Source: Cladocopium goreaui
Taxonomy: Eukaryota; Sar; Dinophyceae; Suessiales; Symbiodiniaceae
Assembly: GCA_947184155.2 (NCBI GenBank)
Contig: CAMXCT020002716.1
Span: forward strand, 1-64,000
DNA: 64,000 bases
Reading direction: 5' to 3'
Position 1 is the first letter of the stretch, and each line of letters starts with the position of its first letter. The notes under the pieces were generated by a model that did not search any database, was not told the origin of the DNA, and worked only from the letters and a program-made list of their open reading frames with translations. This document shows, in pieces, positions 1-64,000 of this stretch. The position numbers were made by a program, and so were the translations under genes.

Positions 1-355
1 CTGACCAGCGTTCATGAGGCATAAGAGCTAAATTGGTGGGGGGTAGGTATAAATAAGGTAGTGAGCTGATGAAAGTTAATTGGCAGTCACAGGGTGTCTC
101 CATCAGCAATAACTACATTGCAGTGGCCTGCAACTGCTTGGCAGTGGCAGGCCGTCTGTCTTGGGGTCGGGTCACCTTCCGCAAGATCACGTCAGCTTAG
201 TGGGTTGCAGCTTTAAGCTTATGGGTGACTATAATGGAGTAAATTCTGAGGCTCATTATTAGGGGTGAATTAGTCCCGGATAGGTGAGCAACAGAGAAAT
301 GGTTGCTTTGTGGTCACCGAGGCAGCAACACAGTAGGGGAGACATGTCAACTCAC
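1..355. other. 3' flank of minus-strand LINE, no gene seen
   Basis: This is the stretch beyond the stop of the last LINE reading frame on the minus strand. It should hold the 3'UTR of that element and possibly the junction with host DNA. I see no poly(A) or poly(T) run, no target-site duplication and no convincing reading frame, so the 3' end of the element cannot be placed. The short open frames here are overlaps of the LINE frame in other phases. Confidence 0.5.
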
Positions 356-1303
356 TCACGTCGGGCGTTCCCGTCGAGCGCGCAATTTGGCAAGAGCTTC
401 CAAGGGGGTGGTGCAAATGTGTGGCGACCCTTGAGCATTGCGTTGTTTACGTTGGCAGTTGTGGGGTGTACGACGGGTGAGGGATAGGGCATGGCTACTG
501 GCGGTATGCTTGAGGGTGTCTACGTATGCGTGGCGCGCCGCTGCAAGGGAGGGGACTTTGAACCATGGCTGATCGAAGAAAAGCTGATGCTTGGACAGTA
601 CTTCTTTCTCGATTTGCCTTACCATTTGTTCAGGAGGCGGGGGAGCAACTAAAAACCCATCGTGGAGCCACACCAAGGATTGTGTTGGGTGTCGGGCAAT
701 GAGGGCGTGAATGGTGTCCTCGACAATTATGGCTTCAAAGTGCTCTAGCAATCTAAAAGCGCTGTCATGATGGTTGACCAGGAACTCCGGGCGGAAGCGC
801 GGTAGCAACTGAGTAGTCAGGGTTGTACTCAAGGACCAGAGTTGGCGAAGGATTGCGCTGACACTAGCACTGGGGGAGTCATCAACGATAGAGCTTAGAT
901 ATCGGTATGTAGCATCAAGGGAGCTATTGATAATCCTCAGTGGGAGTTGCTTGATGGTGTCAGGGTAGATTGCTTCTACTTTTTGAATATAGGGGTCACG
1001 GGCAAGCTGCGCGCGAAACTCATCGATGGTTGGGAGGGGCACTAAGTCTGGCGCAAAGAGTAATCCCAGGCGTCGGACGAGTTCATAAAAGGATCCTTTG
1101 AGGTCAATTTCGCAATGATTTCGTCCGAACAATAAAAGCCTGGCGGCTCTCGGTAGTCGCTGGCCTCCTACGGTGCAGCAATATCTTCGTCCATGGTTGT
1201 CGGCAGCTTTGGGGGAATAGTCAATTTCAATACTGCAGTTTTGCGGTAGACACGGGGAGAGATAGGATTCGATCAGCTGGCGGTGATGGGGGTGGAGGGT
1301 CAC
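356..1303 (-). CDS. LINE A ORF2, C-terminal family-A-polymerase-like domain (frameshifted part)
   Basis: This frame continues ORF2 after a frameshift. It overlaps the preceding frame by 4 bases at 1300-1303 and opens with GTG, so it is not an independent gene. The matching region of copy B is fused in frame to its RNase H. Three blocks are conserved between the copies. The first is an acidic motif with E-[IV]-D followed by an [AS]-F-Y-E turn (about 1081-1113). The second is a basic K-x-x-P-L motif (about 929-960). The third is W-L-H-D-G (about 653-670), preceded by a long helix. Order and spacing resemble motifs A, B and C of family A DNA polymerases and single-subunit RNA polymerases, where the third motif is HD. 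I infer a second palm-type catalytic or relic domain. No database search was possible. The last 50 residues are basic. Confidence 0.55.
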   Translation of the reverse strand: MTLHPHHRQLIESYLSPCLPQNCSIEIDYSPKAADNHGRRYCCTVGGQRLPRAARLLLFGRNHCEIDLKGSFYELVRRLGLLFAPDLVPLPTIDEFRAQLARDPYIQKVEAIYPDTIKQLPLRIINSSLDATYRYLSSIVDDSPSASVSAILRQLWSLSTTLTTQLLPRFRPEFLVNHHDSAFRLLEHFEAIIVEDTIHALIARHPTQSLVWLHDGFLVAPPPPEQMVRQIEKEVLSKHQLFFDQPWFKVPSLAAARHAYVDTLKHTASSHALSLTRRTPHNCQRKQRNAQGSPHICTTPLEALAKLRARRERPT

Positions 1304-2895
1304 GTCTTGCGGAGGAGACCGTGATCAATACTAGGCCTTTCCACTAGGGTAAGTATCGGCTGGCTCCAGGGCTGTTCAAAACTTTGAATGTGAAAGCCTC
1401 CGACCTGAAAGAGGCCCATGGGGAATGATGGTTTGATGGACACCGGCCCAGCATTCCGATTGAAGGCAGAAGGGTCGCTCCTATATTTAGCCAAAAGGAA
1501 CTGAGAGGCTTGCCCTGCCAAATCATCCGCTATGCCGTTCGCAACTCGAGGCAGGTATATGAAGAGACTACAGGGGAGGTGCAGACTTACGGTCGCTCGA
1601 ATGCTTTCCAATGGTTGGTGCATATCTAGTCTTCGGAGACGGCCTGCAAATTGGAAGTACTTAATGACAGGGAGAATATCACCCTGGATGACCACCTTGG
1701 GCGTGAGGCCGCGGCTCGATAAAAGCTGCTTGACGACAACAGACGTTTCCTCAACCAGATATAAACAGGCCATGATTTCTGCTTCTATATTATCTGAACA
1801 AAGCGGCAGAGCAACTGACCGACATGCAATAACGCGAGACCGACCACCTTCTATGACATATATGACATATCCAGCTCCTCCTAAGGTCTCCTCGCGCATA
1901 CAACTGCCATCGAATTGGCCTACGATCTGTATCGAGGGCTCGGATAGTGTATCGTCGGGAGGGATTGCTAAGATCAACTCATTAGGACTGACGGATTGAA
2001 GAGCTGTGACTGTACAGAAGGAATCAGGCGAGTTGGGGCAGGCTGGTACAATCTTGGCATTAGGGCGGAATCCAGCGACCCGGGCTCGAGCCGGGGCAAT
2101 TAGGCTAAGCCATGGATGTCCGAGTGGGAGCACTGCGATAGGCTGATCCGGGGCAATGGATGTAGTAGCAGTGCAAACTAGATCGGGAAGTGCTGCAGAG
2201 TGGAGGGTAACTCCTTCATTGGCGGCGGTTTGCATGTAGCAGGGATGAGTCTGGTTGTCTGCACTTGCACGCTGGGGTCTAGCCGGGGAGACCGACTCCG
2301 GGAGGAAGCGAGTTGGGATCGCTTGCAGAGCATTGTCATGTAGGCGGGTTAACCATTCAGGGACACTTAAGGGAACTGAGGATGATGCATGTTGCATGCC
2401 TCCATGCTCAAGCGAAAGTCGGCGGAACTGATGTAGAATGTGGCTCGCGATCACGCATCCAGCTGTGTTGGCTCGGGCTAGTTGATCCAATGATTTCACC
2501 GGGGTGGGGGAAGGTGACAAGATGTTGGCAACAAGGACGGGCACTATGCAGAAACGAGCCCAATGCTGAGAGGAATTATCTCCATGTCCGCACGCTACGC
2601 AGGGGGCGAGATTTCGTGCACGGTCACGCCATGAAGCAGGAATAGGAAAAGATCCCCGAGTAGATTCCGCGATGGCATACCAGGGGGATGTGGGCGGTAT
2701 CCCCCATCTCTCACTACTGTACAGAGTGGTAGCATTGATATCGTGATTATGGCAGCATCTCTCACAGGCTGGGGCAAAATTGAGTCCGAGTGGGTACAAA
2801 CGGAAAACGGGTGGGAATTCCACAGAGCTGGCATGGCTGCTCAGCCTGAAGAGAGCCTGCAAGACGAAGCCGAAGGCATTCATCATCATCCTCAT
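1300..2895 (-). CDS. LINE A ORF2, zinc-motif and RNase H part (frameshifted)
   Basis: This is the second piece of ORF2, entered by a frameshift inside the 134-base overlap with the RT frame (2762-2895). Comparison with copy B puts the shift near 2800-2830, inside a C-x2-C...C-x2-C zinc motif. Further on, a C-x2-C-x8-H-x4-C knuckle (CVACGHG...HWARFC) is present in both copies. The RNase H domain follows, with its four acidic positions visible: D in QFDGSC, E in IEAEI, D in QGDILP and D in IADDLAG. RNase H would remove the RNA strand during target-primed reverse transcription. The ATG at 2895 lies inside the conserved protein, so I do not take it as a real start. The frame ends at 1300 and continues in 356-1303. 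Confidence 0.8.
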   Translation of the reverse strand: MRMMMNAFGFVLQALFRLSSHASSVEFPPVFRLYPLGLNFAPACERCCHNHDINATTLYSSERWGIPPTSPWYAIAESTRGSFPIPASWRDRARNLAPCVACGHGDNSSQHWARFCIVPVLVANILSPSPTPVKSLDQLARANTAGCVIASHILHQFRRLSLEHGGMQHASSSVPLSVPEWLTRLHDNALQAIPTRFLPESVSPARPQRASADNQTHPCYMQTAANEGVTLHSAALPDLVCTATTSIAPDQPIAVLPLGHPWLSLIAPARARVAGFRPNAKIVPACPNSPDSFCTVTALQSVSPNELILAIPPDDTLSEPSIQIVGQFDGSCMREETLGGAGYVIYVIEGGRSRVIACRSVALPLCSDNIEAEIMACLYLVEETSVVVKQLLSSRGLTPKVVIQGDILPVIKYFQFAGRLRRLDMHQPLESIRATVSLHLPCSLFIYLPRVANGIADDLAGQASQFLLAKYRSDPSAFNRNAGPVSIKPSFPMGLFQVGGFHIQSFEQPWSQPILTLVERPSIDHGLLRKT

Positions 2896-5800
2896 TCACT
2901 GCCCACCGTAAGACAGCAAAGCGTGCAACCCCATTAACAGCAAGTTTCGGCACTGTGGCTAAATGGGTTAACCAAGCCCACGATACTCCGCCTGGTAGGA
3001 GTTGTAAGCTTACTCTAGACTGCAGATACTGCAGCGCATGCACTTGGATGGCTTCGTAAAGACTGAATTTAAGCTGGCGGAGGAATTGAAATTGTTTTTT
3101 CCTGGTGTTTTGTCCTGCAGTTATGCGTAGCAAGTTGCCGACTGTGTCGAGTCCGAGTAGGGGGATCCATGTTCGGAAGATGCGTTGGACAACCGCTCCT
3201 TGCCTTGTCCCTACATCCGGGTACCCCGGTGAGAGAAAGGCAGTAGAGCCATTCTGTCTAAGCCAATAACCCAAACACGCTGCAGTGAGTGTGACCGCTG
3301 GGTCTAGCGCTGGAGCAATACCTAACCACCTAAATATGTGTGGGAGATACCGTGCGGCCAACCATGGCCTGCCGAGGATAAGTTTCGCAGAGCGTTGCTG
3401 GTATAAATTGATGTCGTCCGGATTAAAGCCAAAGTATGTACTTTGATATATATTAAGGGACAGAATAAAGCAGTTATTGGCAAGGCTTCTTTGCACCACG
3501 GAATGAGCAGGTGTGGCGAAAAGGGCTAGCCGATGGTTGGCTTTGGACATGGCTTTGGGGTTAATGGCTTGTGTGCCTCTAAGCTCCTCCACCGGGGCCC
3601 ACCCTTGATGGCTACGGGCATATTTACCATATAGGAGCAGACCCAGTGCAGTAGTTTTTCCCTCAATGAGATGGGCTCCCCAGCTGGAACATTCTAGCGC
3701 ATTCAGAGTACTTTGGGAGGCTGGGTGGTTAACCAGTACGCTACACTTGTTGGAACAACTACATTGTACGAGGAAGAGTAGGTCAATTTTAGCAAGATGC
3801 CCTCCGGCTAAGACTGAATCAACCTCTGCTGGGGTGAGACACACAAACAAATTAGCTCGGCACACAATGGTGGTGGTGTTATACCCTGCTCTGTGAACCA
3901 ATGCTTGCCGTAGTGTAGCATGACCTGGTAAACTTTGTGTCCATTTCAATGGAGGGTATTGGTCGATCTGGCCAGAGCTAGCTGCATGCATATTGATTCC
4001 ACTGGTCCGCCAGCAGTGGTGTTCATCTATTTGGATGCCGGCAGATTTCAGACGGGTACAAGCTTGCCAGGCATCTGAGAGCCATTGCATGCCGGCTGTG
4101 GTATCTCCCACCATGGTGGTGTCATCCACATACCCTTGAACTGCCAGCATGCCGGGGATTCGGTTGAGATAGGTCAAAACAGGGTCCATGGCAACGCAAA
4201 AGAGCAGGACTGAAAAAGATCGACCCATGTCAACACCTGTGACAATCATTTTTGAGGGTAACAACCTGCCTTGGACCTTGTGCCTACATCTTCGGAAGAG
4301 GAGTATATGCCGGGTATACATGATGATCCACCAGGGGGCTTTACATGCTGATAAAATTTGCAAGATCCAATAGGGGTTAATTCGCTCGAATGCTTTGGAA
4401 AGGTCCAATGACAGGCATGCACATGGTGCATCTTGGTCAAGGACAGATTGGACGGTTTGGACAGCACTTTGCGGTTCGCGAAAGACATTTAGCACTGTTT
4501 GAGAGGGGTGGAGTAACGGAGCAATGGCTCTGGTCATGACTGTCGCGATGCTTCCGTCTATTACTCTCTCAAAAGTCGATGGCATACCCAATGGACGGAA
4601 ATTATCAGCAGTGGGGCCCATTTTGGCTTTCGGGATCCATGCTTGGACCGAGCAAGGGGGGGGGACTGAGGATCTACAGATATCATTGAGATGCGTAATC
4701 ATCGCATCAGATGATACGCCAGGGTGGAGTCGCCATGCCGCATAAGGTATTCCGTCTGGACCTGGGGAAGAATCGTTGGTGGCAAGAACAGTTCTGATTA
4801 GGTCTTCCGCGCCGGGTGGGGGAACATGTGGCCAGGGCTGGGCTTGTGCTTTGTACTGCTCCAGGTAGTCTGTCCACTCAGGATCATATTTAACAGGCGG
4901 TTGGAACCAGAACTTGCGGGTGGCGAGCATGGCTGCAGACAAGTCCAGGTCGGTTTGGCACTGGTTACCTGTACCGTCCAGGATAGGACCATTATAAAAG
5001 ACTGTTCGCGGGCAGCTAGCTCTCAATCTTTGCCACAGAGGGGCATTAGTGCCTAGGCCACGACTGCGGGTAGTTTCCTCTCTATTCCTTGTGATAAGAT
5101 GCTGTTGTTGTAACTGAAGATCAAGGAGCTCGAAACATTTCCAAAGGAAGGTACGAGGAACCGTGATTACAGTGGATGATTGGCAATATTCTTCCAGGGC
5201 AGGGCGGAAGCCTGGAAGGGCCGCCAGCAGCTCTCGTAGCAACCGTTTAGAGATATTGAGAAGTGGTCGATCAGATTGGAGATGCTTCCTCAGAGTGTTG
5301 AAGTCCCGGGGCCGCTTGGGGAGTGACATCCACCATTGCCATAATAATGCTTGGAGGGATTCAAATGTGGGCTGGGAGACCAGACAAAGTCGGCGAACCA
5401 GCGATTGGAGTGACGGCCACACTTGGCGGGTGTCATGCCGGTCCTTGCCCGGTTGGAAGACACTTGCTGGTATGGTCATGTGTAAAGGCAGGTCCGGGCT
5501 ACTAGAAACTGGTGGCCTGTGGCGCAACTGGATGGATATGCATGCATGCCCGGCAGACTCAAAGAGACGATCATAGAACACCTGATGTTGGATTAGCCCA
5601 CGGTTCATATATTCGGTCGGAAGAATGACTTTGTCGATTGATGACGAGCCGTTAGGGCCCCAGAAGGTCGGTTCATCTTTGACGATGTCGTCACCCTGAG
5701 CACAACTTAAAATGCGGTGCCAAGCGTCAAGGGAGAGGTGATGACCATGATTAAAGTCTCCGACAATGAAAAAGGGGTCAGGGTGATCCTGATGATCAGT

Positions 5801-6538
5801 TAACCATTTGGCAAGCGCCTCACAGTCTTCTTTAGCGCTGCTGGGATGACAATAGGCCGAAATCACCCAAAAGCAATCGGTTCTGGTCTGAACTTGTGCG
5901 GCAAGGAGTTTGCCAGGTGTGATAACAATTTCTTGCAGTAGTCTAAAGGAGCACGGAATCAATATGGCTACTCCTCCAGACAGGCCTCCATTTTCTGTAA
6001 CAATCGATGGGGAGTGTGCAATATTAAAGCCTGGATAAGTTTGGAGAAAATTTGTAGCAGTACTCGCCGTCCATCTGGTTTCTTGGAGGCAGACAATGCC
6101 ATGCCGAGCCCGGCGGAGAATGGCTTGTGTCTTAGGGTTGGTCCATTGCAACGTTCTCCAACCTGATACATTCCATGTGGTTAAATGTCGGAGGGCAGTA
6201 CAGCAGTCTTGTTTCTTTTCTAGACGATATTTAAGGACTTCAGCACAAAGGAGGCTAAACTCAGAAGAGTTGGCCAGTGCTTGTGCAAGGAATTGTCTAG
6301 ATTGGGAGAAGCATTCACCGCGGATGCCACATTTATTAGCCACTGTCTGGATGTCTAATATTGGCCATGGCGCGGGGATCTGGAGTACATGCGGCAGAAA
6401 AGAGAGTGATTGCAAGCAGTGAAGGCTTTTTGGACATTTGGTCATGAATTGAAGTGAGTACAATGCTCGAATTTGCCGGGACCACGCGTTGCGAAATTCG
6501 AGCAGCAGAGGTTTCGCAACTGTCCCGAGGCGCTGCAT
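2762..6538 (-). CDS. LINE A ORF2: AP-like endonuclease and reverse transcriptase
   Basis: I place the start at the ATG at 6538, only 14 nt after the TAG (6553-6555) that ends ORF1. Copy B has the same layout with an 18-nt gap, which argues for coupled reinitiation. The N-terminal part has endonuclease/exonuclease/phosphatase motifs: TWNVSGW, the catalytic LQETRW, VGDFNHG, SSIDKVI and SAGHACI. This domain nicks target DNA. The reverse transcriptase follows, with SSPGPDGIP, KAKMGPTADNFRPLGMP, the motif A aspartate in SLDLSKAFE, and the catalytic YVDD at 4121-4132. The conserved thumb end AVNEDDDE comes before the frame is lost into a non-homologous tail and stops at 2762. The rest of ORF2 lies in the next frame. 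The length and domain order are typical of APE-type LINEs. Confidence 0.9.
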   Translation of the reverse strand: MQRLGTVAKPLLLEFRNAWSRQIRALYSLQFMTKCPKSLHCLQSLSFLPHVLQIPAPWPILDIQTVANKCGIRGECFSQSRQFLAQALANSSEFSLLCAEVLKYRLEKKQDCCTALRHLTTWNVSGWRTLQWTNPKTQAILRRARHGIVCLQETRWTASTATNFLQTYPGFNIAHSPSIVTENGGLSGGVAILIPCSFRLLQEIVITPGKLLAAQVQTRTDCFWVISAYCHPSSAKEDCEALAKWLTDHQDHPDPFFIVGDFNHGHHLSLDAWHRILSCAQGDDIVKDEPTFWGPNGSSSIDKVILPTEYMNRGLIQHQVFYDRLFESAGHACISIQLRHRPPVSSSPDLPLHMTIPASVFQPGKDRHDTRQVWPSLQSLVRRLCLVSQPTFESLQALLWQWWMSLPKRPRDFNTLRKHLQSDRPLLNISKRLLRELLAALPGFRPALEEYCQSSTVITVPRTFLWKCFELLDLQLQQQHLITRNREETTRSRGLGTNAPLWQRLRASCPRTVFYNGPILDGTGNQCQTDLDLSAAMLATRKFWFQPPVKYDPEWTDYLEQYKAQAQPWPHVPPPGAEDLIRTVLATNDSSPGPDGIPYAAWRLHPGVSSDAMITHLNDICRSSVPPPCSVQAWIPKAKMGPTADNFRPLGMPSTFERVIDGSIATVMTRAIAPLLHPSQTVLNVFREPQSAVQTVQSVLDQDAPCACLSLDLSKAFERINPYWILQILSACKAPWWIIMYTRHILLFRRCRHKVQGRLLPSKMIVTGVDMGRSFSVLLFCVAMDPVLTYLNRIPGMLAVQGYVDDTTMVGDTTAGMQWLSDAWQACTRLKSAGIQIDEHHCWRTSGINMHAASSGQIDQYPPLKWTQSLPGHATLRQALVHRAGYNTTTIVCRANLFVCLTPAEVDSVLAGGHLAKIDLLFLVQCSCSNKCSVLVNHPASQSTLNALECSSWGAHLIEGKTTALGLLLYGKYARSHQGWAPVEELRGTQAINPKAMSKANHRLALFATPAHSVVQRSLANNCFILSLNIYQSTYFGFNPDDINLYQQRSAKLILGRPWLAARYLPHIFRWLGIAPALDPAVTLTAACLGYWLRQNGSTAFLSPGYPDVGTRQGAVVQRIFRTWIPLLGLDTVGNLLRITAGQNTRKKQFQFLRQLKFSLYEAIQVHALQYLQSRVSLQLLPGGVSWAWLTHLATVPKLAVNGVARFAVLRWAVNEDDDECLRLRLAGSLQAEQPCQLCGIPTRFPFVPTRTQFCPSL

Positions 6539-6552
6539 GGTTACTGGTGACA

Positions 6553-8673
6553 CTAGATCAGGGAACAAACAAAATAAGCAAAATCTGGGGGGGCATCGTC
6601 TGTGCACCACCTGCGTGCGAGTTCCTGACTGATTTTCCCAATAGGGTTAATATGTGGAAGATTGTCACTATGCTCTGGGTACTTGAGGACACGGTTATCA
6701 ATAGATGCTTTGATCAGGCATGTTTGGTATCCTTTCGTGTCATCAAACTTCCAGTCGTGTGCAGCAGCAACGGCGACATTACCTTCGTTGTTAATAAACA
6801 AACAACCATGAAGCTCAGGATAAGAACCAGCTGTCGTGTGTATGTTGCAGGAGGCTTGTTCGACAACCCAAGACAGAAAGCAAACAATGCACTGGTTATA
6901 TAGGAATGTGCCAATAAATCGATGGCAAATCAGATATTGTCCTTTGGGTCCATAAGGAACAGCAAACCAGATGCAGTTGGGGTTGGTGCATTGGAACGGG
7001 ATAGGTGCTGCCGTAAACACCACAGGGTGAGGCAATTGCTGCCATGGGATGTCAACCCGAGTATGACAATTCCACGCAGCTGTGTCGAGGTGAAAAGTAC
7101 GTGAGCGTGGGAATTGAACACAGTATACCGTCCATTTGGCAGGGGCGTCACCGAAGGTAGCAATATGTGCTTGATCTTCCCAGTCAGCAATATGAACAAA
7201 ATGAACAGAAACTTGCTCATGATGTAATAGGGAATACAACCAAAGCAAAATTTGTGCCATGGTGGAGGTGCACTGTCCAGCAGATTTAAGTTTGTGGGAG
7301 ATCCATTCCTTGGCCTGTGGACAATGGCGTTCAACTACAGCGTCATAATTATGACCAAAGAAGAATTGCAGCAGATCTTCAGCTCTTCCAATTCCTGCAC
7401 CGAAAAACTTCATTCCTATGAGGATGCTTTGCATTTGCTTCTTCTGAAGGAGTTGAATTGCAGTTGGCGAAAGCTGCGATGGTGGTCTGTTGTCCATGAC
7501 ACCTAGGTCGGCAGGGTGGATCTTACGGGTAGCAGGCAGCAGTTGCTTGGGCAGTACGGTCGGCATGACTGGAGTCAAATGGCCTTCGAGCGTATGAATA
7601 GGAAATTCCGGCATTGGATCAAGACCAATTTGTTTGGAGGAGAAATCACGGATACGTTGCTCTCGTGCCAGGGTTTGTACTTGTTCACGCAAGGCTTGGT
7701 ATTGAGCGCGAGCTTGTTTCGGGTGAACGACTCCGGACCATGCATGCTTGGTTGCTGATTCAGCAGGTTCAGTAAGCCAGCTGCGTAGACGCTCAGGGTG
7801 CCCTACGGCTGCTTGAATATATTCCGGATGAAAGCTGTTGCCGCAATAGTTTCTAACTGTAAACTCGGTGAGCAGCGAGCGATGAGCATGGACCCGGTCA
7901 AAATGGTTGTGTAACCCAGCTAATTTTTCGACCTCATCGCAGAGCAAGATTCGCATAGGTGCTTTGATGTGGGGATGATGGAATATTGGCAGAAGAGCAC
8001 GGACAAGCCGGTCTCTATCAATGGTGCTCACATTTGTTTGTCGGAGAGACTGTAAGAATCGATTCCATGCACGCAGATAATGTGGCGGCAGAGATTTCTC
8101 AAAGTCAAGGGCAGGGATTATGTCACTGGAATGCATTTTGGCTTTGAGTTGGAATTGAGCTTTATCTCCCCAGAAAGGGTAGTCCCATATAAGAGAAGTT
8201 GGTTGATATGCCGTCCAAGATAGCTGATATACATTGTGTCCCAGGACTGATCTAACACGGAGGAGTGGCCCAAAAGGAATTGGATGACCATTAAAATCCA
8301 ACAAAGGCCCTTCTATGTCATTCGGTTCAAGGACAACCGTCCTGGAGACTTTGACACAGTCTTGGTAGTTGCGAAAGTAAAATCTGTTACGCCTTATGCC
8401 ATGTGTATTCTTGGGGTCAACGCGGAAGCTATCGGGAGTCGAATCAGGATTAAGTCCGAGGGCACGCAGGATTGCTTTACGATGGATGTCAAGCATTGCA
8501 CCTGCATTTTCAAGCAGAAAGCGAATGTATTCCAACGGATAGTTCATTTGCAAAAGCCACAGGATTACATGGGCATAGTAGAAAAGGGAGCTACAATGAC
8601 CAGTGAGTCCGAGGAGCCCTTTCAGGGGGCCGGCTGGGGTTAGATCCTGGCAGGGTGAGCCAGCAATTACAAA
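6553..8673 (-). CDS. LINE A ORF1, C-terminal part: catalytic half of C5 DNA methyltransferase
   Basis: This part lies in the same frame as 8674-13782 and is separated from it only by a TGA at 8674-8676. Where copy B has tryptophan (IKWIVVAGSPCQ), copy A has the stop (CR*FVIAGSPCQ), so a single TGG to TGA change explains the break. The catalytic PCQ is at 8647-8655. Motif VI is LENAG, motif VIII is HGIRRNRFYF, and the C-terminal motif X is YCGNSFHPE. The enzyme family transfers a methyl group to cytosine C5 in DNA. After the methyltransferase, about 350 residues of unknown function run to the TAG at 6553-6555. The first ATG after the break comes beyond PCQ, so a protein made from it alone would lack the catalytic cysteine. 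Confidence 0.85.
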   Translation of the reverse strand, partial: FVIAGSPCQDLTPAGPLKGLLGLTGHCSSLFYYAHVILWLLQMNYPLEYIRFLLENAGAMLDIHRKAILRALGLNPDSTPDSFRVDPKNTHGIRRNRFYFRNYQDCVKVSRTVVLEPNDIEGPLLDFNGHPIPFGPLLRVRSVLGHNVYQLSWTAYQPTSLIWDYPFWGDKAQFQLKAKMHSSDIIPALDFEKSLPPHYLRAWNRFLQSLRQTNVSTIDRDRLVRALLPIFHHPHIKAPMRILLCDEVEKLAGLHNHFDRVHAHRSLLTEFTVRNYCGNSFHPEYIQAAVGHPERLRSWLTEPAESATKHAWSGVVHPKQARAQYQALREQVQTLAREQRIRDFSSKQIGLDPMPEFPIHTLEGHLTPVMPTVLPKQLLPATRKIHPADLGVMDNRPPSQLSPTAIQLLQKKQMQSILIGMKFFGAGIGRAEDLLQFFFGHNYDAVVERHCPQAKEWISHKLKSAGQCTSTMAQILLWLYSLLHHEQVSVHFVHIADWEDQAHIATFGDAPAKWTVYCVQFPRSRTFHLDTAAWNCHTRVDIPWQQLPHPVVFTAAPIPFQCTNPNCIWFAVPYGPKGQYLICHRFIGTFLYNQCIVCFLSWVVEQASCNIHTTAGSYPELHGCLFINNEGNVAVAAAHDWKFDDTKGYQTCLIKASIDNRVLKYPEHSDNLPHINPIGKISQELARRWCTDDAPPDFAYFVCSLI

Positions 8674-11600
8674 TCAACGGCACTGCGGCCCAGCTAATGC
8701 AAATGCTTCCTTAAGTACTCGACATTGGTTTCGAAGAAGCTGTCGCACATCGTCAGCATAAAGCGTATAAGTGTCCTTGCTGGATTGGGTCCACTCACCG
8801 TCAGTTCGAAGAGAAAATTGTTCACCAACGAGCTGCCTGAGGATGGGGTCACATTCTGCAACAATGATGATGCGTGGGGCACATCCGATAGCTTTAGTGA
8901 TGGCCGGAATAGCTGAGCCTACGCCGTCAAAAAGGCTAATGATAGCGTATGGGTGAACTTTGGAATACTTAGCCCTTTTGGGAGGGGATGCATCTTTTTC
9001 CTTAGCAAGGGAGCTAGGGGAAGCACCACTTTCGCCACTGACTGGAGGGCGTAGACTATCAGTATAGCTACAGGATGGGTTTGTTTTGTTGCAATTATCA
9101 TTGGGGCGTGACCGGACAACCTCCGCTGGTGCATGCTCATGCGGTGGACACTGGGCACTTGCGTTAGTACTGGCCGGTGTCAAAGCCTCATTTTCATGAA
9201 GGTGAGGGACAGCGACAAGCTCTTTACTACCTAGGTCTGCATGGGATGGTGTACCGTTATTGTTTTGAGGGGTGTCCGTCAGACCAACTGTGGGTACCCC
9301 ACAGTGGCTTTCTGGCGTGCCACCTGCGATGTCGTTGTTCTGGTCAGCGTGTGGAGGGTGTGTACCAGTATGAGGAAACGGCGGAACAAGTCCAACCATG
9401 GGTACCCCATGGTGGCTGCAATGACCATTGCCGGCCGGCTCATTTTGCAGAGGGGGGGACGTGTGTTCGTTTCCGGGCGGGTAACCAACCACGGGTACCC
9501 CGTGTTGATCACCCGCCCCACTGTGTGCAGGGTGAGTGTGTTTCGGGGTATCGGTATGGTGAGGGTTCTCACCTGGCGGTGGGGGATCAATTGGCTTACT
9601 ATCCAATGCTTCAGTTGACTTGTTCGGAGTATTATTATTTCCCAACTTCTTTCTTGAAAGGCTGGAGACTTGATATCGTCTGGCACTAATGCCGAGGGTA
9701 TTCTTGGGTTTTGATTTTGGTTTTTTGGGGCGAGGAGACTGCTTGGCACACTGAAGTGTGGCAGGTGCAATGGCTTTATACTGTGGAGGTTGGAAAGAAT
9801 AAGGCTGATGATCATGTCGTCGAAAGACAAAACCCCAGACAAAGGAGGTTGCTTTTAGTTGTTCGACCGGGATCCATGCATGGCCTCGGAGGTTGTCATA
9901 GACGAGAACCTGTCCTTCGTTCAGCCGTTCAATGATAAGGAAATGGTGTGAGGACTTTCCTTGGACAATAATGATACCAGTGACGATGAAAGATTGAGAA
10001 ACAGGATTTGCACTCAGGGTGGGAACATTGAAGAGCTGTCCAAGGAGGTCTAAAGCCTTGGTAGCAGTTGGCAGTTGCTCAATGGGGCTCGTAATTTTGA
10101 GGGTAAAAATCAAACAACCTTCAATTTCTTCATTGTTCTGTTGGTCCTGGTTATAACAGTCACTGACGTGAGAAAAACCAACATCCTCTCTGTCCAGTGC
10201 AAGGCGCGGAGCCCGATCTGCAATCATTTGTGGAAGATCAATGGTATCATTCTCCAGGTTAATACTCAACATTGTATCAAACAGAGCGGCTGAAACCTGG
10301 CCCGATGCGTTGCATGAAAGGCAGTTCACCTGAAATTGCGCAAAGAAGAGTTCGCTATGGTCTGGAAATAAGTCATCACAAGCTGCAATGATAGCGGTGT
10401 CAAGGTCAGAGACCTGTCCAGGCGGAAAGGCGTTCACGTTCAGGTAGCTAGCAAAAGCAGCGCAGACTTCTCCTATGCTTACTCGTCTTCCTTGCACAGT
10501 AGCTGTCTGGTCAGCCCATGTCCATCCATTGCCGATAGCACATAAGACTAATTCTCTGATGTGGCCATGAAACATGTTATCATTCCAAGGTGCATGGGTG
10601 AGGACACGAAGTGCAGTAACCGCATAGCACATGTAGCTTGGGAATTTAATGAGATAACACGTTGCAAGCTTGGCAAAGTAGTCGCAATCAGCATGGGAAA
10701 ATGAGCTGGGCCATCCAGTGATGATTTCTCTATTGGAAATAAGGAGGCTACTGCTTTGTTCGCTGCCACAGAGGATGTTGTCGATAGGGCTATGTGAGGC
10801 CTTGACAAAGATCACTTCATCGCCAGGAGCATGTTCATTAGCATTGTCATCTAGCTGCTGATAGGCGGCATTTTGTGTTAAAAAGTCAAGGACAGTTTCA
10901 GGTGGCTGATTAGGAACATTCCTATGCTCATCTTGGCTGCGGCTCGTCTGTCTGCTGGTCTGACGACTCTTTTGTGTTGGTAAGCCAGCTTTTAAGGAAA
11001 GATTGTCAGAATGATCTCGTTGTTTAGCCGTTGGGTCATTGGCGAGGCATGTAGGAGGGTTGGATGGTCCTGTGGCCTGAGGCATGGAATGGGTGCGAGT
11101 GGGCCTGCGGATGGCATCATTTCGCTGGGTGGGGCAGTCCAGTGGTAAGGGTTGCACAGTGGCTTTAGGTACAAGATTTGCTTGGGCAGTAGGTTGGGAA
11201 GTGTCACTCAACCGTGGGTACCCCACGTTGGCGACATCTTTGTGGTCAGTGGGCATATTCGCATTGTGATGCAAATGTTTCGCCTTGGGGGAACTGGGGT
11301 TGTTCGTAAGGCCATCATGGGCATTTTGTCCTGGTTCGTGAAGGTGATTCTGACCAAGGTTGGCCGTGGCAAGGTTGTTGTCAGAGGCAAGGGGGTTATG
11401 ACCATGGAGGGTATCATTGTCTTGTTGGGAGTCTTTGTCAGGACTATGAGTGTTGTCGTCAATCGGATCAAGAGCTGTTGCTACACATTCCATGGGTACA
11501 TCCTCACAGTGTTTGCCAGTATCTGAATGAGGGTGCGTTTCCGGAGGTTCTGGGTGTTTGCCGTCATTTGTTGGCACAGGCTGCATTTCAACATCACCCT

Positions 11601-13782
11601 CAGGGGGTGTTTTGGGGGATCCTCTACACTGCCTGGGTTTGTGAGGTGGGCGATAAGTAGGTCTGCTACCTGATGGTATTGGACTCGATTGCCCATGGGA
11701 GGGCACACTCTTAGCGCTGTTCATTCCATGACCGTTTGGAAAATTAGCAGTCGGTGTGGTATTAGTATACTGCTCTTTCAATCCAGCATGGATAGTGCCA
11801 ACATTAGGGGTTCTTTGTGATGGCACGATACAGGCATATGCCTCTCGGAGGTGACAACATTGCGTTTGGTCGACGACTTGCGATATTGAAATTCCAGGTG
11901 GGAGTGTGACAAAAATTGAGGAGGGTTCAAAAGTACGGACGATCAATTCATCGTAGTATCGTACCTTCCATTCATCACGCTCGAGGTGGATTGATTTCAA
12001 ATGAAAACACTGTTCTGGACCAAGTACGATATGATAAAAAAGCCACTTCTGGTGGTCCCTATGCTTGATAAATTCATGATGAAGTAAATCAATCTTAACA
12101 GTGTCAGGGTTCGTCACAAAGGATTCCTGGATGAAGGAGTTGTCACAAAAATTAACTTTTTGTAAGCATTCCATCAAGGGCATATGCAACTCTTTAGGCG
12201 AGAAAAACCACGCAGGCGGTTGAGACGCAATGGCAATGATGTTGGTGAAGTCCTGCATAGAATCAATGACAGTGGTACGCAAATCATAGTATCTTTTGGC
12301 TGACTGTTTCTTGTTCGGTTCGAAGGAAAGATGACTGATTCTGCCTTCTTTAGGGATCATTTGTTGAGCAATGACTTTATTCCAGTGATCCCGTCTAGTT
12401 TCGACTTCAGTAAGGGAGACATCAGCACGAAAATCTTCCGCAGAGGGGCACTGGTGCTGAATTACAACTTGGCAAGGGTCACAATCCAGTGAAAAAGGTA
12501 GAGAGTCTTCATGTTTAATCTCGATGTCAAAACACAGACACTTTTGCTGCGACCGGTCAACCTGGCACCAACGAATGGAAAAATTAACAGCCCCCATTTT
12601 TTGTTTTAGTAATTGTACCAGAGATGATTGATCTAATTGGTCAAGTTGATCCTCCATACATATTGATGGGGGAATTTCAGCCCATAGAATTTGTGCAGGT
12701 GCATACTGAAAGGAACCAATCTTGCCAAATTTGACTTGAAAATGATTATAATCATGGGCGGTCTGTGTGCAATGTGGTTCTGATCGCAGCATGTGGACAG
12801 TGAAAGCACCCTGTTTAGGCCCAATAGGTAAATGAACGTCAAATGGAAGAAGGGCTAAGTGAAGGTTAATGACCAGTGACGGCGGCCCAAAGATGGCAAG
12901 TCTTCTGTAATTCATGAAATGGTACCTCACTTTAAGGTTGGCTAGTTGGACAAGAATTTCATTAAGCACGGTGTTCGGAAAAGCCTTCAAATCCAGTACT
13001 GACATAGTGATTCCATGTGGAAAATGCTTTTGGAATTCTGTGTCATTCCATGGAAAGAAATGCTTTACCTGACACTCTGCAAGTCCATGCGACCAAGCGG
13101 CATCAACAGTTGGCTGAAGGATCTTCTCAACAAGCTCGATGTCTGCCAGGCAATCATTGGCAATTTGGACAGTGAGTGAGGTGACATCAATCTTATCTGA
13201 TATGCGATGGCATCCATTGGGTCTTCTGAAGTCAATATAGTTAACAGCAGACAGACTCTGAAGTTCACTAATAGTCTGGTGTCGTTCAACAACAGTTCTG
13301 GGAAAGACATACTCCAGCGTTCTGCAGGGTCGAGACCAAGAAACCTGACAGTGTTCAGCATACGGTTCAACCTGGCATGCAATGAGATATTTCTCTTGGT
13401 TATTTGCGGGACAAAAAGTAACGCCAAGATTTTGCATGAAACCGACATGTTGAACTTTATCATTGAGAAGGTTGTATAACCATGCAGAAGCTTCAAATTC
13501 ACTGGTACTGCTTGAACAGGTGAAAACAAAGTGAACAGAGATATCTTTGTTAAGGCATATGTCAATGAATTTTTGAAGGACATAAGCTTTGGGGAGTAAG
13601 AGGCAGAGGCCAACTCCTGTATCACTATGATCAAAGGCTTCTTCATAAGTGATCACAGTGCCTGAATATCTGTTCGGATCAATATCACTGGGACAGTTCG
13701 CAACAAAAAGATGTTCTTTCCCAAGACTCGACACCAGCTCAATGGCATGCTGTTCAACAGTTTCATGAGGGTTGCTGTTCAT
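8674..13782 (-). CDS. LINE A ORF1, N-terminal part: unknown region, USP-like domain, start of DNA methyltransferase
   Basis: The open frame extends up to 14007 but has no ATG before 13782, and the extra 75 residues are the translated 5'UTR hairpins, so I start at 13782 (about 1,700 residues). Residues 1 to roughly 650 are globular, unknown and distantly similar to copy B. A Pro/Ser/Thr/His-rich disordered linker follows. Around residue 1052 (codon 10627-10629) is a Cys box, MCYAVTAL. A CLSC zinc pair follows, and at residue 1279 (9943-9948) there is a His box, SSHHFLII, then VLVYDN. This order fits a ubiquitin-specific-protease-type papain fold. A second disordered linker contains GVP repeats encoded by hairpins. 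Methyltransferase motif I (SLFDGVGS, about 8914-8940) and motif II (AECD) close the part before the TGA at 8674. Confidence 0.8.
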   Translation of the reverse strand: MNSNPHETVEQHAIELVSSLGKEHLFVANCPSDIDPNRYSGTVITYEEAFDHSDTGVGLCLLLPKAYVLQKFIDICLNKDISVHFVFTCSSSTSEFEASAWLYNLLNDKVQHVGFMQNLGVTFCPANNQEKYLIACQVEPYAEHCQVSWSRPCRTLEYVFPRTVVERHQTISELQSLSAVNYIDFRRPNGCHRISDKIDVTSLTVQIANDCLADIELVEKILQPTVDAAWSHGLAECQVKHFFPWNDTEFQKHFPHGITMSVLDLKAFPNTVLNEILVQLANLKVRYHFMNYRRLAIFGPPSLVINLHLALLPFDVHLPIGPKQGAFTVHMLRSEPHCTQTAHDYNHFQVKFGKIGSFQYAPAQILWAEIPPSICMEDQLDQLDQSSLVQLLKQKMGAVNFSIRWCQVDRSQQKCLCFDIEIKHEDSLPFSLDCDPCQVVIQHQCPSAEDFRADVSLTEVETRRDHWNKVIAQQMIPKEGRISHLSFEPNKKQSAKRYYDLRTTVIDSMQDFTNIIAIASQPPAWFFSPKELHMPLMECLQKVNFCDNSFIQESFVTNPDTVKIDLLHHEFIKHRDHQKWLFYHIVLGPEQCFHLKSIHLERDEWKVRYYDELIVRTFEPSSIFVTLPPGISISQVVDQTQCCHLREAYACIVPSQRTPNVGTIHAGLKEQYTNTTPTANFPNGHGMNSAKSVPSHGQSSPIPSGSRPTYRPPHKPRQCRGSPKTPPEGDVEMQPVPTNDGKHPEPPETHPHSDTGKHCEDVPMECVATALDPIDDNTHSPDKDSQQDNDTLHGHNPLASDNNLATANLGQNHLHEPGQNAHDGLTNNPSSPKAKHLHHNANMPTDHKDVANVGYPRLSDTSQPTAQANLVPKATVQPLPLDCPTQRNDAIRRPTRTHSMPQATGPSNPPTCLANDPTAKQRDHSDNLSLKAGLPTQKSRQTSRQTSRSQDEHRNVPNQPPETVLDFLTQNAAYQQLDDNANEHAPGDEVIFVKASHSPIDNILCGSEQSSSLLISNREIITGWPSSFSHADCDYFAKLATCYLIKFPSYMCYAVTALRVLTHAPWNDNMFHGHIRELVLCAIGNGWTWADQTATVQGRRVSIGEVCAAFASYLNVNAFPPGQVSDLDTAIIAACDDLFPDHSELFFAQFQVNCLSCNASGQVSAALFDTMLSINLENDTIDLPQMIADRAPRLALDREDVGFSHVSDCYNQDQQNNEEIEGCLIFTLKITSPIEQLPTATKALDLLGQLFNVPTLSANPVSQSFIVTGIIIVQGKSSHHFLIIERLNEGQVLVYDNLRGHAWIPVEQLKATSFVWGFVFRRHDHQPYSFQPPQYKAIAPATLQCAKQSPRPKKPKSKPKNTLGISARRYQVSSLSRKKLGNNNTPNKSTEALDSKPIDPPPPGENPHHTDTPKHTHPAHSGAGDQHGVPVVGYPPGNEHTSPPLQNEPAGNGHCSHHGVPMVGLVPPFPHTGTHPPHADQNNDIAGGTPESHCGVPTVGLTDTPQNNNGTPSHADLGSKELVAVPHLHENEALTPASTNASAQCPPHEHAPAEVVRSRPNDNCNKTNPSCSYTDSLRPPVSGESGASPSSLAKEKDASPPKRAKYSKVHPYAIISLFDGVGSAIPAITKAIGCAPRIIIVAECDPILRQLVGEQFSLRTDGEWTQSSKDTYTLYADDVRQLLRNQCRVLKEAFALAGPQCR
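9287..9504 (-). repeat. Three GGTACCC-core inverted repeats inside LINE A ORF1
   Basis: Perfect or near-perfect inverted repeats lie at 9287-9305, 9395-9413 and 9490-9504. All share the seven-base core GGTACCC (plus strand). Their arms differ but still pair: CTGTG/CACAG, CCATG/CATGG and CACG/CGTG. A fourth copy is at 11213-11227. In protein they encode GVP within the disordered linker (contexts GVPTVGL, GVPMVGL, GVPVVGY). The same core with other pairing arms occurs in the 5'UTR of this element, so the RNA structure, rather than the peptide, seems to be what is kept. Confidence 0.8.
11213..11227 (-). repeat. GGTACCC-core inverted repeat in the first ORF1 linker
   Basis: The plus-strand sequence is CGTGGGTACCCCACG, with CGTG pairing with CACG around the shared GGTACCC core. 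It lies about 1.7 kb from the other in-frame copies and, on the minus strand, encodes part of NVGYPRL, a different reading phase from the GVP copies. That it is read in another frame supports selection on the nucleic acid. A possible decayed copy lies near 11491. Confidence 0.7.
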
Positions 13783-13796
13783 GTTGTCGACTATAA

Positions 13797-13967
13797 CCCA
13801 GAGTACCCCTGGGTACAGTGACAACACAGAGGCAGGCCAGAAGGGCAAACTGGGCAGAGCAAGACGATAACAAGAACAAATCAAAAAGACTACACTGAGT
13901 ACCCCAGTGAGCCTTGCCAATATAACCAACAAGATCACAAGTAAAAGAACTACACTGGGTACCCCAG
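13797..13967 (-). repeat. Three GGTACCC-type hairpins in the 5'UTR of LINE A
   Basis: Copies lie at 13797-13813 (arms CCCAG/CTGGG), 13893-13909 (CACTG/CAGTG) and 13955-13967 (CTG/CAG). Two have the core AGTACCC and one GGTACCC. They are just upstream of the ATG at 13782, the same position that the seven CAAAGACGT hairpins occupy in LINE B. Arms vary by compensating changes, which indicates a kept stem. The role is unknown; it could be binding of the ORF1 protein or RT, or translation control. Confidence 0.8.
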
Positions 13968-14140
13968 GAGTCCTTAAACAAATGGGGTTCAAAACAGGTG
14001 TGTTCAACGGATGAAAGCAAGTAAGTCAAAAACGAGAAGGTAGATCTTAAACAAACAAAACTAAGATAAACCCCCCAGCCCCTTTATACTGGTGCCCCCG
14101 AAATTAACTCACGCAAATCACCCAAGATGGATGTTTGCCC

Positions 14141-14161
14141 CTTGAGTTAAAAGCAGGTTAC
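14141..14161 (-). repeat. Possible third, most decayed spliced-leader relic of LINE A
   Basis: On the minus strand this reads GTAACCTGCTTTTAACTCAA and then G. With a two-base insertion it matches the DinoSL at GTA, CC, TTTT and CTCAAG. It is the innermost of three candidates in a row and the least like the leader, as expected for the oldest. Seen alone it would not be convincing. Confidence 0.4.
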
Positions 14162-14175
14162 CCAGTCCCACGGGG

Positions 14176-14190
14176 TTTGAGCCGATACGG
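14176..14190 (-). repeat. Second spliced-leader relic of LINE A, internally deleted
   Basis: On the minus strand this reads CCGTATCGGCTCAAA. It keeps the first five bases and the GGCTCAA end of the DinoSL and lacks the middle. It follows the outer relic after one base. Tandem leader remnants are the recognised signature of repeated trans-splicing and reinsertion of dinoflagellate mRNAs. Confidence 0.7.
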
Positions 14191-14191
14191 C

Positions 14192-14211
14192 CTTGAGCCA
14201 AATGGCTACGG
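14192..14211 (-). repeat. Dinoflagellate spliced-leader relic at the 5' end of LINE A
   Basis: On the minus strand this reads CCGTAGCCATTTGGCTCAAG. It is identical to the DinoSL except for one T missing from the run of four. It marks the exact 5' boundary of the element. Immediately upstream the minus strand carries an open frame of another gene, which ends at this junction. It identifies the organism group and shows that the retrotransposed RNA carried a leader. Confidence 0.92.
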
Positions 14212-15208
14212 AACTGCTAACTGCTCTTGTGCAAAAAATTCAATGGCTGGCCCTGAGAGAAAGGTTACTTCGATGAATCTGGGGTTGCACTGTCTGTATA
14301 TGCAGGAGGCAGGCAGCTCATCCTTGCTTTTGGATGTGCGTGGCGTGATGGCTAGGACAAACCCAAATAGGATTTGAAGGTTTTTTGCGTTATCGGCTGC
14401 AGTTTCTGTCGTGCCTACCATGGCAACTAGCTTACCCGTGCCAATTTTTTTTCCGTCCAACGCCGTATGGCTTCCGCCAGGTCGTTCAACATGTTTCCAA
14501 GCATGTTGCATATTAGATTAATTAATTAATTCACGCAGGGGCCGAAGCTGTAGTGGCCGCGAAACTGGTAGAGGACCGATACATAGTCCTATTCCCTTGT
14601 CACGTCATCAGAGAACAAGAACCGAAACACAAGAACCAGAGCAAAAACAACACAAAACAAGAACACAAACACAAACAACCCACACAAAACACAGAAAACC
14701 ACACAACCCCAAAGCAATGACTCTAACCTACCCGTGCCAATAGGGCTAACTTTGTGATGGTACGCATCGCTGGCTAGGAGGCTGAAAACTTCAGTTTTGC
14801 CAAGGCTTGGATGTCGGAACGCAAATGCATCTTGTCCGCCTTTGACTTTCCAGTGTCCAAATTCGCTGCCTTTGAAGAGGAATTCGAAGGTAATGGGTTG
14901 CCATGGTTGACGGATAGGTCCTGCACTTTGCATTGTTAACCCTGTTTCATTATAGCCTTCGTTGGGGCTGAGCATGGGCAAATAGTAGTCTAACATGTAG
15001 ACAGCCATGGGCAACTGCAAGGTGCCAAGGAAATGTTGAACCATGGTGGTATAGTTGACAATTTGGTCCTTGACAAGATGGTGACAGTTGCCAACGAGGC
15101 TAAGTATTGAGTTACCTGTTGCTCCGTTTTAACCTCTGAGTTATGAACAGCAATGTGGGTGACAAGTGCCTGTGTCGTGGTCTCAGGGAGCTCGCACATT
15201 TCAGCCAA
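14212..15208 (-). pseudogene. Remnant of an unrecognised gene interrupted by LINE A
   Basis: Three open stretches in line suggest coding: about 15208-15060 (MAEMCELPETTTQALV...), 15110-14742 (containing LPMAVYMLDYYLPML and WQPITFEFLFKGSEFGHW) and 14432-14212 (KLVAMVGTTETAADN...). The first two are in different frames. The last two join in frame if the 296-nt segment between the 13-bp direct repeats is removed. The last stretch ends exactly at the leader relic of LINE A, so the LINE probably landed in this gene in sense orientation. I do not recognise the protein. It has no clear motif or membrane segment. Confidence 0.4.
14433..14741 (-). repeat. 296-nt insertion or intron bounded by 13-bp direct repeats
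   Basis: The 13-mer TACCCGTGCCAAT occurs at 14433-14445 and again at 14729-14741, a period of 296 nt. On the minus strand both copies encode IGTG in the two flanking reading frames. Removing one period joins those frames (296 is 2 modulo 3, matching the frame difference). The insert is G/T-rich on the minus strand. No rotation of the repeat gives an intron that ends in AG, so it is not an ordinary spliceosomal intron at these exact ends. It may be an introner-like or other transposon insertion with a 13-bp target duplication. Confidence 0.55.
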
Positions 15209-16139
15209 TTCGCGCAGGAGTTTTTTGGCAGTCTTGGAGCTCGAAGCTACACCATGAGATCAGGCGGAGGAGCTTGTGAGTACACTTCGAAGGGGAGCAC
15301 TCCTGGGGTGCCTTCTAACTGCGCCATATCTGGTCGTCCCTCTGGGAGGGCAACTCGTGTCTAGTGCGAGTAGTTGTGTTGTGCAGTGCCTAGGTATGCT
15401 CTCCATCCTGTGATATGCGTGATTGCAAAGCCCCGTTGCCTGAGCAGTTTAATGTCATGGTTCGACGGGTTCCATATGCAAAGCTTGTCATCTGCATGGT
15501 GAATGAGGTGGATATGTCAGAGCTGAGACGACTGATGATCTGTGCCTGCAATTGGTCTCTGGGCATTTCTAAGACACGGCACCAGCGTTGCCCAGGCACC
15601 AATTTCAGGTCCAAAACTCACCGTGGCGAACTTATCAGATGCTGCACCTCATGGGCTTCCTCATTTTTCACCAGTTCGGAATTCATTGTTGCACCATGTT
15701 TCACATGAGGACTCACCATATGTACGGTTTCACAGGGTTGGTTACCAACCCACAAGTTTGCAGATGCCTCCATTTTGGCGTTCGAGCCACAACAAGCATC
15801 GGTGCCGGCCTTATGTCCGGAAGCATTGCCCTGCCTACCATTAACTCAGGGTAAGGTTGGGTCACACAGATCAAAACCAGCAGGGAGCTTAACTGCCATG
15901 CAACTGACCAGATCCAAATTTGCTAGCGACAATGTTTTCCTTGTGGAGCAGTTTACAACTTTATTGGAATATTTGGACAATTTTCGGATGTACACCAAAC
16001 ACTGTCATCATCTCCATATGCAGATGAGCATCGAAAGAGACTGCTAAACAATTATGCAGCCACCACAGCCTGCCGATACATGCAAGCGGTTCTGAAATTT
16101 GTCCGGGTGAGTTCTCAGCTTGGATTCGATATCCATCAT
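15209..16139. other. Gene-poor DNA between the two head-to-head LINEs
   Basis: I see no reading frame here with recognisable content. Short overlapping open frames on both strands near 15390-15850 do not look like known proteins. The last bases (16123-16139) carry GATTCGATATCCATC, a short sequence also found at 48843 and in modified form at 59866 and 60729, and the leader relic of LINE B starts at the next base. Confidence 0.5.
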
Positions 16140-16160
16140 CCGTAACCCCTTTGGCTCAAG
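16140..16160 (+). repeat. Spliced-leader relic at the 5' end of LINE B
   Basis: The sequence starts CCGTAACCCC and ends TTTGGCTCAAG. It matches the DinoSL at 18 of 21 positions with no gaps. A second, shortened leader-like piece (TTTTCGGATTCAAG, 16161-16174) follows directly, so two rounds of leader addition are likely. This fixes the 5' end of LINE B at 16140. Confidence 0.85.
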
Positions 16161-16494
16161 TTTTCGGATTCAAGTTACCAGTAGCCGAGCACACCTGTTG
16201 CAGAGGAGAGTACTGGTAACTGCGTAGTTAGCCCAGGGGTAAGGGACTTGTTGTGTAGTTTGTTGCTGGGGCGACTTACTGTGCTCGATTCCTCCTGTGC
16301 TGCCGGAACCCCCCTTTTAAGGTTGGTTTGTGACTGTGTTTAAGTTTTTTGCTCTCTTCTGGTTTTTGTCTGGCCCTTAGAAAGAACACCAGTTTGAGAG
16401 TTTGCACAAACCTTAGTCTCAGTTTTTTGCTTAATTGTCTGTGATTGGCACTGAGCTTCAGATCTTAAGATTTGATCTCTTTGTTGCTGGGTGT

Positions 16495-17063
16495 CTGTCC
16501 AAAGACGTGACAGGCATCCCGCAACATTCACCCACCCCTCTTTAGTTTTTGCATCTACATTGGGTGTCTGTCCAAAGACGTGACAAGCGCACTATCTTTA
16601 TTTGTCCCTGTGAAATTTTGCTCGCACACAGTGTGTCTGTCCAAAGACGTGACAGGTCACTGTTCTTTTTATCTGCATTGTTCCACCAAGGTCCATTCTT
16701 ACCTGTTTGCTCTGTGTTTTAATTTCATTGTTGCTTACTTTCAGGATTTCTTCTCACAATCTTTTCACAGTGTGTCTGTCCAAAGACGTGGCAGGTGCTC
16801 TGTTCTTATTCTTCCCTGCAAGATCCATTCTTTTCTCTGCTGCTTTCTTCTATTTTCACAGTGTGTCTGTCCAAAGACGTGACAGGTGCTCTGTTTCTTT
16901 ATTTTGATCTTTCTCTTGGCCCCTTCTTTTCCCGCTGCTTTCTCCTGTTTTCACAGTGTATCTGTCCAAAGACGTGACAGGTGCTCTGTTATCTACCCCA
17001 CTCACGCCCTGTTTGATTCCTCTCTCCCAGTGATACGGGTTTATCTGTCCAAAGACGTGGCAG
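16495..17063 (+). repeat. Seven CAAAGACGT-loop hairpins in the 5'UTR of LINE B
   Basis: Copies lie at 16495-16513, 16568-16586, 16637-16655, 16776-16794, 16867-16885, 16962-16980 and 17045-17063. The typical form is CTGTCCAAAGACGTGACAG, with CTGTC pairing with GACAG. Two copies end GGCAG, which keeps pairing through a G-U pair. The second copy ends GACAA and loses its last pair. Around the stem TG...CA often extends the pairing. Between copies the DNA is rich in C and T. The last copy ends 89 nt before the ATG of ORF1. Confidence 0.9.
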
Positions 17064-17152
17064 GTACTCCCCCCTTTCCCAATCAACCTTCGAAGATACC
17101 TGTCCTACCTCTCACACACCTACCACCTCCTTTTGAAGAAGACAAAGCCATA

Positions 17153-20100
17153 ATGTCTGAGTACATCGAGGCTCAACAGGCTGCTGCAGAAGGTCTCGGT
17201 GCACTTGGATTGACTGCCACTCTTATGGTACATTTTCCGAGCAAAATCAGAGCACCGGAAGGCATACTTTTGACTACCTATGATCAGCTGCATTCACAGA
17301 TAGCGAAGCAGGAGACGACTGTTTATGCGTTTCCCTCTTTTGGAGCTGCTCAAAGTGCTATGAGAACACTGGCAACGATGCAACAGACTGTCATATTCAT
17401 TTATGAATGTCATGCCAACACTGGCCCAGTGGAAATAGCGGCAAAAGTCTTTGACACCTGCCATAGGCATATTGCAGCAATCCGAGAGATAAAACAGCTC
17501 ACTGGAACCCTCAAATATCAAAAATATCCTACAGTACTATATCTAATCAAAATGGATAGTCTGTCAAGCAGTCCGTCGGTAATTGAATGGCAAATCTCTG
17601 ACACGATATCTGATGAGCTGATTATGCCTGCTCGTATTGCCTTTGAAAATTTTGTTGGCAAAGAACTGCGACAAGGGCAATATCCAGGGGTCAGTGAAAC
17701 CAGTACGTCGCCAAACGGCTGCTATAATTCCGACAAGTCAAAAGGAAGCGTGCCGCTTACCATCAAATATGAAAAGAACTCGTGCTTACAAAGAACCAAA
17801 ATCCGTGAAGCAATTGAATCATTACAGAAGGAAATCAACACAGCACAAGACACCCAGTTCCAGATCAAGGAAGGCATTGACTGGACTCGTTTGCACAAAC
17901 TGCGTGAGGCTGCTGTTTTCACTGTCATGTCCACTCGGCACTTAAGTGATCAAGAACGAAATGCTCTTGCGCTGGAGCTCATGTCCTTCAGAATAAAGTA
18001 CTTCTTTTTATCTAAAGCTCAAGTAATGCTGAAATTAGAAGGCATGGAAATCGAAATGCTCCGCAATTTATTGCATTGTTCAACAACGTACCTGCCCTTT
18101 GGGCAACGACAGCAATCGACACAATTTGTGCTTAGTCAAGTGACTGCCATTGGTAGCAGCTGGTACCGTATTGAAGTAAGATATGCTCCAATAGGCAGTA
18201 TGCCCTTTATACCACTTCAAATTGCAAGAAGTAGCATCATACCACTCCTGGAAAATGATGTAGCAGTCATTGACTCAGATCTCGGCTTCGCACTTATTAA
18301 TGCGTTTTCAGCCTCGAAATTTGAATTTCAAACAATTGTTAATGAAGACAATGTCAATGTCAATATGCTCACCTTTTGGATCCCTCATGAAGTTAAGCAG
18401 AATTTCCCGTGTTCTTTCTCAGTCAAGGACAGAAGAGGAAATCGCGTTGTTTTCACGATAGAACATTGTGGAAACATACTGCCACAAACTGGTGCACCGG
18501 GTGAACCACCCAGGCACGAAACCAAAGGAGAGCATTGGCGCAGAATTGGCGAAAAGTGTAATCCAAGTTTCAAAAACAGACTCACGGTCATCGCCCCTGT
18601 CAGCACCCAGAATGCTTCACAGAAGCGACGGTTCGGACTTCTTAAGGACTCAGCAGTTGATTTGCAAACTCAACAGGTATCATACACGTATTCTGAAGAG
18701 ACCTACCCGTGGATCCTCTTCCTTGAATCTTTACCTGAAAGAGATACGCTAGATATTTTTTTGACACATTTCAGTCATTTTGAATCAGTTAATAGTGCGA
18801 AAGGAGACTTTTGCAAGCAAAACTTCCTCAGGTTTGAGCATGTGTCAAAATTTACCAGAATTATGATGTTTGAAATACCGTCAGGGAAGCAATGTCAAAT
18901 CAACCGAGTTGATGGCCTTGAAAGCTCATTATACCTCACTAAGGTTGATGCTCTACAAATATATCCTTTCAAAGCTTGTTATCTTGTCATGCTGGTGCCT
19001 CCCCACTTTGACTTCAGTGCCATGCTAACTGCTGATACCAAAGTTGAAGCTATTGCTGCATGGAAATTTAGTACATTCAACAACAGTGGTACCAACAGAA
19101 AAACTACCACTGTGCCTTCTACAAACTCCACACAGCACCAGTCGCTTACGAAGGACAAACGAACTGACCATGGTGCTCAACCGCCTAGGACCCCGTCTGT
19201 CCCTCCCAGCAGCAAGAAAAAAATTGATCAGCTTCCGGCTTACGCAGCGTTAGGTACCACCCCCCCGCCAACTCCGCCCTCCCAACATGTCAACCCCTAT
19301 CAGAACAGTCCCCCCCTCACTGACGCTGGTGCTGAAGCAAGCGGTCATGACACTGCGAAGTCAAATGCAGAGCGGTTAAGCAGTCAAGGTGAACCCAAAG
19401 GTGCTCAGCGCACTTGTAAACTTCCAGAAGGGCACTTAGCACCTGGTGATGCACGCCCTGACCCCCCTACTGTCAGCCCAACCATCCCATGGACGAACCT
19501 ACCTGCTAGTCACCCAGCTGGCACCAGTGAGCAACCAATTATTGACATGGTTGTTGATCAAGACCATCATGGAGATGATACACGCAAACTAGAGGAGGAA
19601 GATAAAGAAATGCTACCTCCCCAACCTGCACATCTCTCCGCCCCCCTCAAAAAACCTCCTACATGTGAAGGAGAAGCTCTCAGCAGTCAGAAAACTTGCT
19701 TACAGGAGCACAAACCTACTTGTGGAGAAAGGAAAGGTGGGGTTGCAAGCAAAGGCAGAGTGTCTAACGAGCTTTCTGACCCCATTATCACTCCGTCCTC
19801 CCTACCTGGTATCTCCTCTCCCTTACAAGATGACAATGCGAAAACTGATGACAATGACCCTATTGAGCTCACACCCTCAGGTCAAGGCCAGCCTCCAGAT
19901 ACTGCCTCTAAGGCCCCTATTAGAAATGATTGCTTACCAGAAAGGCTGCCATTGCTACCTGATGACTCTTTTGTCGTTGAAATCGTTAAAGATCCCCCTG
20001 GCACTGCAGCCCCTGTGAAGACCAAGTCGTCCCAGCCTTCCTCCTCACATCAAGGAGAAGCATTGCCCCCTATCCAGGCAGCCCTTAAAAGAAGTTCTGT

Positions 20101-20965
20101 CCTCCCGGCTAATGACAAAACGCGTGTGTGCATTGATATCACTGGGGAAGATGACAACACCGAGCAAATTGACCTTGCCCAGCCATCCTTTGAGCGTGAA
20201 ACTCAAAGTCAATCCCTGCAACTTCGATTTGCCTTCCTTTCTCCGTTCGCTGAATCTAGCCAAAAATGGTTCCCTACTCTTGATGCTACCATTATTGCAG
20301 CCCTAGCTAACAAAGCCCAAGACATTGCGCTCCATTGTGGTCACATGTCTAGCATGAATATTGCATTGTATCTCCTATCAAGAGGACCTTGGATCCCAAC
20401 ACATGTTAGTATACATGTTCGACAGGCAGCCCTTGCAGCAGTAGGTGTTGGGTGGAGTTGGGTCCATCAAGTACCCACGGCGTTTCCGTTTACATGTTTC
20501 GACGCCTGCCTGTCCCTAGCCACACTCAGTACCATTCCCCCTAATAGTACTACACAAAATGATGCTGTGTATGACCTGTATTCAACTGTGTGTGCAAACC
20601 TTAGTCAGAGTACTCGTAGTTTTCTCTTCTCGAGATTTGTGTTACAATGTCAGGCGTGCTCACAGTCCAGCGCAATACCAATTGACACCTTCACAGCAAC
20701 AATTAAGCCCAACACAAGTATCGATGAACTTTGTGACCTGCTAGTTCCAATCTGGAACACTGATGAATTGACCGAATGTCAAGCTTGTCCATGTCTAGAC
20801 GCTGCCAAAGCCAGGTGGAAATGTGGCAAACTAGGCCCTCTGATCATCGTTCGAATCAAAGCACCTCCAGGAGGTTCCTTTCCGAAGTTCGAGGAAGAAC
20901 GATTCCCACTCGGGCACAAATTTATGTTCCAAGAAAGAGAGCCAGCTTATGGTCCTTCATACTAG
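17153..20965 (+). CDS. LINE B ORF1, N-terminal part with USP-like domain
   Basis: The start is the first ATG after the hairpin array (1,270 residues). The frame is open further upstream, but there it only translates the hairpins (SVSVQRRDRCS repeats). The first ~640 residues are globular and unknown, distantly like copy A. A long Pro/Ser/Thr/Asp/Lys-rich disordered region follows (about 19080-20140). Then comes the USP-like region: MSSMNIAL aligns with the Cys box of copy A but has Ser (20348-20350) in place of Cys. Two C-x2-C pairs (CQAC...CQAC) form a zinc-finger-like part. The frame is lost in the last 25 residues before the stop; the protein continues in 20949-22367. No hydrophobic segment is seen. 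Confidence 0.8.
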   Translation: MSEYIEAQQAAAEGLGALGLTATLMVHFPSKIRAPEGILLTTYDQLHSQIAKQETTVYAFPSFGAAQSAMRTLATMQQTVIFIYECHANTGPVEIAAKVFDTCHRHIAAIREIKQLTGTLKYQKYPTVLYLIKMDSLSSSPSVIEWQISDTISDELIMPARIAFENFVGKELRQGQYPGVSETSTSPNGCYNSDKSKGSVPLTIKYEKNSCLQRTKIREAIESLQKEINTAQDTQFQIKEGIDWTRLHKLREAAVFTVMSTRHLSDQERNALALELMSFRIKYFFLSKAQVMLKLEGMEIEMLRNLLHCSTTYLPFGQRQQSTQFVLSQVTAIGSSWYRIEVRYAPIGSMPFIPLQIARSSIIPLLENDVAVIDSDLGFALINAFSASKFEFQTIVNEDNVNVNMLTFWIPHEVKQNFPCSFSVKDRRGNRVVFTIEHCGNILPQTGAPGEPPRHETKGEHWRRIGEKCNPSFKNRLTVIAPVSTQNASQKRRFGLLKDSAVDLQTQQVSYTYSEETYPWILFLESLPERDTLDIFLTHFSHFESVNSAKGDFCKQNFLRFEHVSKFTRIMMFEIPSGKQCQINRVDGLESSLYLTKVDALQIYPFKACYLVMLVPPHFDFSAMLTADTKVEAIAAWKFSTFNNSGTNRKTTTVPSTNSTQHQSLTKDKRTDHGAQPPRTPSVPPSSKKKIDQLPAYAALGTTPPPTPPSQHVNPYQNSPPLTDAGAEASGHDTAKSNAERLSSQGEPKGAQRTCKLPEGHLAPGDARPDPPTVSPTIPWTNLPASHPAGTSEQPIIDMVVDQDHHGDDTRKLEEEDKEMLPPQPAHLSAPLKKPPTCEGEALSSQKTCLQEHKPTCGERKGGVASKGRVSNELSDPIITPSSLPGISSPLQDDNAKTDDNDPIELTPSGQGQPPDTASKAPIRNDCLPERLPLLPDDSFVVEIVKDPPGTAAPVKTKSSQPSSSHQGEALPPIQAALKRSSVLPANDKTRVCIDITGEDDNTEQIDLAQPSFERETQSQSLQLRFAFLSPFAESSQKWFPTLDATIIAALANKAQDIALHCGHMSSMNIALYLLSRGPWIPTHVSIHVRQAALAAVGVGWSWVHQVPTAFPFTCFDACLSLATLSTIPPNSTTQNDAVYDLYSTVCANLSQSTRSFLFSRFVLQCQACSQSSAIPIDTFTATIKPNTSIDELCDLLVPIWNTDELTECQACPCLDAAKARWKCGKLGPLIIVRIKAPPGGSFPKFEEERFPLGHKFMFQEREPAYGPSY

Positions 20966-22367
20966 TCAGCCTGGAATGATAAGTGTGTACGACCATAACA
21001 ATGGTATACGAGTTGTGGACAGCAAGCTTGTCAGCGGGAAGCTCCTCATCAGTGGGCTTGTCATATTGCCAGTTAAATCACCCAAAGCAATCCTAATGAC
21101 AAAGCAACTTTCTGAAGCAGCAGGAGGGGGTGAAGTTGCGCAGTACCGCAGAAGACAACTAAAGGTTGTCAAAGGCTTTCTCAAATCGCCTCGGAAGCAA
21201 ACAAGAGCACGAACCTCGCAGCTCTCTCACCCTTCATGCAAGCACAATGCTAAGACCAAGTCGAGCAAGAAGAAGGCGAAGGCGGCAAGACATGGACCCC
21301 CTAAAGATGGCAAGAATGAGGGTATTGTTGAAGAGATCGACCCTGAAGGACTACCTAGGATCATCGCACATGGAACGCTGGCCAACATTGGTGTTATCTC
21401 GATGTTTGATGGAGTTGGATCTGTCTATCATATCATTAAGAAAAAACTAGGTAAACCCCCTACTATTTTCATCGCTGCAGAAATTGATCCTGTCCTACGT
21501 CGGCTTGTCGCTGCTGAAATAGGACTGCGTGAAGACCAACAGTGGGGATATACGATTGAAGGGGTAGCTACCATCTACGTTAAAGATGTCTGGGAACTAG
21601 TTGCCCGTGACTCTCTGATCCTTCGCCAAGCCAAGGCAATGCACCCTACAATCAAGTGGATTGTTGTCGCAGGATCTCCCTGTCAAGATCTCACTTATGC
21701 AGGCTATCTAAACGGATTGCTTGGGCTGACAGGTCAGCGGAGTATGCTCTTCTTTGTAGTTTACCTTGTTATTCTGCACCTTCAGAAGTTGTTTGGAACT
21801 GAATCAATTCGATACTTAACAGAGTATGCTGGAAGCATGCAAATTGTACAAACTGACCGCAAACCTAAAGCTATGCAACGCCTTGAGCAGTCTGAACACT
21901 TTCAAATGTTTCTATACTGTCTTGGACTCCCTAGTAAGCAACCAGCCAACCGGTGGGTTTGGGACACCAGTCCCTACTATGGTATCCAGCGAAAAAGGGT
22001 ATTTCTACGAAGTCACATGGACACAGAGGAACTTACTATTGTCCCACTCACATTTCTCGACGAATGGGGTCCATTAGTGACTCTGAAAGGCGAAAACTTA
22101 CCATTAGCTCCATTGCTCCGAACAAGAGGACTGTCAAGCAGCGGAATCTTGAAGCTCTCCTGGACAGGCTACCAACCCAGTGCACTTCTATGGGATTATT
22201 CCTTTTTTGGAGGGAGGAAATCTTTCATGCTATTAACCCAAATTGCTGAGAGAGACAGTCCCAAACCTGCCATGGGCAAGCTTCATTCCTGCTCACTTTC
22301 TCCCTATTTGGAAAAGTTTCCTTATCACTCTTCAAACAGACAGAGCGACTACATCCAAAAAAGATGA
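20949..22367 (+). CDS. LINE B ORF1, middle part: end of USP-like domain and DNA methyltransferase N-terminal half
   Basis: This frame continues ORF1 after a shift at about 20890-20945, so the ATG at 20949 is not a real start. It opens with the region aligned to the His box of copy A (KKESQLMVLHT against KSSHHFLIIER), where the catalytic His position is Gln, followed by the shared VYD. A Lys/Arg-rich linker leads to the methyltransferase: motif I SMFDGVGS (about 21400-21423), motif II AAEIDP, catalytic PCQ at 21678-21686, motif VI as TEYAG, and motif VIII IQRKRVF. Homology is lost at about 22240 through another frameshift, and the last 40 residues are out of frame. Confidence 0.85.
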   Translation: MVLHTSQPGMISVYDHNNGIRVVDSKLVSGKLLISGLVILPVKSPKAILMTKQLSEAAGGGEVAQYRRRQLKVVKGFLKSPRKQTRARTSQLSHPSCKHNAKTKSSKKKAKAARHGPPKDGKNEGIVEEIDPEGLPRIIAHGTLANIGVISMFDGVGSVYHIIKKKLGKPPTIFIAAEIDPVLRRLVAAEIGLREDQQWGYTIEGVATIYVKDVWELVARDSLILRQAKAMHPTIKWIVVAGSPCQDLTYAGYLNGLLGLTGQRSMLFFVVYLVILHLQKLFGTESIRYLTEYAGSMQIVQTDRKPKAMQRLEQSEHFQMFLYCLGLPSKQPANRWVWDTSPYYGIQRKRVFLRSHMDTEELTIVPLTFLDEWGPLVTLKGENLPLAPLLRTRGLSSSGILKLSWTGYQPSALLWDYSFFGGRKSFMLLTQIAERDSPKPAMGKLHSCSLSPYLEKFPYHSSNRQSDYIQKR

Positions 22368-23907
22368 ACTCATCGAACAACTAGCGCCTATCTTTCATAA
22401 CCCAAATATTGTACTGCCAATGAGAATTCTGACGGTCCAAGAAGTACGCAAACTAGCAGGACTTGAGAATATCCTAACGACAGAAAGACATGGGCCTACT
22501 CTTCTCACGGATAAAGTGATTCGAGACTTTTGTGGGAATAGTTTTCACCCATCTCTCATCAGTGCGGCCCTCGGTACCGATGATCAATTACAACAATGGG
22601 TTGAAGGAAACAATGATGCGCAGCCGTGTTGTAAAGACCTACCTAGTATCCAAGAAGTTTATTCAAAATACCAAGACCTGCTGAAGCTGGTATTGGAACA
22701 AGCAGCCGCTCGAGGAGTTCAACTCAGAGCTGATAAAGTGGATTTTGAAGCGAAATGGCGGCACTACTCTCTTAATGATAGTGTCGAATCAGCTCGCCCC
22801 CCAGTAGTGCACCAGCCGACGGTCTTTGCGTTTCTACAAGGATCCAAACCTCCAAAGTGCCACGGAACCCACAGTGAAACCGACCCCCCATTTGGTGATA
22901 AAGAGTTGAGCGACATCATGACCCAAACTAGGATTGATTGGGTGCGAGAGTCGTCAAGCACATATGAGAATGTTCCCCTATCAGCATACATGATGAACTT
23001 GGCTGTTAAAAATGGTGTTGGATTTCACTCGGAAGCTCAAGAGATTAAAGCTAAGCATATTGCACTGTTGAAAGAATATACTGATGCTGAACAACTTACT
23101 GCTATCAAACAACTTTTTGTTGTGTTCCAGATTGCAACGCTTAGTGTAAAGCACCAATTTCCCTACGGTTTTATCATTTGGGCACCGAAAACTATGCAAC
23201 CTCCCCTTATCTATGTTGGGGTGCAGCGACCTTGCCTGTTGTTCCTGTTGCTTTCTCATGAGCCCGATCAACCGTTTCGCTTTGGAACGGTCGCCTTTGA
23301 CTATCGTCAAAGTAAAGATCTTCTTATCCATGCCAACATGCCAAAGATTTTTGCTGATGTGGTGCAAGTTTCCTATCATACATTTGCGACTTACCCGATA
23401 CTTGCTCGAATTGAGGATGGACAACACTATATACATCTGAGTGAATTTGCGGCTTTGCAGTGCCCTTTCTGTGCTCTGTGTTACTTGCACACGCTCGGTG
23501 CCCCGCAGTGCTTTATGCACAATGCCTCGCCCGCTAGCACTGTCATTCATTTACTTGGTGGCCTCGATGGCACAGGCGGCTTAAGTATTATAGGTGTATT
23601 AGCACGAGATGGTAGTGGTACCATCCCACAATGGATCGCCATACATGTGGTTGACAATCACCAAGTTCGAGCTATTGCAGACTCTGAGTCCTTTGTTGCG
23701 TACAAAGTTGCCACCCCTGTCGTATGGTCACCAATGTGGTATACGCAGTCATCGTCCATGCGACGAGTGCCCAGGCAACTTGGGACTCGACTCATACAAT
23801 CCCATACACTGGACCCATCAGGTGAATATCTTATCTCTGCAAGTACGGAGGAGTGGAGCAGGCTGCTTTTCGCACTTGGAGAAGCCCCAACGGAGGGAGC
23901 AAATTGA
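22243..23907 (+). CDS. LINE B ORF1, C-terminal part: end of DNA methyltransferase and unknown tail
   Basis: This frame takes over from the previous one at about 22240 and has no ATG at its beginning. It carries the target-recognition side and motif X of the methyltransferase (FCGNSFHPSLISAALG, the partner of YCGNSFHPE in copy A). About 400 further residues of unknown function are shared with copy A. It stops at TGA 23905-23907. The frame stays open beyond that stop into ORF2, which starts 18 nt later in the same phase, so occasional readthrough would give a single giant protein. Confidence 0.8.
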   Translation: MLRETVPNLPWASFIPAHFLPIWKSFLITLQTDRATTSKKDELIEQLAPIFHNPNIVLPMRILTVQEVRKLAGLENILTTERHGPTLLTDKVIRDFCGNSFHPSLISAALGTDDQLQQWVEGNNDAQPCCKDLPSIQEVYSKYQDLLKLVLEQAAARGVQLRADKVDFEAKWRHYSLNDSVESARPPVVHQPTVFAFLQGSKPPKCHGTHSETDPPFGDKELSDIMTQTRIDWVRESSSTYENVPLSAYMMNLAVKNGVGFHSEAQEIKAKHIALLKEYTDAEQLTAIKQLFVVFQIATLSVKHQFPYGFIIWAPKTMQPPLIYVGVQRPCLLFLLLSHEPDQPFRFGTVAFDYRQSKDLLIHANMPKIFADVVQVSYHTFATYPILARIEDGQHYIHLSEFAALQCPFCALCYLHTLGAPQCFMHNASPASTVIHLLGGLDGTGGLSIIGVLARDGSGTIPQWIAIHVVDNHQVRAIADSESFVAYKVATPVVWSPMWYTQSSSMRRVPRQLGTRLIQSHTLDPSGEYLISASTEEWSRLLFALGEAPTEGAN

Positions 23908-23925
23908 ACTCTTTCACACGAAATA

Positions 23926-26900
23926 ATGATGATTCTGCGGAACCTGCCTGCTCCTCTGCTCCGTACTTTGCTCAAGATGCTTACGCGATGTGTTAAAACG
24001 ACTTACCTATACGAAACAGGGACTCAATGCCCGCCATATCTATCAAAGATACGTGACCTATCAATATTGCCCAATATACTCCATGTCCGAACACCATGGT
24101 GGAAGCTAACCCTGCAACATGTTGCCGCACTTTTCCATCAGGGTGTTGATGATTTTTATCAGCAACTTATGAGTGACTCACGAACACTACCTTCTCTTGC
24201 AGTAGAAGAAATAGGAAGAGGCATTCTCGAATACCGAAAAGCTATCAGACAAGATCTTCCATTTAGGCTCAAACGATTACATGTGTGGAATGTATCAGGG
24301 TGGACACTAACAACTAGAACAGGGGATGCCAAAATGCGACTCATTAAGCGATTGCTACGCACAGGCCCGGTTCTACTGCAAGAAACCAGATGGCACGCTG
24401 AAACCCATCAGGTCTTGCACCATAATATACCAGGTATTCAAGTTGCACACACCCAAGGATTGTTAACAGAAAGAGGTGGAGTGTCGGGTGGTTCGGCAGC
24501 CCTAATTCCACCTGGGTGGAAACTTGACCGAACAGAAGTTGTCATACCAGGTCGCATTGTCCTTGCGGTAATCCAAGACAGATATTCGACCATCGGACTC
24601 TTGTCAGTGTATCTACATCCACAAACCAAGGTCGTTGAGCTCAAAGAATTAATCGCCTGGGTCAAGACCAGCAAAGTCGACTTTCCCCTCTATATTGGGG
24701 GAGACTTTAACCAGGTGGATGCCAGTTGTCCGGACCTTTGGAATGAATTATTAGTCCACGCGCAAGTTCTTGACACGCACCCACAACTTCACACCTTTGA
24801 AAGCCCTACTGGAAGTTCAGCACTTGATAGAGTACTATGTCCCACTGATTATATAGCTGCGGCCCAAATTGACGTGATTGTAGCAGCCAATAGGCGACAT
24901 CACCTAAGTGGGCATTACCAACTCACCGCGACCTTTGTGGTTCGACCAAGAGTCAAAAATGACATGAAGGACCCAATCCATCAAACCATCCCAACTGACG
25001 TGTTCTGCCCTGGAAAGAACGAGGCTAACCCCTATATGGTCCCCAACGATCTACAAGAGCTGATAAGAAGGATTCAAAGACTACCCCAAACAGATGAAGT
25101 TGAGTTTGTGTCCACCCTGTGGTCTTGGTGGCGACAACAACCTATTCCATCTGATCATCCTCGCATTCCCGAGCATGAACTCCTGCGGAAATTCCTTAAA
25201 ATCCGAGCTGAGGTGTTACACGTACCTGCAAAGCAATTCCATGCACTTCAGACTGCCACTTATCATATCTTCTCTTCTAACGTAGGTAGTGAGCTATATC
25301 CAGGAAAGATAACTATTCGAAGTGATCTGTTGAAACAGATTTTTGATTTTCTAGATCAGATCACGATGACTCGGCAATATCCCGCTCTTGAGCAGGTGAA
25401 TCAACAAGCCAGAGGTATTGGCAATAACATTACGTTTTGGAATCGGTTACGATCTATTTGCCCCAAGGGCGTCATCTATAATGGGCCGATCCTCAATCAG
25501 CAGGGAGAACAGTGCACCACTTCCCAGATGCTGGACGAAGCCATGCTGGACACGCGGAACTTCTGGTTTGTTAAGCCTCAAGACTCTCTTCAAGAATGGG
25601 AACCCATTTTACGAGAATACCAAACTGCCTCGCCATGGCCAAATATTGAACTCCCCCAGAAACAGGACTTTCTCCATACACTCCTGGGCACTAAAGATTC
25701 AGCCCCTGGCCCAGATGGAATCCCCTACTCTGCATGGAGGCTCTCCCCTGAAGACAGCTACCCAGTCGCTGCACCAGTACAGGTAGGGGTTTGGATACCC
25801 AAGGCAAAAGTAGGTCCGACTGCGGACTACTTCAGACCATTAGGAATGCCCAATACGTGTGACAGGCTTGTTGATGGCACCATTGCTGCTGTAGTCATGA
25901 AAGCAACTTGTGCATATATGCATCCTTCGCAAGTAGTCATGAATTGCTTTAAAGAACCGCAGCACGCAGTTCATGCCATACAAGCCTTACTTGACAGTAA
26001 TACTCCCATGGCTGCGCTACTAGTTGATCTATCAAAAGCCTTTGAGCGGGTTAATCCCTATTGGATCTTACATATCCTGCGAATGCGCAACGCCCCGACA
26101 TGGGTATGTAATTATGCCAAATACATCTTATTTGGAAGGCTCATCCGCCATAAAGTTCAAGGCAGACTTCTGCCACCTAGGGCTGTGCATGTGGGAGTAG
26201 ACATGGGAAGGTCTTTCTCAGTATTCCTGTTCTGTTTGGCAATGGACCCTATATATCATTATATGAATCGTATCCCCCGGGTCATTAGTGTTCAGGGATA
26301 CATTGATGACAACACGATTGCAGGACCAGGACATGACATTACCTGGGTAAGTAGAGTCCACAAGTGCTATCAATGTTGCTGGTCGGCAGGGTTTCAAATT
26401 GACCAGCATACTTGTTGGCAAGCTATTAGCTCTGACTGTCCCCCCTTTTCAGTCCAATCCCTTCCTGGGCGGATTGAAAGTGAAGTTATCCTCAGGCAGA
26501 AGACATACCCAACCGCACGAGCAGCGATCTTATCAGCTATCCTTTCACAAAAGACACTCATAATTGCACGAGCCGACAAGTGTATTGGGTTGACCCCTCG
26601 AGAAGCTTGCCAGATCCTCAACGGAACTGACTACACACCCATATGCTCGTTGCTGGCATTGGAGTGCAACTGTAGGTGCAAAACAGCTCTAGTAATCAAC
26701 AGTCCGCTTCCAAGCTGGGTGCTACGTCAGTTAGATCAGTCAGGCTTCGGAGCACACTGCATCCAAGGTGTAGCGACTTCACTCGGGCTATTACTGCTGG
26801 GGCGCGCCCAATTGTCTGATCGTGACTTATGGACAGTAACTACACATCCTACTACCCTGAAACAAATCAATCCTAAAGCTGCCGAAAAGTTTATACATCG

Positions 26901-29340
26901 GCTTAGGCTGTTTAGGCAGCCAATCCTCTCGGTTGTCTCTAAGAGTATTGCCTTCAATACGTTTGCACAGAGTGTTGTACTATATACTACATCCTATTTT
27001 GGTGCTGCCACGGAAGATCTTCAAATGCTACGGGCAGCAGCAACTGAACTCCTTCTAGGACGTAGCTGGATTAGACAAGACCTCCTTGCCTTCGTATTTC
27101 GATGGTGTAAAATTTCACCACTACTGGACCCTGGTGTAAGTATCCTTGTTTCCGCATTAGGGCTATTTTTGCGAAAAGGAGGAAAGGTTCATGAACTTTA
27201 TGTTGAGAGTCCACCGGCAATGAACAGACAAACGCACGAAGTTAGAATACTATGGCAAGCGTGGGCACGTGTCGTTGGGGAAGATGTCCTAACAAGAGCT
27301 GTGTCAGGAAGTGGTACAATTAAACAACGAATAAATGCAGTCAAAAAATGTGTGCTTCATCACATGATGCAACTTGCGTCTCGCTATGTTCGTAACAAAG
27401 TGCTAACAGCAGGATGGACAGGAGGAGTCAGCTGGGCATGGCTCAGTCATGCGTGCGAGGTCAACAAGCGATGGATTCCTAGTATTACTAGGTTCACCTT
27501 GCTACGCTGGGCAGTCAATGAGGATGATGATGAGTGGTTGGCACGCCGTGGCCAAAGCCGGCAAAAAAGATGTGCGCTCTGCGCAAACTTTGGCCGTGCA
27601 TACCCACTCGGCGGCTACCAAACCGCAATTTGTGAAACCTGTATAGTAACCAAACAGTTAACGGCCTTTACGACAGACTCCCTTGTCAGACTGCTTGAGG
27701 CAGCACACAGAGAACTCCCGATGCAAGAAGAATTACCAGTAAGTGAAGACTGGGAAAAATGCGTCGCATGTACAAAGGGGGATAATACTGTAGGGCATTG
27801 GGTTCGGTGGTGCGTAGTACCTATCAGTGCACTACGAAGCCTAACAGGTGATGATTCAATACTGTCGCTGGCCGAAGGGTCAAGGAAGAGCGTTAAGCAC
27901 TTAGCAATTGCCTCACGAGTAGTACATCAATTCAGGTTGCTACTACGGGAAGCTGGTGCAATGAGGCATCAAATCTCTGCTCCCCTTATCCCCATGAATA
28001 CCTGGATACATAACCTCGTGCAAAGAGTACAAACAGAGCTACCCCTGGACCTTCGTATGCAGCATGTAAGGACACAATCGGTCTCCGCCCACTGTTCTGT
28101 TGATGACTCGCTACTCTGGTGCTGTGACAAACCCCCACTCCACATCTCGTGCGCCCTTGCACCAGCTCGGGTATGCGTTATGCGTGAAGCAGTGAAAGCC
28201 AATCAATCGGTTGCGGTTGTCCCCTTAGGCTCTGAACCTCTACAATTAATTCAGCAAGCTATCCAGTTTGGAACAGGCACTTCCCCCAATGTCTCGCTCT
28301 CCACTTTCCAGTGTGAGTGTGGCGACTATCATTGCCGCATTACGGCATTACAGCCTATAGGCACCGATGAAGTGCTCAGCAGCTATCTTGAGTCTGACAA
28401 AACAACACTACTAGTACAATTTGACGGGTCCTGTCATGCTGATAGGGGAACAGGTGGAGCGGGCGCTGCTCTCTTAGAGCTCCAGCGAGAAGGATTAACG
28501 CTGCTCAAATGGAGGTCTGTTGCACTGCCTAGCTGCCCAGACAATATATTTGCTGAGGCGGTATCAGCAAATATCGCAACAGACCTTTTGTGTGAGGAAA
28601 TTGCACACAGAAGCTACGCAGTTGACCAGGCCTTTCTACAAGGGGACATCCTCCCCATCGTTAAGCACTTAGCCTTTGCAGGACGTTTTCGTAGGATAGA
28701 CCTACAGCCTATTATACAGCAAATTCGCCGGAAACAATCGAGGTTTTTTGACTATGGAAAATGGGTATACCGTCCAAGAGAAGCCAATATACTCGCAGAC
28801 TATCTTGCTGGCGTGGCTAGCAAAGCGGCCCAGGCCTTCCCAGCTCATGTAAGCGAGCCTACAGAAATCGTTGTTGAAGCGCCCTATCAATTGGCTATGC
28901 AATCTGGAGCTGTTGTACTGGAAGAGAGGCCTCTAGGGGGTACGATCTTACTACTTACCGAGGTCCCGAATATAAGTATAGAACTGGTAAATAAATTTAT
29001 TGTGCAAGCTGCAAACCAGCAATATCTCAAAGAGGTGGAGGCCTACCTAGCGGGCACTGCCAATCTCACGAAACCCCGAGTAGTAGAGTATACGGCGTCT
29101 GCAACAGACTGTCTGGGCCGACTGTACGGTAGAGGTCCCTGTGCTCAAAGACTACCACGAAAGGTGCGATTACTTCTATTTGGAAATACGCACCAGGAAG
29201 TGGACATGATCGGCGCATTCTATGAAATCATGAGACGACTTCTTCGCAGCAGCCACCTCCCACATATAGTAGATCTCAGAGCAATACTTACTGATCTGCT
29301 AGGGTTGGTATCGCTGAATCAGCGGGCCTGCAATTGTTAA
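23926..29340 (+). CDS. LINE B ORF2: endonuclease, reverse transcriptase, RNase H, start of palm-like domain
   Basis: This is a single frame of 1,804 residues starting at an ATG 18 nt after ORF1. The endonuclease has VWNVSGW, the catalytic QETRW, IGGDFNQ, SALDRVL and LSGHYQL. The reverse transcriptase has SAPGPDGIP, KAKVGPTADYFRPLGMP, VDLSKAFE and the catalytic YIDD at 26299-26310. Near residues 1200-1300 there are a C-x2-C-x16-C-x2-C motif and a C-x2-C-x8-H-x4-C knuckle. RNase H shows FDGSC, FAEA, QGDILP and LADYLAG as its acidic positions. After RNase H comes the motif-A-like EVDMIGAFYEI (about 29197-29229) of the palm-like domain. The frame then runs into a stop at 29338-29340 through a one-base shift. 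Confidence 0.92.
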   Translation: MMILRNLPAPLLRTLLKMLTRCVKTTYLYETGTQCPPYLSKIRDLSILPNILHVRTPWWKLTLQHVAALFHQGVDDFYQQLMSDSRTLPSLAVEEIGRGILEYRKAIRQDLPFRLKRLHVWNVSGWTLTTRTGDAKMRLIKRLLRTGPVLLQETRWHAETHQVLHHNIPGIQVAHTQGLLTERGGVSGGSAALIPPGWKLDRTEVVIPGRIVLAVIQDRYSTIGLLSVYLHPQTKVVELKELIAWVKTSKVDFPLYIGGDFNQVDASCPDLWNELLVHAQVLDTHPQLHTFESPTGSSALDRVLCPTDYIAAAQIDVIVAANRRHHLSGHYQLTATFVVRPRVKNDMKDPIHQTIPTDVFCPGKNEANPYMVPNDLQELIRRIQRLPQTDEVEFVSTLWSWWRQQPIPSDHPRIPEHELLRKFLKIRAEVLHVPAKQFHALQTATYHIFSSNVGSELYPGKITIRSDLLKQIFDFLDQITMTRQYPALEQVNQQARGIGNNITFWNRLRSICPKGVIYNGPILNQQGEQCTTSQMLDEAMLDTRNFWFVKPQDSLQEWEPILREYQTASPWPNIELPQKQDFLHTLLGTKDSAPGPDGIPYSAWRLSPEDSYPVAAPVQVGVWIPKAKVGPTADYFRPLGMPNTCDRLVDGTIAAVVMKATCAYMHPSQVVMNCFKEPQHAVHAIQALLDSNTPMAALLVDLSKAFERVNPYWILHILRMRNAPTWVCNYAKYILFGRLIRHKVQGRLLPPRAVHVGVDMGRSFSVFLFCLAMDPIYHYMNRIPRVISVQGYIDDNTIAGPGHDITWVSRVHKCYQCCWSAGFQIDQHTCWQAISSDCPPFSVQSLPGRIESEVILRQKTYPTARAAILSAILSQKTLIIARADKCIGLTPREACQILNGTDYTPICSLLALECNCRCKTALVINSPLPSWVLRQLDQSGFGAHCIQGVATSLGLLLLGRAQLSDRDLWTVTTHPTTLKQINPKAAEKFIHRLRLFRQPILSVVSKSIAFNTFAQSVVLYTTSYFGAATEDLQMLRAAATELLLGRSWIRQDLLAFVFRWCKISPLLDPGVSILVSALGLFLRKGGKVHELYVESPPAMNRQTHEVRILWQAWARVVGEDVLTRAVSGSGTIKQRINAVKKCVLHHMMQLASRYVRNKVLTAGWTGGVSWAWLSHACEVNKRWIPSITRFTLLRWAVNEDDDEWLARRGQSRQKRCALCANFGRAYPLGGYQTAICETCIVTKQLTAFTTDSLVRLLEAAHRELPMQEELPVSEDWEKCVACTKGDNTVGHWVRWCVVPISALRSLTGDDSILSLAEGSRKSVKHLAIASRVVHQFRLLLREAGAMRHQISAPLIPMNTWIHNLVQRVQTELPLDLRMQHVRTQSVSAHCSVDDSLLWCCDKPPLHISCALAPARVCVMREAVKANQSVAVVPLGSEPLQLIQQAIQFGTGTSPNVSLSTFQCECGDYHCRITALQPIGTDEVLSSYLESDKTTLLVQFDGSCHADRGTGGAGAALLELQREGLTLLKWRSVALPSCPDNIFAEAVSANIATDLLCEEIAHRSYAVDQAFLQGDILPIVKHLAFAGRFRRIDLQPIIQQIRRKQSRFFDYGKWVYRPREANILADYLAGVASKAAQAFPAHVSEPTEIVVEAPYQLAMQSGAVVLEERPLGGTILLLTEVPNISIELVNKFIVQAANQQYLKEVEAYLAGTANLTKPRVVEYTASATDCLGRLYGRGPCAQRLPRKVRLLLFGNTHQEVDMIGAFYEIMRRLLRSSHLPHIVDLRAILTDLLGLVSLNQRACNC

Positions 29341-29953
29341 GCGACATCCACTAATTGTAATGAATGCAGGGGCAAGAGAAGCGTGTGCCAAAATAGAAAG
29401 GGAACACCATATCATATGTCCTCCAGCTTTATATCATATCAGCTTTCAAATTGAATCAGCAACACAAGCGCTTGTTAATGACCACTTGCCCTTAAGGAGG
29501 CCTCAATACGTTGCTCATGTCAGAGGTGCTGCTTTGCGAACTCTTGAATGGTATGAAGAACACATTATGATCTCTTACTACAAGGAGCTAACGAGAAGGT
29601 GCCACGTAACATCAGCAATTTGGCTCCATGATGGACTCTGGCTCCCGAAAGAAATCTCTCCACACTTAATTTATGAAGCAGAACGGGCAATGCTCCATCA
29701 ATTACAGCTGGATTCATGCGATCCCCCCCTCTTCAGTGTACGTGAACTTGCCGTAGATGCTCAGGCTCTTATACAGACTCTCGATGATGTTAACGTGGCC
29801 AGAAATCCCTCCCCCCTCCCACGTACCGAAAGGAAAAGAAACATCGAAAGTGAACTCTTTGGGACGCGACCCATTCGGTGGAACACACAAGCACCAACAT
29901 CAGGCTTTGATACCTTTACAGAACGCATGGCCAAACGGCGTAGAGCAACCTAA
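29318..29953 (+). CDS. LINE B ORF2, C-terminal palm-like domain (frameshifted part)
   Basis: A stop at 29315-29317 in this frame and the stop at 29338 in the previous one place the frameshift between 29318 and 29338. Across that point the distance between the first and second motif is the same in both copies, so a single one-base indel explains it. The basic motif VKRHPL (29336-29353) matches IKQLPL in copy A, and WLHDGL (29621-29638) matches WLHDGF. The first ATG is at 29360. The C-terminus is basic (NLS-like KRKR and KRRRA). I infer the same family-A-polymerase-like palm. It could also be an unrelated structural domain. Confidence 0.6.
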   Translation: MSGPAIVKRHPLIVMNAGAREACAKIEREHHIICPPALYHISFQIESATQALVNDHLPLRRPQYVAHVRGAALRTLEWYEEHIMISYYKELTRRCHVTSAIWLHDGLWLPKEISPHLIYEAERAMLHQLQLDSCDPPLFSVRELAVDAQALIQTLDDVNVARNPSPLPRTERKRNIESELFGTRPIRWNTQAPTSGFDTFTERMAKRRRAT

Positions 29954-30324
29954 ATACCTATCCACGGTAGTGTAGCCTAATGGCATTTACGATTGGATGA
30001 TCTTCGTTTTCAGTCAGGCGTATGGTGATTCCACCCCTTCCTAAAGAGATGCCTCTATTGACTACGCTAGTTGAAGTATCACCTCACAGTTAGTAGCCAC
30101 GACGATTGACCCGTAGCACCTATCTGTCCCTACCCACTCTCAGCCACAGAAATTTTCCATCCAAATAAGTATGACAAGTGCTGTAGAATCCGAGCCTATT
30201 CTTTACTTCCTTCTCTTGGAACACCTTTCTCTGTGTTACTGTTATGAGGGAAGGCGTAATATGGTGACTCATGAGCCGTTTTACTGCTCACAGGTAGTCA
30301 ATCCTACATTCCCTATCTCTGCCA
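29954..30324 (+). other. LINE B 3' flank with possible leader relic at 30273-30293
   Basis: I find no gene here. A stretch on the plus strand reads GAGCCGTTTTACTGCTCACA and then G. It resembles the DinoSL from its sixth base on (AGCC, TTTT, GCTCA, AG) with two small insertions, and lies 31 nt before the next ATG. Taken alone it is weak. The similar end GCTCACAGGTA recurs at 33242-33252. Confidence 0.35.
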
Positions 30325-30705
30325 ATGTGCGCGGAGACCGAGAGACCTAGACAGAAACCATTGCCATGCTCAGCGAACCCGGTATCCCATCAAGTCGCTC
30401 AGCTGCGAAATGGCCTGGTTAAGGCAATTGCCAGTGCGAGCCTAGTCGGCCCGGGAACGGAGGATGCTGTCACTCAATTGAGAATGGCCTTAGGGGCGCT
30501 AGAGGAAGCCCTAGTACTCCTGGCAAACTATGAAAGGAATCACGGAGTCCCAAAACGAGAACCGAGTGAAGAACAGACTGACTCGAACACTTTAACTGCC
30601 ATAGATCGAGCAAGAATCTTTCAGAGATGGGAGGCAAGTCGCAGGCAAGAGAAGCACGGCAGGCAACAGAGTCAGAGATCTGTGAAGCGAAAATTCGAGG
30701 AATGA
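30325..30705 (+). CDS. Small helical protein of unknown function (cargo cistron 1)
   Basis: The protein has 126 residues and starts at an ATG. The middle is predicted helical by eye (AVTQLRMALGALEEALVLLANYE), the C-terminal third is charged, and the last residues (VKRKFEE) look like a nuclear signal. I do not recognise a family. It is the first frame after LINE B on the same strand. No CAAAGACGT hairpin lies upstream of it, unlike most of the following cistrons. It could be a chance frame, but its composition and clean start favour a gene. Confidence 0.45.
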   Translation: MCAETERPRQKPLPCSANPVSHQVAQLRNGLVKAIASASLVGPGTEDAVTQLRMALGALEEALVLLANYERNHGVPKREPSEEQTDSNTLTAIDRARIFQRWEASRRQEKHGRQQSQRSVKRKFEE

Positions 30706-31204
30706 GCGGACCTATTCATGCACATATATTTGTGCCACAAGACAGTCATCAGCGCAGAGGGCAAAATTACTTATCCACTATTTTGTTGTTTCTTCAAGTG
30801 TATTGCTTCTCTTCTCTCTCTTTCTGAGATCGGTACTAGGTAGCGAGGCTCCAATGGTACTCCACTCACTAAATTCCTTCCTGTCGCTTCTCCTTGTCTA
30901 TCTTCGTGTCAGTGCTTGCTGTGTTTTGATCTTGTCTGCTCTCCCTTGCTCCATGGGTTGCGATCCAACTATGTACTTGATTGGCAGTACACATAGTCAA
31001 GAATTCTGTGCAGACTCCCTTTCTGGCTCCTAAGTGGTGGCATTATGAGATAAATGACCCACCCTGTGAATATGTCAGTTACCTCATGAAATAGTGCAAT
31101 TCCTCCAGACCATCGTCTACGTGTTGTAGCTCTTCCCTAACTATGCAATGAGGTCGATCAGAAGTATATGTCGCTTTCTATCTCTAAGATAGCTCAGGGC
31201 ACTT

Positions 31205-31223
31205 CTGTCCAAAGACGTGACAG
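31205..31223 (+). repeat. CAAAGACGT-loop hairpin
   Basis: The sequence is CTGTCCAAAGACGTGACAG, the same form as in the LINE B 5'UTR. No open frame follows within 800 nt, so this copy is an orphan or marks a decayed cistron. Confidence 0.85.
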
Positions 31224-32008
31224 GGGTCCCTTCCACAAACATTTACGTTTTTGTTTGGAATTCAACACATCATATAGAGTTTCTCCCTCATATGAGCTGC
31301 GTCAGATTGCTTCAAAAGAAATTACCCAAGTTCAGTGATCTTGTTGCCTGCCATGGCGTGCGCAACATCGGATGCATCAAGCTGTGACTAACGGCTCCAC
31401 CACATTAAACGTGTCATTAAGAAGTACACGGCTTGCTGTACTTTGCTCGACAAGTTACAGTCTGCCCAATACCATTTGCTCAAAGCTAAGCAACATGGCC
31501 AGGGAAGTATTCTGATTAGACATACTAATGCCGGGAAAGCTTGATGAGAACATCCAATCGCAATGAGCTCCACTTCACATAGCAGACTACAAAGCTCACA
31601 TCGTATGAGAAATGAAATATGCTCCAAATGAGCTTTTCGTCCCAGTGGTATATCCCGATGGCATTGAGCTCAATTCAAGTGCAGACGAAAAACTACATGA
31701 TGTGAGAAAGAACTGCTTCCCGCGCTCACTTTAGCAGGGAGCATATACAAGACGAGAAATGCTAGTGCTATAATAGAAGAAAGATAACAGGGTGCCTATA
31801 AGCCCCCTGTACCCAATGTGCCTGAGCCACGATAGGCTAGCTAGTCCCAACGTGTTGAGCCGCGCACAGTGCAGTTTAGTGCAGCCACTGAAAAAACAAG
31901 CTCACGTGTGTGTTCAGTTTGACTGTTAGGCTATCGCAAAGCTTCCCATGCCGTCAGCTACTAGGTTTCCAATACTGGGTAACGAAGTTCACACAGTCTC
32001 CATCGCAC

Positions 32009-32028
32009 ACGTAGTCTATTGGCTCAAA
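32009..32028 (+). repeat. Spliced-leader relic upstream of cistron 2
   Basis: The sequence ACGTAGTCTATTGGCTCAAA matches the DinoSL at 16 positions with a one-base gap, keeping CGTAG and TTGGCTCAA. It lies about 150 nt before the hairpin and 200 nt before the ATG of the next gene. Confidence 0.65.
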
Positions 32029-32173
32029 CAGATTTCAGCAAATACAGCTTACCTAAGGATGTGCTGCTTCCATTGATGAGGCCAGGTACGTCCAGGCATA
32101 TTCGCTAACATTGTTGCCTGACTTCACCATAAAGAGTATATATGACTTACAGCTACCAGACCACGGTGCTTTT

Positions 32174-32192
32174 CCGACCAAAGACGTGTCGG
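32174..32192 (+). repeat. CAAAGACGT-loop hairpin with a changed stem
   Basis: The sequence is CCGACCAAAGACGTGTCGG. Both arms differ from the CTGTC/GACAG form and still pair perfectly (CCGAC with GTCGG). It lies 34 nt before the ATG at 32227. This copy has no AG at its 3' end, which speaks against a splice-acceptor role. Confidence 0.9.
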
Positions 32193-32226
32193 GACTGCAC
32201 CTGGCGAGCGCCCCACTTGCGAAGCC

Positions 32227-33036
32227 ATGTCGACTGCGCTCATGACATTTCTAAGGAACTACCATTGGAAAGGATACAACGTTGAAACCATTCAGAGCAT
32301 CCCGAATATGTTGACGAATCTACACCGCGGCAAATATCCTATCCATAGGCTATGTCACAATGTCAACATAGAGTGCAGAGCATTCAATTTGATGGAAGTA
32401 TGCACATGGCTCAACGGTGAAAAATGGAACATCCTATGGGCTGAGGATGAGTCATGGCTCCCGGAGGAGGCGACAGTAATGATGGGGGCTTCATTGCCCC
32501 ACGGATTCCATAAGGTCATTCCTCGGGAGTGTGATGAGGTTTACCTGCAGGCTTGGTTGAATATCGCAGGATACGGAGGTTTTTATCCCTTTGCAGCAGA
32601 GGTGCGACACAACGGATATGCATGCTGGGCCAACTCCAGACGATTTGCAATTGTTGCAAAGAGTGCCCAACAATGTGCTATTATTGCAGAAATTATGCAT
32701 GCTTACAATATACTAGGCAATCGCATCGAAACACTGCAGCCAACCTTGGAAGGAATCGCACTGAGTGAACAATCAAGAATCAACAGTGCTGTCCATGAAG
32801 ATGATCGACCTTGCTTTGATTTTCGGCTCACGCAAGAGTGCCAAAACGCAATAGCAGGCCTTTTTCCTACTCATGAAGATGAAGCGGATAGGATCTTCCA
32901 ACTCAGCGAAGGCATCCAAGTGCTGCAAATGCAACACAATGATCTTGTACAAGAAGCTAACCGAGCACTTTATCGACTACAGCAAAATTGGCATGCTCTA
33001 AGTGAAGCGTATGCAACCATTTTCAATGACCTGTGA
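32227..33036 (+). CDS. Unknown protein, paralogue of 35667-36833 (cargo cistron 2)
   Basis: This is an intact frame of 269 residues starting with ATG shortly after a hairpin. It shares a core with the product of 35667-36833: NGE-W-NI, then a [YW]PF-A block, W-x5-RRFA[IV], MH-x-YNILGNR and IAL-x3-SR-x2-SAVHE. The conserved Trp, Arg and His residues suggest a folded domain. I do not recognise a known family. The C-terminal 60 residues look like a coiled coil (QVLQMQHNDLVQEANRAL). It has no signal peptide or membrane segment. Confidence 0.75.
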   Translation: MSTALMTFLRNYHWKGYNVETIQSIPNMLTNLHRGKYPIHRLCHNVNIECRAFNLMEVCTWLNGEKWNILWAEDESWLPEEATVMMGASLPHGFHKVIPRECDEVYLQAWLNIAGYGGFYPFAAEVRHNGYACWANSRRFAIVAKSAQQCAIIAEIMHAYNILGNRIETLQPTLEGIALSEQSRINSAVHEDDRPCFDFRLTQECQNAIAGLFPTHEDEADRIFQLSEGIQVLQMQHNDLVQEANRALYRLQQNWHALSEAYATIFNDL

Positions 33037-33791
33037 GGCACAATGAATTAGCAGAAGTCCAACGAATTTGATCGTCAGGCAATCGAAAAAGGTGCTCCTT
33101 GGGAAGCTTTTCATGTGGTGATTCTCGCACGTCTTTTAGTAACTGTATGTGAACTGAACCACATGCTTACCTATTAGGGACCAGTAAGTCTCCTCTGGAC
33201 AGTGCCGACGGTGACTGCAGTGTGAACATGCTCTCCTGTTGGCTCACAGGTACTTCATCCCACCTAAGCTGGCATGCCGAACAAGCAATATCTACTGCAT
33301 ACCCACTAGCAAGATAGATGACATTTCTAAAGGGCGAGTGTACGTGATGTTCAAGGAAGGGCTTAGGACGACCCCCAACCTGTACTTAACTTGTCTGTTC
33401 CTGCTTTCTTGTACTAACTCGTACACTCTAGGTAACTCACTCAGTGTCCCAGGCTCTCCTCTAGTTCAAGGGTGTGAAGACTAGGTGGGAGCTTAGTTCA
33501 GTGACAACCGGATAGGAACTTGAATCCATCCTCTCCATTACACAGGCTGAGGTACCGCAGCGAAACAGTCATCTTAGTGACATAACCGACTTGTACCAAT
33601 GTTTTGACATGTCCTGACCTGTAGTACCCCCACCATGATGGTCACGTTGTCTTTCCGACCAAAGACGCGTCGGGATTGCAACTGACCTACACCACCATCC
33701 ACTAATTTGCCACCCTACTGTCCCTTTCACTGTATTCACAAACCAGCAATCTTTACTTAGTGTGGCCTCCACTCTCTCTGCCCGTACTGTC
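33037..33791 (+). other. Spacer with hairpin and weak leader relic
   Basis: This stretch is non-coding as far as I can see. TCCTGTTGGCTCACAG at 33234-33249 is a weak match to the end of the DinoSL. The hairpin at 33655-33673 lies nearer the next gene. A polypyrimidine-rich stretch follows the hairpin, as in the LINE B leader region. Confidence 0.45.
33655..33673 (+). repeat. CAAAGACGC-loop hairpin, CCGAC/GTCGG stem
   Basis: The sequence is CCGACCAAAGACGCGTCGG. It has the same paired stem as the copy at 32174, with one loop change (T to C). The ATG of the next gene is at 33792. Confidence 0.88.
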
Positions 33792-34538
33792 ATGGAGTAT
33801 GTGCGACTTCGCGGAGAAGAACACCAGCTCTCTATGCCGGTAAAGATGATCCTATATAGTTTGGAAGCAGCACAAGACCTTATGGTGGCTGTGCGGGACC
33901 TCAGGCGTACAGTACGGCTAGTACAGTGTGGATGTGTCACCTTTTTCCCAGAAGAAGCCCATGGATTGCAATTGATATATAACACCTTAGAAGCTGACCT
34001 TCAGCAGGTTGAATTGGACGGACAGCGCATCACACAGCATCTTTTGACAGCACTAGCAGCATCATACGAGGACATAGTCCGATTGGCAGGTTTTAGCTGT
34101 CCGTCTACACGAGGGTTGTGGGTCAATCACCTATACTTAGTTCCAGCTGCTGATGGAGGCATGACCGATCAGGCGGGACTTGCTCCAGTACCAATCGATG
34201 CCCGACCATTTCGGCTGAACATCCAGACAATACACATTACTGCGACCCTGGGCGGCTTTCTGGACCGCAGGACCATGCGGCAAGCAGCTGATACACTCGT
34301 GGAAGTTGCTTTTCTACTATTACGGTCAGGGTTGCCACCCAACCTGCGCATCTGGACCACCATAGCAGCTGGGACCAGTTCAACAGTGCAAAGACTCCAA
34401 CCAAGCACGCTCCTAGCGGATGTAGCTAGAATGATGGCTCCCGCCATAAGGTTTAATCTCCTCGTGCAGGATCGGCCCACTGCGGCCAGTCGCTGCCCCG
34501 ACAGAGAGTTAAGTGCGCCGGAAGTCGTCCTCCTGTAA
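33792..34538 (+). CDS. Unknown protein (cargo cistron 3)
   Basis: The frame is open from 33762 but its first ATG is at 33792, which gives 248 residues beginning MEYVRLRGEEHQ. The protein is mostly helical by eye (SLEAAQDLMVAVRDLRRTVR, GLQLIYNTLEADLQQVEL), then has a beta-like part with WVNHLYLVPAADGG. I see no known motif, transmembrane segment or signal. It is intact, and follows a hairpin on the same strand. I cannot assign a function. Confidence 0.6.
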   Translation: MEYVRLRGEEHQLSMPVKMILYSLEAAQDLMVAVRDLRRTVRLVQCGCVTFFPEEAHGLQLIYNTLEADLQQVELDGQRITQHLLTALAASYEDIVRLAGFSCPSTRGLWVNHLYLVPAADGGMTDQAGLAPVPIDARPFRLNIQTIHITATLGGFLDRRTMRQAADTLVEVAFLLLRSGLPPNLRIWTTIAAGTSSTVQRLQPSTLLADVARMMAPAIRFNLLVQDRPTAASRCPDRELSAPEVVLL

Positions 34539-34783
34539 CAAAAAGGGAAATGACGGGTGATTTTTTGAGGTGCCGTATCTCAGATTAGTGGAATTCGCAC
34601 GATTTAAGGGCCACTCATTACCTGCGCTTGCCATTATGTGCTCAAGAATGACTACCTCACAACACAACTCCCACAAATACTACCCCGTATACATCCTTGG
34701 AGTTTACTTGATGGTTTCAAGCAATTAACGCTACACATAGAGTCATAGCCAGACAGCGCACACTGACTTGCCATGGTGATGCA

Positions 34784-35179
34784 ATGAAGCACTTAGATGT
34801 AGTGGATGGAGTTATCGGCGCAATATCGGCCGAAGCAAGACCTCCGTCTGGAGTTATAGGAGACAACATCGAACTGCTAATTTTACACCTACGAATGCCT
34901 GATGCTGCGACCTGGATTGCACACACTGCTACACATGCAGTAATCAGACTTGAAGAACAACAAATTCAAGACTACCTCCTCATAGCCAATGGACTCATGC
35001 ACAGGACCCCCTGCTTTTTCTCAATCAAAGAAGAGACGGTAGGGTGCCTTGATGGTTTGCTGCTTGAACAGCTTTCCCGTGAAGGAATAGGCCTCACAGA
35101 TTCATCTACGGTGTACATAGCCTTAGCTCATGTACAGCATAGTTATACCGAACTTACTCACTGTTTAACAAGTTTCTGA
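34784..35179 (+). CDS. Small unknown protein (cargo cistron 4)
   Basis: This is a frame of 131 residues with an ATG start. The protein is a mixture of helices and a central stretch with THAVIRLEEQQIQDYLLIANGL. It is acidic and without a recognisable motif. It lies in the same direction as its neighbours, 245 nt after the previous stop. I find no CAAAGACGT hairpin in front of it, so it either shares a transcript with cistron 3 or has lost the tag. Confidence 0.5.
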   Translation: MKHLDVVDGVIGAISAEARPPSGVIGDNIELLILHLRMPDAATWIAHTATHAVIRLEEQQIQDYLLIANGLMHRTPCFFSIKEETVGCLDGLLLEQLSREGIGLTDSSTVYIALAHVQHSYTELTHCLTSF

Positions 35180-35666
35180 TGAATCAACCGGCTCGAAGCA
35201 GGGGCTTGCCTAATTTACTCAAGGGTGATATTGCATTGAGGAAAAATCTTGAAGAAATGAAGTGATAAGTCATTTCACGACAGAGAGCATGATAAGCTGC
35301 GGTACTCAGGAGTACACTTGCCCACCTTGGTCAAGTTCTGCAGATTGAGATCTGTCAGCAATATTGTCTACCCTGCCGCACCTCTGTGGCTCAAACCACC
35401 TTCCCATTTGCAGGGTTCCCACTCCTCTGACTAAAGACTGTCAGGGGAGTACCCTCTCTCCATTTTACTTTCCCTCTCCCGCCTTCTTCATCGTTCCCCT
35501 CCCTTTGGCTGTCTCCTTTTCTGCCACCCCATCTGCATCGTCACTGTCTGTACTCAAGTGTGCTCCCTGGTCCGTCTCTGTCCGTTATTTGTGACGACTT
35601 CCTCGTTCTCCCTTCCTTCTCTCTGTCTCTACTCCCCCATACCCTTGTGCACTCCGGAGGGCAGTC
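35180..35666 (+). other. 5' leader region of cistron 5: leader relic, hairpin, pyrimidine tract
   Basis: CCGCACCTCTGTGGCTCAAA at 35376-35395 matches the DinoSL at 15 positions with one gap. The hairpin at 35427-35444 follows after 31 nt. From 35445 to 35660 the plus strand is almost entirely C and T. This is the clearest case of the order relic, hairpin, pyrimidine tract and ATG in a cargo unit. Confidence 0.65.
35427..35444 (+). repeat. TAAAGACT-loop hairpin, CTGAC/GTCAG stem
   Basis: The sequence is CTGACTAAAGACTGTCAG. The loop is one base shorter than the CAAAGACGT form. Outside the five pairs, CCT and GGG extend the stem by a G-U and two G-C pairs. Confidence 0.88.
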
Positions 35667-36833
35667 ATGGCGCACTGGATTGGTGACAAGGTCACCCTGA
35701 AGGCAGGCCCACTGACTAGGCCTGACCAAGAAGGCCCAGCTGGAGGCAATAATGATACTGAGGCTCACGGTGAATCCCAGAGACCTGGGTACAAAGAGTC
35801 CTACATTACGGAATACGATGGGATCCAGGTCTATCGGCAGCAGGGCTTTTATGAGCACGCCAAGCAGCTCCATGCGTGGTCTTTCTATGAATATAGAATG
35901 TGCATCAATGGAGAATGCTGGAATATTATCCTCAATGACGACATGAAGAGCCCGCCGGACTGGGCCTACCCAGGGTCCAGCTCCGCCAAATTGTCGCATG
36001 ATTTCTGTCACATAGATACTGAGGCCAGTGATGACGACTATACCAACTTTTGGTTTGTGGAAATGGGAGGCCGACAGATATGGCCCTTCTATGCTACAGA
36101 GTCCTTTCAGGAAGATCTATGGATTTGGGTTAGCCCCAGAAGATTTGCAGTCATCACGAACCACCAACACAATGAGAAATTGAATCATTTCTATGTTGAC
36201 AGGATGCATGAACATAATATCCTGGCAAATCGCACACCGTGCTGGCCCTTCACTGAACTGACCAATAGCTCAGGCAAGGTGACGGACAAAACCATCGCCC
36301 TGAACAGAGAATCCCGCTGTAGCTCAGCAGTTCACGAAACTTTCAAGACTGGCTTTGAACACAAGAGTGCCATGAAGCCTATGCCGCGTAGAGAAGAGAA
36401 CTTACATGGCAAGAGAAAGTACTCGGACCCCTCGGGACAGACGAGTACCCAACAGTTTGACCCATCCGGGAACTACAGTGCCCGTGATCTGCAGAAACTC
36501 AATGCGACCTTTGCCGATCAGTCTGAGACTAAATCAGCCGCAACAGTGCCAACCCATACAACCAGCAAAGTCACGATGTGGCGACATGGTGAAGTACCGC
36601 CACTCGGACCTGCAGCTGAGGGCCGGGCCCGGGCTGCTAAACAGCTGGCGTATGCACGCACTTTATTAAATGCTGTAATGGAAGCAGCCACCCAAATGGA
36701 AGAAGTAGTGAGCAATTTAGTGCAAATCGAGCAAGAACAAGCAACGGCTAAAGAGGAAGATTTAGGGCAAGCTGTTTCAGCTGCTCCAACCGAATCTTGC
36801 ACAGAGCCAGCTACAGAGGGAAGTCAGAACTGA
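35667..36833 (+). CDS. Unknown protein, paralogue of 32227-33036 (cargo cistron 5)
   Basis: This is an intact frame of 388 residues starting with ATG. Residues about 50-235 align with cistron 2: NGECWNI, WPFYA, W-V-SPRRFAVI, MHEHNILANR and IAL-x3-SR-x2-SAVHE. The N-terminus is a short charged leader. The C-terminal 150 residues are low in complexity and end in a helical Glu/Gln/Ala-rich segment (NAVMEAATQMEEVVSNLVQIEQEQA), a likely coiled coil. The shared core in two neighbouring cistrons points to duplication within the cargo. The function is unknown. Confidence 0.75.
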   Translation: MAHWIGDKVTLKAGPLTRPDQEGPAGGNNDTEAHGESQRPGYKESYITEYDGIQVYRQQGFYEHAKQLHAWSFYEYRMCINGECWNIILNDDMKSPPDWAYPGSSSAKLSHDFCHIDTEASDDDYTNFWFVEMGGRQIWPFYATESFQEDLWIWVSPRRFAVITNHQHNEKLNHFYVDRMHEHNILANRTPCWPFTELTNSSGKVTDKTIALNRESRCSSAVHETFKTGFEHKSAMKPMPRREENLHGKRKYSDPSGQTSTQQFDPSGNYSARDLQKLNATFADQSETKSAATVPTHTTSKVTMWRHGEVPPLGPAAEGRARAAKQLAYARTLLNAVMEAATQMEEVVSNLVQIEQEQATAKEEDLGQAVSAAPTESCTEPATEGSQN

Positions 36834-37325
36834 GTGCACATTAGATTGACATCTGCATGCTGTATAAAGTCCGAAGGAACCACAGCGAAGACTGTGGCCT
36901 TATTCTCACCCTGAGGATGCAGGACGTGAAAAGAAGGTAATTGCACTCGATGGTATGCCTACTGATGGATCAGTAAAAGTCAAGTAGAATACAATATATA
37001 AGAATGCGTGATTAAACATTGTCTTGCGATATGTTAACCTTTGCATACATGCTGGATGTGTCTTTGTGAGCATGTGGCCATTTGTCACGCTGCTCGGTGG
37101 AGTGCCTGCAACATTTGTGGCCCAAACAACAGCTTGTTTTGAGTATCAACACCCTTTCCTGGTACAAGCAAGTCTCTCACTAAATAGATTACAGTATCTG
37201 CTAGACCTGTGCTATCACCGACGGCTGCACCGCGCGTGCCTGTGACATCTGACTGCTGTTACGCATAGATTGTGCTGTCTTGCATGTCAATGAGACCACG
37301 TGGCAAGGTTTTCTTGTTTGATCTG

Positions 37326-37345
37326 CGAAGCAATTCTGGCTCGAG
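37326..37345 (+). repeat. Spliced-leader relic upstream of cistron 6
   Basis: CGAAGCAATTCTGGCTCGAG lines up with bases 2-21 of the DinoSL without gaps at 16 of 20 positions. It lies 114 nt before the hairpin. Confidence 0.65.
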
Positions 37346-37459
37346 TACAAATGGTCAGAGCAGTTTTTGACTTTTATACTTCCAGGCATACCCCTCTGTA
37401 TCCTTCCTCTCCCCTACATAGACGAGGTTTGTGGTTGCAATCATAAGTGCGAGGCCTCT

Positions 37460-37477
37460 CTGGCTAAAGACTGTCAG
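37460..37477 (+). repeat. TAAAGACT-loop hairpin, CTGGC/GTCAG stem
   Basis: The sequence is CTGGCTAAAGACTGTCAG. One of the five pairs is a G-U pair, an intermediate between the CTGAC/GTCAG and CTGGC/GCCAG forms. Confidence 0.85.
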
Positions 37478-37508
37478 GGTTGCCTCCGCTTCATCTTACG
37501 GGGCAAGC

Positions 37509-38627
37509 ATGCGACTCCGTGTGCGCCATGGAATCCTTGGCGAAACAGCCCTGACGATGGACGTCGTGGAACGGACAACTCTCGGATGGGACATTATGAA
37601 ACAGACGGCGAATGTGCTTAGATTGGACTCACCCTTCCAAGTGGTCCTCTACGCAGACAGCTCGTCAGTGATCCAATCGCCATTGAGGGCTGTCCAATTC
37701 GACACTGACACAAATGAGGCAGCATTATGCTATATAGTACAGTCATTGCAAGTCCCGTCAGCGCAGCAATATCAAGACCTTATAACTGCCATTGATCACA
37801 AAGATGTGATTGATGTAAGCTATCTTCTTGGCAAGGGCGTAGGCCTTATGGACGTGACGACTGAGGGAGGGCATGTCAGCACATTAGTAGCCTCTGCTAT
37901 CCTTCGAGACCACTCTGCTGATCCGTATGCTTACCAGCCTACTGCTGGCCACTGCTTCCCTCGACATGGGGCCAGTTTAACTTATCTACTGCTACAAGCC
38001 CAAGCTGACCCCAATATCATCCCGCCCACAACGCAACCTACCACTATGTTGGAATTAGCAGTTGAGTTGGGCAGCCCGCAGCTTGTTCAAACTTTGCTTG
38101 AGGCTGGTGCCTCGGTGATGCCCGTGAAAGGAGCGCTACCACCCCTCTTCCTTGCTGTCCTCCATCGGCACAGGACAAATGTACAGCTGCTCCTAGATGC
38201 ACAAGCGGACCCGTGGCAGGAGATTGAGATTGCCTCCGTGCTTTGCCATTCACTGCAATGGTACGGTCACCTTGCCCGTAACGAAGTCTTCAACGCTGTA
38301 CAGGCTGCTGCTGCGCAGAGTGCTGAAGACACGGTCATTGACCTGCTACAGCAATTCTGTAGCGCAACAGACGTGATGAGACGTGAGCAATCTTCTTTGG
38401 CGCGAGTGAAACCCACAGCGTTGACAGATAGGGCCACCACTATCATGAATAAAACAGTGTGGAAATACCAACATATCGTTGACAAACAGTCTCGACAGAT
38501 AAACTTCGCTACGGTTCGATGGCGCAGAATACTAGAAGGACTGTATTTACCAGTACGAATACGAAATGAGCTGCAATCACCCCCGGAGCTCAACCGGGAA
38601 GGAACATTCCTGCACCAAGTTGACTAA
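37509..38627 (+). CDS. Ubiquitin-like and ankyrin-repeat protein (cargo cistron 6)
   Basis: The frame is open from 37431 through the hairpin, but the first ATG is at 37509, giving 372 residues. The first ~70 residues (MRLRVRHGILGETALTM...) have the strand pattern of a ubiquitin-like fold. Residues about 85-240 contain degenerate ankyrin repeats, with GASLTYLLLQAQADPN, LELAVELGSPQLVQTLLEAGA and LFLAVLHRHRTNVQLLLDAQADP. Ankyrin repeats bind other proteins. The C-terminus is basic. The pairing of such domains suggests an adaptor in a ubiquitin-type pathway, but this is inference. The frame is intact. Confidence 0.7.
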   Translation: MRLRVRHGILGETALTMDVVERTTLGWDIMKQTANVLRLDSPFQVVLYADSSSVIQSPLRAVQFDTDTNEAALCYIVQSLQVPSAQQYQDLITAIDHKDVIDVSYLLGKGVGLMDVTTEGGHVSTLVASAILRDHSADPYAYQPTAGHCFPRHGASLTYLLLQAQADPNIIPPTTQPTTMLELAVELGSPQLVQTLLEAGASVMPVKGALPPLFLAVLHRHRTNVQLLLDAQADPWQEIEIASVLCHSLQWYGHLARNEVFNAVQAAAAQSAEDTVIDLLQQFCSATDVMRREQSSLARVKPTALTDRATTIMNKTVWKYQHIVDKQSRQINFATVRWRRILEGLYLPVRIRNELQSPPELNREGTFLHQVD

Positions 38628-39643
38628 TTGTGTGCTCCAGATGAACACTTTCCCAGTGAGAGGCTGGCACCAGGTAAAGGCTGAATTCTGGCCTGCTTGT
38701 GACCCTGGGAAAACGAAAAAGCAGTACACATTAGTCACATTCTTCATTCAACCATGATGTCTTTCACTACGCAAGTATAGTGTGCTCTGTTACATGTAGC
38801 TGCCGCTTCATGCGATCCTATCGGCTCAAAGTGCGACAGTAGACAGATCTGCTGCCTCAGCTTATTTCCAGAAAAGGGAAATATAGGGTGCCTCCTTACC
38901 TCGTTGAGGGATCGATATAGCAAACCCTTCCGTTGATTAGGCAAAGGGTACTACTACTGGCTTGCTTTGTCATACAACAGATCACATCTTGCTCTTTTGT
39001 GCATTGGGACCTTATTCCACGATAGTATCCCTCATTGCGTGATCTCCTTTCACCTCATCTTCTCTCTCCATTCCATTTGGTTTCTGGTTTTTCTGGCCAA
39101 AGACGTGCCAGGGCTACCAGCGCCTCTCTCCACCACCCCTCTCTTTCTTTTGCTCTCTCCTCTCCTCTTTTGTTCTTTGGCTCGTCCTTGTGGTCTGCTC
39201 CCTCCCTTTCCCTCTCTTTCTCCTTTTCACTGTCGTGCCTGGATTCTCTGACTAAAGACTGTCAGGGCTTGCTCCCTCACTGCCTTGTGCGCCGCCTCTG
39301 TTGTGTTGTCGTTCATTAATTTCTCGAGTGTTGGGTGATTTTTGATCCATTTTCCTCCTGTTAAGGTGCTTGAACTGCCTGGCCAAAGACGTGTCAGGTT
39401 TTTCAACACTCGCCCCCTCCCCCCTTGTTTCTTCGTTAGTGTGTTGCTTTTGGCCTTTTCTGGCTGTTGTTTGTTTTGTCGGTCTTGCGGTGGTTCTTCT
39501 TTAGCTGATCAATTTCGACTTTCGAGACTGACTGGAGTGCTTGAGTCTTCTGACCAAAGACGTGTCAGGATTCTCAACACCCCCCACCCTCCCCCTTAAT
39601 AACTTTTACACCCAATTCTGCTACACAGGAACTGCACAGTGTG
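38628..39643 (+). other. 5' leader region of cistron 7 with weak leader relic and four hairpins
   Basis: No frame here looks coding. Around 38811-38829 the sequence ends CCTATCGGCTCAAA, similar to the second relic of LINE A (CCGTATCGGCTCAAA). The stretch 39093-39568 has four hairpins in C/T-rich DNA, the same organisation as in the LINE B 5'UTR. Confidence 0.5.
39093..39568 (+). repeat. Four hairpins with three stem types upstream of the giant helicase gene
   Basis: Copies lie at 39093-39111 (CTGGC/GCCAG), 39248-39265 (CTGAC/GTCAG, short loop), 39379-39397 (CTGGC/GTCAG with a G-U pair) and 39550-39568 (CTGAC/GTCAG). Four neighbouring copies with different but always paired stems are the strongest local evidence that the structure itself is maintained. 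The last copy ends 75 nt before the ATG. Confidence 0.9.
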
Positions 39644-40291
39644 ATGTCTCTGATCTCCAGGGAACAAGTTGTGAAATCCTGGTACGCGAAGAACCCTAAC
39701 ATCAGCTTCATTGACTTGCTCTACGCACTTGAACAGCACAAGAGCATTTCTACTGAGTATGGGCTGAATGTATCAATTGAACAGCACTGGCGATTTGGTG
39801 ACCCCCATAAGAAGACAGCTGAACCTGATCGCCATGACTATGAAATTGCAATGGTCAACGGGAGCGAAACCGTACCTGGACCTGACTGGCACAAGTTGTA
39901 CCGATGGTTGGTTAGTCAAAGCTCTGCTTTCTTGCCTTACCATACGGTATATTTGGTGACGGACAATCGTGATTTGCAATCTGACGAGGTCAAGTCTGTG
40001 CCTGGACTCAGCCATTGGCCAATGGTCGCAGCGTGGTGGAAAGAACGGTTACGCTATGTCGGTCCATATGGAGAACTCACGACAGTTGTCTTTGTCCACA
40101 TTTCAGATGACACTGGTCTGCATAAAGTACACCCGACATGGGCAGGGACTTACATCCTTGATGCTTGTGTGTTCCTCTTTCCGACCATCAATTTTGCACT
40201 GATTGACAGCGATTGTGTGCCAGTGACCCTCTTTGAGATACAAGAACTTTGGCTAGCGAGCACTGACCCAACCCGCCCGCAGTCTCGGTGA
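39644..40291 (+). CDS. Giant helicase protein, part 1: glycosyltransferase-like domain
   Basis: The frame opens at GTG 39641; the ATG at 39644 is the likely start. This is the N-terminal part of a protein of over 2,000 residues that recurs in dinoflagellate gene models. It has a glycosyltransferase-like pattern: VYLVTDNRD, WWKERLRYVGP, and a D-x-D motif in LIDSDCVPVTLFEIQELW (about 40199-40252). Such motifs bind metal and nucleotide sugar. After that motif the frame runs to a stop at 40291, while the downstream frame is already open, so a frameshift lies between about 40255 and 40291. Confidence 0.7.
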   Translation: MSLISREQVVKSWYAKNPNISFIDLLYALEQHKSISTEYGLNVSIEQHWRFGDPHKKTAEPDRHDYEIAMVNGSETVPGPDWHKLYRWLVSQSSAFLPYHTVYLVTDNRDLQSDEVKSVPGLSHWPMVAAWWKERLRYVGPYGELTTVVFVHISDDTGLHKVHPTWAGTYILDACVFLFPTINFALIDSDCVPVTLFEIQELWLASTDPTRPQSR

Positions 40292-41396
40292 CCTCGCCCA
40301 ATTCGGCTGGTTGCCGTTGGCTGCGGCTTTATTTGGTACACAAGAATGGAAGCCCCAATGGCTGCATCACAATTTCCTTCCAGTGGTTGGTCTTCGACTG
40401 CATGCCAAAGTGCCTCCTCCTCCTCTCTCCCAAGCTCAACTAATCTTGCTGTGTGGACTGTGGCAACGGAAGGAACAAACGGAACCCTCCTGTACATCGC
40501 TGCAGCAAGCAGCTCATTTAAAGTTTGGCCTTCCGTTACCATTCCGAGAAATGGCTAAATGGGAAGTCACTGTTAATGAGCAGGCCATAGATGTTGGAGA
40601 AGTATCCAAACAAAACTACATTGGAAGACAACCTGAAGCTGCGCTGCCCGTAGCGCTCCAAGGCTCTGCCGAGTGGGCCTCCTGGGTCCTTTCCCTCTCA
40701 GAAGTCTGGCAAGATGACGCCCCAATGCAAGACCGACCCCTGGAAGTGCATTGCAGTGGATTAGGGGGTGGCCTACTTAATGGCGAACACGACTATGATA
40801 TTTTCCTGCAAAATCTTGCGCAAACAAAGGTGTATGGCCCATCGCTTGCGATGACAGATGATTGGGAAGCACATGTCACCCAATTGGGCCTCACCAAAAC
40901 AGTGCATGAATATGCGGTATACCAGCTACACTCCACTGCAGAAGGATGGACAGCTTGGCGAGATTTCCTCCCTGAACAGTTCTCCGATCAACAACTGCTG
41001 CTCACGAGAGCGATTCGCCTCATTGAGGCTGCGAATATCCGGCCAGCCCATGCCAGGCCACCACACCCGACTTGGTCAACAGCAATTATGCAGATCTTCC
41101 GTTGCTACCATCCGCAAGGGAAACATCTATTTTTGAAGTCGTGTTTTCCACACTTAGTCACGACAGCGGATACAGGAGGTGTCAGGGACATCAACGTTTA
41201 TGGTTTCTCGGCAGGGTCCTATACGGGCCTTGCAGTCCACGAGATCCTGAGTGAATTCGCTGCGTTCCCTGGCCTCACCAAAGTTGCTGCGATTGCGACG
41301 CCGCCAGAGATGATGCGACTTGCCACGGGCGAACGCAGAGTCACACTGGTGCATTGTCTGGAAGACCGGCTATGTGTGTGGAACCTGACTCCTTAA
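40260..41396 (+). CDS. Giant helicase protein, part 2: hydrolase-like domain
   Basis: This frame continues part 1 and has no ATG at its start (SLGDLAQFGWLPL). In the second half YGFSAGSYTGLAVHEIL (about 41199-41250) fits the G-x-S-x-G nucleophile elbow of alpha/beta hydrolases, followed by a strand and VTLVHCLEDRLCVW, the usual place of the late Asp/His region in this family. The catalytic Ser would be in GFSAG. The frame is lost after LCVW and the protein continues in 41354-44509. Confidence 0.65.
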   Translation, partial: ALTQPARSLGDLAQFGWLPLAAALFGTQEWKPQWLHHNFLPVVGLRLHAKVPPPPLSQAQLILLCGLWQRKEQTEPSCTSLQQAAHLKFGLPLPFREMAKWEVTVNEQAIDVGEVSKQNYIGRQPEAALPVALQGSAEWASWVLSLSEVWQDDAPMQDRPLEVHCSGLGGGLLNGEHDYDIFLQNLAQTKVYGPSLAMTDDWEAHVTQLGLTKTVHEYAVYQLHSTAEGWTAWRDFLPEQFSDQQLLLTRAIRLIEAANIRPAHARPPHPTWSTAIMQIFRCYHPQGKHLFLKSCFPHLVTTADTGGVRDINVYGFSAGSYTGLAVHEILSEFAAFPGLTKVAAIATPPEMMRLATGERRVTLVHCLEDRLCVWNLTP

Positions 41397-44300
41397 CAGA
41401 ATTCAATTATCAGGTTGTTCTTATAGAAGGGCACCCCACATGGAGTGGGCGTGCCAAACACTCCTATGGCCACTTGCTTTTCATTGACCTTGATGAAGGA
41501 GTCCATGAAATCCAACGATTGCAAATCACCACCCCTCAAGTCATTCCTCATGGAGTGCGGTGCGAGGGATTGCTGCGTGTACTTTCGTGGGTTAGCTTTG
41601 ACCTTCCTGAACACCTCAAGACGACTCTAAGTGCTCTGTTAGTAGCAGCGGGAGAGGGGAACACTGAGCTACAAACAGTACCCATTGTCGGACGGGACAT
41701 TCGGGATGGTCAGCCTGATACGGAAGCTGAACTACAAGCAGCTCTGATTGCGATGATTCCTACACCGGGAGGATCCCATGATGAGGGAGGGTTGCTGGTT
41801 CGCAACTTACTGGCGGAATTCCTGCGTGGTTTTTCATTACGTACGCTCATCTTCCTACTGGACATGGTGCTTCCGCAACTTGACGCTTATCATGCGGGAC
41901 GGCAGCTCCAACATCTCCAGCCCTGGGTTAGTGTAAGTGTAGAACTAGCTCAGCAGAAGAAGCGAGGACAACCGGGAACACGGTTACAGGTTACCTACCA
42001 ATATGAGGCGTATGCTGGCTTTCATGTCATTCACCTACATACTGACGGTGCCCCGCTCCTGCTCTTTAGTGCACCTTCGGAAGTTCCAACGACCTCGCCG
42101 CGTGCTCTCTGTGAAGCTGGGAATCTAGGCAACTTGGAAGCCAACGTGATGGCGGGCAGAGCACTACTGGGAGTACTCCAGTTGCCAGACACTCAGCAGC
42201 GGTGTGTCATATTACTGGTACATGAAAAGGTGATGCCTAGCGGAACTAGCAAGAACCCTGCTCAGCGAGCGCTCAAGCGCATTGCCCCTAAGTTGCTGGA
42301 GCTTGTTATCGTCTCGCTACCCATTGCTCGGACCTTTTGTGGGCGACTTTTGGACCAGTATCTCAAAACAATGAGTTACTTTGATCCTGCACAGGACTGG
42401 CCGAAACCCATCGAAGACCATGTGTCCATGGCCGTAGTGTGGGAGGAGCTAGCCTTTCTGGGAGACACACGCAGCCGCCATGAACTCTTAGTGTTTGCAC
42501 AAGCTAACCAGTCGCGCCTACCATTGGCAATGGGCATCGTGCAGCCGCATATACCTGTTCGCCGCATGGCCAGCGAGCGCAAAACGCAGCTGACTGATGC
42601 ATTAGTCAGAATCTTGAGCCGGTTTTTGACACCAGCCGCGATCTCGATGGAAGGGGCCCATGACAGTTATTACCGTGAGCATCTACTTCCACTAGCAGCC
42701 CACGGTGATGGACATATCTTGACTGTCTCAATTGCACTGTTGCTGGCCATTTTGACAGGAAGATCTGACTTATGTATTGCAGGGGTCTTTGGTGCTGGCA
42801 AAACGCGGTCCCTTGCAGTCTTGCTCATTGCCCTGAGCTGCGAACTCAAGGACTTTGTTGCGATCATCTATACGAAAGAAAATGTAGCTGCCAAAGCACT
42901 TGCGGATCAGTTAAGTGACCTCGCGCCCCCCACAATCCGGAACTTTGGTAGGCTAATTGGTCGCATGGAGGAAGGCAAAGGAGACGCATATGCCTCCAAA
43001 ATTGACGTCCGCTGCAGTGACCGCAATAGAATCATCGCTCACAAGAATGTACTCATTGCAACAGGTGGCTCAGCCACGGCGGAAATGGCGATGCGCTATT
43101 CCACTTTTGGCCATTGGATCTCTCGCACCTGGCTTGCTTTCATGGACGAAAGTCAACAGTATGGCAATTACCATGAAATTGCAGCTCTCGCTGCCATTCA
43201 ACAACCAACCCTTACAGTCTTCATTGGAGATCACAGGCAAACACCAGGAGGGCTGTCCAAAGGCCGAGCAGCGGCTGTCAATCGACGCAAACTGTTGCAA
43301 CGGCCGTTAGGGCTCCGAGCGCTTGAGAAGCCAGGAGACTATCTTCCGCCGGCACGAATGGCAGCCCTTGTAGCTCAACTTTGGCCTGATGCGAGCCAAG
43401 ATCCGGAGTCAGATCTCTATAAACTGCTGAGACTTGCAAATAAGCCGCATAGTGGCCCATGGACATCCACTCCGCAAGACTACGAGCTGCCTGTCGCCCT
43501 AAGGCGGGTGTTCCACTGCCGAATCTCTTGTCAGTTGGATGCACATAGCAGCCTCATTGCAGCAGCTCTAGCAGTCCTGCTGATTGCCACAGCACCAGAG
43601 GAGTTTGGAGTACCTGAGTGTACCACAACCCTTGAAGCAGCCGGGCTATGTGGTCCTCATCGATGGGGTATCATTCTCCCTAAGAGCTCACGGGTCTCAA
43701 TGCTGACATACCAAGCGATCGTTGCAGTTCGCTACCCTGAATTAGTCCTTCACGAGCCCAATCACATCTACATTGGACACTTCGTGCCACATGAGGCCAC
43801 TGTGGCACAAGGAGGTTTCCGTACAGTACTGTGGAATGCACCCAAAGATCTAAGAGCTGCGGTTGAAGATGTGGTTGCCTTCTGCACCTACCTGAAGAAT
43901 TATTATCGCAACTTGCAACAGGGAGCAACCTCGCAGCTGCTTGTCTTATGCAACCGTACAGCGGTGCACAACTTGCTGCTCCAGCATGGCTTTCAGTCCG
44001 CGTGGTATGGCGGGCTGAGAGTTTCCACCACTTCTTCTGCTGCAGGGGCGACAGCACGCATTGCGGTCATTGTTCAAACAGGTGTCGGGTTTCTAAGTGG
44101 AGGACGTCGGGATGCAACAGCAGACAAGCGTGAGGACTGCTATGGAAGAGCAACTGTAGCGCTCACAAGAGCCATTGAACATACCTATATTGTCTCGCCT
44201 CTCGATATGGCAGGCATGATTGGCATGGCTCAGACAATAGGAGTGTACCATTACGGATACTTCACGCTGAAAGGCCGAGACATTCAGTACCATGGCCCTA

Positions 44301-44509
44301 CAAGCTACCCCAGCGACAAAAGTGCCATACTGGACTGGGGATTAAAGGCACCTTTCATTCCCCAAGATAAACCCCCCCTTGCTATTGCCATGATAGTGAC
44401 CACTAATGGAACACGAGCGTGGCGGCGATATCGGTTGGTTGTGGCATGCAGAGACAAACTACGTCTTCCCCCTGATGTCCTCGCAGCGCTAGAGTCCCCG
44501 CACACGTGA
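41354..44509 (+). CDS. Giant helicase protein, part 3: superfamily 1 helicase
   Basis: This frame of over 1,000 residues overlaps part 2 by 43 bases and is entered by a frameshift. The helicase core has motif I GVFGAGKT (about 42783-42806), motif Ia-like YTKENVAAKALAD, motif II MDESQQYG (about 43142), motif III IGDHRQTPGG (about 43228) and motif VI VALTRAIEHTYIV (about 44158). This is closest to the UPF1-like branch of SF1, which moves along RNA or DNA using ATP. The first 450 residues are unknown. There is no HUH or other replication-initiator motif, so this is not a Helitron. It ends at 44507-44509; the next frame continues the protein. Confidence 0.8.
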   Translation: MSGRPAMCVEPDSLTEFNYQVVLIEGHPTWSGRAKHSYGHLLFIDLDEGVHEIQRLQITTPQVIPHGVRCEGLLRVLSWVSFDLPEHLKTTLSALLVAAGEGNTELQTVPIVGRDIRDGQPDTEAELQAALIAMIPTPGGSHDEGGLLVRNLLAEFLRGFSLRTLIFLLDMVLPQLDAYHAGRQLQHLQPWVSVSVELAQQKKRGQPGTRLQVTYQYEAYAGFHVIHLHTDGAPLLLFSAPSEVPTTSPRALCEAGNLGNLEANVMAGRALLGVLQLPDTQQRCVILLVHEKVMPSGTSKNPAQRALKRIAPKLLELVIVSLPIARTFCGRLLDQYLKTMSYFDPAQDWPKPIEDHVSMAVVWEELAFLGDTRSRHELLVFAQANQSRLPLAMGIVQPHIPVRRMASERKTQLTDALVRILSRFLTPAAISMEGAHDSYYREHLLPLAAHGDGHILTVSIALLLAILTGRSDLCIAGVFGAGKTRSLAVLLIALSCELKDFVAIIYTKENVAAKALADQLSDLAPPTIRNFGRLIGRMEEGKGDAYASKIDVRCSDRNRIIAHKNVLIATGGSATAEMAMRYSTFGHWISRTWLAFMDESQQYGNYHEIAALAAIQQPTLTVFIGDHRQTPGGLSKGRAAAVNRRKLLQRPLGLRALEKPGDYLPPARMAALVAQLWPDASQDPESDLYKLLRLANKPHSGPWTSTPQDYELPVALRRVFHCRISCQLDAHSSLIAAALAVLLIATAPEEFGVPECTTTLEAAGLCGPHRWGIILPKSSRVSMLTYQAIVAVRYPELVLHEPNHIYIGHFVPHEATVAQGGFRTVLWNAPKDLRAAVEDVVAFCTYLKNYYRNLQQGATSQLLVLCNRTAVHNLLLQHGFQSAWYGGLRVSTTSSAAGATARIAVIVQTGVGFLSGGRRDATADKREDCYGRATVALTRAIEHTYIVSPLDMAGMIGMAQTIGVYHYGYFTLKGRDIQYHGPTSYPSDKSAILDWGLKAPFIPQDKPPLAIAMIVTTNGTRAWRRYRLVVACRDKLRLPPDVLAALESPHT

Positions 44510-46268
44510 CCATGTGCTGACGGCCAGCGGGTTTTTCCCCTGCTCGATTGATCGTGAATACTTGTATGGTTACGCTGCTGATGGCTACAGATCTTCCCTC
44601 TGGCTATGTGCAGCCTATAATGGGTCCCCAGCACTTGTTCATCGACATAGAGGCCACAAAGTCTTCTTTCACGTGGGTATACAGGATCGGCAACTTGTCG
44701 TAATCCCGGGTATCCATTACTTCGATGCCCATCGGTTGCAGCCGGACCTTTTGGCCACATTGGATCGCCAATTTGATCCAGGGTCTATGCAACTCGCAAG
44801 CCCTGAGGGTGCAGGAGACACAGTGAACGACCCCTCCTCGGATGAGGAAGCAGCCTCTACTGATGGCGAGAGCGATCCAGAAGACCCTACAGTTGCGTGG
44901 TGCCCACCCATACCTGATGCAGCTGAAGATCCCTCTGAGGACGAGATTGCGAGTGCAGCTGACCAGCTCGCAATTCTGATTACTAATGTCCAACCTAACG
45001 GAAACCCTTTTTGCATACCCGAAAACCTTGGGATTCTCCCGCCGCTGTGGCTACAGGCGAGATTGACGTTGTCTTTGACTGCCATCCAAGAAAAGTTTGC
45101 GCGCATCTTGCTGAGTGTGGCCTGTGAACTGTGGTTGCGCGGGCAAATTGCCAGTGTGGAGGATGTCCTCCAGCAGACGGCAAGAGCTCTCACAATACGA
45201 CTGGCAGAGAAGCTCGCCCAGGCGATGAGCTCGCTGATGAGATTGGCTGAATCCATGGTGACTCCAGAAACTGAATGCCTGTTGTATGCCACTTACTGGT
45301 TTCGACCCATCCTGTCTGAACTCATTGGCTCGGCCCGAGAGAGCTCTGAGGTAAATCGAAGTCGAGCGCCGAGTGGCCCAGTTAAAGTCCTGGTCACAGA
45401 TCGGCCTCATCGACGCACTACTGGGTTAGTGGACCTTACGAGTGGTGCCTCTGCCCTACTGGCATGGTTCCCGGCTAGCTGGGCCAGCAAAATTGCTCCC
45501 ACACTTCTCGAGAATGCTCCTGAGAATGCGCAGAAACCACAAGAAATCAACATTACGTGCCCGAAACGTTCCTGTGACGAGACTCCACTGGAGGGAACGA
45601 AGCAGCTACTCCAGGCAGTTAAATTTGCTGCCAAAAACATGCCTGGTTTTCGCCTTGGATTGGATGAAGACTTTCAAATGGCTGGATGTTTCCAGGAGCT
45701 CATCCATGGATATACCACAGGGCTCATTGAACCATATATGATGCGAGGTCTTCAACCGTTGGGACCGAATCGCACTACTCTGGAAGTGATCATACCCTCT
45801 CAAGTAGGGCTTACACCTGAAAAGTGGAAAGAAACAGCCACACTGTGCCCACTTGATTGGCCTTCCAACTACAGTCTGTTGCGATTGTGGCATACCAATG
45901 GAAGCCTTCATCAAACAGAAGCGCGACTCAGGAACCAACTGTCACACAGCCATATGTTTGCTGAGTGGACAGTGCATCTCCACAGATTTGCAGAGCGAGT
46001 TTTATTCCAGCAACCTGCAGTTTATGTAGCGGGACATGCCTTGCAAACCAACCTGCGGGAACGAAATTTCCCGGACAGGAAAGTCCGCAAGAGAGTCTCT
46101 CCTGAAGATCTGGACGAACATCAAAGGGCAATCGGAGCGCTTCATCAGCGTGCTATTGCTCAGCAAGGAGTGAACCCAGTTTCGTTTGGACTCACCAACG
46201 AATGGAACGACACTATCACATCTGATAAAAAGCATTATTTGGAACATTTCACGAGAGGTATGACATGA
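44505..46268 (+). CDS. Giant helicase protein, part 4: C-terminal region
   Basis: This part is in another phase and opens without an ATG, right at the end of part 3, so it is again a frameshifted continuation. It starts with DREYLYGYAADGYR, a block with VHRHRGHKVFFHV, and IPGIHYFDAHRLQPDLL, all recurrent in this family. An acidic stretch (SSDEEAASTDGESDPEDP) follows and then a helical region of unknown function. The C-terminal end NPVSFGLTNEWNDTITSDKKHYLEHF is also seen in a second copy at the right edge of the window. The stop is at 46268. Confidence 0.7.
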   Translation, partial: RDHVLTASGFFPCSIDREYLYGYAADGYRSSLWLCAAYNGSPALVHRHRGHKVFFHVGIQDRQLVVIPGIHYFDAHRLQPDLLATLDRQFDPGSMQLASPEGAGDTVNDPSSDEEAASTDGESDPEDPTVAWCPPIPDAAEDPSEDEIASAADQLAILITNVQPNGNPFCIPENLGILPPLWLQARLTLSLTAIQEKFARILLSVACELWLRGQIASVEDVLQQTARALTIRLAEKLAQAMSSLMRLAESMVTPETECLLYATYWFRPILSELIGSARESSEVNRSRAPSGPVKVLVTDRPHRRTTGLVDLTSGASALLAWFPASWASKIAPTLLENAPENAQKPQEINITCPKRSCDETPLEGTKQLLQAVKFAAKNMPGFRLGLDEDFQMAGCFQELIHGYTTGLIEPYMMRGLQPLGPNRTTLEVIIPSQVGLTPEKWKETATLCPLDWPSNYSLLRLWHTNGSLHQTEARLRNQLSHSHMFAEWTVHLHRFAERVLFQQPAVYVAGHALQTNLRERNFPDRKVRKRVSPEDLDEHQRAIGALHQRAIAQQGVNPVSFGLTNEWNDTITSDKKHYLEHFTRGMT

Positions 46269-48842
46269 TCCCTATCTCACCCCTGCTCGCACCACTTATA
46301 CCCTTTTGGTGTCCACCCCTTCCCCCCCTACCTCTTTTGTCTTACTTCGGTTTCACTCCCCATTGCTCCCTCACACAGTATTCGGCCTTTGTTTCATCAA
46401 CAATGGTGGTGGGAGCTGACCGAAATCTCTATGTCCCGTCGTCATGTCTACGTAAGGTTACTGTCCATACTAGTGTGTCTGTCCAAAGACGTGACAGGTG
46501 CACTGGTATGCAGTAGGGGACACAGCTCTTCCTCATTTATAATTGTTAGGTTCATGATGCTGTACATGCCTGGCCCCTACCTACTCAGATCTCTTAACAG
46601 TTGGTAGCCGCATTTGTAGTTGTGTGTGAGTGCCAACTTAGGCATAACAGATCGGGCAGCACGATTTCTCTTTGCATTAGTTTTCAGAATGTGTTGTCCA
46701 GTCGAGAGCTTAGACTATACTAAGGTCGCCTCCACCATGAAGCCTATTGCACGAGCGCACGCTCTCGCAGCCTTTGCCTGGCAATCATCGATGGGTAAGG
46801 AAGCTGTTGTGATTCTCCCCAGACTTAGTCTTGACGAGACACCCACTTTCCCACCCCTCCCACTAGTTAAGGTATCTGAATTCGGTGACTAATCCCTAGG
46901 TTTTGTCCTTAGCTGAGCTACAGTAGGATTGGTGCCTCGTTGTCTTGTTCTGGTTTTTGTTGCCTGTTCCCTGCCTGACGTGGCCCTCCCTCCCCCTCGG
47001 ATGGTCCTCTTTGGCGCCTTGGCCCAGGTTTTACTGGTCCCTCCCTCTGGGTATCGTTGCTTCCGGCAACGGCCTGGTTGCCTTGCCTCTGTGCGTGGAG
47101 TGTTTGTTGCGCATTGTCTCCCCTCCTCATCATGGCTCATGGCAACAAAGGCCTCTGGCCCTGTGTGGGGATCTTTCCCTCTACACCATGCTTCATGTGT
47201 TGTTGGGTGCTGTGTGCTCCCTCACTGAGGTATTCATCATTGTATGATCCTTGGCCCCTTTTTGGACTCCGCTAAGGCACTGTCGTATCCCTTCTAGTGC
47301 GTGTGTGTCCTTTCTCACTCTGTCCTCTGCTGCCTCCTGGCTCCTCTCCTCGCTTTCTCTGTGTGGCTTGTGTCGTTGTGTGTGTTATGATTTGGCCGCT
47401 CCCCCCTTAGTGCTTCCCCCCATGATGGCAGATTTCTTTTGGTTGGCTTTTTGTCGTTTTGCTTCAACTGTTACCTGGATACCGAGGTCACCGCTCTACA
47501 TCATAACTTTTCGTTTCACCTTTGTTACATCATACTCATTTGGTAGCAACTGAGGATTTGTCCGAGGTGGGGCGTTTTTGTCACTGTCCCCCCTCTCCTC
47601 TTTTCCCCTGTGAATTCGTTTGTTGTTTGGTGTGGTGAGTCTTGTGGCTCTTTCTTTGGCTGTATTGGGGGAGGCCCTTCTCGCTCTGTTCTGTTTCTGC
47701 GTTTTTTCCGAGAGGGGCGGTAGATTCCCGGTAGAGCCATGGACTAGGCTGCACTGCAGTGAGCACTACTGGCGCTGTCCAGTTGTGCTTCCTGCTGTTC
47801 AGTCTGGAGCGCCCGAGTGCAGCAAAGCCTGCCCACATGGTTCGTTGTGCGGATGTTCTGTACTGCCCTGGCAATGGCTCACTCGGTGGGAGAGAGTGGC
47901 CTCGTCTGGAAAACACAGCTAACATACGGTGCTTCTGGTCCTCCCTGCAGGACTTGCTGGGACGATGACGCCTAGTGACTCCTGTGTGAGACCTGGTGCT
48001 GACGCATAAACCACTTCAACCTTCATAGTTTAGGGGAACGAGTTTGACAGCAATGCGAATGCGACTTTTGCATACATAGCGGCAGTATCATACTGGAAGT
48101 GCTCACGGGCCCATGCTATGGTCGGAAGTTTCATCAGTCTGTCATGGCCGTATTGTGCCGGGCAGGCCTATAGCCACCTTTTTACCCATGGTCTTAGGGT
48201 CTTGGGCCCATTGCGCTCTGACGGTTCCTGCGAGTGCTCACACCATTTTGCAGGCTGTCCAGTGCTCTCCTCCCCACCTAGGGGGGGAAATAGATTACAA
48301 TCCCTTGCGGTGGTGCATATTGACAGGAACAGACTGCCGTGCATACGCTGAACGATACAGAGTGGACAGCCGCGATGCGAAGTTGCTATTGACAAGAAGT
48401 CCATACAGGCGGCCTCTGTCGTGTTACACTTCAGTCTGCCTGCAAATTGGATTCGTTTCTCTCTTCTCAGGTAAGACAGTCTGGACGATCGTGCACTATA
48501 CTCTATGCACCGCCGCAATTAATTAGTTTGCATGTTTTTGAGGATGATACAGTGGCTTAGGTCACTGTATCCATGGCAAATCTCATGTTTTGGTTTGGTT
48601 TTTTGTTGGGCCCTGCCCCTTTCTTTGTTGCTTCGCTGTTTTGCTTGGTGGCGAAACGCAAATCTGGCTGGGGGATTTGCGGGTCGTTTTTGGTTGCGTT
48701 GTTTGTTTTGTTTTGTTTGTTTTAGTGATGATTTGCCAGAGTTTTTGGACCACACGTGTCCTATACTCTACTGCTTCTCACCGCTTACGCAATTGTAAGG
48801 ACCGTGCCTAGTGCGATCGGCCAAATCGGAGGGAAAAAAAAT
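46269..48842. other. Gene-poor region, pyrimidine-rich on the plus strand
   Basis: No convincing gene is seen. The hairpin at 46479-46497 is the last of its family. A frame at 46620-46892 (ATG at 46738) is possible but has no recognisable content. From 46920 to 47950 both strands have open frames of about 100 residues because the DNA is strongly C/T-biased; I do not believe they are coding. Confidence 0.5.
46479..46497 (+). repeat. Last CAAAGACGT-loop hairpin
   Basis: The sequence is CTGTCCAAAGACGTGACAG, identical to the LINE B form. It lies 211 nt after the stop of the giant helicase gene. No copy of this hairpin was noticed beyond this point or on the minus strand. Whether it opens another cistron or closes the array is unclear. 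Confidence 0.85.
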
Positions 48843-48860
48843 GGATTCGATATCCATCAT
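48843..48860 (+). repeat. Short palindromic tag GGATTCGATATCCATC
   Basis: The 13 bases TTCGATATCCATC also occur at 16125-16138, next to the leader relic of LINE B, and at 59867 and 60730, at the start of the two long direct repeats. Here the wider sequence ATGGAT-TCGAT-ATCCAT can form a six-pair stem. It lies about 100 nt before the recombinase exon and may belong to the ends or target of the DIRS-like elements. Confidence 0.45.
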
Positions 48861-48936
48861 TTGTCAGAAGCTCAACTTGCAGATACAGTGATGCATTGCA
48901 GGAGTCAAAAACCTTCAAATTTGTTTCTCACCCCTG

Positions 48937-49472
48937 GTGGACAGCTTCCTGAAGACAAAACTGAGCAGGGACAGGCGTGAAGCCCCGCCACTCCCACTGT
49001 GGCTAGTTTTCCAGTGGGAACGACGGATACTCCAGAGCGCATCAACAGCATACGAAATTATGATGTTGGGCTCATTTTTAGTCATCATTTGGACAGACCT
49101 GAGATTTGCGGACGCACAACGTCTGAATGTTGATTCACTGGTGTTCAACTTTCAGGAATTACGTGGATTGGTATGGCGATCAAAGACCATGGCAGCCGGA
49201 CACCCTTTCGGAGTTCAGGCCTCAGGACTATGCAGTCTCAGCAGCCATACCTGGTTATTCAAATTTTTGCAGACATCGTTGATACATGATCTACAGATGC
49301 CACGGTCAAGGGTGGATTTTCTGATTCCATCGATGTCTCCAGATGGCACCTTCCCGGTTTTTGAGCCTTTGGATATGCAGGAACAACCAGGGTTTTCCGA
49401 GACCTGCTGTTGACTCCTTGGAAGCGTTTTGAGGGGGAGCACCCACTGGCCCATTTACAACAGACAGTCGAG
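48937..49472 (+). CDS. DIRS-like tyrosine recombinase, N-terminal exon
   Basis: The encoded part (WLVFQWERRILQ..., IWTDLRFADAQRLNVDSL..., LRGLVWRSKT) is the core of a phage-integrase-like tyrosine recombinase as found in dinoflagellate DIRS-like elements; the Arg in DLRFADAQRL is the likely first catalytic residue. The frame stops at 49413, but a second frame (FRDLLLTPWKRFEGEHPLAHLQQTVE) continues the family's sequence to 49472, so there is one frameshift near 49400. After that the coding sequence continues only at 54351. The beginning of the protein is missing upstream. Confidence 0.7.
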
Positions 49473-49639
49473 GTCCCTTTCTGGCCGCCATGTTTCTACT
49501 GGTTTTTTGGATCCTGTTTTGGGAGCCATGATGGAGCAGGTTTGTTGGCATTCGAGGCGCTCCAAGGCTTACCGAAGCCTGCCCGAGGCACGCATGGCAG
49601 GAGCTACTGTGGAAGAAACCGCCTTTGAGGACGTCAACA

Positions 49640-52600
49640 TGTGGCATCTCAACTGTGTTGCTTTGGCTTGCAGATGCAATTCGTCACTGTTTTCTGATGT
49701 TGGCCCTCTTGAGACCATCGCGGAGAACAAGAAAGAAAAGAAATCAGCAGCAAAGCGCCGCCAGCGGTTGCTAAAAGCACCCCAACAGCTGCCAAGCTAG
49801 GATGTGCGTTTTCCCACAGCGCGGAGCGTATAGTTGATGAACTTGGACTACTATACCCTGAAAACCGTGGAAATTTGCGGAAAAACATTGCCAGCGTATA
49901 GCGTATAGTTGGTTCAATTCGATAAAAAAACCCTACTAAAAAAAATCTTTCTTAGAATGTAAGCTGACCGGCCAAAATGGATCTCACGCCACAGCGCGGA
50001 GCGTTTAGTAGGGTACTAAACCGTCTGGCCCGCAGCACCAAAATTGTGTTCTCGCCACAGCGCGGTGGGTTTAGTTGGGCTCTTTGTTTGTACGATTATT
50101 TTACAGATTCCATTTGTTTGCGTGACGGGCGCAGCACTTGAGAACCCCGTACGGCCATCTTAAAGGTTGAAGCGCGGCTGGATACTTTTATTTGACGCCT
50201 CCACGGAGCAGTGGAAAGGTGGAAGCCGATGGTGCCAAGCACACACTGCCCTGTGGGTAGATCTCCTTCATTGGGGCCCAGATGAAAGATTTCTCTCATT
50301 TGCAGAGGAACCCAACAAAGCTATATTTCGTTGCTTGCCCCGTCCATGGAACAAAGCTGAAAAAATTACAGTAGTGAACTCTTTCTCATCAATGTGGTTG
50401 GAAATCAACAGCGCTCTTGCAGCAGAAGGACAGCGCCCATCACAGTGGCAAGCCCAACCTGAAGCCTCCACCAAGAAAGATAAACGCGATCTTTGACTCT
50501 CAGCTATGATTGCTGCAGCTCCCCTTTTTTCTTCACTGGAAGATTGGACTATCTACACACACCGAAAGCCGGTGTGACGCTCGGAGATTTATAGATGCTT
50601 CAAAAGCGGCTTGTGGTGTTCAGATTTACAGTTCCTGTGGAGAATCCCGACATCGGCATTCCCAAGAGTGCCTCCTGCAAAGGGGAATCGTCGATGTTTG
50701 CGCTTCCAGACTCCAGACTTGCAGTTGCAAATCCAAGATGAGGATTTGACGTATGTTTAAATCCCCGCGCCCCATCTTCAATGTTGGACGGAAGCTTAAA
50801 TGTTGCAGTTTCACCTTTTGAACTGATAGCCATCAAAAAGAAATTTTGCCTCAGGTCACATCCTCAAATTGGAATTCACTTCTTAGTTGCAACAGCATCA
50901 ACACACCCTCAACATTGACAATGGGGTCGCAGGGGTTCAGATTGTGGTTGGCCCTTGTGGAAGCGCTGCACCTGCCGCGCTTCAACTTTTAAGATGGCCG
51001 TACAGGGTTCTCAAGCGCTGCGCCTGCCGCGCTTCAACCTTTAAGATGGCCGTACGGGGTTCTCAAGTGCTGCGCCCGTCACGCAAACAAATGGAATCTG
51101 TAAAATAATCGTACAAACAAAGAGCCCAACTAAACCCACCGCGCTGTGGCGAGAACACAATTTTGGTGCTGCGGGCCAGACGGTTTAGTACCTTACTAAA
51201 CGCTCCGCGCTGTGGCGTGAGATCCATTTTGGCCGGTCAGCTTACATTCTAAGAAAGATTTTTTAGTAGGATTTTTTTAATCGAATTGAACCAACTATAC
51301 GCCACACGCTGGCAATGTTTTTCCGCAAATATCCACGGTTTTCAGGGTATAGTAGTCCAAGTTCATCAACTATACGCTCCGCGCTGTGGGAAACGCACAT
51401 CCTAGCTTGGCAGCTGTTGGGGTGCTTTTAGCAACCGCTGGCGGCGCTTTGCTGCTGATTTCTTTTCTTTCTTGTTCTCCGCGATGGTCTCAAGAGGGCC
51501 AACATCAGAAAACAGTGACGAATTGCATCTGCAAGCCAAAGCAACACAGTTGAGATGCCTGTCGCAAACCGTACTCTTTCTTGGTGGAGGCTTCAGGTTG
51601 GGCTTGCCACTGTGATGGGCGTTGTCTTTCTGCTGCAAGAGCGCTGTTGATTTCCAACCACATTGATGAGAAAGAGTTCACTACTGCAATTTTTTCAGCT
51701 TTGTTCCATGGACGGGGCAAGCAACGAAATATAGCTTTGTTGGGTTCCTCTGCAAATGAGGGAAATCTTTCATCTGGGCCCCAATGAAGGAGATCTACCC
51801 ACAGGGCAGTGTGTGCTTGGCTGCTCCATGTGGAGGCGTCAAATAAAAGTATCCAGCCGCGCTTCAACCTTTAAGATGGCCGTATGGGGTTCTCAAGTGC
51901 TGCGCCCGTCACGCAAACAAATGGAATCTGTAAAATAATCGTACAAACAAAGAGCCCAACTAAACCCACCGCGCTGTGGCGAGAACACAATTTTGGTGCT
52001 GCGGGCCAGACGGTTTAGTACCCTACTAAACGCTCCGCGCTGTGGCGTGAGATCCATTTTGGCCGGTCAGCTTACATTCTAAGAAAGATTTTTTTTAGTA
52101 GGGTTTTTTTATCGAATTGAACCAACTATACGCTATACGCTGGCAATGTTTTTCCGCAAATTTCCACGGTTTTCAGGGTATAGTAGTCCAAGTTCATCAA
52201 CTATACGCTCCGCGCTGTGGGAAAACGCACATCCTAGCTTGGCAGCTGTTGGGGTGCTTTTAGCAACCGCTGGCGGCGCTTTGCTGCTGATTTCTTTTCT
52301 TTCTTGTTCTCCGCGATGGTCTCAAGAGGGCCAACATCAGAAAACAGTGACGAATTGCATCTGCAAGCCAAAGCAACACAGTTGAGATGCCTGTCGCAAC
52401 CGTACTCTTTCTTGGTGGAGGCTTCAGGTTGGGCTTGCCACTGTGATGGGCGCTGTCCTTCTGCTGCAAGAGCGCTGTTGATTTCCAACCACATTGATGA
52501 GAAAGAGTTCACTACTGCAATTTTTTCAGCTTTGTTCCATGGACGGGGCAAGCAACGAAATATAGCTTTGTTGGGTTCCTCTGCAAATGAGGGAAATCTT

Positions 52601-53565
52601 TCATCTGGACCCCAATGAAGGAGATCTACCCACAGGGCAGTGTGTGCTTGGCACCATCGGCTTCCACCTTTCCACTGCTCCATGTGGAGGCGTCAAATAA
52701 AAGTATCCAGCCGCGCTTCAACCTTTAAGATGGCCGTACGGGGTTCTCAAGTGCTGCGCCCGTCACGCAAACAGATGGAATCTGTAAAATAATCGTACAA
52801 ACAAAGAGCCCAACTAAACCCACCGAGCTGTGGCGAGAACACAATTTTGGTGCTGCGGGCCAGACGGTTTAGTACCCTACTAAACGCTCCGCGCTGTGGC
52901 GTGAGATCCATTTTGGCCGGTCAGCTTACATTCTAAGAAAGATTTTTTTTAGTAATGTTTTTTATCGAATTGAACCAACTATACGCTATACGCTGGCCAT
53001 GTTTTTCCGCAAATTTCCACGGTTTTCAGGGTATAGTAGTCCAAGTTCATCAACTGTACGCTCCGCGCTGTGGGAAAACACACATCCTAGCTTGGCGGCT
53101 GTTGGGGTGCTTTTAGCAACCGCTGGCGGCGCTTTGCTGCCGATTTCTGTTCTGTCTTGTTCTCCGCGATGGTTTCAAGAGGGCCAACATCAGAAAACAG
53201 TGACGAATTGCATCTGCAAGCCAAAGCAACACAGTTGAGATGCCTGTCGCAACGCTTTGCGCTGCTGCTTGAAGTGGTTCAGCTCGCGTACCAGAACCTG
53301 CAATAGATTTCTCCACACATGTTGTTTCCTTTGTGACCCTAGAAACTAAGGCCATAAAGGACTTTGAACCTGCTGCAGCCAAAACCTTCCCCCATGGTAC
53401 TAAGTACCGCCCTACTCCCGACAGAGAAGCTTTCAATCACAAGACTTTGAGACTTCAGATCCAACCCGCAAGGTACCCCCAAATGCGACCCCAACACCAT
53501 GTCCAGCCACTAACTAACCCACCAGGACACGCCCAAGAGCCACATGAGCGATATCGCTGCAAGAC
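49640..53565. repeat. Tandem and inverted repeat block (units of about 0.84 kb)
   Basis: One unit runs on the plus strand (about 49660-50490). After a spacer of about 0.5 kb, inverted units follow (about 51020-51870, 51866-52712 and a partial one to 53250). Each unit has three copies of CCACAGCGCGG with short variant tails (GAGCGTATAG, GAGCGTTTAG, TGGGTTTAG) and a frame encoding GWILLFDAST...WLEINSALAAE...KKSAAKRRQRLLKAPQQLPS. I do not recognise the protein. Nearly identical copies suggest recent amplification. The same sequences return at 61905-63620. Confidence 0.85.
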
Positions 53566-53984
53566 AACAACAAAACCTACTGCAGCAACCCACCAACCGC
53601 CTGCAACCGAAACTACACTAGAAGGTGCACAGAAACCAAGTAAAACTCTTGGATTGGGAGCCAGCGCAAGATGTATATCTTCCATGTGCATTTTTTCATT
53701 TTTCTGACGAAGCAGTGAAAGGTGCAAGGAGGAGGCGCGGCAAACCACGGCTTGACCAACACATGCGCAGCAACCTTGAGGCGTTGCTAAGGGAGGGACC
53801 CCAACAATCATATAGATTCGAGTCCCCGTGAGCCTCGCTTTGTCCTCGTGCCTCGGGCAGGCCTCGGTAAGCCTTGGAGCGCCTCGAATGCCAACAAACC
53901 TGCTTCATCATGGCCCCTAAAACACGGCCCAAAAAAGTGGTCAAAACATGGCTGCGATAAAGGGACCTTGACAGTAGCAACCGG

Positions 53985-54340
53985 ACTTGGGACTCACAAA
54001 GAGAAAAAGGGAGGAGTTGACATTCATGTTCAAGCTGCAGGGTCGCAAATCTGCTTGCACAACATGTGCGGGCAGCAGCGAAATTCTCCGATGGCTGACC
54101 CCATTTTTGGGTCCAAATATGGACCCCAAAATGGGGGCCAGAATTGGATCACATTTTCATTCCTTCTTTTAGGTCTTTGCTTGGGCCCCGTTTTGGGATC
54201 CAGATTTGGACCCAAAAGTGGGGTCAGCCATCGGAGAATTTTGCTGCTGCCCGCAGAGGTTTTGCAAGCAGATTTGCGACGCACTAGCATGAGCGTAAGT
54301 GTTAATACATGCTTTTTCTCTCTCTGCGTCCCACTTTGTT
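53985..54340. mobile_element. Foldback (MITE-like) element
   Basis: The left arm (about 54045-54125) and right arm (about 54185-54270) are inverted complements: GCGGGCAGCAGC...CTCCGATGGCTGACCCC on one side and GGGGTCAGCCATCGGAG...GCTGCTGCCCGC on the other. Weaker pairing continues outward to about 53985 and 54340. The short centre is rich in GGGTCC/GGACCC. No frame is inside. It would form a long hairpin as RNA. Confidence 0.75.
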
Positions 54341-54350
54341 TCTTGTACAG

Positions 54351-55037
54351 ATGTATACACTGCATTCCATGAAAGCTACCTTATTGAGCTTTGGCCCACA
54401 ACTGGGCTCATTGGTCAGCGACTCAGACCGCCTCCTTCAGGGTCATCACCAAGATCCAAAACATTCATTGAATTTATACGGAAGAGACAGCGTATGGGGC
54501 TCACTCCGTTACCAGGCAACAGTGATTCAGGAAATTCAGAAAACTGCGCAGCACAGGGGCGGCCAGTTCCCGTTGGCTGAACCCGTGGTGACCTTAGAAA
54601 GGTTCAAAAAATCCGCACCAGACTACCAGTTCCAGTGGTTTTCTTTTTCCGGCCAAGATGAGCCCATTGAAATTCCATCCAAGCAAGGTGTGGAATCGAT
54701 TGCATCGGATACGAACACAGACAGCAGCAGCAGCCAGAGTGACAGCTCGGACTCGGAGGAAGGGGCATTTGGCCCCAAAAAAGTTGTGCCACCAAAGGAG
54801 GCATTCCAAGCGGATGAGGCCGTGTATGCAAAACATCGCCGTGTAACACATGCCATGTTGGCAGTGGTGGATGATGTCACCAATAGACCATTTTATATGG
54901 ACCACTACTGGAAAGCTGCGTGTGGAGCCAGAATGCTTCATTCAGAAACGGAATTTCTGGAGACCCTGACACCTCCGATCATGTTTTGCCAACATGCTGG
55001 ATGTAAGAAAATATGGACATCAGTCCAACTGGGTTGA
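54351..55037 (+). CDS. DIRS-like tyrosine recombinase, C-terminal exon and tail
   Basis: The frame is open from 54309, before the acceptor-like site; the family's sequence starts with MYTLHSMKATLLSF. It contains the second half of the recombinase (HSMK box, LLQGHH and LYGRDSVW), then AQHRGGQFPLAEP, an acidic Ser/Asp stretch and a C-terminal H/C segment (FCQHAGCKKI). These blocks recur in order in dinoflagellate DIRS-like elements. The H-x-x-R box has Lys in the place of Arg. Together with 48937-49472 it makes most of one recombinase. Confidence 0.65.
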   Translation: MYTLHSMKATLLSFGPQLGSLVSDSDRLLQGHHQDPKHSLNLYGRDSVWGSLRYQATVIQEIQKTAQHRGGQFPLAEPVVTLERFKKSAPDYQFQWFSFSGQDEPIEIPSKQGVESIASDTNTDSSSSQSDSSDSEEGAFGPKKVVPPKEAFQADEAVYAKHRRVTHAMLAVVDDVTNRPFYMDHYWKAACGARMLHSETEFLETLTPPIMFCQHAGCKKIWTSVQLG

Positions 55038-55365
55038 ATCGTTTACCATGGCCAATCCTGGACAAAAAAAGCCAGCGTGCAGCAGCTCGTTTGGTCATCA
55101 TGAGATATCAGCATCGCGTGGAGCTTATTTCCATCAGACTTTGGCACAGTTTGCGTCATTCGCGTTTGTATAGGTGATACTCAGGTTCAAACCTTGTCTA
55201 TATATACGCAGCCATTTCAAAAAAAAAAGTTCAAAAAAAAAACACGGTATTTTTCCGGCACTTCTTGGTCGCTCGATGGGTGCAGCACTCAGTGATAGAC
55301 AAACAAATACACACCCTTTACCACATGTGGCGTAAATCAGTAACTGTTTTCAAGTGGTTTTTTCA

Positions 55366-56193
55366 ATGTTCGATTTTCAATTTCAAGCCAGCGTTTGCGT
55401 GATGACTTCCAAAACATTGGAAGATGCCATGTCGGCATGTGGAGTGGATCCATCCATAGCGTCACAACTGATCCAAATGGGTTGGACAGTTCAATCATTT
55501 GCGTGTGCAGCACTGGATATGCAGGAACTGGAGAAACTATGGCCCGAAATTTTCCCAGATGAAGAACTTGGGTTATTGCAAAAAGCCTCTTTGAGGGCAG
55601 CGTTTAAGATGTGTCAAGAAATCACCCAACCCAGCGTTGCAATACCAGCACCTGCCAGTGCTCCATCAGCTTCCGATGCGTTGTCTAGTGCAGGTACATG
55701 GGCAGAAAGCTTTCCACCTAAGTTGGATGCGGCTTTGATTGAACAAATGAAGTCAAAATTTTTGGCCAGTTACCCCTCGGAGTTGGTGAATCACGATACG
55801 ATGCCCAGCACTAGACTCCTCAGCCTTATACACCATCAGCTTGCAAAGAAACAATGGGCGTGGGTTCCCTGGAAGTACCGCCTAACGTTGGCAAAAGCAG
55901 AGGAGGTGACATCACAACGTCAGTCCAAGATGCCAAAATTGGAGGTGGCTACCTTGCACCACCTCTTAGTCGATGAGCCCCCATGCATTGACATCTCCAA
56001 CTCAGGGTTTGGTGTGAATGCAGTACGAAATCTGTTGGCAGTGCATGACTTGGCAGTTGCAATGTGTGGTGGAGCGCATTTAGCAAACCTCAAGGCGTAC
56101 TCTGCGAAATTTCTCAGTTACCTTACACAAATAAAGGGTGGACCCGGAGAGCATGTTGCGTTGTGCTTCAATTACAGAGGCCCAAGCCGCTGA
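55366..56193 (+). CDS. DIRS-like element gag-like protein, part 1
   Basis: The open frame begins at a GTG; the first ATG is 55366 and a second one at 55402 (MTSKTLEDAMSACGV) fits the family's usual start better. The first ~70 residues (GVDPSIASQLIQMGWTVQSFACA...LLQKASLRAAFKMC) are a helical domain common to these gag-like proteins. The protein continues to LCFNYRGPSR and stops, but the family's next block (AADRQIWASVADLM) lies in another phase from about 56165, so there is one frameshift. A structural role in the particle is inferred. Confidence 0.65.
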   Translation: MFDFQFQASVCVMTSKTLEDAMSACGVDPSIASQLIQMGWTVQSFACAALDMQELEKLWPEIFPDEELGLLQKASLRAAFKMCQEITQPSVAIPAPASAPSASDALSSAGTWAESFPPKLDAALIEQMKSKFLASYPSELVNHDTMPSTRLLSLIHHQLAKKQWAWVPWKYRLTLAKAEEVTSQRQSKMPKLEVATLHHLLVDEPPCIDISNSGFGVNAVRNLLAVHDLAVAMCGGAHLANLKAYSAKFLSYLTQIKGGPGEHVALCFNYRGPSR

Positions 56194-56614
56194 CCGCCAA
56201 ATTTGGGCTTCCGTTGCTGACCTGATGTCAGAGCGTGGCTGGGATATGGACAACTGTTTGCATGAGTTCACACATATCAGACATGACTTGCCAGGACTGT
56301 TACAGCTCCGTCCTCGCCCAGCCAAGTTACCTTCAATGCCATCACAGCCCAGCTTCCAGAGCCAACAAAAAGGCAAAGGCAAAGGTAAACCCTCCAAAGG
56401 GAAGGGCAAGTCTAAAGGCAAAGGCAAAGTGCAATGGTTGACAGATGTTAAGACCAAAGAGGGTCAATGGAAACAGCTTTGCATGCGTTTTCAGACTGGC
56501 AATTGTTCGTTGGGCGATTCTTGCAGATTTCATCACAGCTGTGCCTATCCTGTCAACGGCCAGGCTTGTGGGTTGGATCATGGAGCTCTTCAACATCAAA
56601 ATACAACCCACTGA
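56138..56614 (+). CDS. DIRS-like element gag-like protein, part 2 with CCCH zinc finger
   Basis: This is the continuation after the frameshift. It has a helical block (RGWDMDNCLHEFTHIRHDLPGLLQLRP), a Lys/Gly-rich RNA-binding-like stretch (KGKGKGKPSKGKGKSKGKGK) and a CCCH finger (CMRFQTGNC-SLGDSC-RFHH) followed by CAYP...CGLDHGAL. CCCH fingers bind RNA. It stops at TGA 56612-56614. The frame stays open beyond and enters the pol-like frame, so this TGA may be a readthrough point between gag and pol. Confidence 0.7.
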   Translation: MDPESMLRCASITEAQAADRQIWASVADLMSERGWDMDNCLHEFTHIRHDLPGLLQLRPRPAKLPSMPSQPSFQSQQKGKGKGKPSKGKGKSKGKGKVQWLTDVKTKEGQWKQLCMRFQTGNCSLGDSCRFHHSCAYPVNGQACGLDHGALQHQNTTH

Positions 56615-56665
56615 CTAGGACAACCAGTCCGACCGCCTCACCATCCAGACGATGCCCAAGGTACG

Positions 56666-59413
56666 GTGGATGTCAACAAACCTCCAGAGGAACCTCCTGA
56701 GGAGGATACACGTGCCAGTTTGGCTACTGGAGAAACACAAGTTTCACATGTTTCACCCCCACAAGGTTCACCTACGTTGCCTGATTTCAACCAAGGCAAT
56801 GCAAAGATCTTTTTGGATATATGCTCAGGAGCTACACGTCCTTTGAGTTCAGCCATTTTGGCACAACAAGGCAATGTTTTGGCTTTTGATATTCTTTTGG
56901 ATTCCCGTATGGATTTGTTAAATGATCAGAGTTATGAACAACTCTTACGAGTTTGCTCCTCGGGCCAAGTATCGTATGGTGCGGCTTCTCCTTCATGTGC
57001 CCATTATTCTCGGTTGAAACTGCATCGCCCGGGCCCCAAGGCTTTACGGACACCAGAGGCATTACAAGGCGTCCCAGGGCTGAGTAGCCAGGAGCTTCTT
57101 CAGGTCCAGGAGTCATATATGATGCTTTCCAGATGTATTATTTGCTTAACTTTGATTTATCAATCAGGCGGTCACTGTCACCTTGAACAACCTCCAACCG
57201 CTATGAGTTGGTTGGAAGAATGTGTCCAATCATTTTTGGTGTTAATCTCAGCATGGTGTACGGTGATCTCAGCTTGTGAATATGGCAAGAGTTGGTACAA
57301 ACAATGGATGTTTGCAAGTAGCTGGAGCAAGATCTCTAGTTTGGGTTGCCTATGCTCCCATCCACCAGGGAGCCACACTTCACTGGCGGGTACGCGTTCA
57401 GACACAGGCGAATTTTTGAGCCGACAAACTGCATGCTATCCCGAGGCACTGGCTACAGCTTTTGCTAACTTGGTTACTCCACTGGCGAAGCAGCGGCGTC
57501 GTGACTGGAAGTGGGATGAGATTCATGCTATTCCCCCAAAAAAGGACTTATATCAAGCACCTTATGGCCAAGAAGATGGGGGAGGCCTTCCCTCCAATCC
57601 GGATTGGAGATTGGGGGACAGAACGGCGCCTGATGTCTTTCAACAATTGCGACAACGATGGATGACGCGTATAGTGGAGTCCAGATTGGACAAATTTTTG
57701 GTTCATTATTTTGCCCAGGAGGATCATTCCCATCCACCTTTTTCTGAAGATGTCTTGGCCCCATTTCGCAATGATTTGGAAGAGTTCATCCAAGGTTCAG
57801 GTTTGACAGCCAATTGGCAGATCCGACCTCATCAACCTATGTGCTTGGAGATTTTACACTGTTTGAATAAACTGATGCACGACCCAGATCAAACGCTTTT
57901 TCCATCACTCATTGCAGGAGTGGGCACTGGATTTCAACATGATATACCTTTGAGCAATTGCTTTCCGATTAACACTGATGATGCTGAAAATGAACCCCCC
58001 TTGTCTGCACACCAATGTAACTGGCAGAGCGCAGACGATGACCTCACGCTCACACGTGAACTTGTGCAGCAAGAAATCGACAAGGGGTGGGTTTTTGAAT
58101 TTGATGGAGATTTGCAAGATGCACAGCAACGATATCCCCTTGGCGTTGCACTAGGCAAGTTAGGCATTGCACACTCGGAAGGCAGGGCACCGAGACTGGT
58201 TCTCGACCAGACGATCTGCGGCCTAAACGGGCGCTGCAAAATACCTGAGAGGAGCACCCTCCCATCCGCAAAGGATGTGCTGCGTACATTCCCAATTAGA
58301 AACTTCTCTGGCGATCATATGGGATTTTCACTTGACATTAAGGCCGCTCACAAAAGAATAGTGGTACGTGAAGAAGAACATGGACTTCTCGGATTCATTC
58401 TACAAGGCAGGTTGTACTTTTACAAAGTCGCTCCTTTCGGAGCCACCTTCTCGGCGGCATGGTGGTCCAGACTTGGCGGATGGATGCTGAGGTTCTTCCA
58501 CTTTCTTATTTGGTGGACACACATCGCCCTGCTATACGTTGATGACTACTTGTTCATCCAATCCTTGTTTAGCATGCCCGTATCAGCCACAATGATTTGT
58601 ATAATGAGTCAAATAACAAATATCCCTGTGTCATGGCAGAAATGCGAATTGGCATTCAGCATACAATGGATCGGGTGGAAAATTCACTTGCGTTCTGGCT
58701 TCATTGAAATTCCGGCCGCCAAGATTAAAAAAATTCAAGATTATCTGCGATCCATGGGACGTAGCTCCCGCACTTCCAAGCGAAATTTGGAGAAGTTGAT
58801 TGGGCTTGCACTGTGGTTAACTCAACTTTGGCCCTACATGCGAATTTGGATTCGACACTGGTACCATGATTTATATTCAATTCCTGCAACTCACTACAGC
58901 ATCGATAATGGGGACTGGAGACTATTCCCAACACATTTGGATTCTCAACTGAAGATCCTTTCTCGTCCTCAAGGTACTGCATTACCAATTGGAGGTCAAC
59001 TCTTGGCAGTTCGACATCAAAGTGTACAAACCAAGGATGATTTGGCGAAAGTGCACCTATCCAATAAACGTATTTGGCTTCGAATCCGGGATCCTTCTTC
59101 TACCAAACGCACTTTATCTTCAGCAAGCACCAGGATCATTCAACATTTTCAACAATGGGTGTCAGGGTTATCTCCAATGAAACCACTTACACCTAAAGCA
59201 TATTGGCCAGGATATGCTGCTGCAGACGCCTGTGCTTCTGGCACCACATGCGGAATTGGCGGTTTTGTACAATCAATTGACGGTACGGTTTATTGGTTTT
59301 CTGAAATTTATTCCCATTCAGAATTTGCAGATTTGGACGTGGAATTAGACCAAGAATGCAACGCTCAATTTCAGCTTTTGAAACTCTTGCTCAGATTGCT
59401 TTGTTATTTGTGA
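56666..59413 (+). CDS. DIRS-like element pol: methyltransferase-like domain, reverse transcriptase, RNase H start
   Basis: There is no ATG at the start of this frame; it is in the phase of the gag frame and begins just after its TGA. The first part has a methyltransferase-like domain: FLDICSGATRPLSSA (motif I like), ASPSCAHYSRLK (motif IV like, Pro-Ser-Cys) and GHCHLEQPPTAMSW. The reverse transcriptase has RLVLDQTI, FSLDIKAAHKR, YKVAPFGATFSAAWW and the catalytic YVDD (in ALLYVDDYLF, about 58530-58559). RNase H begins with ADACASGTTCGIGGF. The frame is lost at about 59380, and the end of RNase H is in the next frame. DIRS elements typically have RT, RNase H, a methyltransferase and a tyrosine recombinase. 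Confidence 0.8.
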   Translation: MDVNKPPEEPPEEDTRASLATGETQVSHVSPPQGSPTLPDFNQGNAKIFLDICSGATRPLSSAILAQQGNVLAFDILLDSRMDLLNDQSYEQLLRVCSSGQVSYGAASPSCAHYSRLKLHRPGPKALRTPEALQGVPGLSSQELLQVQESYMMLSRCIICLTLIYQSGGHCHLEQPPTAMSWLEECVQSFLVLISAWCTVISACEYGKSWYKQWMFASSWSKISSLGCLCSHPPGSHTSLAGTRSDTGEFLSRQTACYPEALATAFANLVTPLAKQRRRDWKWDEIHAIPPKKDLYQAPYGQEDGGGLPSNPDWRLGDRTAPDVFQQLRQRWMTRIVESRLDKFLVHYFAQEDHSHPPFSEDVLAPFRNDLEEFIQGSGLTANWQIRPHQPMCLEILHCLNKLMHDPDQTLFPSLIAGVGTGFQHDIPLSNCFPINTDDAENEPPLSAHQCNWQSADDDLTLTRELVQQEIDKGWVFEFDGDLQDAQQRYPLGVALGKLGIAHSEGRAPRLVLDQTICGLNGRCKIPERSTLPSAKDVLRTFPIRNFSGDHMGFSLDIKAAHKRIVVREEEHGLLGFILQGRLYFYKVAPFGATFSAAWWSRLGGWMLRFFHFLIWWTHIALLYVDDYLFIQSLFSMPVSATMICIMSQITNIPVSWQKCELAFSIQWIGWKIHLRSGFIEIPAAKIKKIQDYLRSMGRSSRTSKRNLEKLIGLALWLTQLWPYMRIWIRHWYHDLYSIPATHYSIDNGDWRLFPTHLDSQLKILSRPQGTALPIGGQLLAVRHQSVQTKDDLAKVHLSNKRIWLRIRDPSSTKRTLSSASTRIIQHFQQWVSGLSPMKPLTPKAYWPGYAAADACASGTTCGIGGFVQSIDGTVYWFSEIYSHSEFADLDVELDQECNAQFQLLKLLLRLLCYL

Positions 59414-59775
59414 CGGCTCGATTTTTTCCTGCTCACCGAATGCCAATCTGCCTGAAAAGCCTCAGCGACAATAGTGGTGCTGAATCCGGCAGTAATAAAC
59501 TTTGGAGTATGGCCTATCCTCTATCAATTTTCTTGGAACGGATGTGCCTGTTATCAGCTACGCTTGGCATAGAAATTGATGTGAGCCACATTCCAGGTTC
59601 ACAGAATGTGCTAGCCGACGATCTTAGCCGATGGGACCAGACCGGTCCACCACCCCACTCATTTCAACTGCAAGATCGCATCCGTATCCCGTTGCCAGCC
59701 TTGTGGAACATTCGTAGATCACCAACTCTCGTGCCAAAGGAAGCTTCAATTCCATGGACATTGCCCAGCTCCTGA
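59356..59775 (+). CDS. DIRS-like element pol, end of RNase H (frameshifted part)
   Basis: This frame overlaps the previous one and carries the second half of RNase H: SDNSGAESGSNKLWSM and the end motif VSHIPGSQNVLADDLSRW, with D, E and D in the usual places. It begins inside the domain, so the ATG at 59356 is not a start. The stop at 59773-59775 ends the pol region. No recombinase follows in the next 2 kb; the only recombinase seen is upstream. Confidence 0.7.
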   Translation: MQRSISAFETLAQIALLFVTARFFPAHRMPICLKSLSDNSGAESGSNKLWSMAYPLSIFLERMCLLSATLGIEIDVSHIPGSQNVLADDLSRWDQTGPPPHSFQLQDRIRIPLPALWNIRRSPTLVPKEASIPWTLPSS

Positions 59776-59862
59776 TTTCCTTTTTCCTCCTTGCTGGAAT
59801 TCCCCTCACGTTTTCAATTGGGGTATAGTTGGGCGAGTTGAATTCCCAGATAGTTTTTATTA

Positions 59863-60142
59863 GGGGTTCGATATCCATCTGTTCATTCAACCAAATAAAG
59901 CTGTTGGTTGGAACTTCTGAGACATATAAATTCCAGCAAGCGAAAAAGGAATAATAATACAGTCCGAGTGCTTTGAACCTGCAATTCGAGAATCAGAATT
60001 TCGGGAAGCTTTCACGTATGTGTTTTTTGTAAATATAAATAAGAATATATATATATTTATAAGTATTAAGATACTTATACATATATATATATAATATATA
60101 TATTGAATTAATAAATAGAAGATTGAAGTCCATGTAGAACGT
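59863..60142 (+). repeat. Direct repeat, copy 1 (280 bp)
   Basis: It begins GGGGTTCGATATCCATC and ends GAAGTCCATGTAGAACGT. The second copy is at 60726-60982, an offset of 863 bp. The copies differ mainly by a TA-rich segment of about 30 bp. It starts 87 bp after the pol stop. Split direct repeats are known at the ends of some DIRS/Ngaro elements, so these may be terminal repeats; a local duplication is the alternative. Confidence 0.8.
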
Positions 60143-60725
60143 TTAACGTACTTGTTTCGTTTATGTTTTACGCGTACTTTCAGATCTTTGTTTCCCCTGA
60201 AACATTTTGGATCAAGCTGGACTTCAATCTTCTTTGCGTTTATAGCCTGGGCATATTCTAAAAAACCCACCCTCCCACACCAAGGGTTACTTATGGATTT
60301 GTTTTGCTTCTTATGACCCGGTTTATCCATTTAGTTTAAATAGCTTCCTCGTTGCAATCGGGCACCCAAGAACCGCTTGGGTCCATATGTCGATTTCATG
60401 CGTAACCAAATGCATTCGACTTGCATTCGTGTCTCCAACCGGGAGCCTACATCCGCCGTAGGTCTGTTTTGTCTCCATCAGGAGATTTGGCATTGGTTAT
60501 CCATAGCTTCCAAACCTTGGGAGGCTTTTGCATATGCCGTAGGTACCGCTTTGCTTTCACTCTGCACACTCGCAGGTTTGCATTCAGTTTGGATGTGCGA
60601 CAATCCAACTTCCTACTCTTTAAGATGGGGAGTCCCCTATCGGAGGATATCTCAACCCCCTCAAAAAAAAAACTCAAACCTTTTATCGAGTATTATTTAT
60701 TTGTTGGTTTGGTTTCTACTTGGAG

Positions 60726-60982
60726 GGGGTTCGATATCCATCTGTTCATTCAACCAAATAAAGCTGTTGGTTGGAACTTCTGAGACATATAAATTCCAGC
60801 AAGCGAAAAAGGAATAATAATACAGTCCGAGTGCTTTGAACCTGCAATTCGAGAATCAGAATTTCGGGAAGCTTTCACGTATGTGTTTTTTGTAAATATA
60901 AATAAGAATATATATATATATTTATAAGTATTAAGATACTTATAGAATTAATAAATAGAAGATTGAAGTCCATGTAGAACGT
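60726..60982 (+). repeat. Direct repeat, copy 2 (257 bp)
   Basis: This is the second copy of the repeat at 59863-60142, identical over nearly all its length and shorter in the TA-rich part. After the shared end the sequence becomes unique. Confidence 0.8.
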
Positions 60983-61904
60983 ATGGAAACATGGATGTTG
61001 ATAAACAGGTCAAGATGGACGACAGGCAGCATCCATCAATCGATTTGCATGTGCTATCACCTTGGGACATGTCAAGAACCACCACTGGTTGCTTCTTGCG
61101 CTGGAAACCTTCATGACAGACATGCTCCCAAACTGCGGAATTTTGTTCATAGTCACTGACATGTTTGAAGCCAAGCGGTGGTGTTGAAAATGAAGCAAAA
61201 TGCGGCTTCATCTATTGAAAATTCGACAGAAGCGCAACCAAAAATGGAAGCAGAAAATGGCATCAGGCATTCGCCGGCAAGCAGCGCAAAGTCTACTCAA
61301 TAGCCTTTGTTTTCTCATTGCTACGCTGCAGTCGCATACGCGCGGAGTTTAAGAAAACGTTGTCGTCGTCACTGCTGGCAGGCAATCGTGCCTTCAGATA
61401 AAGCAGCTTCCCTGAAATACTTTGAACAGAAAAACTGTGACCAGGAAAAACCTTGAAAGCACACTTCAATAAATGTTCTTTTTGATGGTGGGCGCCGTCA
61501 CTTTTGTTCTTCAGCACTGATGAACCAGTTCAAATCGGCGTTCCTCAAGACCCCAAGATCAAAACCAGCGAAATACTTAGATAAAATTTTCATCCATTGG
61601 AAAAGGATGAAATGGGAACAAGCCCAAAACACCCTTCCTAGTCTTGCGAAAAAGTTCGTGGCTATTTCTAAATTCCGCCCTCTCTCAGTTACCTTTGGTT
61701 TTACATTTTGGATTGAAAATCACATCATTAAATCATAAAATCATAAAGTGGTAAAGTTGGGATTTTTTTAAAACATCAAAGAGCTTTTTTGAAGAAAATT
61801 GAACTTTACGATTTAACGGCTTTACGCTGCCCTGGTGCAATCTAAAAAACTAGGTCGGGGAAAGCTTCTTAGCATTGTGGTGCACAGCACCAGCGTACGG
61901 CAAC

Positions 61905-63620
61905 TGCAACTACAGTATCGCTCATGTGGCTCTTGGGCGTGTCCTGGTGGGTTAGTTAGTGGCTGGACATGGTGTTGGGGTCGCATTTGGGGGACCTTGC
62001 GGGTTGGATCTGAAGTCTCAAGTCTTGTGATTGAAAGCTTCTCTGTCGGGAGTAGGGCGGCACTGAGTACCATGGGGGAAGGTTTTGGCGGCAGCAGGTT
62101 CAAAGTCCTTTATGGCCCTAGTTTCTAGGGTCACAAAGGAAACAACATGTGTGGAGGAATCTATTGCAGGTTCTGGCACGCGAGCTGAACCACTTGAAGC
62201 AGCAGCACAAAGCGTTGCGACAGGCATCTCAACTGTGTTGTTTTGGCTTGCAGATGCAATTTGTCACTGTTTTCTGATGTTGGCCCTCTTGAGACCATCG
62301 CGGAGAACAAGAAAGAACAGAAGTCGGCAGCAAAGCGTCGCCAGCGGTTGCTAAAAGCAGCCAACAGCCGCCAAGCTAGGATGTGCGTTTTCCCACAGTG
62401 CGGAGCGTATAGTTGATGAACTTAGCCTACTATACCCTGAAAACCGTGGAAATTTGCGGTGCGGCCATCGTAAAGGTTGAAGCGCTGCAGGCGCAGCGCT
62501 TGAGAACCCAGTACGGCCATCTTTCCTTGCATGGCCCCCACAAGGGCCAACCACAAACTGAACCCCTACGACCCCATCAATGTTGAAGGTGTGTTGATGC
62601 TATTGCAACTAAGAAGTGAATTCCAATTTGAGGATGTGACCTGAGGCAAAATTTCTTTTTGATGGCTATCAGTTCAAAAGGTGAAACTGCAACATTTAAG
62701 CTTCCGTTCAACATTGAAGATGGGGCGCGGGGATTTAAACATACGTCAAATCCTCATCTTGGATTTGCAACTGCAAGCCTGGAGTCTGGAAGCACAAACA
62801 TCGACGATTCCCCTTTGCAGGAGGCACTCTTGGGAATGCCGATGTCGGGATTCTCCACAGGAACTGCAAATCTGAACACCACAAGCCGCTTTTGAAGCAT
62901 CTGTAAATCTCCGAGCGTCACACCGGCTTTCGGTGTGTAGATAGTCCAATCTTCCAGTGAAGAAAAAAGGGGAGCTACAGCAATCATAGCTGAGAGTCAA
63001 AGATCGCGTTTATCTTTCTTGGTGGAGGCTTCAGGTTGGGCTTGCCACATGGGCGCTGTCCTTCTGCTGCAAGAGCGCTGTTGATTTCCAACCACATTGA
63101 TGAGAAAGAGTTCACTACCGCAATTTTTTCAGCTTTGTTCCATGGACGGGGCAAGCAACGAAATATAGCTTTGTTGGGTTCCTCTGCAAATGAGGGAAAT
63201 CTTTCATCTGGGCCCCCAATGAAGGAGATCTACCCACAGGGCAGTGTGTGCTTGGCACCATCGGCTAAACAAAGAGCCCAACTAAACCCACCGCGCTGTG
63301 GTGAGAACACAATTTTGGTGTTGCAGGCCAGACGGTTTAGTACCCTACTAAACGCTCCGCGCTGTGGCGTGAGATCCATTTTGGCCGGTTAGCTCACATT
63401 CTAAGAAAGATTTTTTTAGTAGGTTTTTTTATCGAATTGAACCAACTATACGCTACACGCTGGCCATGTTTTTCTGCAAATTTCCACGGTTTTCAGGGTA
63501 TAGTAGGCCAAGTTCATCAACTACACGCTCTGCGCTGTGGGAAAACGCGCATCGTAGCTTGGCGGCTTTAGGGGTGCTTTTAGCAACCGCTGGCGGCGCT
63601 TTGCTGCCGACTTCTGTTGT
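61905..63620. repeat. Inverted copies of the 49.6-53.6 kb repeat block
   Basis: 61905-62455 is the inverted complement of about 53020-53565 (for example GGGTTAGTTAGTGGCTGGACATGG against its complement near 53500). It is followed by copies of the other unit parts: about 62465-63005 matches the spacer at 50500-51000 inverted, and 63010-63620 matches the unit in its minus orientation, including the CCGCGCTGTGG motifs at about 63292, 63356 and (altered) 63531. The arms of about 0.55 kb therefore flank the whole 53.6-61.9 kb segment with the DIRS-like genes. Confidence 0.8.
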
Positions 63621-63719
63621 GACATGGAGGATGCCAACAAACCTGCTTCATCATAACCCCTAAAACAGGGCAGAAAGTGGTCAAAACATGGCTGCGATAA
63701 AGGGACCTTGACAGTACGG

Positions 63720-64000
63720 AGTGTAGTGTGCTCAAGAAAGTGTTGCTTGACAGATTTGAGGGGAGTAGTCCAACTATTTTCCAGGGCGAAAGAGACAGGG
63801 TTACTTAGCTCTTTGAGCAGTGCGAGCCGTCGAAGCTCACTACATTTCGCTTTAAACTCATCAACGTCAGCCTGAGGTGGCTTTCCCACTCTCCCGCCAG
63901 GGAAGTCACGATCCTATACGTTTTGCTGCAGCGTGGCTTCTGGAGGTTCATTCGGTTTCTTAAGTGGTCCGCAAATTGGTGTAGGACCTTTATCATGTGC
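63720..64000 (-). pseudogene. C-terminal tail of a second giant helicase family gene, cut by the window edge
   Basis: On the minus strand two overlapping frames (64000-63885 and 63889-63720) encode VLHQFADHLRNRMNLQKP and then ADVDEFKAKCSELRRLALLKE...NPVSFALENSWTTPLKSVKQHFLEH. These match the end of the protein at 44505-46268 (LHRFAERVLFQQP; EDLDEHQRAIGALHQR; NPVSFGLTNEWNDTITSDKKHYLEH). The two frames show one frameshift near 63887. The rest of the gene is outside the window. Confidence 0.65.

Follow-up and report, generated by a model that had tools for sequence, protein, structure and literature searches.

Seventeen short stem-loop motifs in a stretch of Cladocopium goreaui DNA each form the tip of a conserved RNA hairpin, and these hairpins belong to one giant LINE lineage and have been kept by selection. 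The stretch, hereafter the window, is 64,000 nt long (assembly GCA_947184155.2, contig CAMXCT020002716.1, positions 1-64,000, forward strand), and all 17 hairpins are contained in a single 32.7-kb element, LINE-A, a point absent from the first-pass annotation in which the motifs were noticed. As to their reader and function, we infer from the sequence that the hairpins may be lineage-specific cis signals for an element-encoded RNA-binding protein, marking the element's own RNA and setting the LINE-A cistron starts, a reading to which we give an even chance. Literature searches found no earlier description of these hairpins, and none of the Rfam families matched in the window at the gathering score.

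LINE-A and its reading frames

LINE-A spans 32,703 bp on the plus strand (16140..48842) and is a LINE (non-LTR retrotransposon), as defined by a reverse transcriptase of LINE type, a target-site duplication without LTRs and a 3' end common to its copies. The duplication is an exact 18-bp repeat, GGATTCGATATCCATCAT, at 16122..16139 and 48843..48860, found only twice in the window, both times bounding the element, and no direct repeat of at least 60 nt joins the two ends of LINE-A. Spliced leaders are added to the mRNAs of dinoflagellates, and spliced-leader sequences are present in this genome, in agreement with the dinoflagellate source supposed in the first-pass annotation. The 5' end of LINE-A (16140..16160, plus strand) is a spliced-leader (SL) relict, CCGTAACCCCTTTGGCTCAAG, identified with the DinoSL reference sequence contained in PMC2606063, and a similar relict was judged by eye to be present in 30/30 fetched LINE-A 5' ends. 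The 3' end is a short A-run; all 30 fetched 3' ends extend to it, and approximately 7-11 A terminate the copies. Among the 29 fetched 3' ends with a visible flank, one flank is common to L055 and L064 and another to L063 and L066, the others being all different. With regard to 5' truncation of copies, a first look at the genome gave 1428 candidates for the 3' end vs 433 for the 5' end (40 of each scored). One further copy, C870, is 88% identical to LINE-A and collinear with it over 16150-46427.

All reading frames of LINE-A are on the plus strand. The ORF1 region, with a DNMT-like part, covers 17153..23907 (open frames 16883-20965, 20844-22367 and 22237-23907) and shows a third-position excess in comparison with C870. 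Its DNMT match is weak and below cut-off (profiles: Pfam, 0.05; NCBIfam, 0.0015), and it aligns to a part of the sister element LINE-B, without a Pfam match there, which we take to be DNMT-like from a motif. ORF2 (23926..29952) encodes a reverse transcriptase (RVT_1, 1.1e-9) and an RNase H-like part (RVT_3, 0.0084, below cut-off); its frame has one break in the window copy, is open for 2021 aa in C870, and is 37% identical to ORF2 of LINE-B. ORF3 (start at 31353) is a weak candidate with a weak coding signal. No function was assigned to ORF4 (32227..33036, 269 aa, third-position excess in two pieces), ORF5 (33792..34538, 248 aa), ORF6 (34784..35179, 131 aa, with coding signal) or ORF7 (35667..36833, 388 aa), whereas ORF8 (37509..38627, 372 aa) contains ankyrin repeats (Ank_2, 1.2e-7); ORF5, ORF7 and ORF8 show the third-position excess vs C870. 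The ORF9 region (39644..46268), with an SF1-helicase-like part (AAA_19, 3.5e-4; Viral_helicase1, 0.0048; both below the Pfam cut-off), is broken here and open for up to approximately 2,500 codons in other copies, with stop-to-stop frames of at most 2562 aa (42 scored of 4218 candidates).

Structure and conservation of the hairpins

The 17 copies were all found where the first-pass annotation had placed them, with its six arm combinations and with a single broken arm pair, in copy 16568 (GACAA). Its claim that they occupy only the plus strand also stood, as the loop CAAAGACG occurs 14 times on that strand and the shorter loop TAAAGACT four times (three within the motif), each with 0 occurrences on the minus strand. 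Seven hairpins (16495, 16568, 16637, 16776, 16867, 16962 and 17045) are clustered at 16495..17063 in the 1-kb leader, and 6-8 are present in each of 30 LINE-A leaders. Nine lie between cistrons: one after ORF2, with the candidate ORF3 next (31205..31223); one 34 nt upstream of the ORF4 start (32174..32192); one 118 nt upstream of that of ORF5 (33655..33673); one 222 nt upstream of that of ORF7 (35427..35444); one 31 nt upstream of that of ORF8 (37460..37477); and a cluster of four (39093, 39248, 39379 and 39550; 39093..39568) preceding ORF9. The last, with a predicted stem of approximately 18 pairs including wobbles, lies in the 3' UTR (46479..46497). None of the 17 is located in a delimited ORF, so the motif is random neither in strand nor in place.

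The long-form degenerate pattern matched 13 times in the window vs 0 in 100 dinucleotide shuffles. A covariance model built from 26 hairpins, 16 of them window copies that match by construction, scored the 17 window copies at 42-58 bits, and hairpin 16867, which had been excluded from the model, at 58.2 bits. The next-best window match reached 15.7 bits, and the best score was 23.5 bits in 19 of 36 unrelated loci, which had been fetched for holding the short pattern.

The five-base arms described at first form the end of a longer stem, the outer part of which had escaped the first-pass annotation. The layout comprises an apical stem of seven pairs, a small internal loop and an outer stem of approximately five pairs, with the loop YAAAGAC(GY/U). 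When the six arm bases were left open in a genome pattern, 99 of the 100 matches listed, of 3198, paired fully as counted by eye, with 121 matches for the reversed control. Moreover, the loop CAAAGACGT, whose contexts were taken from the window and fetched loci without selection for pairing, was flanked by five pairing arm bases in 179/184 distinct contexts. In the 26 hairpins, a hand-chosen set (16 of the 17 in the window plus 10 from other copies), 90.4% of the cells pair vs 69.7% when shuffled and 36-49% when slid, and the covariation score was 0.560 vs 0.169 in shuffles, with 0/500 as high. The number of pairs changed on both sides (8 vs 6.7 shuffled, 45/500) was not telling, and 10/26 cells are unpaired at outer pair 5. 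The cells greatly outnumber the independent changes, since the copies are for the most part closely related and come from a single genome.

The outer stems of 15 hairpins were compared with their own and with swapped flanks, and 0/20,000 permutations were as good as the real arrangement; in hairpins 16568 and 39248 own flanks brought no gain over swapped ones. Among 22 distant representatives, with one 45-mer (arm CATCA) excluded from the test, outer pair 2 was formed in 21/22 (shuffle mean 10.2; 0/20,000) and apical pair 2 in 22/22 (shuffle mean 10.5; 0/20,000). These representatives and the 118 45-mers were selected for at least 4/5 arm pairs, which partly predetermines the apical counts and leaves the outer-stem counts unaffected. 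Outer pairs 7-9 were above shuffles in the 22 representatives and outer pairs 3-5 were not. Two of the 22, L069:2531 and L001:1501, are probably not family members.

Taken as DNA, the two arms make up an imperfect palindrome, and the sites lie upstream of genes, so that transcription-factor sites or internal promoters, with the hairpin incidental, could be considered. We regard this as very improbable, given that G-U occupies 32/118 cells at apical pair 2 (rows selected for at least 4/5 arm pairs), one position keeps U-G in 25/26 hairpins, the outer stems pair despite unrelated sequences, and the window sites are confined to one strand.

Conservation between copies was measured against C870 with all 17 window hairpins, of which 16 could be aligned. 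The hairpin cores differed at 14/301 bases and the flanks at 92/623 (P 2.6e-6), and 9 of the 14 core differences come from one hairpin lost in C870. An earlier count (cores 3/259, flanks 65/515) included only the C870 hairpins still reading AAAGAC, was thus biased toward conservation, and was replaced. Functionless hitchhiking, with one repeat copied within the element, would agree with the partly tandem arrangement of the leader copies 16776, 16867 and 16962 (period 95) and with the two hairpins, of the 16 that the alignment could show, that are missing from C870. However, the cores are approximately three times less changed than the flanks, and outer stems unlike in sequence between sites nevertheless pair, so that such an explanation is extremely unlikely. 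The constant apex, the arms that compensate for each other instead of changing independently, and the copies beyond chance support the selected RNA hairpin that the first-pass annotation had proposed.

A sister hairpin family and the start codons

A second LINE in the window, LINE-B, is homologous to LINE-A, lies on the minus strand (1..14214), is cut by the contig start, and carries APE (3.5e-10) and RVT_1 (1.6e-13) matches and a spliced-leader relict at its 5' end (14214). This sister lineage has an analogous hairpin family with another apex (GGGUACY in RNA). Three of its hairpins (13964, 13904 and 13808; 13802..13964, minus strand; apex GGGTACY) are in the leader, and the genome pattern of the middle one gave 157 matches vs 2 in the control. 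Four more (11223, 9500, 9407 and 9299; 9293..11223, minus strand; apex GGGTACC) are within ORF1; their genome pattern gave 656 matches vs 2 in the control, with an eye count of 98/100. Hairpins 9500, 9407 and 9299 stand out as islands of conservation in four further copies, and variable columns amount to 1/75 in the ORF1-internal hairpins vs 78/426. Site 3226, with a stem of 3 bp, was not counted as a family member.

For five of the six LINE-A ORFs that follow a hairpin (ORF4, 5, 7, 8 and 9), the stretch from hairpin to start is free of any other AUG, with no ATG at 39093-39644 in the case of ORF9. The same five stretches are AUG-free in C870, as are hairpin-to-start stretches in L002, L003 and L008. 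Together with the 5' leader, they contain 0 AUGs vs a shuffle mean of 14.8 and a minimum of 5 in 2000 shuffles, in a test that left out the ORF3 stretch with its one extra ATG. In contrast, the six gaps upstream of hairpins hold 65 AUGs vs 67.9 in shuffles, which is no depletion. Among 30 LINE-A leaders, 28 are AUG-free. The last AUGs before the ORF5 hairpin (33635 and 33638) are right at its outer stem.

These AUG-free stretches, the undepleted gaps upstream and the position of the last AUGs before the ORF5 hairpin would also suit translation signals only, namely IRES or re-initiation elements that the host translation machinery reads, with a separate set for every cistron of the 33-kb polycistronic mRNA. 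This explanation appears rather unlikely to us, as seven hairpins are in a leader that already carries a spliced-leader 5' end, one is in the 3' UTR, the spacing between hairpin and AUG ranges from 31 to 222 nt, and LINE-B has a different apex and hairpins inside an ORF. Setting translation starts cannot be the role of these internal hairpins, because they are embedded in an ORF and AUGs follow them.

Alternatively, each hairpin could mark where a subgenomic mRNA begins, through SL trans-splicing just after it or cleavage at it, the AUG-free stretch being the leader. Dinoflagellate mRNAs do receive a spliced leader, the AUG-free stretches begin near hairpins, and AG dinucleotides are found between hairpin and AUG in 5/5 cases. 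However, the hairpin-to-AG distance is not conserved, and between the ORF8 hairpin and the ORF8 AUG there is just one AG, ending one base ahead of that AUG. Moreover, a genome search for SL followed by up to 30 nt and the ORF8 start, made for ORF8 only, found one place, with approximately 0.3 expected by chance. Such RNA processing, which would leave the leader cluster, the 3' UTR hairpin and the LINE-B ORF1 hairpins unexplained, is in our opinion unlikely.

Under the reading that we propose, the hairpins of each family would serve in cis as sites at which an RNA-binding protein from the same lineage recognises the RNA, with the ORF1 protein as the first candidate reader. With many sites bound, the full-length SL-tagged RNA would be earmarked as belonging to the element, for assembly into RNPs and for reverse transcription. 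Between the cistrons of LINE-A, a bound hairpin would also set ribosome entry or a scanning restart, the next AUG being the start of the next cistron. Counting against this proposal, ORF6 has a coding signal and no preceding hairpin, and ORF3, with its weak coding signal, has an extra AUG in its leader; two hairpins have been lost from C870, and a search with the fold predicted for ORF1 yielded no informative match. More tentatively, and with doubt prevailing, the two families may be lineage-specific RNA address codes, each with its own apex and its own protein, with the SL-tagged polycistronic mRNA of the 33-kb lineage translated cistron by cistron. If true, a eukaryotic nuclear retrotransposon would have built a polycistronic expression system from one repeated hairpin, unlike any LINE known to us. 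The hairpins bear on the cis preference of LINEs, i.e. the recognition of their own RNA, and on eukaryotic translation of very long polycistronic RNA. As one genome contains two homologous LINEs with thousands of hairpin copies and two apices, the reader, its specificity and the role in translation are directly testable.

Comparison with known systems

Like the iron-responsive element, the LINE-A hairpin keeps its loop constant while its stem varies and is interrupted; the LINE-A hairpin has another loop and a different interruption, an internal loop. In IRES and intergenic leaders, a structured RNA precedes an internal cistron and is followed by an AUG-free leader. The LINE-A sequence shows the same order, but here one small hairpin is reused for most cistrons and is also present in an SL-ended leader and in the 3' UTR.

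Another near parallel is SymbioLINE-Dnmt of Symbiodinium (de Mendoza et al. 2018, PMC5890265), a LINE with a DNMT-like ORF before its reverse-transcriptase ORF, target-site duplications, conserved UTRs and, according to that paper, no poly-A. LINE-A shares the target-site duplications and conserved UTRs, may likewise have a DNMT-like ORF ahead of the reverse transcriptase, its DNMT profile matches being below cut-off, and differs in its length of 32.7 kb, its hairpin arrays and no fewer than six additional ORFs downstream of the reverse transcriptase, with the short 3' A-run as a possible further difference; the available portion of PMC5890265 makes no mention of hairpins, further ORFs or a spliced leader of the LINE.

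Spliced leaders fixed in DNA 5' ends after retroposition, several in a row, have been described for retrogenes (PMC6050394), whereas here the SL-tagged copy is the LINE itself. The same review, in the part available, considers the mechanism of dinoflagellate retroposition unknown and more likely LTR-driven, and the 5' spliced leader that LINE copies carry bears on this mechanism. Finally, the dispersed packaging signals of RNA viruses and hepatitis B virus (PMC7612645, PMC7793301) are, as in LINE-A, many stem-loops with a common loop motif along one RNA; those are read by a coat or core protein, whereas the LINE-A reader is putative and its sites are mainly in leaders and between cistrons.

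LINE-A boundaries and coding frames

The hairpins lie in LINE-A, a giant LINE-type retrotransposon of 32,703 bp (16140-48842, plus strand), flanked by an 18-bp duplication, GGATTCGATATCCATCAT, whose only two copies in the window occupy 16122-16139 and 48843-48860. The left copy is followed immediately by CCGTAACCCCTTTGGCTCAAG, a spliced-leader (SL) relict of dinoflagellate type, the leader being given as DCCGUAGCCAUUUUGGCUCAAG in the available text of PMC2606063, and eight A and one T directly precede the right copy. By eye, the relict was present at 30/30 fetched LINE-A 5' ends (the best of 40 scored out of 433 candidates), four of which (L015, L028, L033 and L034) carry tandem relicts, as expected from repeated trans-splicing and retroposition. 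The SL followed by GT occurs at 16 exact places in the genome, and one inspected place resembles an SL RNA gene. All 30 fetched 3' ends (the best of 40 scored out of 1428 candidates) reached the A-run, two pairs sharing a common flank and one having no visible flank. Another genomic copy, C870, was collinear with the window from 16150 to 46427 at ~88% identity, with insertions, its 3' end lying outside the fetched part. The 3' terminus (48790-48842) is conserved and, judged by eye, may form a short stem, GATCGGCCAAATCGG, ahead of the A-run that the reverse transcriptase (RT) might recognise. Downstream, 49643-63720 is dense in direct and inverted repeats, including the inverted pair 49643-50204/51830-52391 (562 nt, 100% complementarity), and another open frame at 56615-59413 gave a weak RT match (RVT_1, 1.2e-4, below the cut-off).

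Relative to C870, third codon positions were the most changed in ORF1 (three pieces), ORF2, ORF4 (32227), ORF5 (33792), ORF6 (34784), ORF7 (35667), ORF8 (37509) and ORF9 (39644); for candidates at 30325 and 31353 such an excess was not clear. ORF2 contains the RT, one homologue of which bears a symbB-type name, the kind used for Symbiodinium (now Breviolum) minutum, so that the host probably belongs to the Symbiodiniaceae; ORF8 contains ankyrin repeats, and ORF9 gave a weak SF1-helicase match. The ORF9 frame (39644-46268) reaches as many as 2562 uninterrupted codons elsewhere among the copies, and one part of it has 36 homologues, none informatively named. The DNMT profile match of ORF1 is weak, and its putative assignment is based on alignment with LINE-B, the homologous LINE described below. 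An in-frame stop at 23905-23907, present at the aligned place in C870, separates the frame ending at 23907 from the RT ORF (first ATG 23926); it may mark where ORF1 gives way to ORF2, with translation re-initiating 18 nt downstream.

An RNA hairpin under selection

The first-pass annotation had described 17 plus-strand copies of a motif with a near-constant loop and paired five-base arms, and all were recovered at their coordinates with those loops and arms. Searched against all 6202 contigs of the assembly (1.166 Gb), the pattern CNNNCYAAAGACGYGNNNG, with six arm bases left free, matched 1559 times in forward and 1639 times in reverse orientation; its reversed control matched 62 and 59 times, respectively. 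All five arm bases paired in 99/100 of the matches listed, the sole non-pairing place resembling a chance match, and in 179 of the 184 different contexts in which CAAAGACGT occurs in the window and fetched loci. Prokaryote contigs (257 Gb) yielded 34 matches to a similar pattern, approximately the chance number (~30 by our own estimate), and Rfam gave no match.

The actual unit is longer than the motif first reported. Folded with 16 bases of flank, most copies form an outer stem past a small internal loop. For 15 window hairpins the total energy was -292.4 with their own 3' flanks and -260.7 for the best swapped arrangement, all 20,000 permutations being worse; two of the 15 (16568 and 39248) showed no gain from their own flanks. 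In the 26 hairpins chosen for a covariance model (16 from the window, 10 from other copies), the 12-pair structure had 90.4% standard pairs, against 69.7% when shuffled and 36-49% when slid, and a covariation score of 0.560 against 0.169 when shuffled. Further pair types numbered 29 versus 24.2 in shuffles (3/500), but pairs changed on both sides only 8 versus 6.7 (45/500). Among 22 representatives, differing from each other at 7 or more positions, pairing exceeded the shuffles at apical pair 2 (22/22) and at outer pairs 2 (21/22), 7, 8 and 9, but not at outer pairs 3-5. Independent changes are few, because every site retains its own arm type in the listed copies; a stronger case than the arms is made by the outer stems, whose sequence varies from site to site. 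One pair is U-G in 25/26 chosen and 16/17 window hairpins, and the keeping of this wobble points to the RNA rather than the DNA. Between the window and C870 the cores differed at 14/301 bases and the 20-base flanks at 92/623 (P 2.6e-6), with 9 of the 14 core differences in 16962, a tandem copy absent from C870; in this count 39379 and 39550 both align to one C870 hairpin, and 46479 lies outside the fetched part.

Hairpin placement and AUG-free stretches

Counted from the first ATG, ORFs occupy 72% of LINE-A and contain 0/17 hairpins, some of which stand within an open frame just 5' of an ATG. Seven lie in the leader, nine in the gaps preceding candidate ORF3 and ORF4, 5, 7, 8 and 9, and one in the 3' UTR; ORF6 has no preceding hairpin, and the covariance model found none there. 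The 1013-nt leader contains no ATG ahead of the ORF1 start, nor does any occur from the first hairpin to the start codon of ORF4, 5, 7, 8 or 9, ORF3 being the exception with one extra ATG. Dinucleotide-keeping shuffles of the ORF1 leader and hairpin-to-start stretches had a mean of 14.8 ATG (minimum 5 in 2000), the weight coming mostly from the ORF1 (mean 9.1) and ORF9 (3.0) leaders and none from that of ORF4. On the 5' side of the hairpins, the six gaps held 65 ATG versus 67.9 expected. The hairpin-to-start pattern of C870 agrees with the window, and leaders were ATG-free in 28/30 other LINE-A copies. Given this absence of ATGs, the RNA from each hairpin to the following start codon resembles in its behaviour a leader that is scanned. 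That the hairpins are translation signals only we nonetheless consider improbable. RNA processing, in which the hairpins would mark the ends of subgenomic mRNAs, could also draw on the AUG-free stretches and seems to us marginally less probable still.

The LINE-B hairpins, the putative reader and known elements

LINE-B occupies the minus strand between the contig start and 14214. It carries APE and RT as well as an SL relict, its leader of ~430 nt is free of ATG, and its ORF2 is 37% identical to that of LINE-A. AAAGAC is absent from its leader; its hairpins have the apex GGGTACY and lie in the leader (13964, with just 3 contiguous arm pairs, 13904 and 13808, minus strand) and within ORF1 (11223, 9500, 9407 and 9299, minus strand). 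A pattern with six free arm bases had 656 matches versus 2 for the control, and in 98/100 places among the matches listed the three free pairs were all standard, in several combinations. When four further copies were compared, variable columns numbered 1/75 in the hairpins at 9500, 9407 and 9299 versus 78/426 around them, inside coding sequence. Since ATGs come after these hairpins, they cannot serve to fix where translation begins.

That two homologous LINEs share one plan yet differ in apex points to a lineage-dependent reader, and so to one that the element encodes more than to a host factor. Sites spread along the RNA would be suited to RNP assembly and self-recognition, and the AUG-free stretches of LINE-A suggest that its sites may also set the translation start or mark subgenomic mRNA ends. 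To an element-encoded reader for RNP assembly and self-recognition, combined with translation-start setting in LINE-A, we give about an even chance. The results thus establish the structure, its selection and its placement, and the reader and function are inferences from them.

The literature searched, in which subscription journals were mostly outside coverage, yielded no account of giant LINEs in dinoflagellates or of hairpins like these. LINE-A is close to the SymbioLINE-Dnmt kind, for which the available text of PMC5890265 describes a DNMT in the upstream ORF, TSDs, conserved UTRs and no poly-A; that text does not mention hairpins or further ORFs, whereas LINE-A has both.
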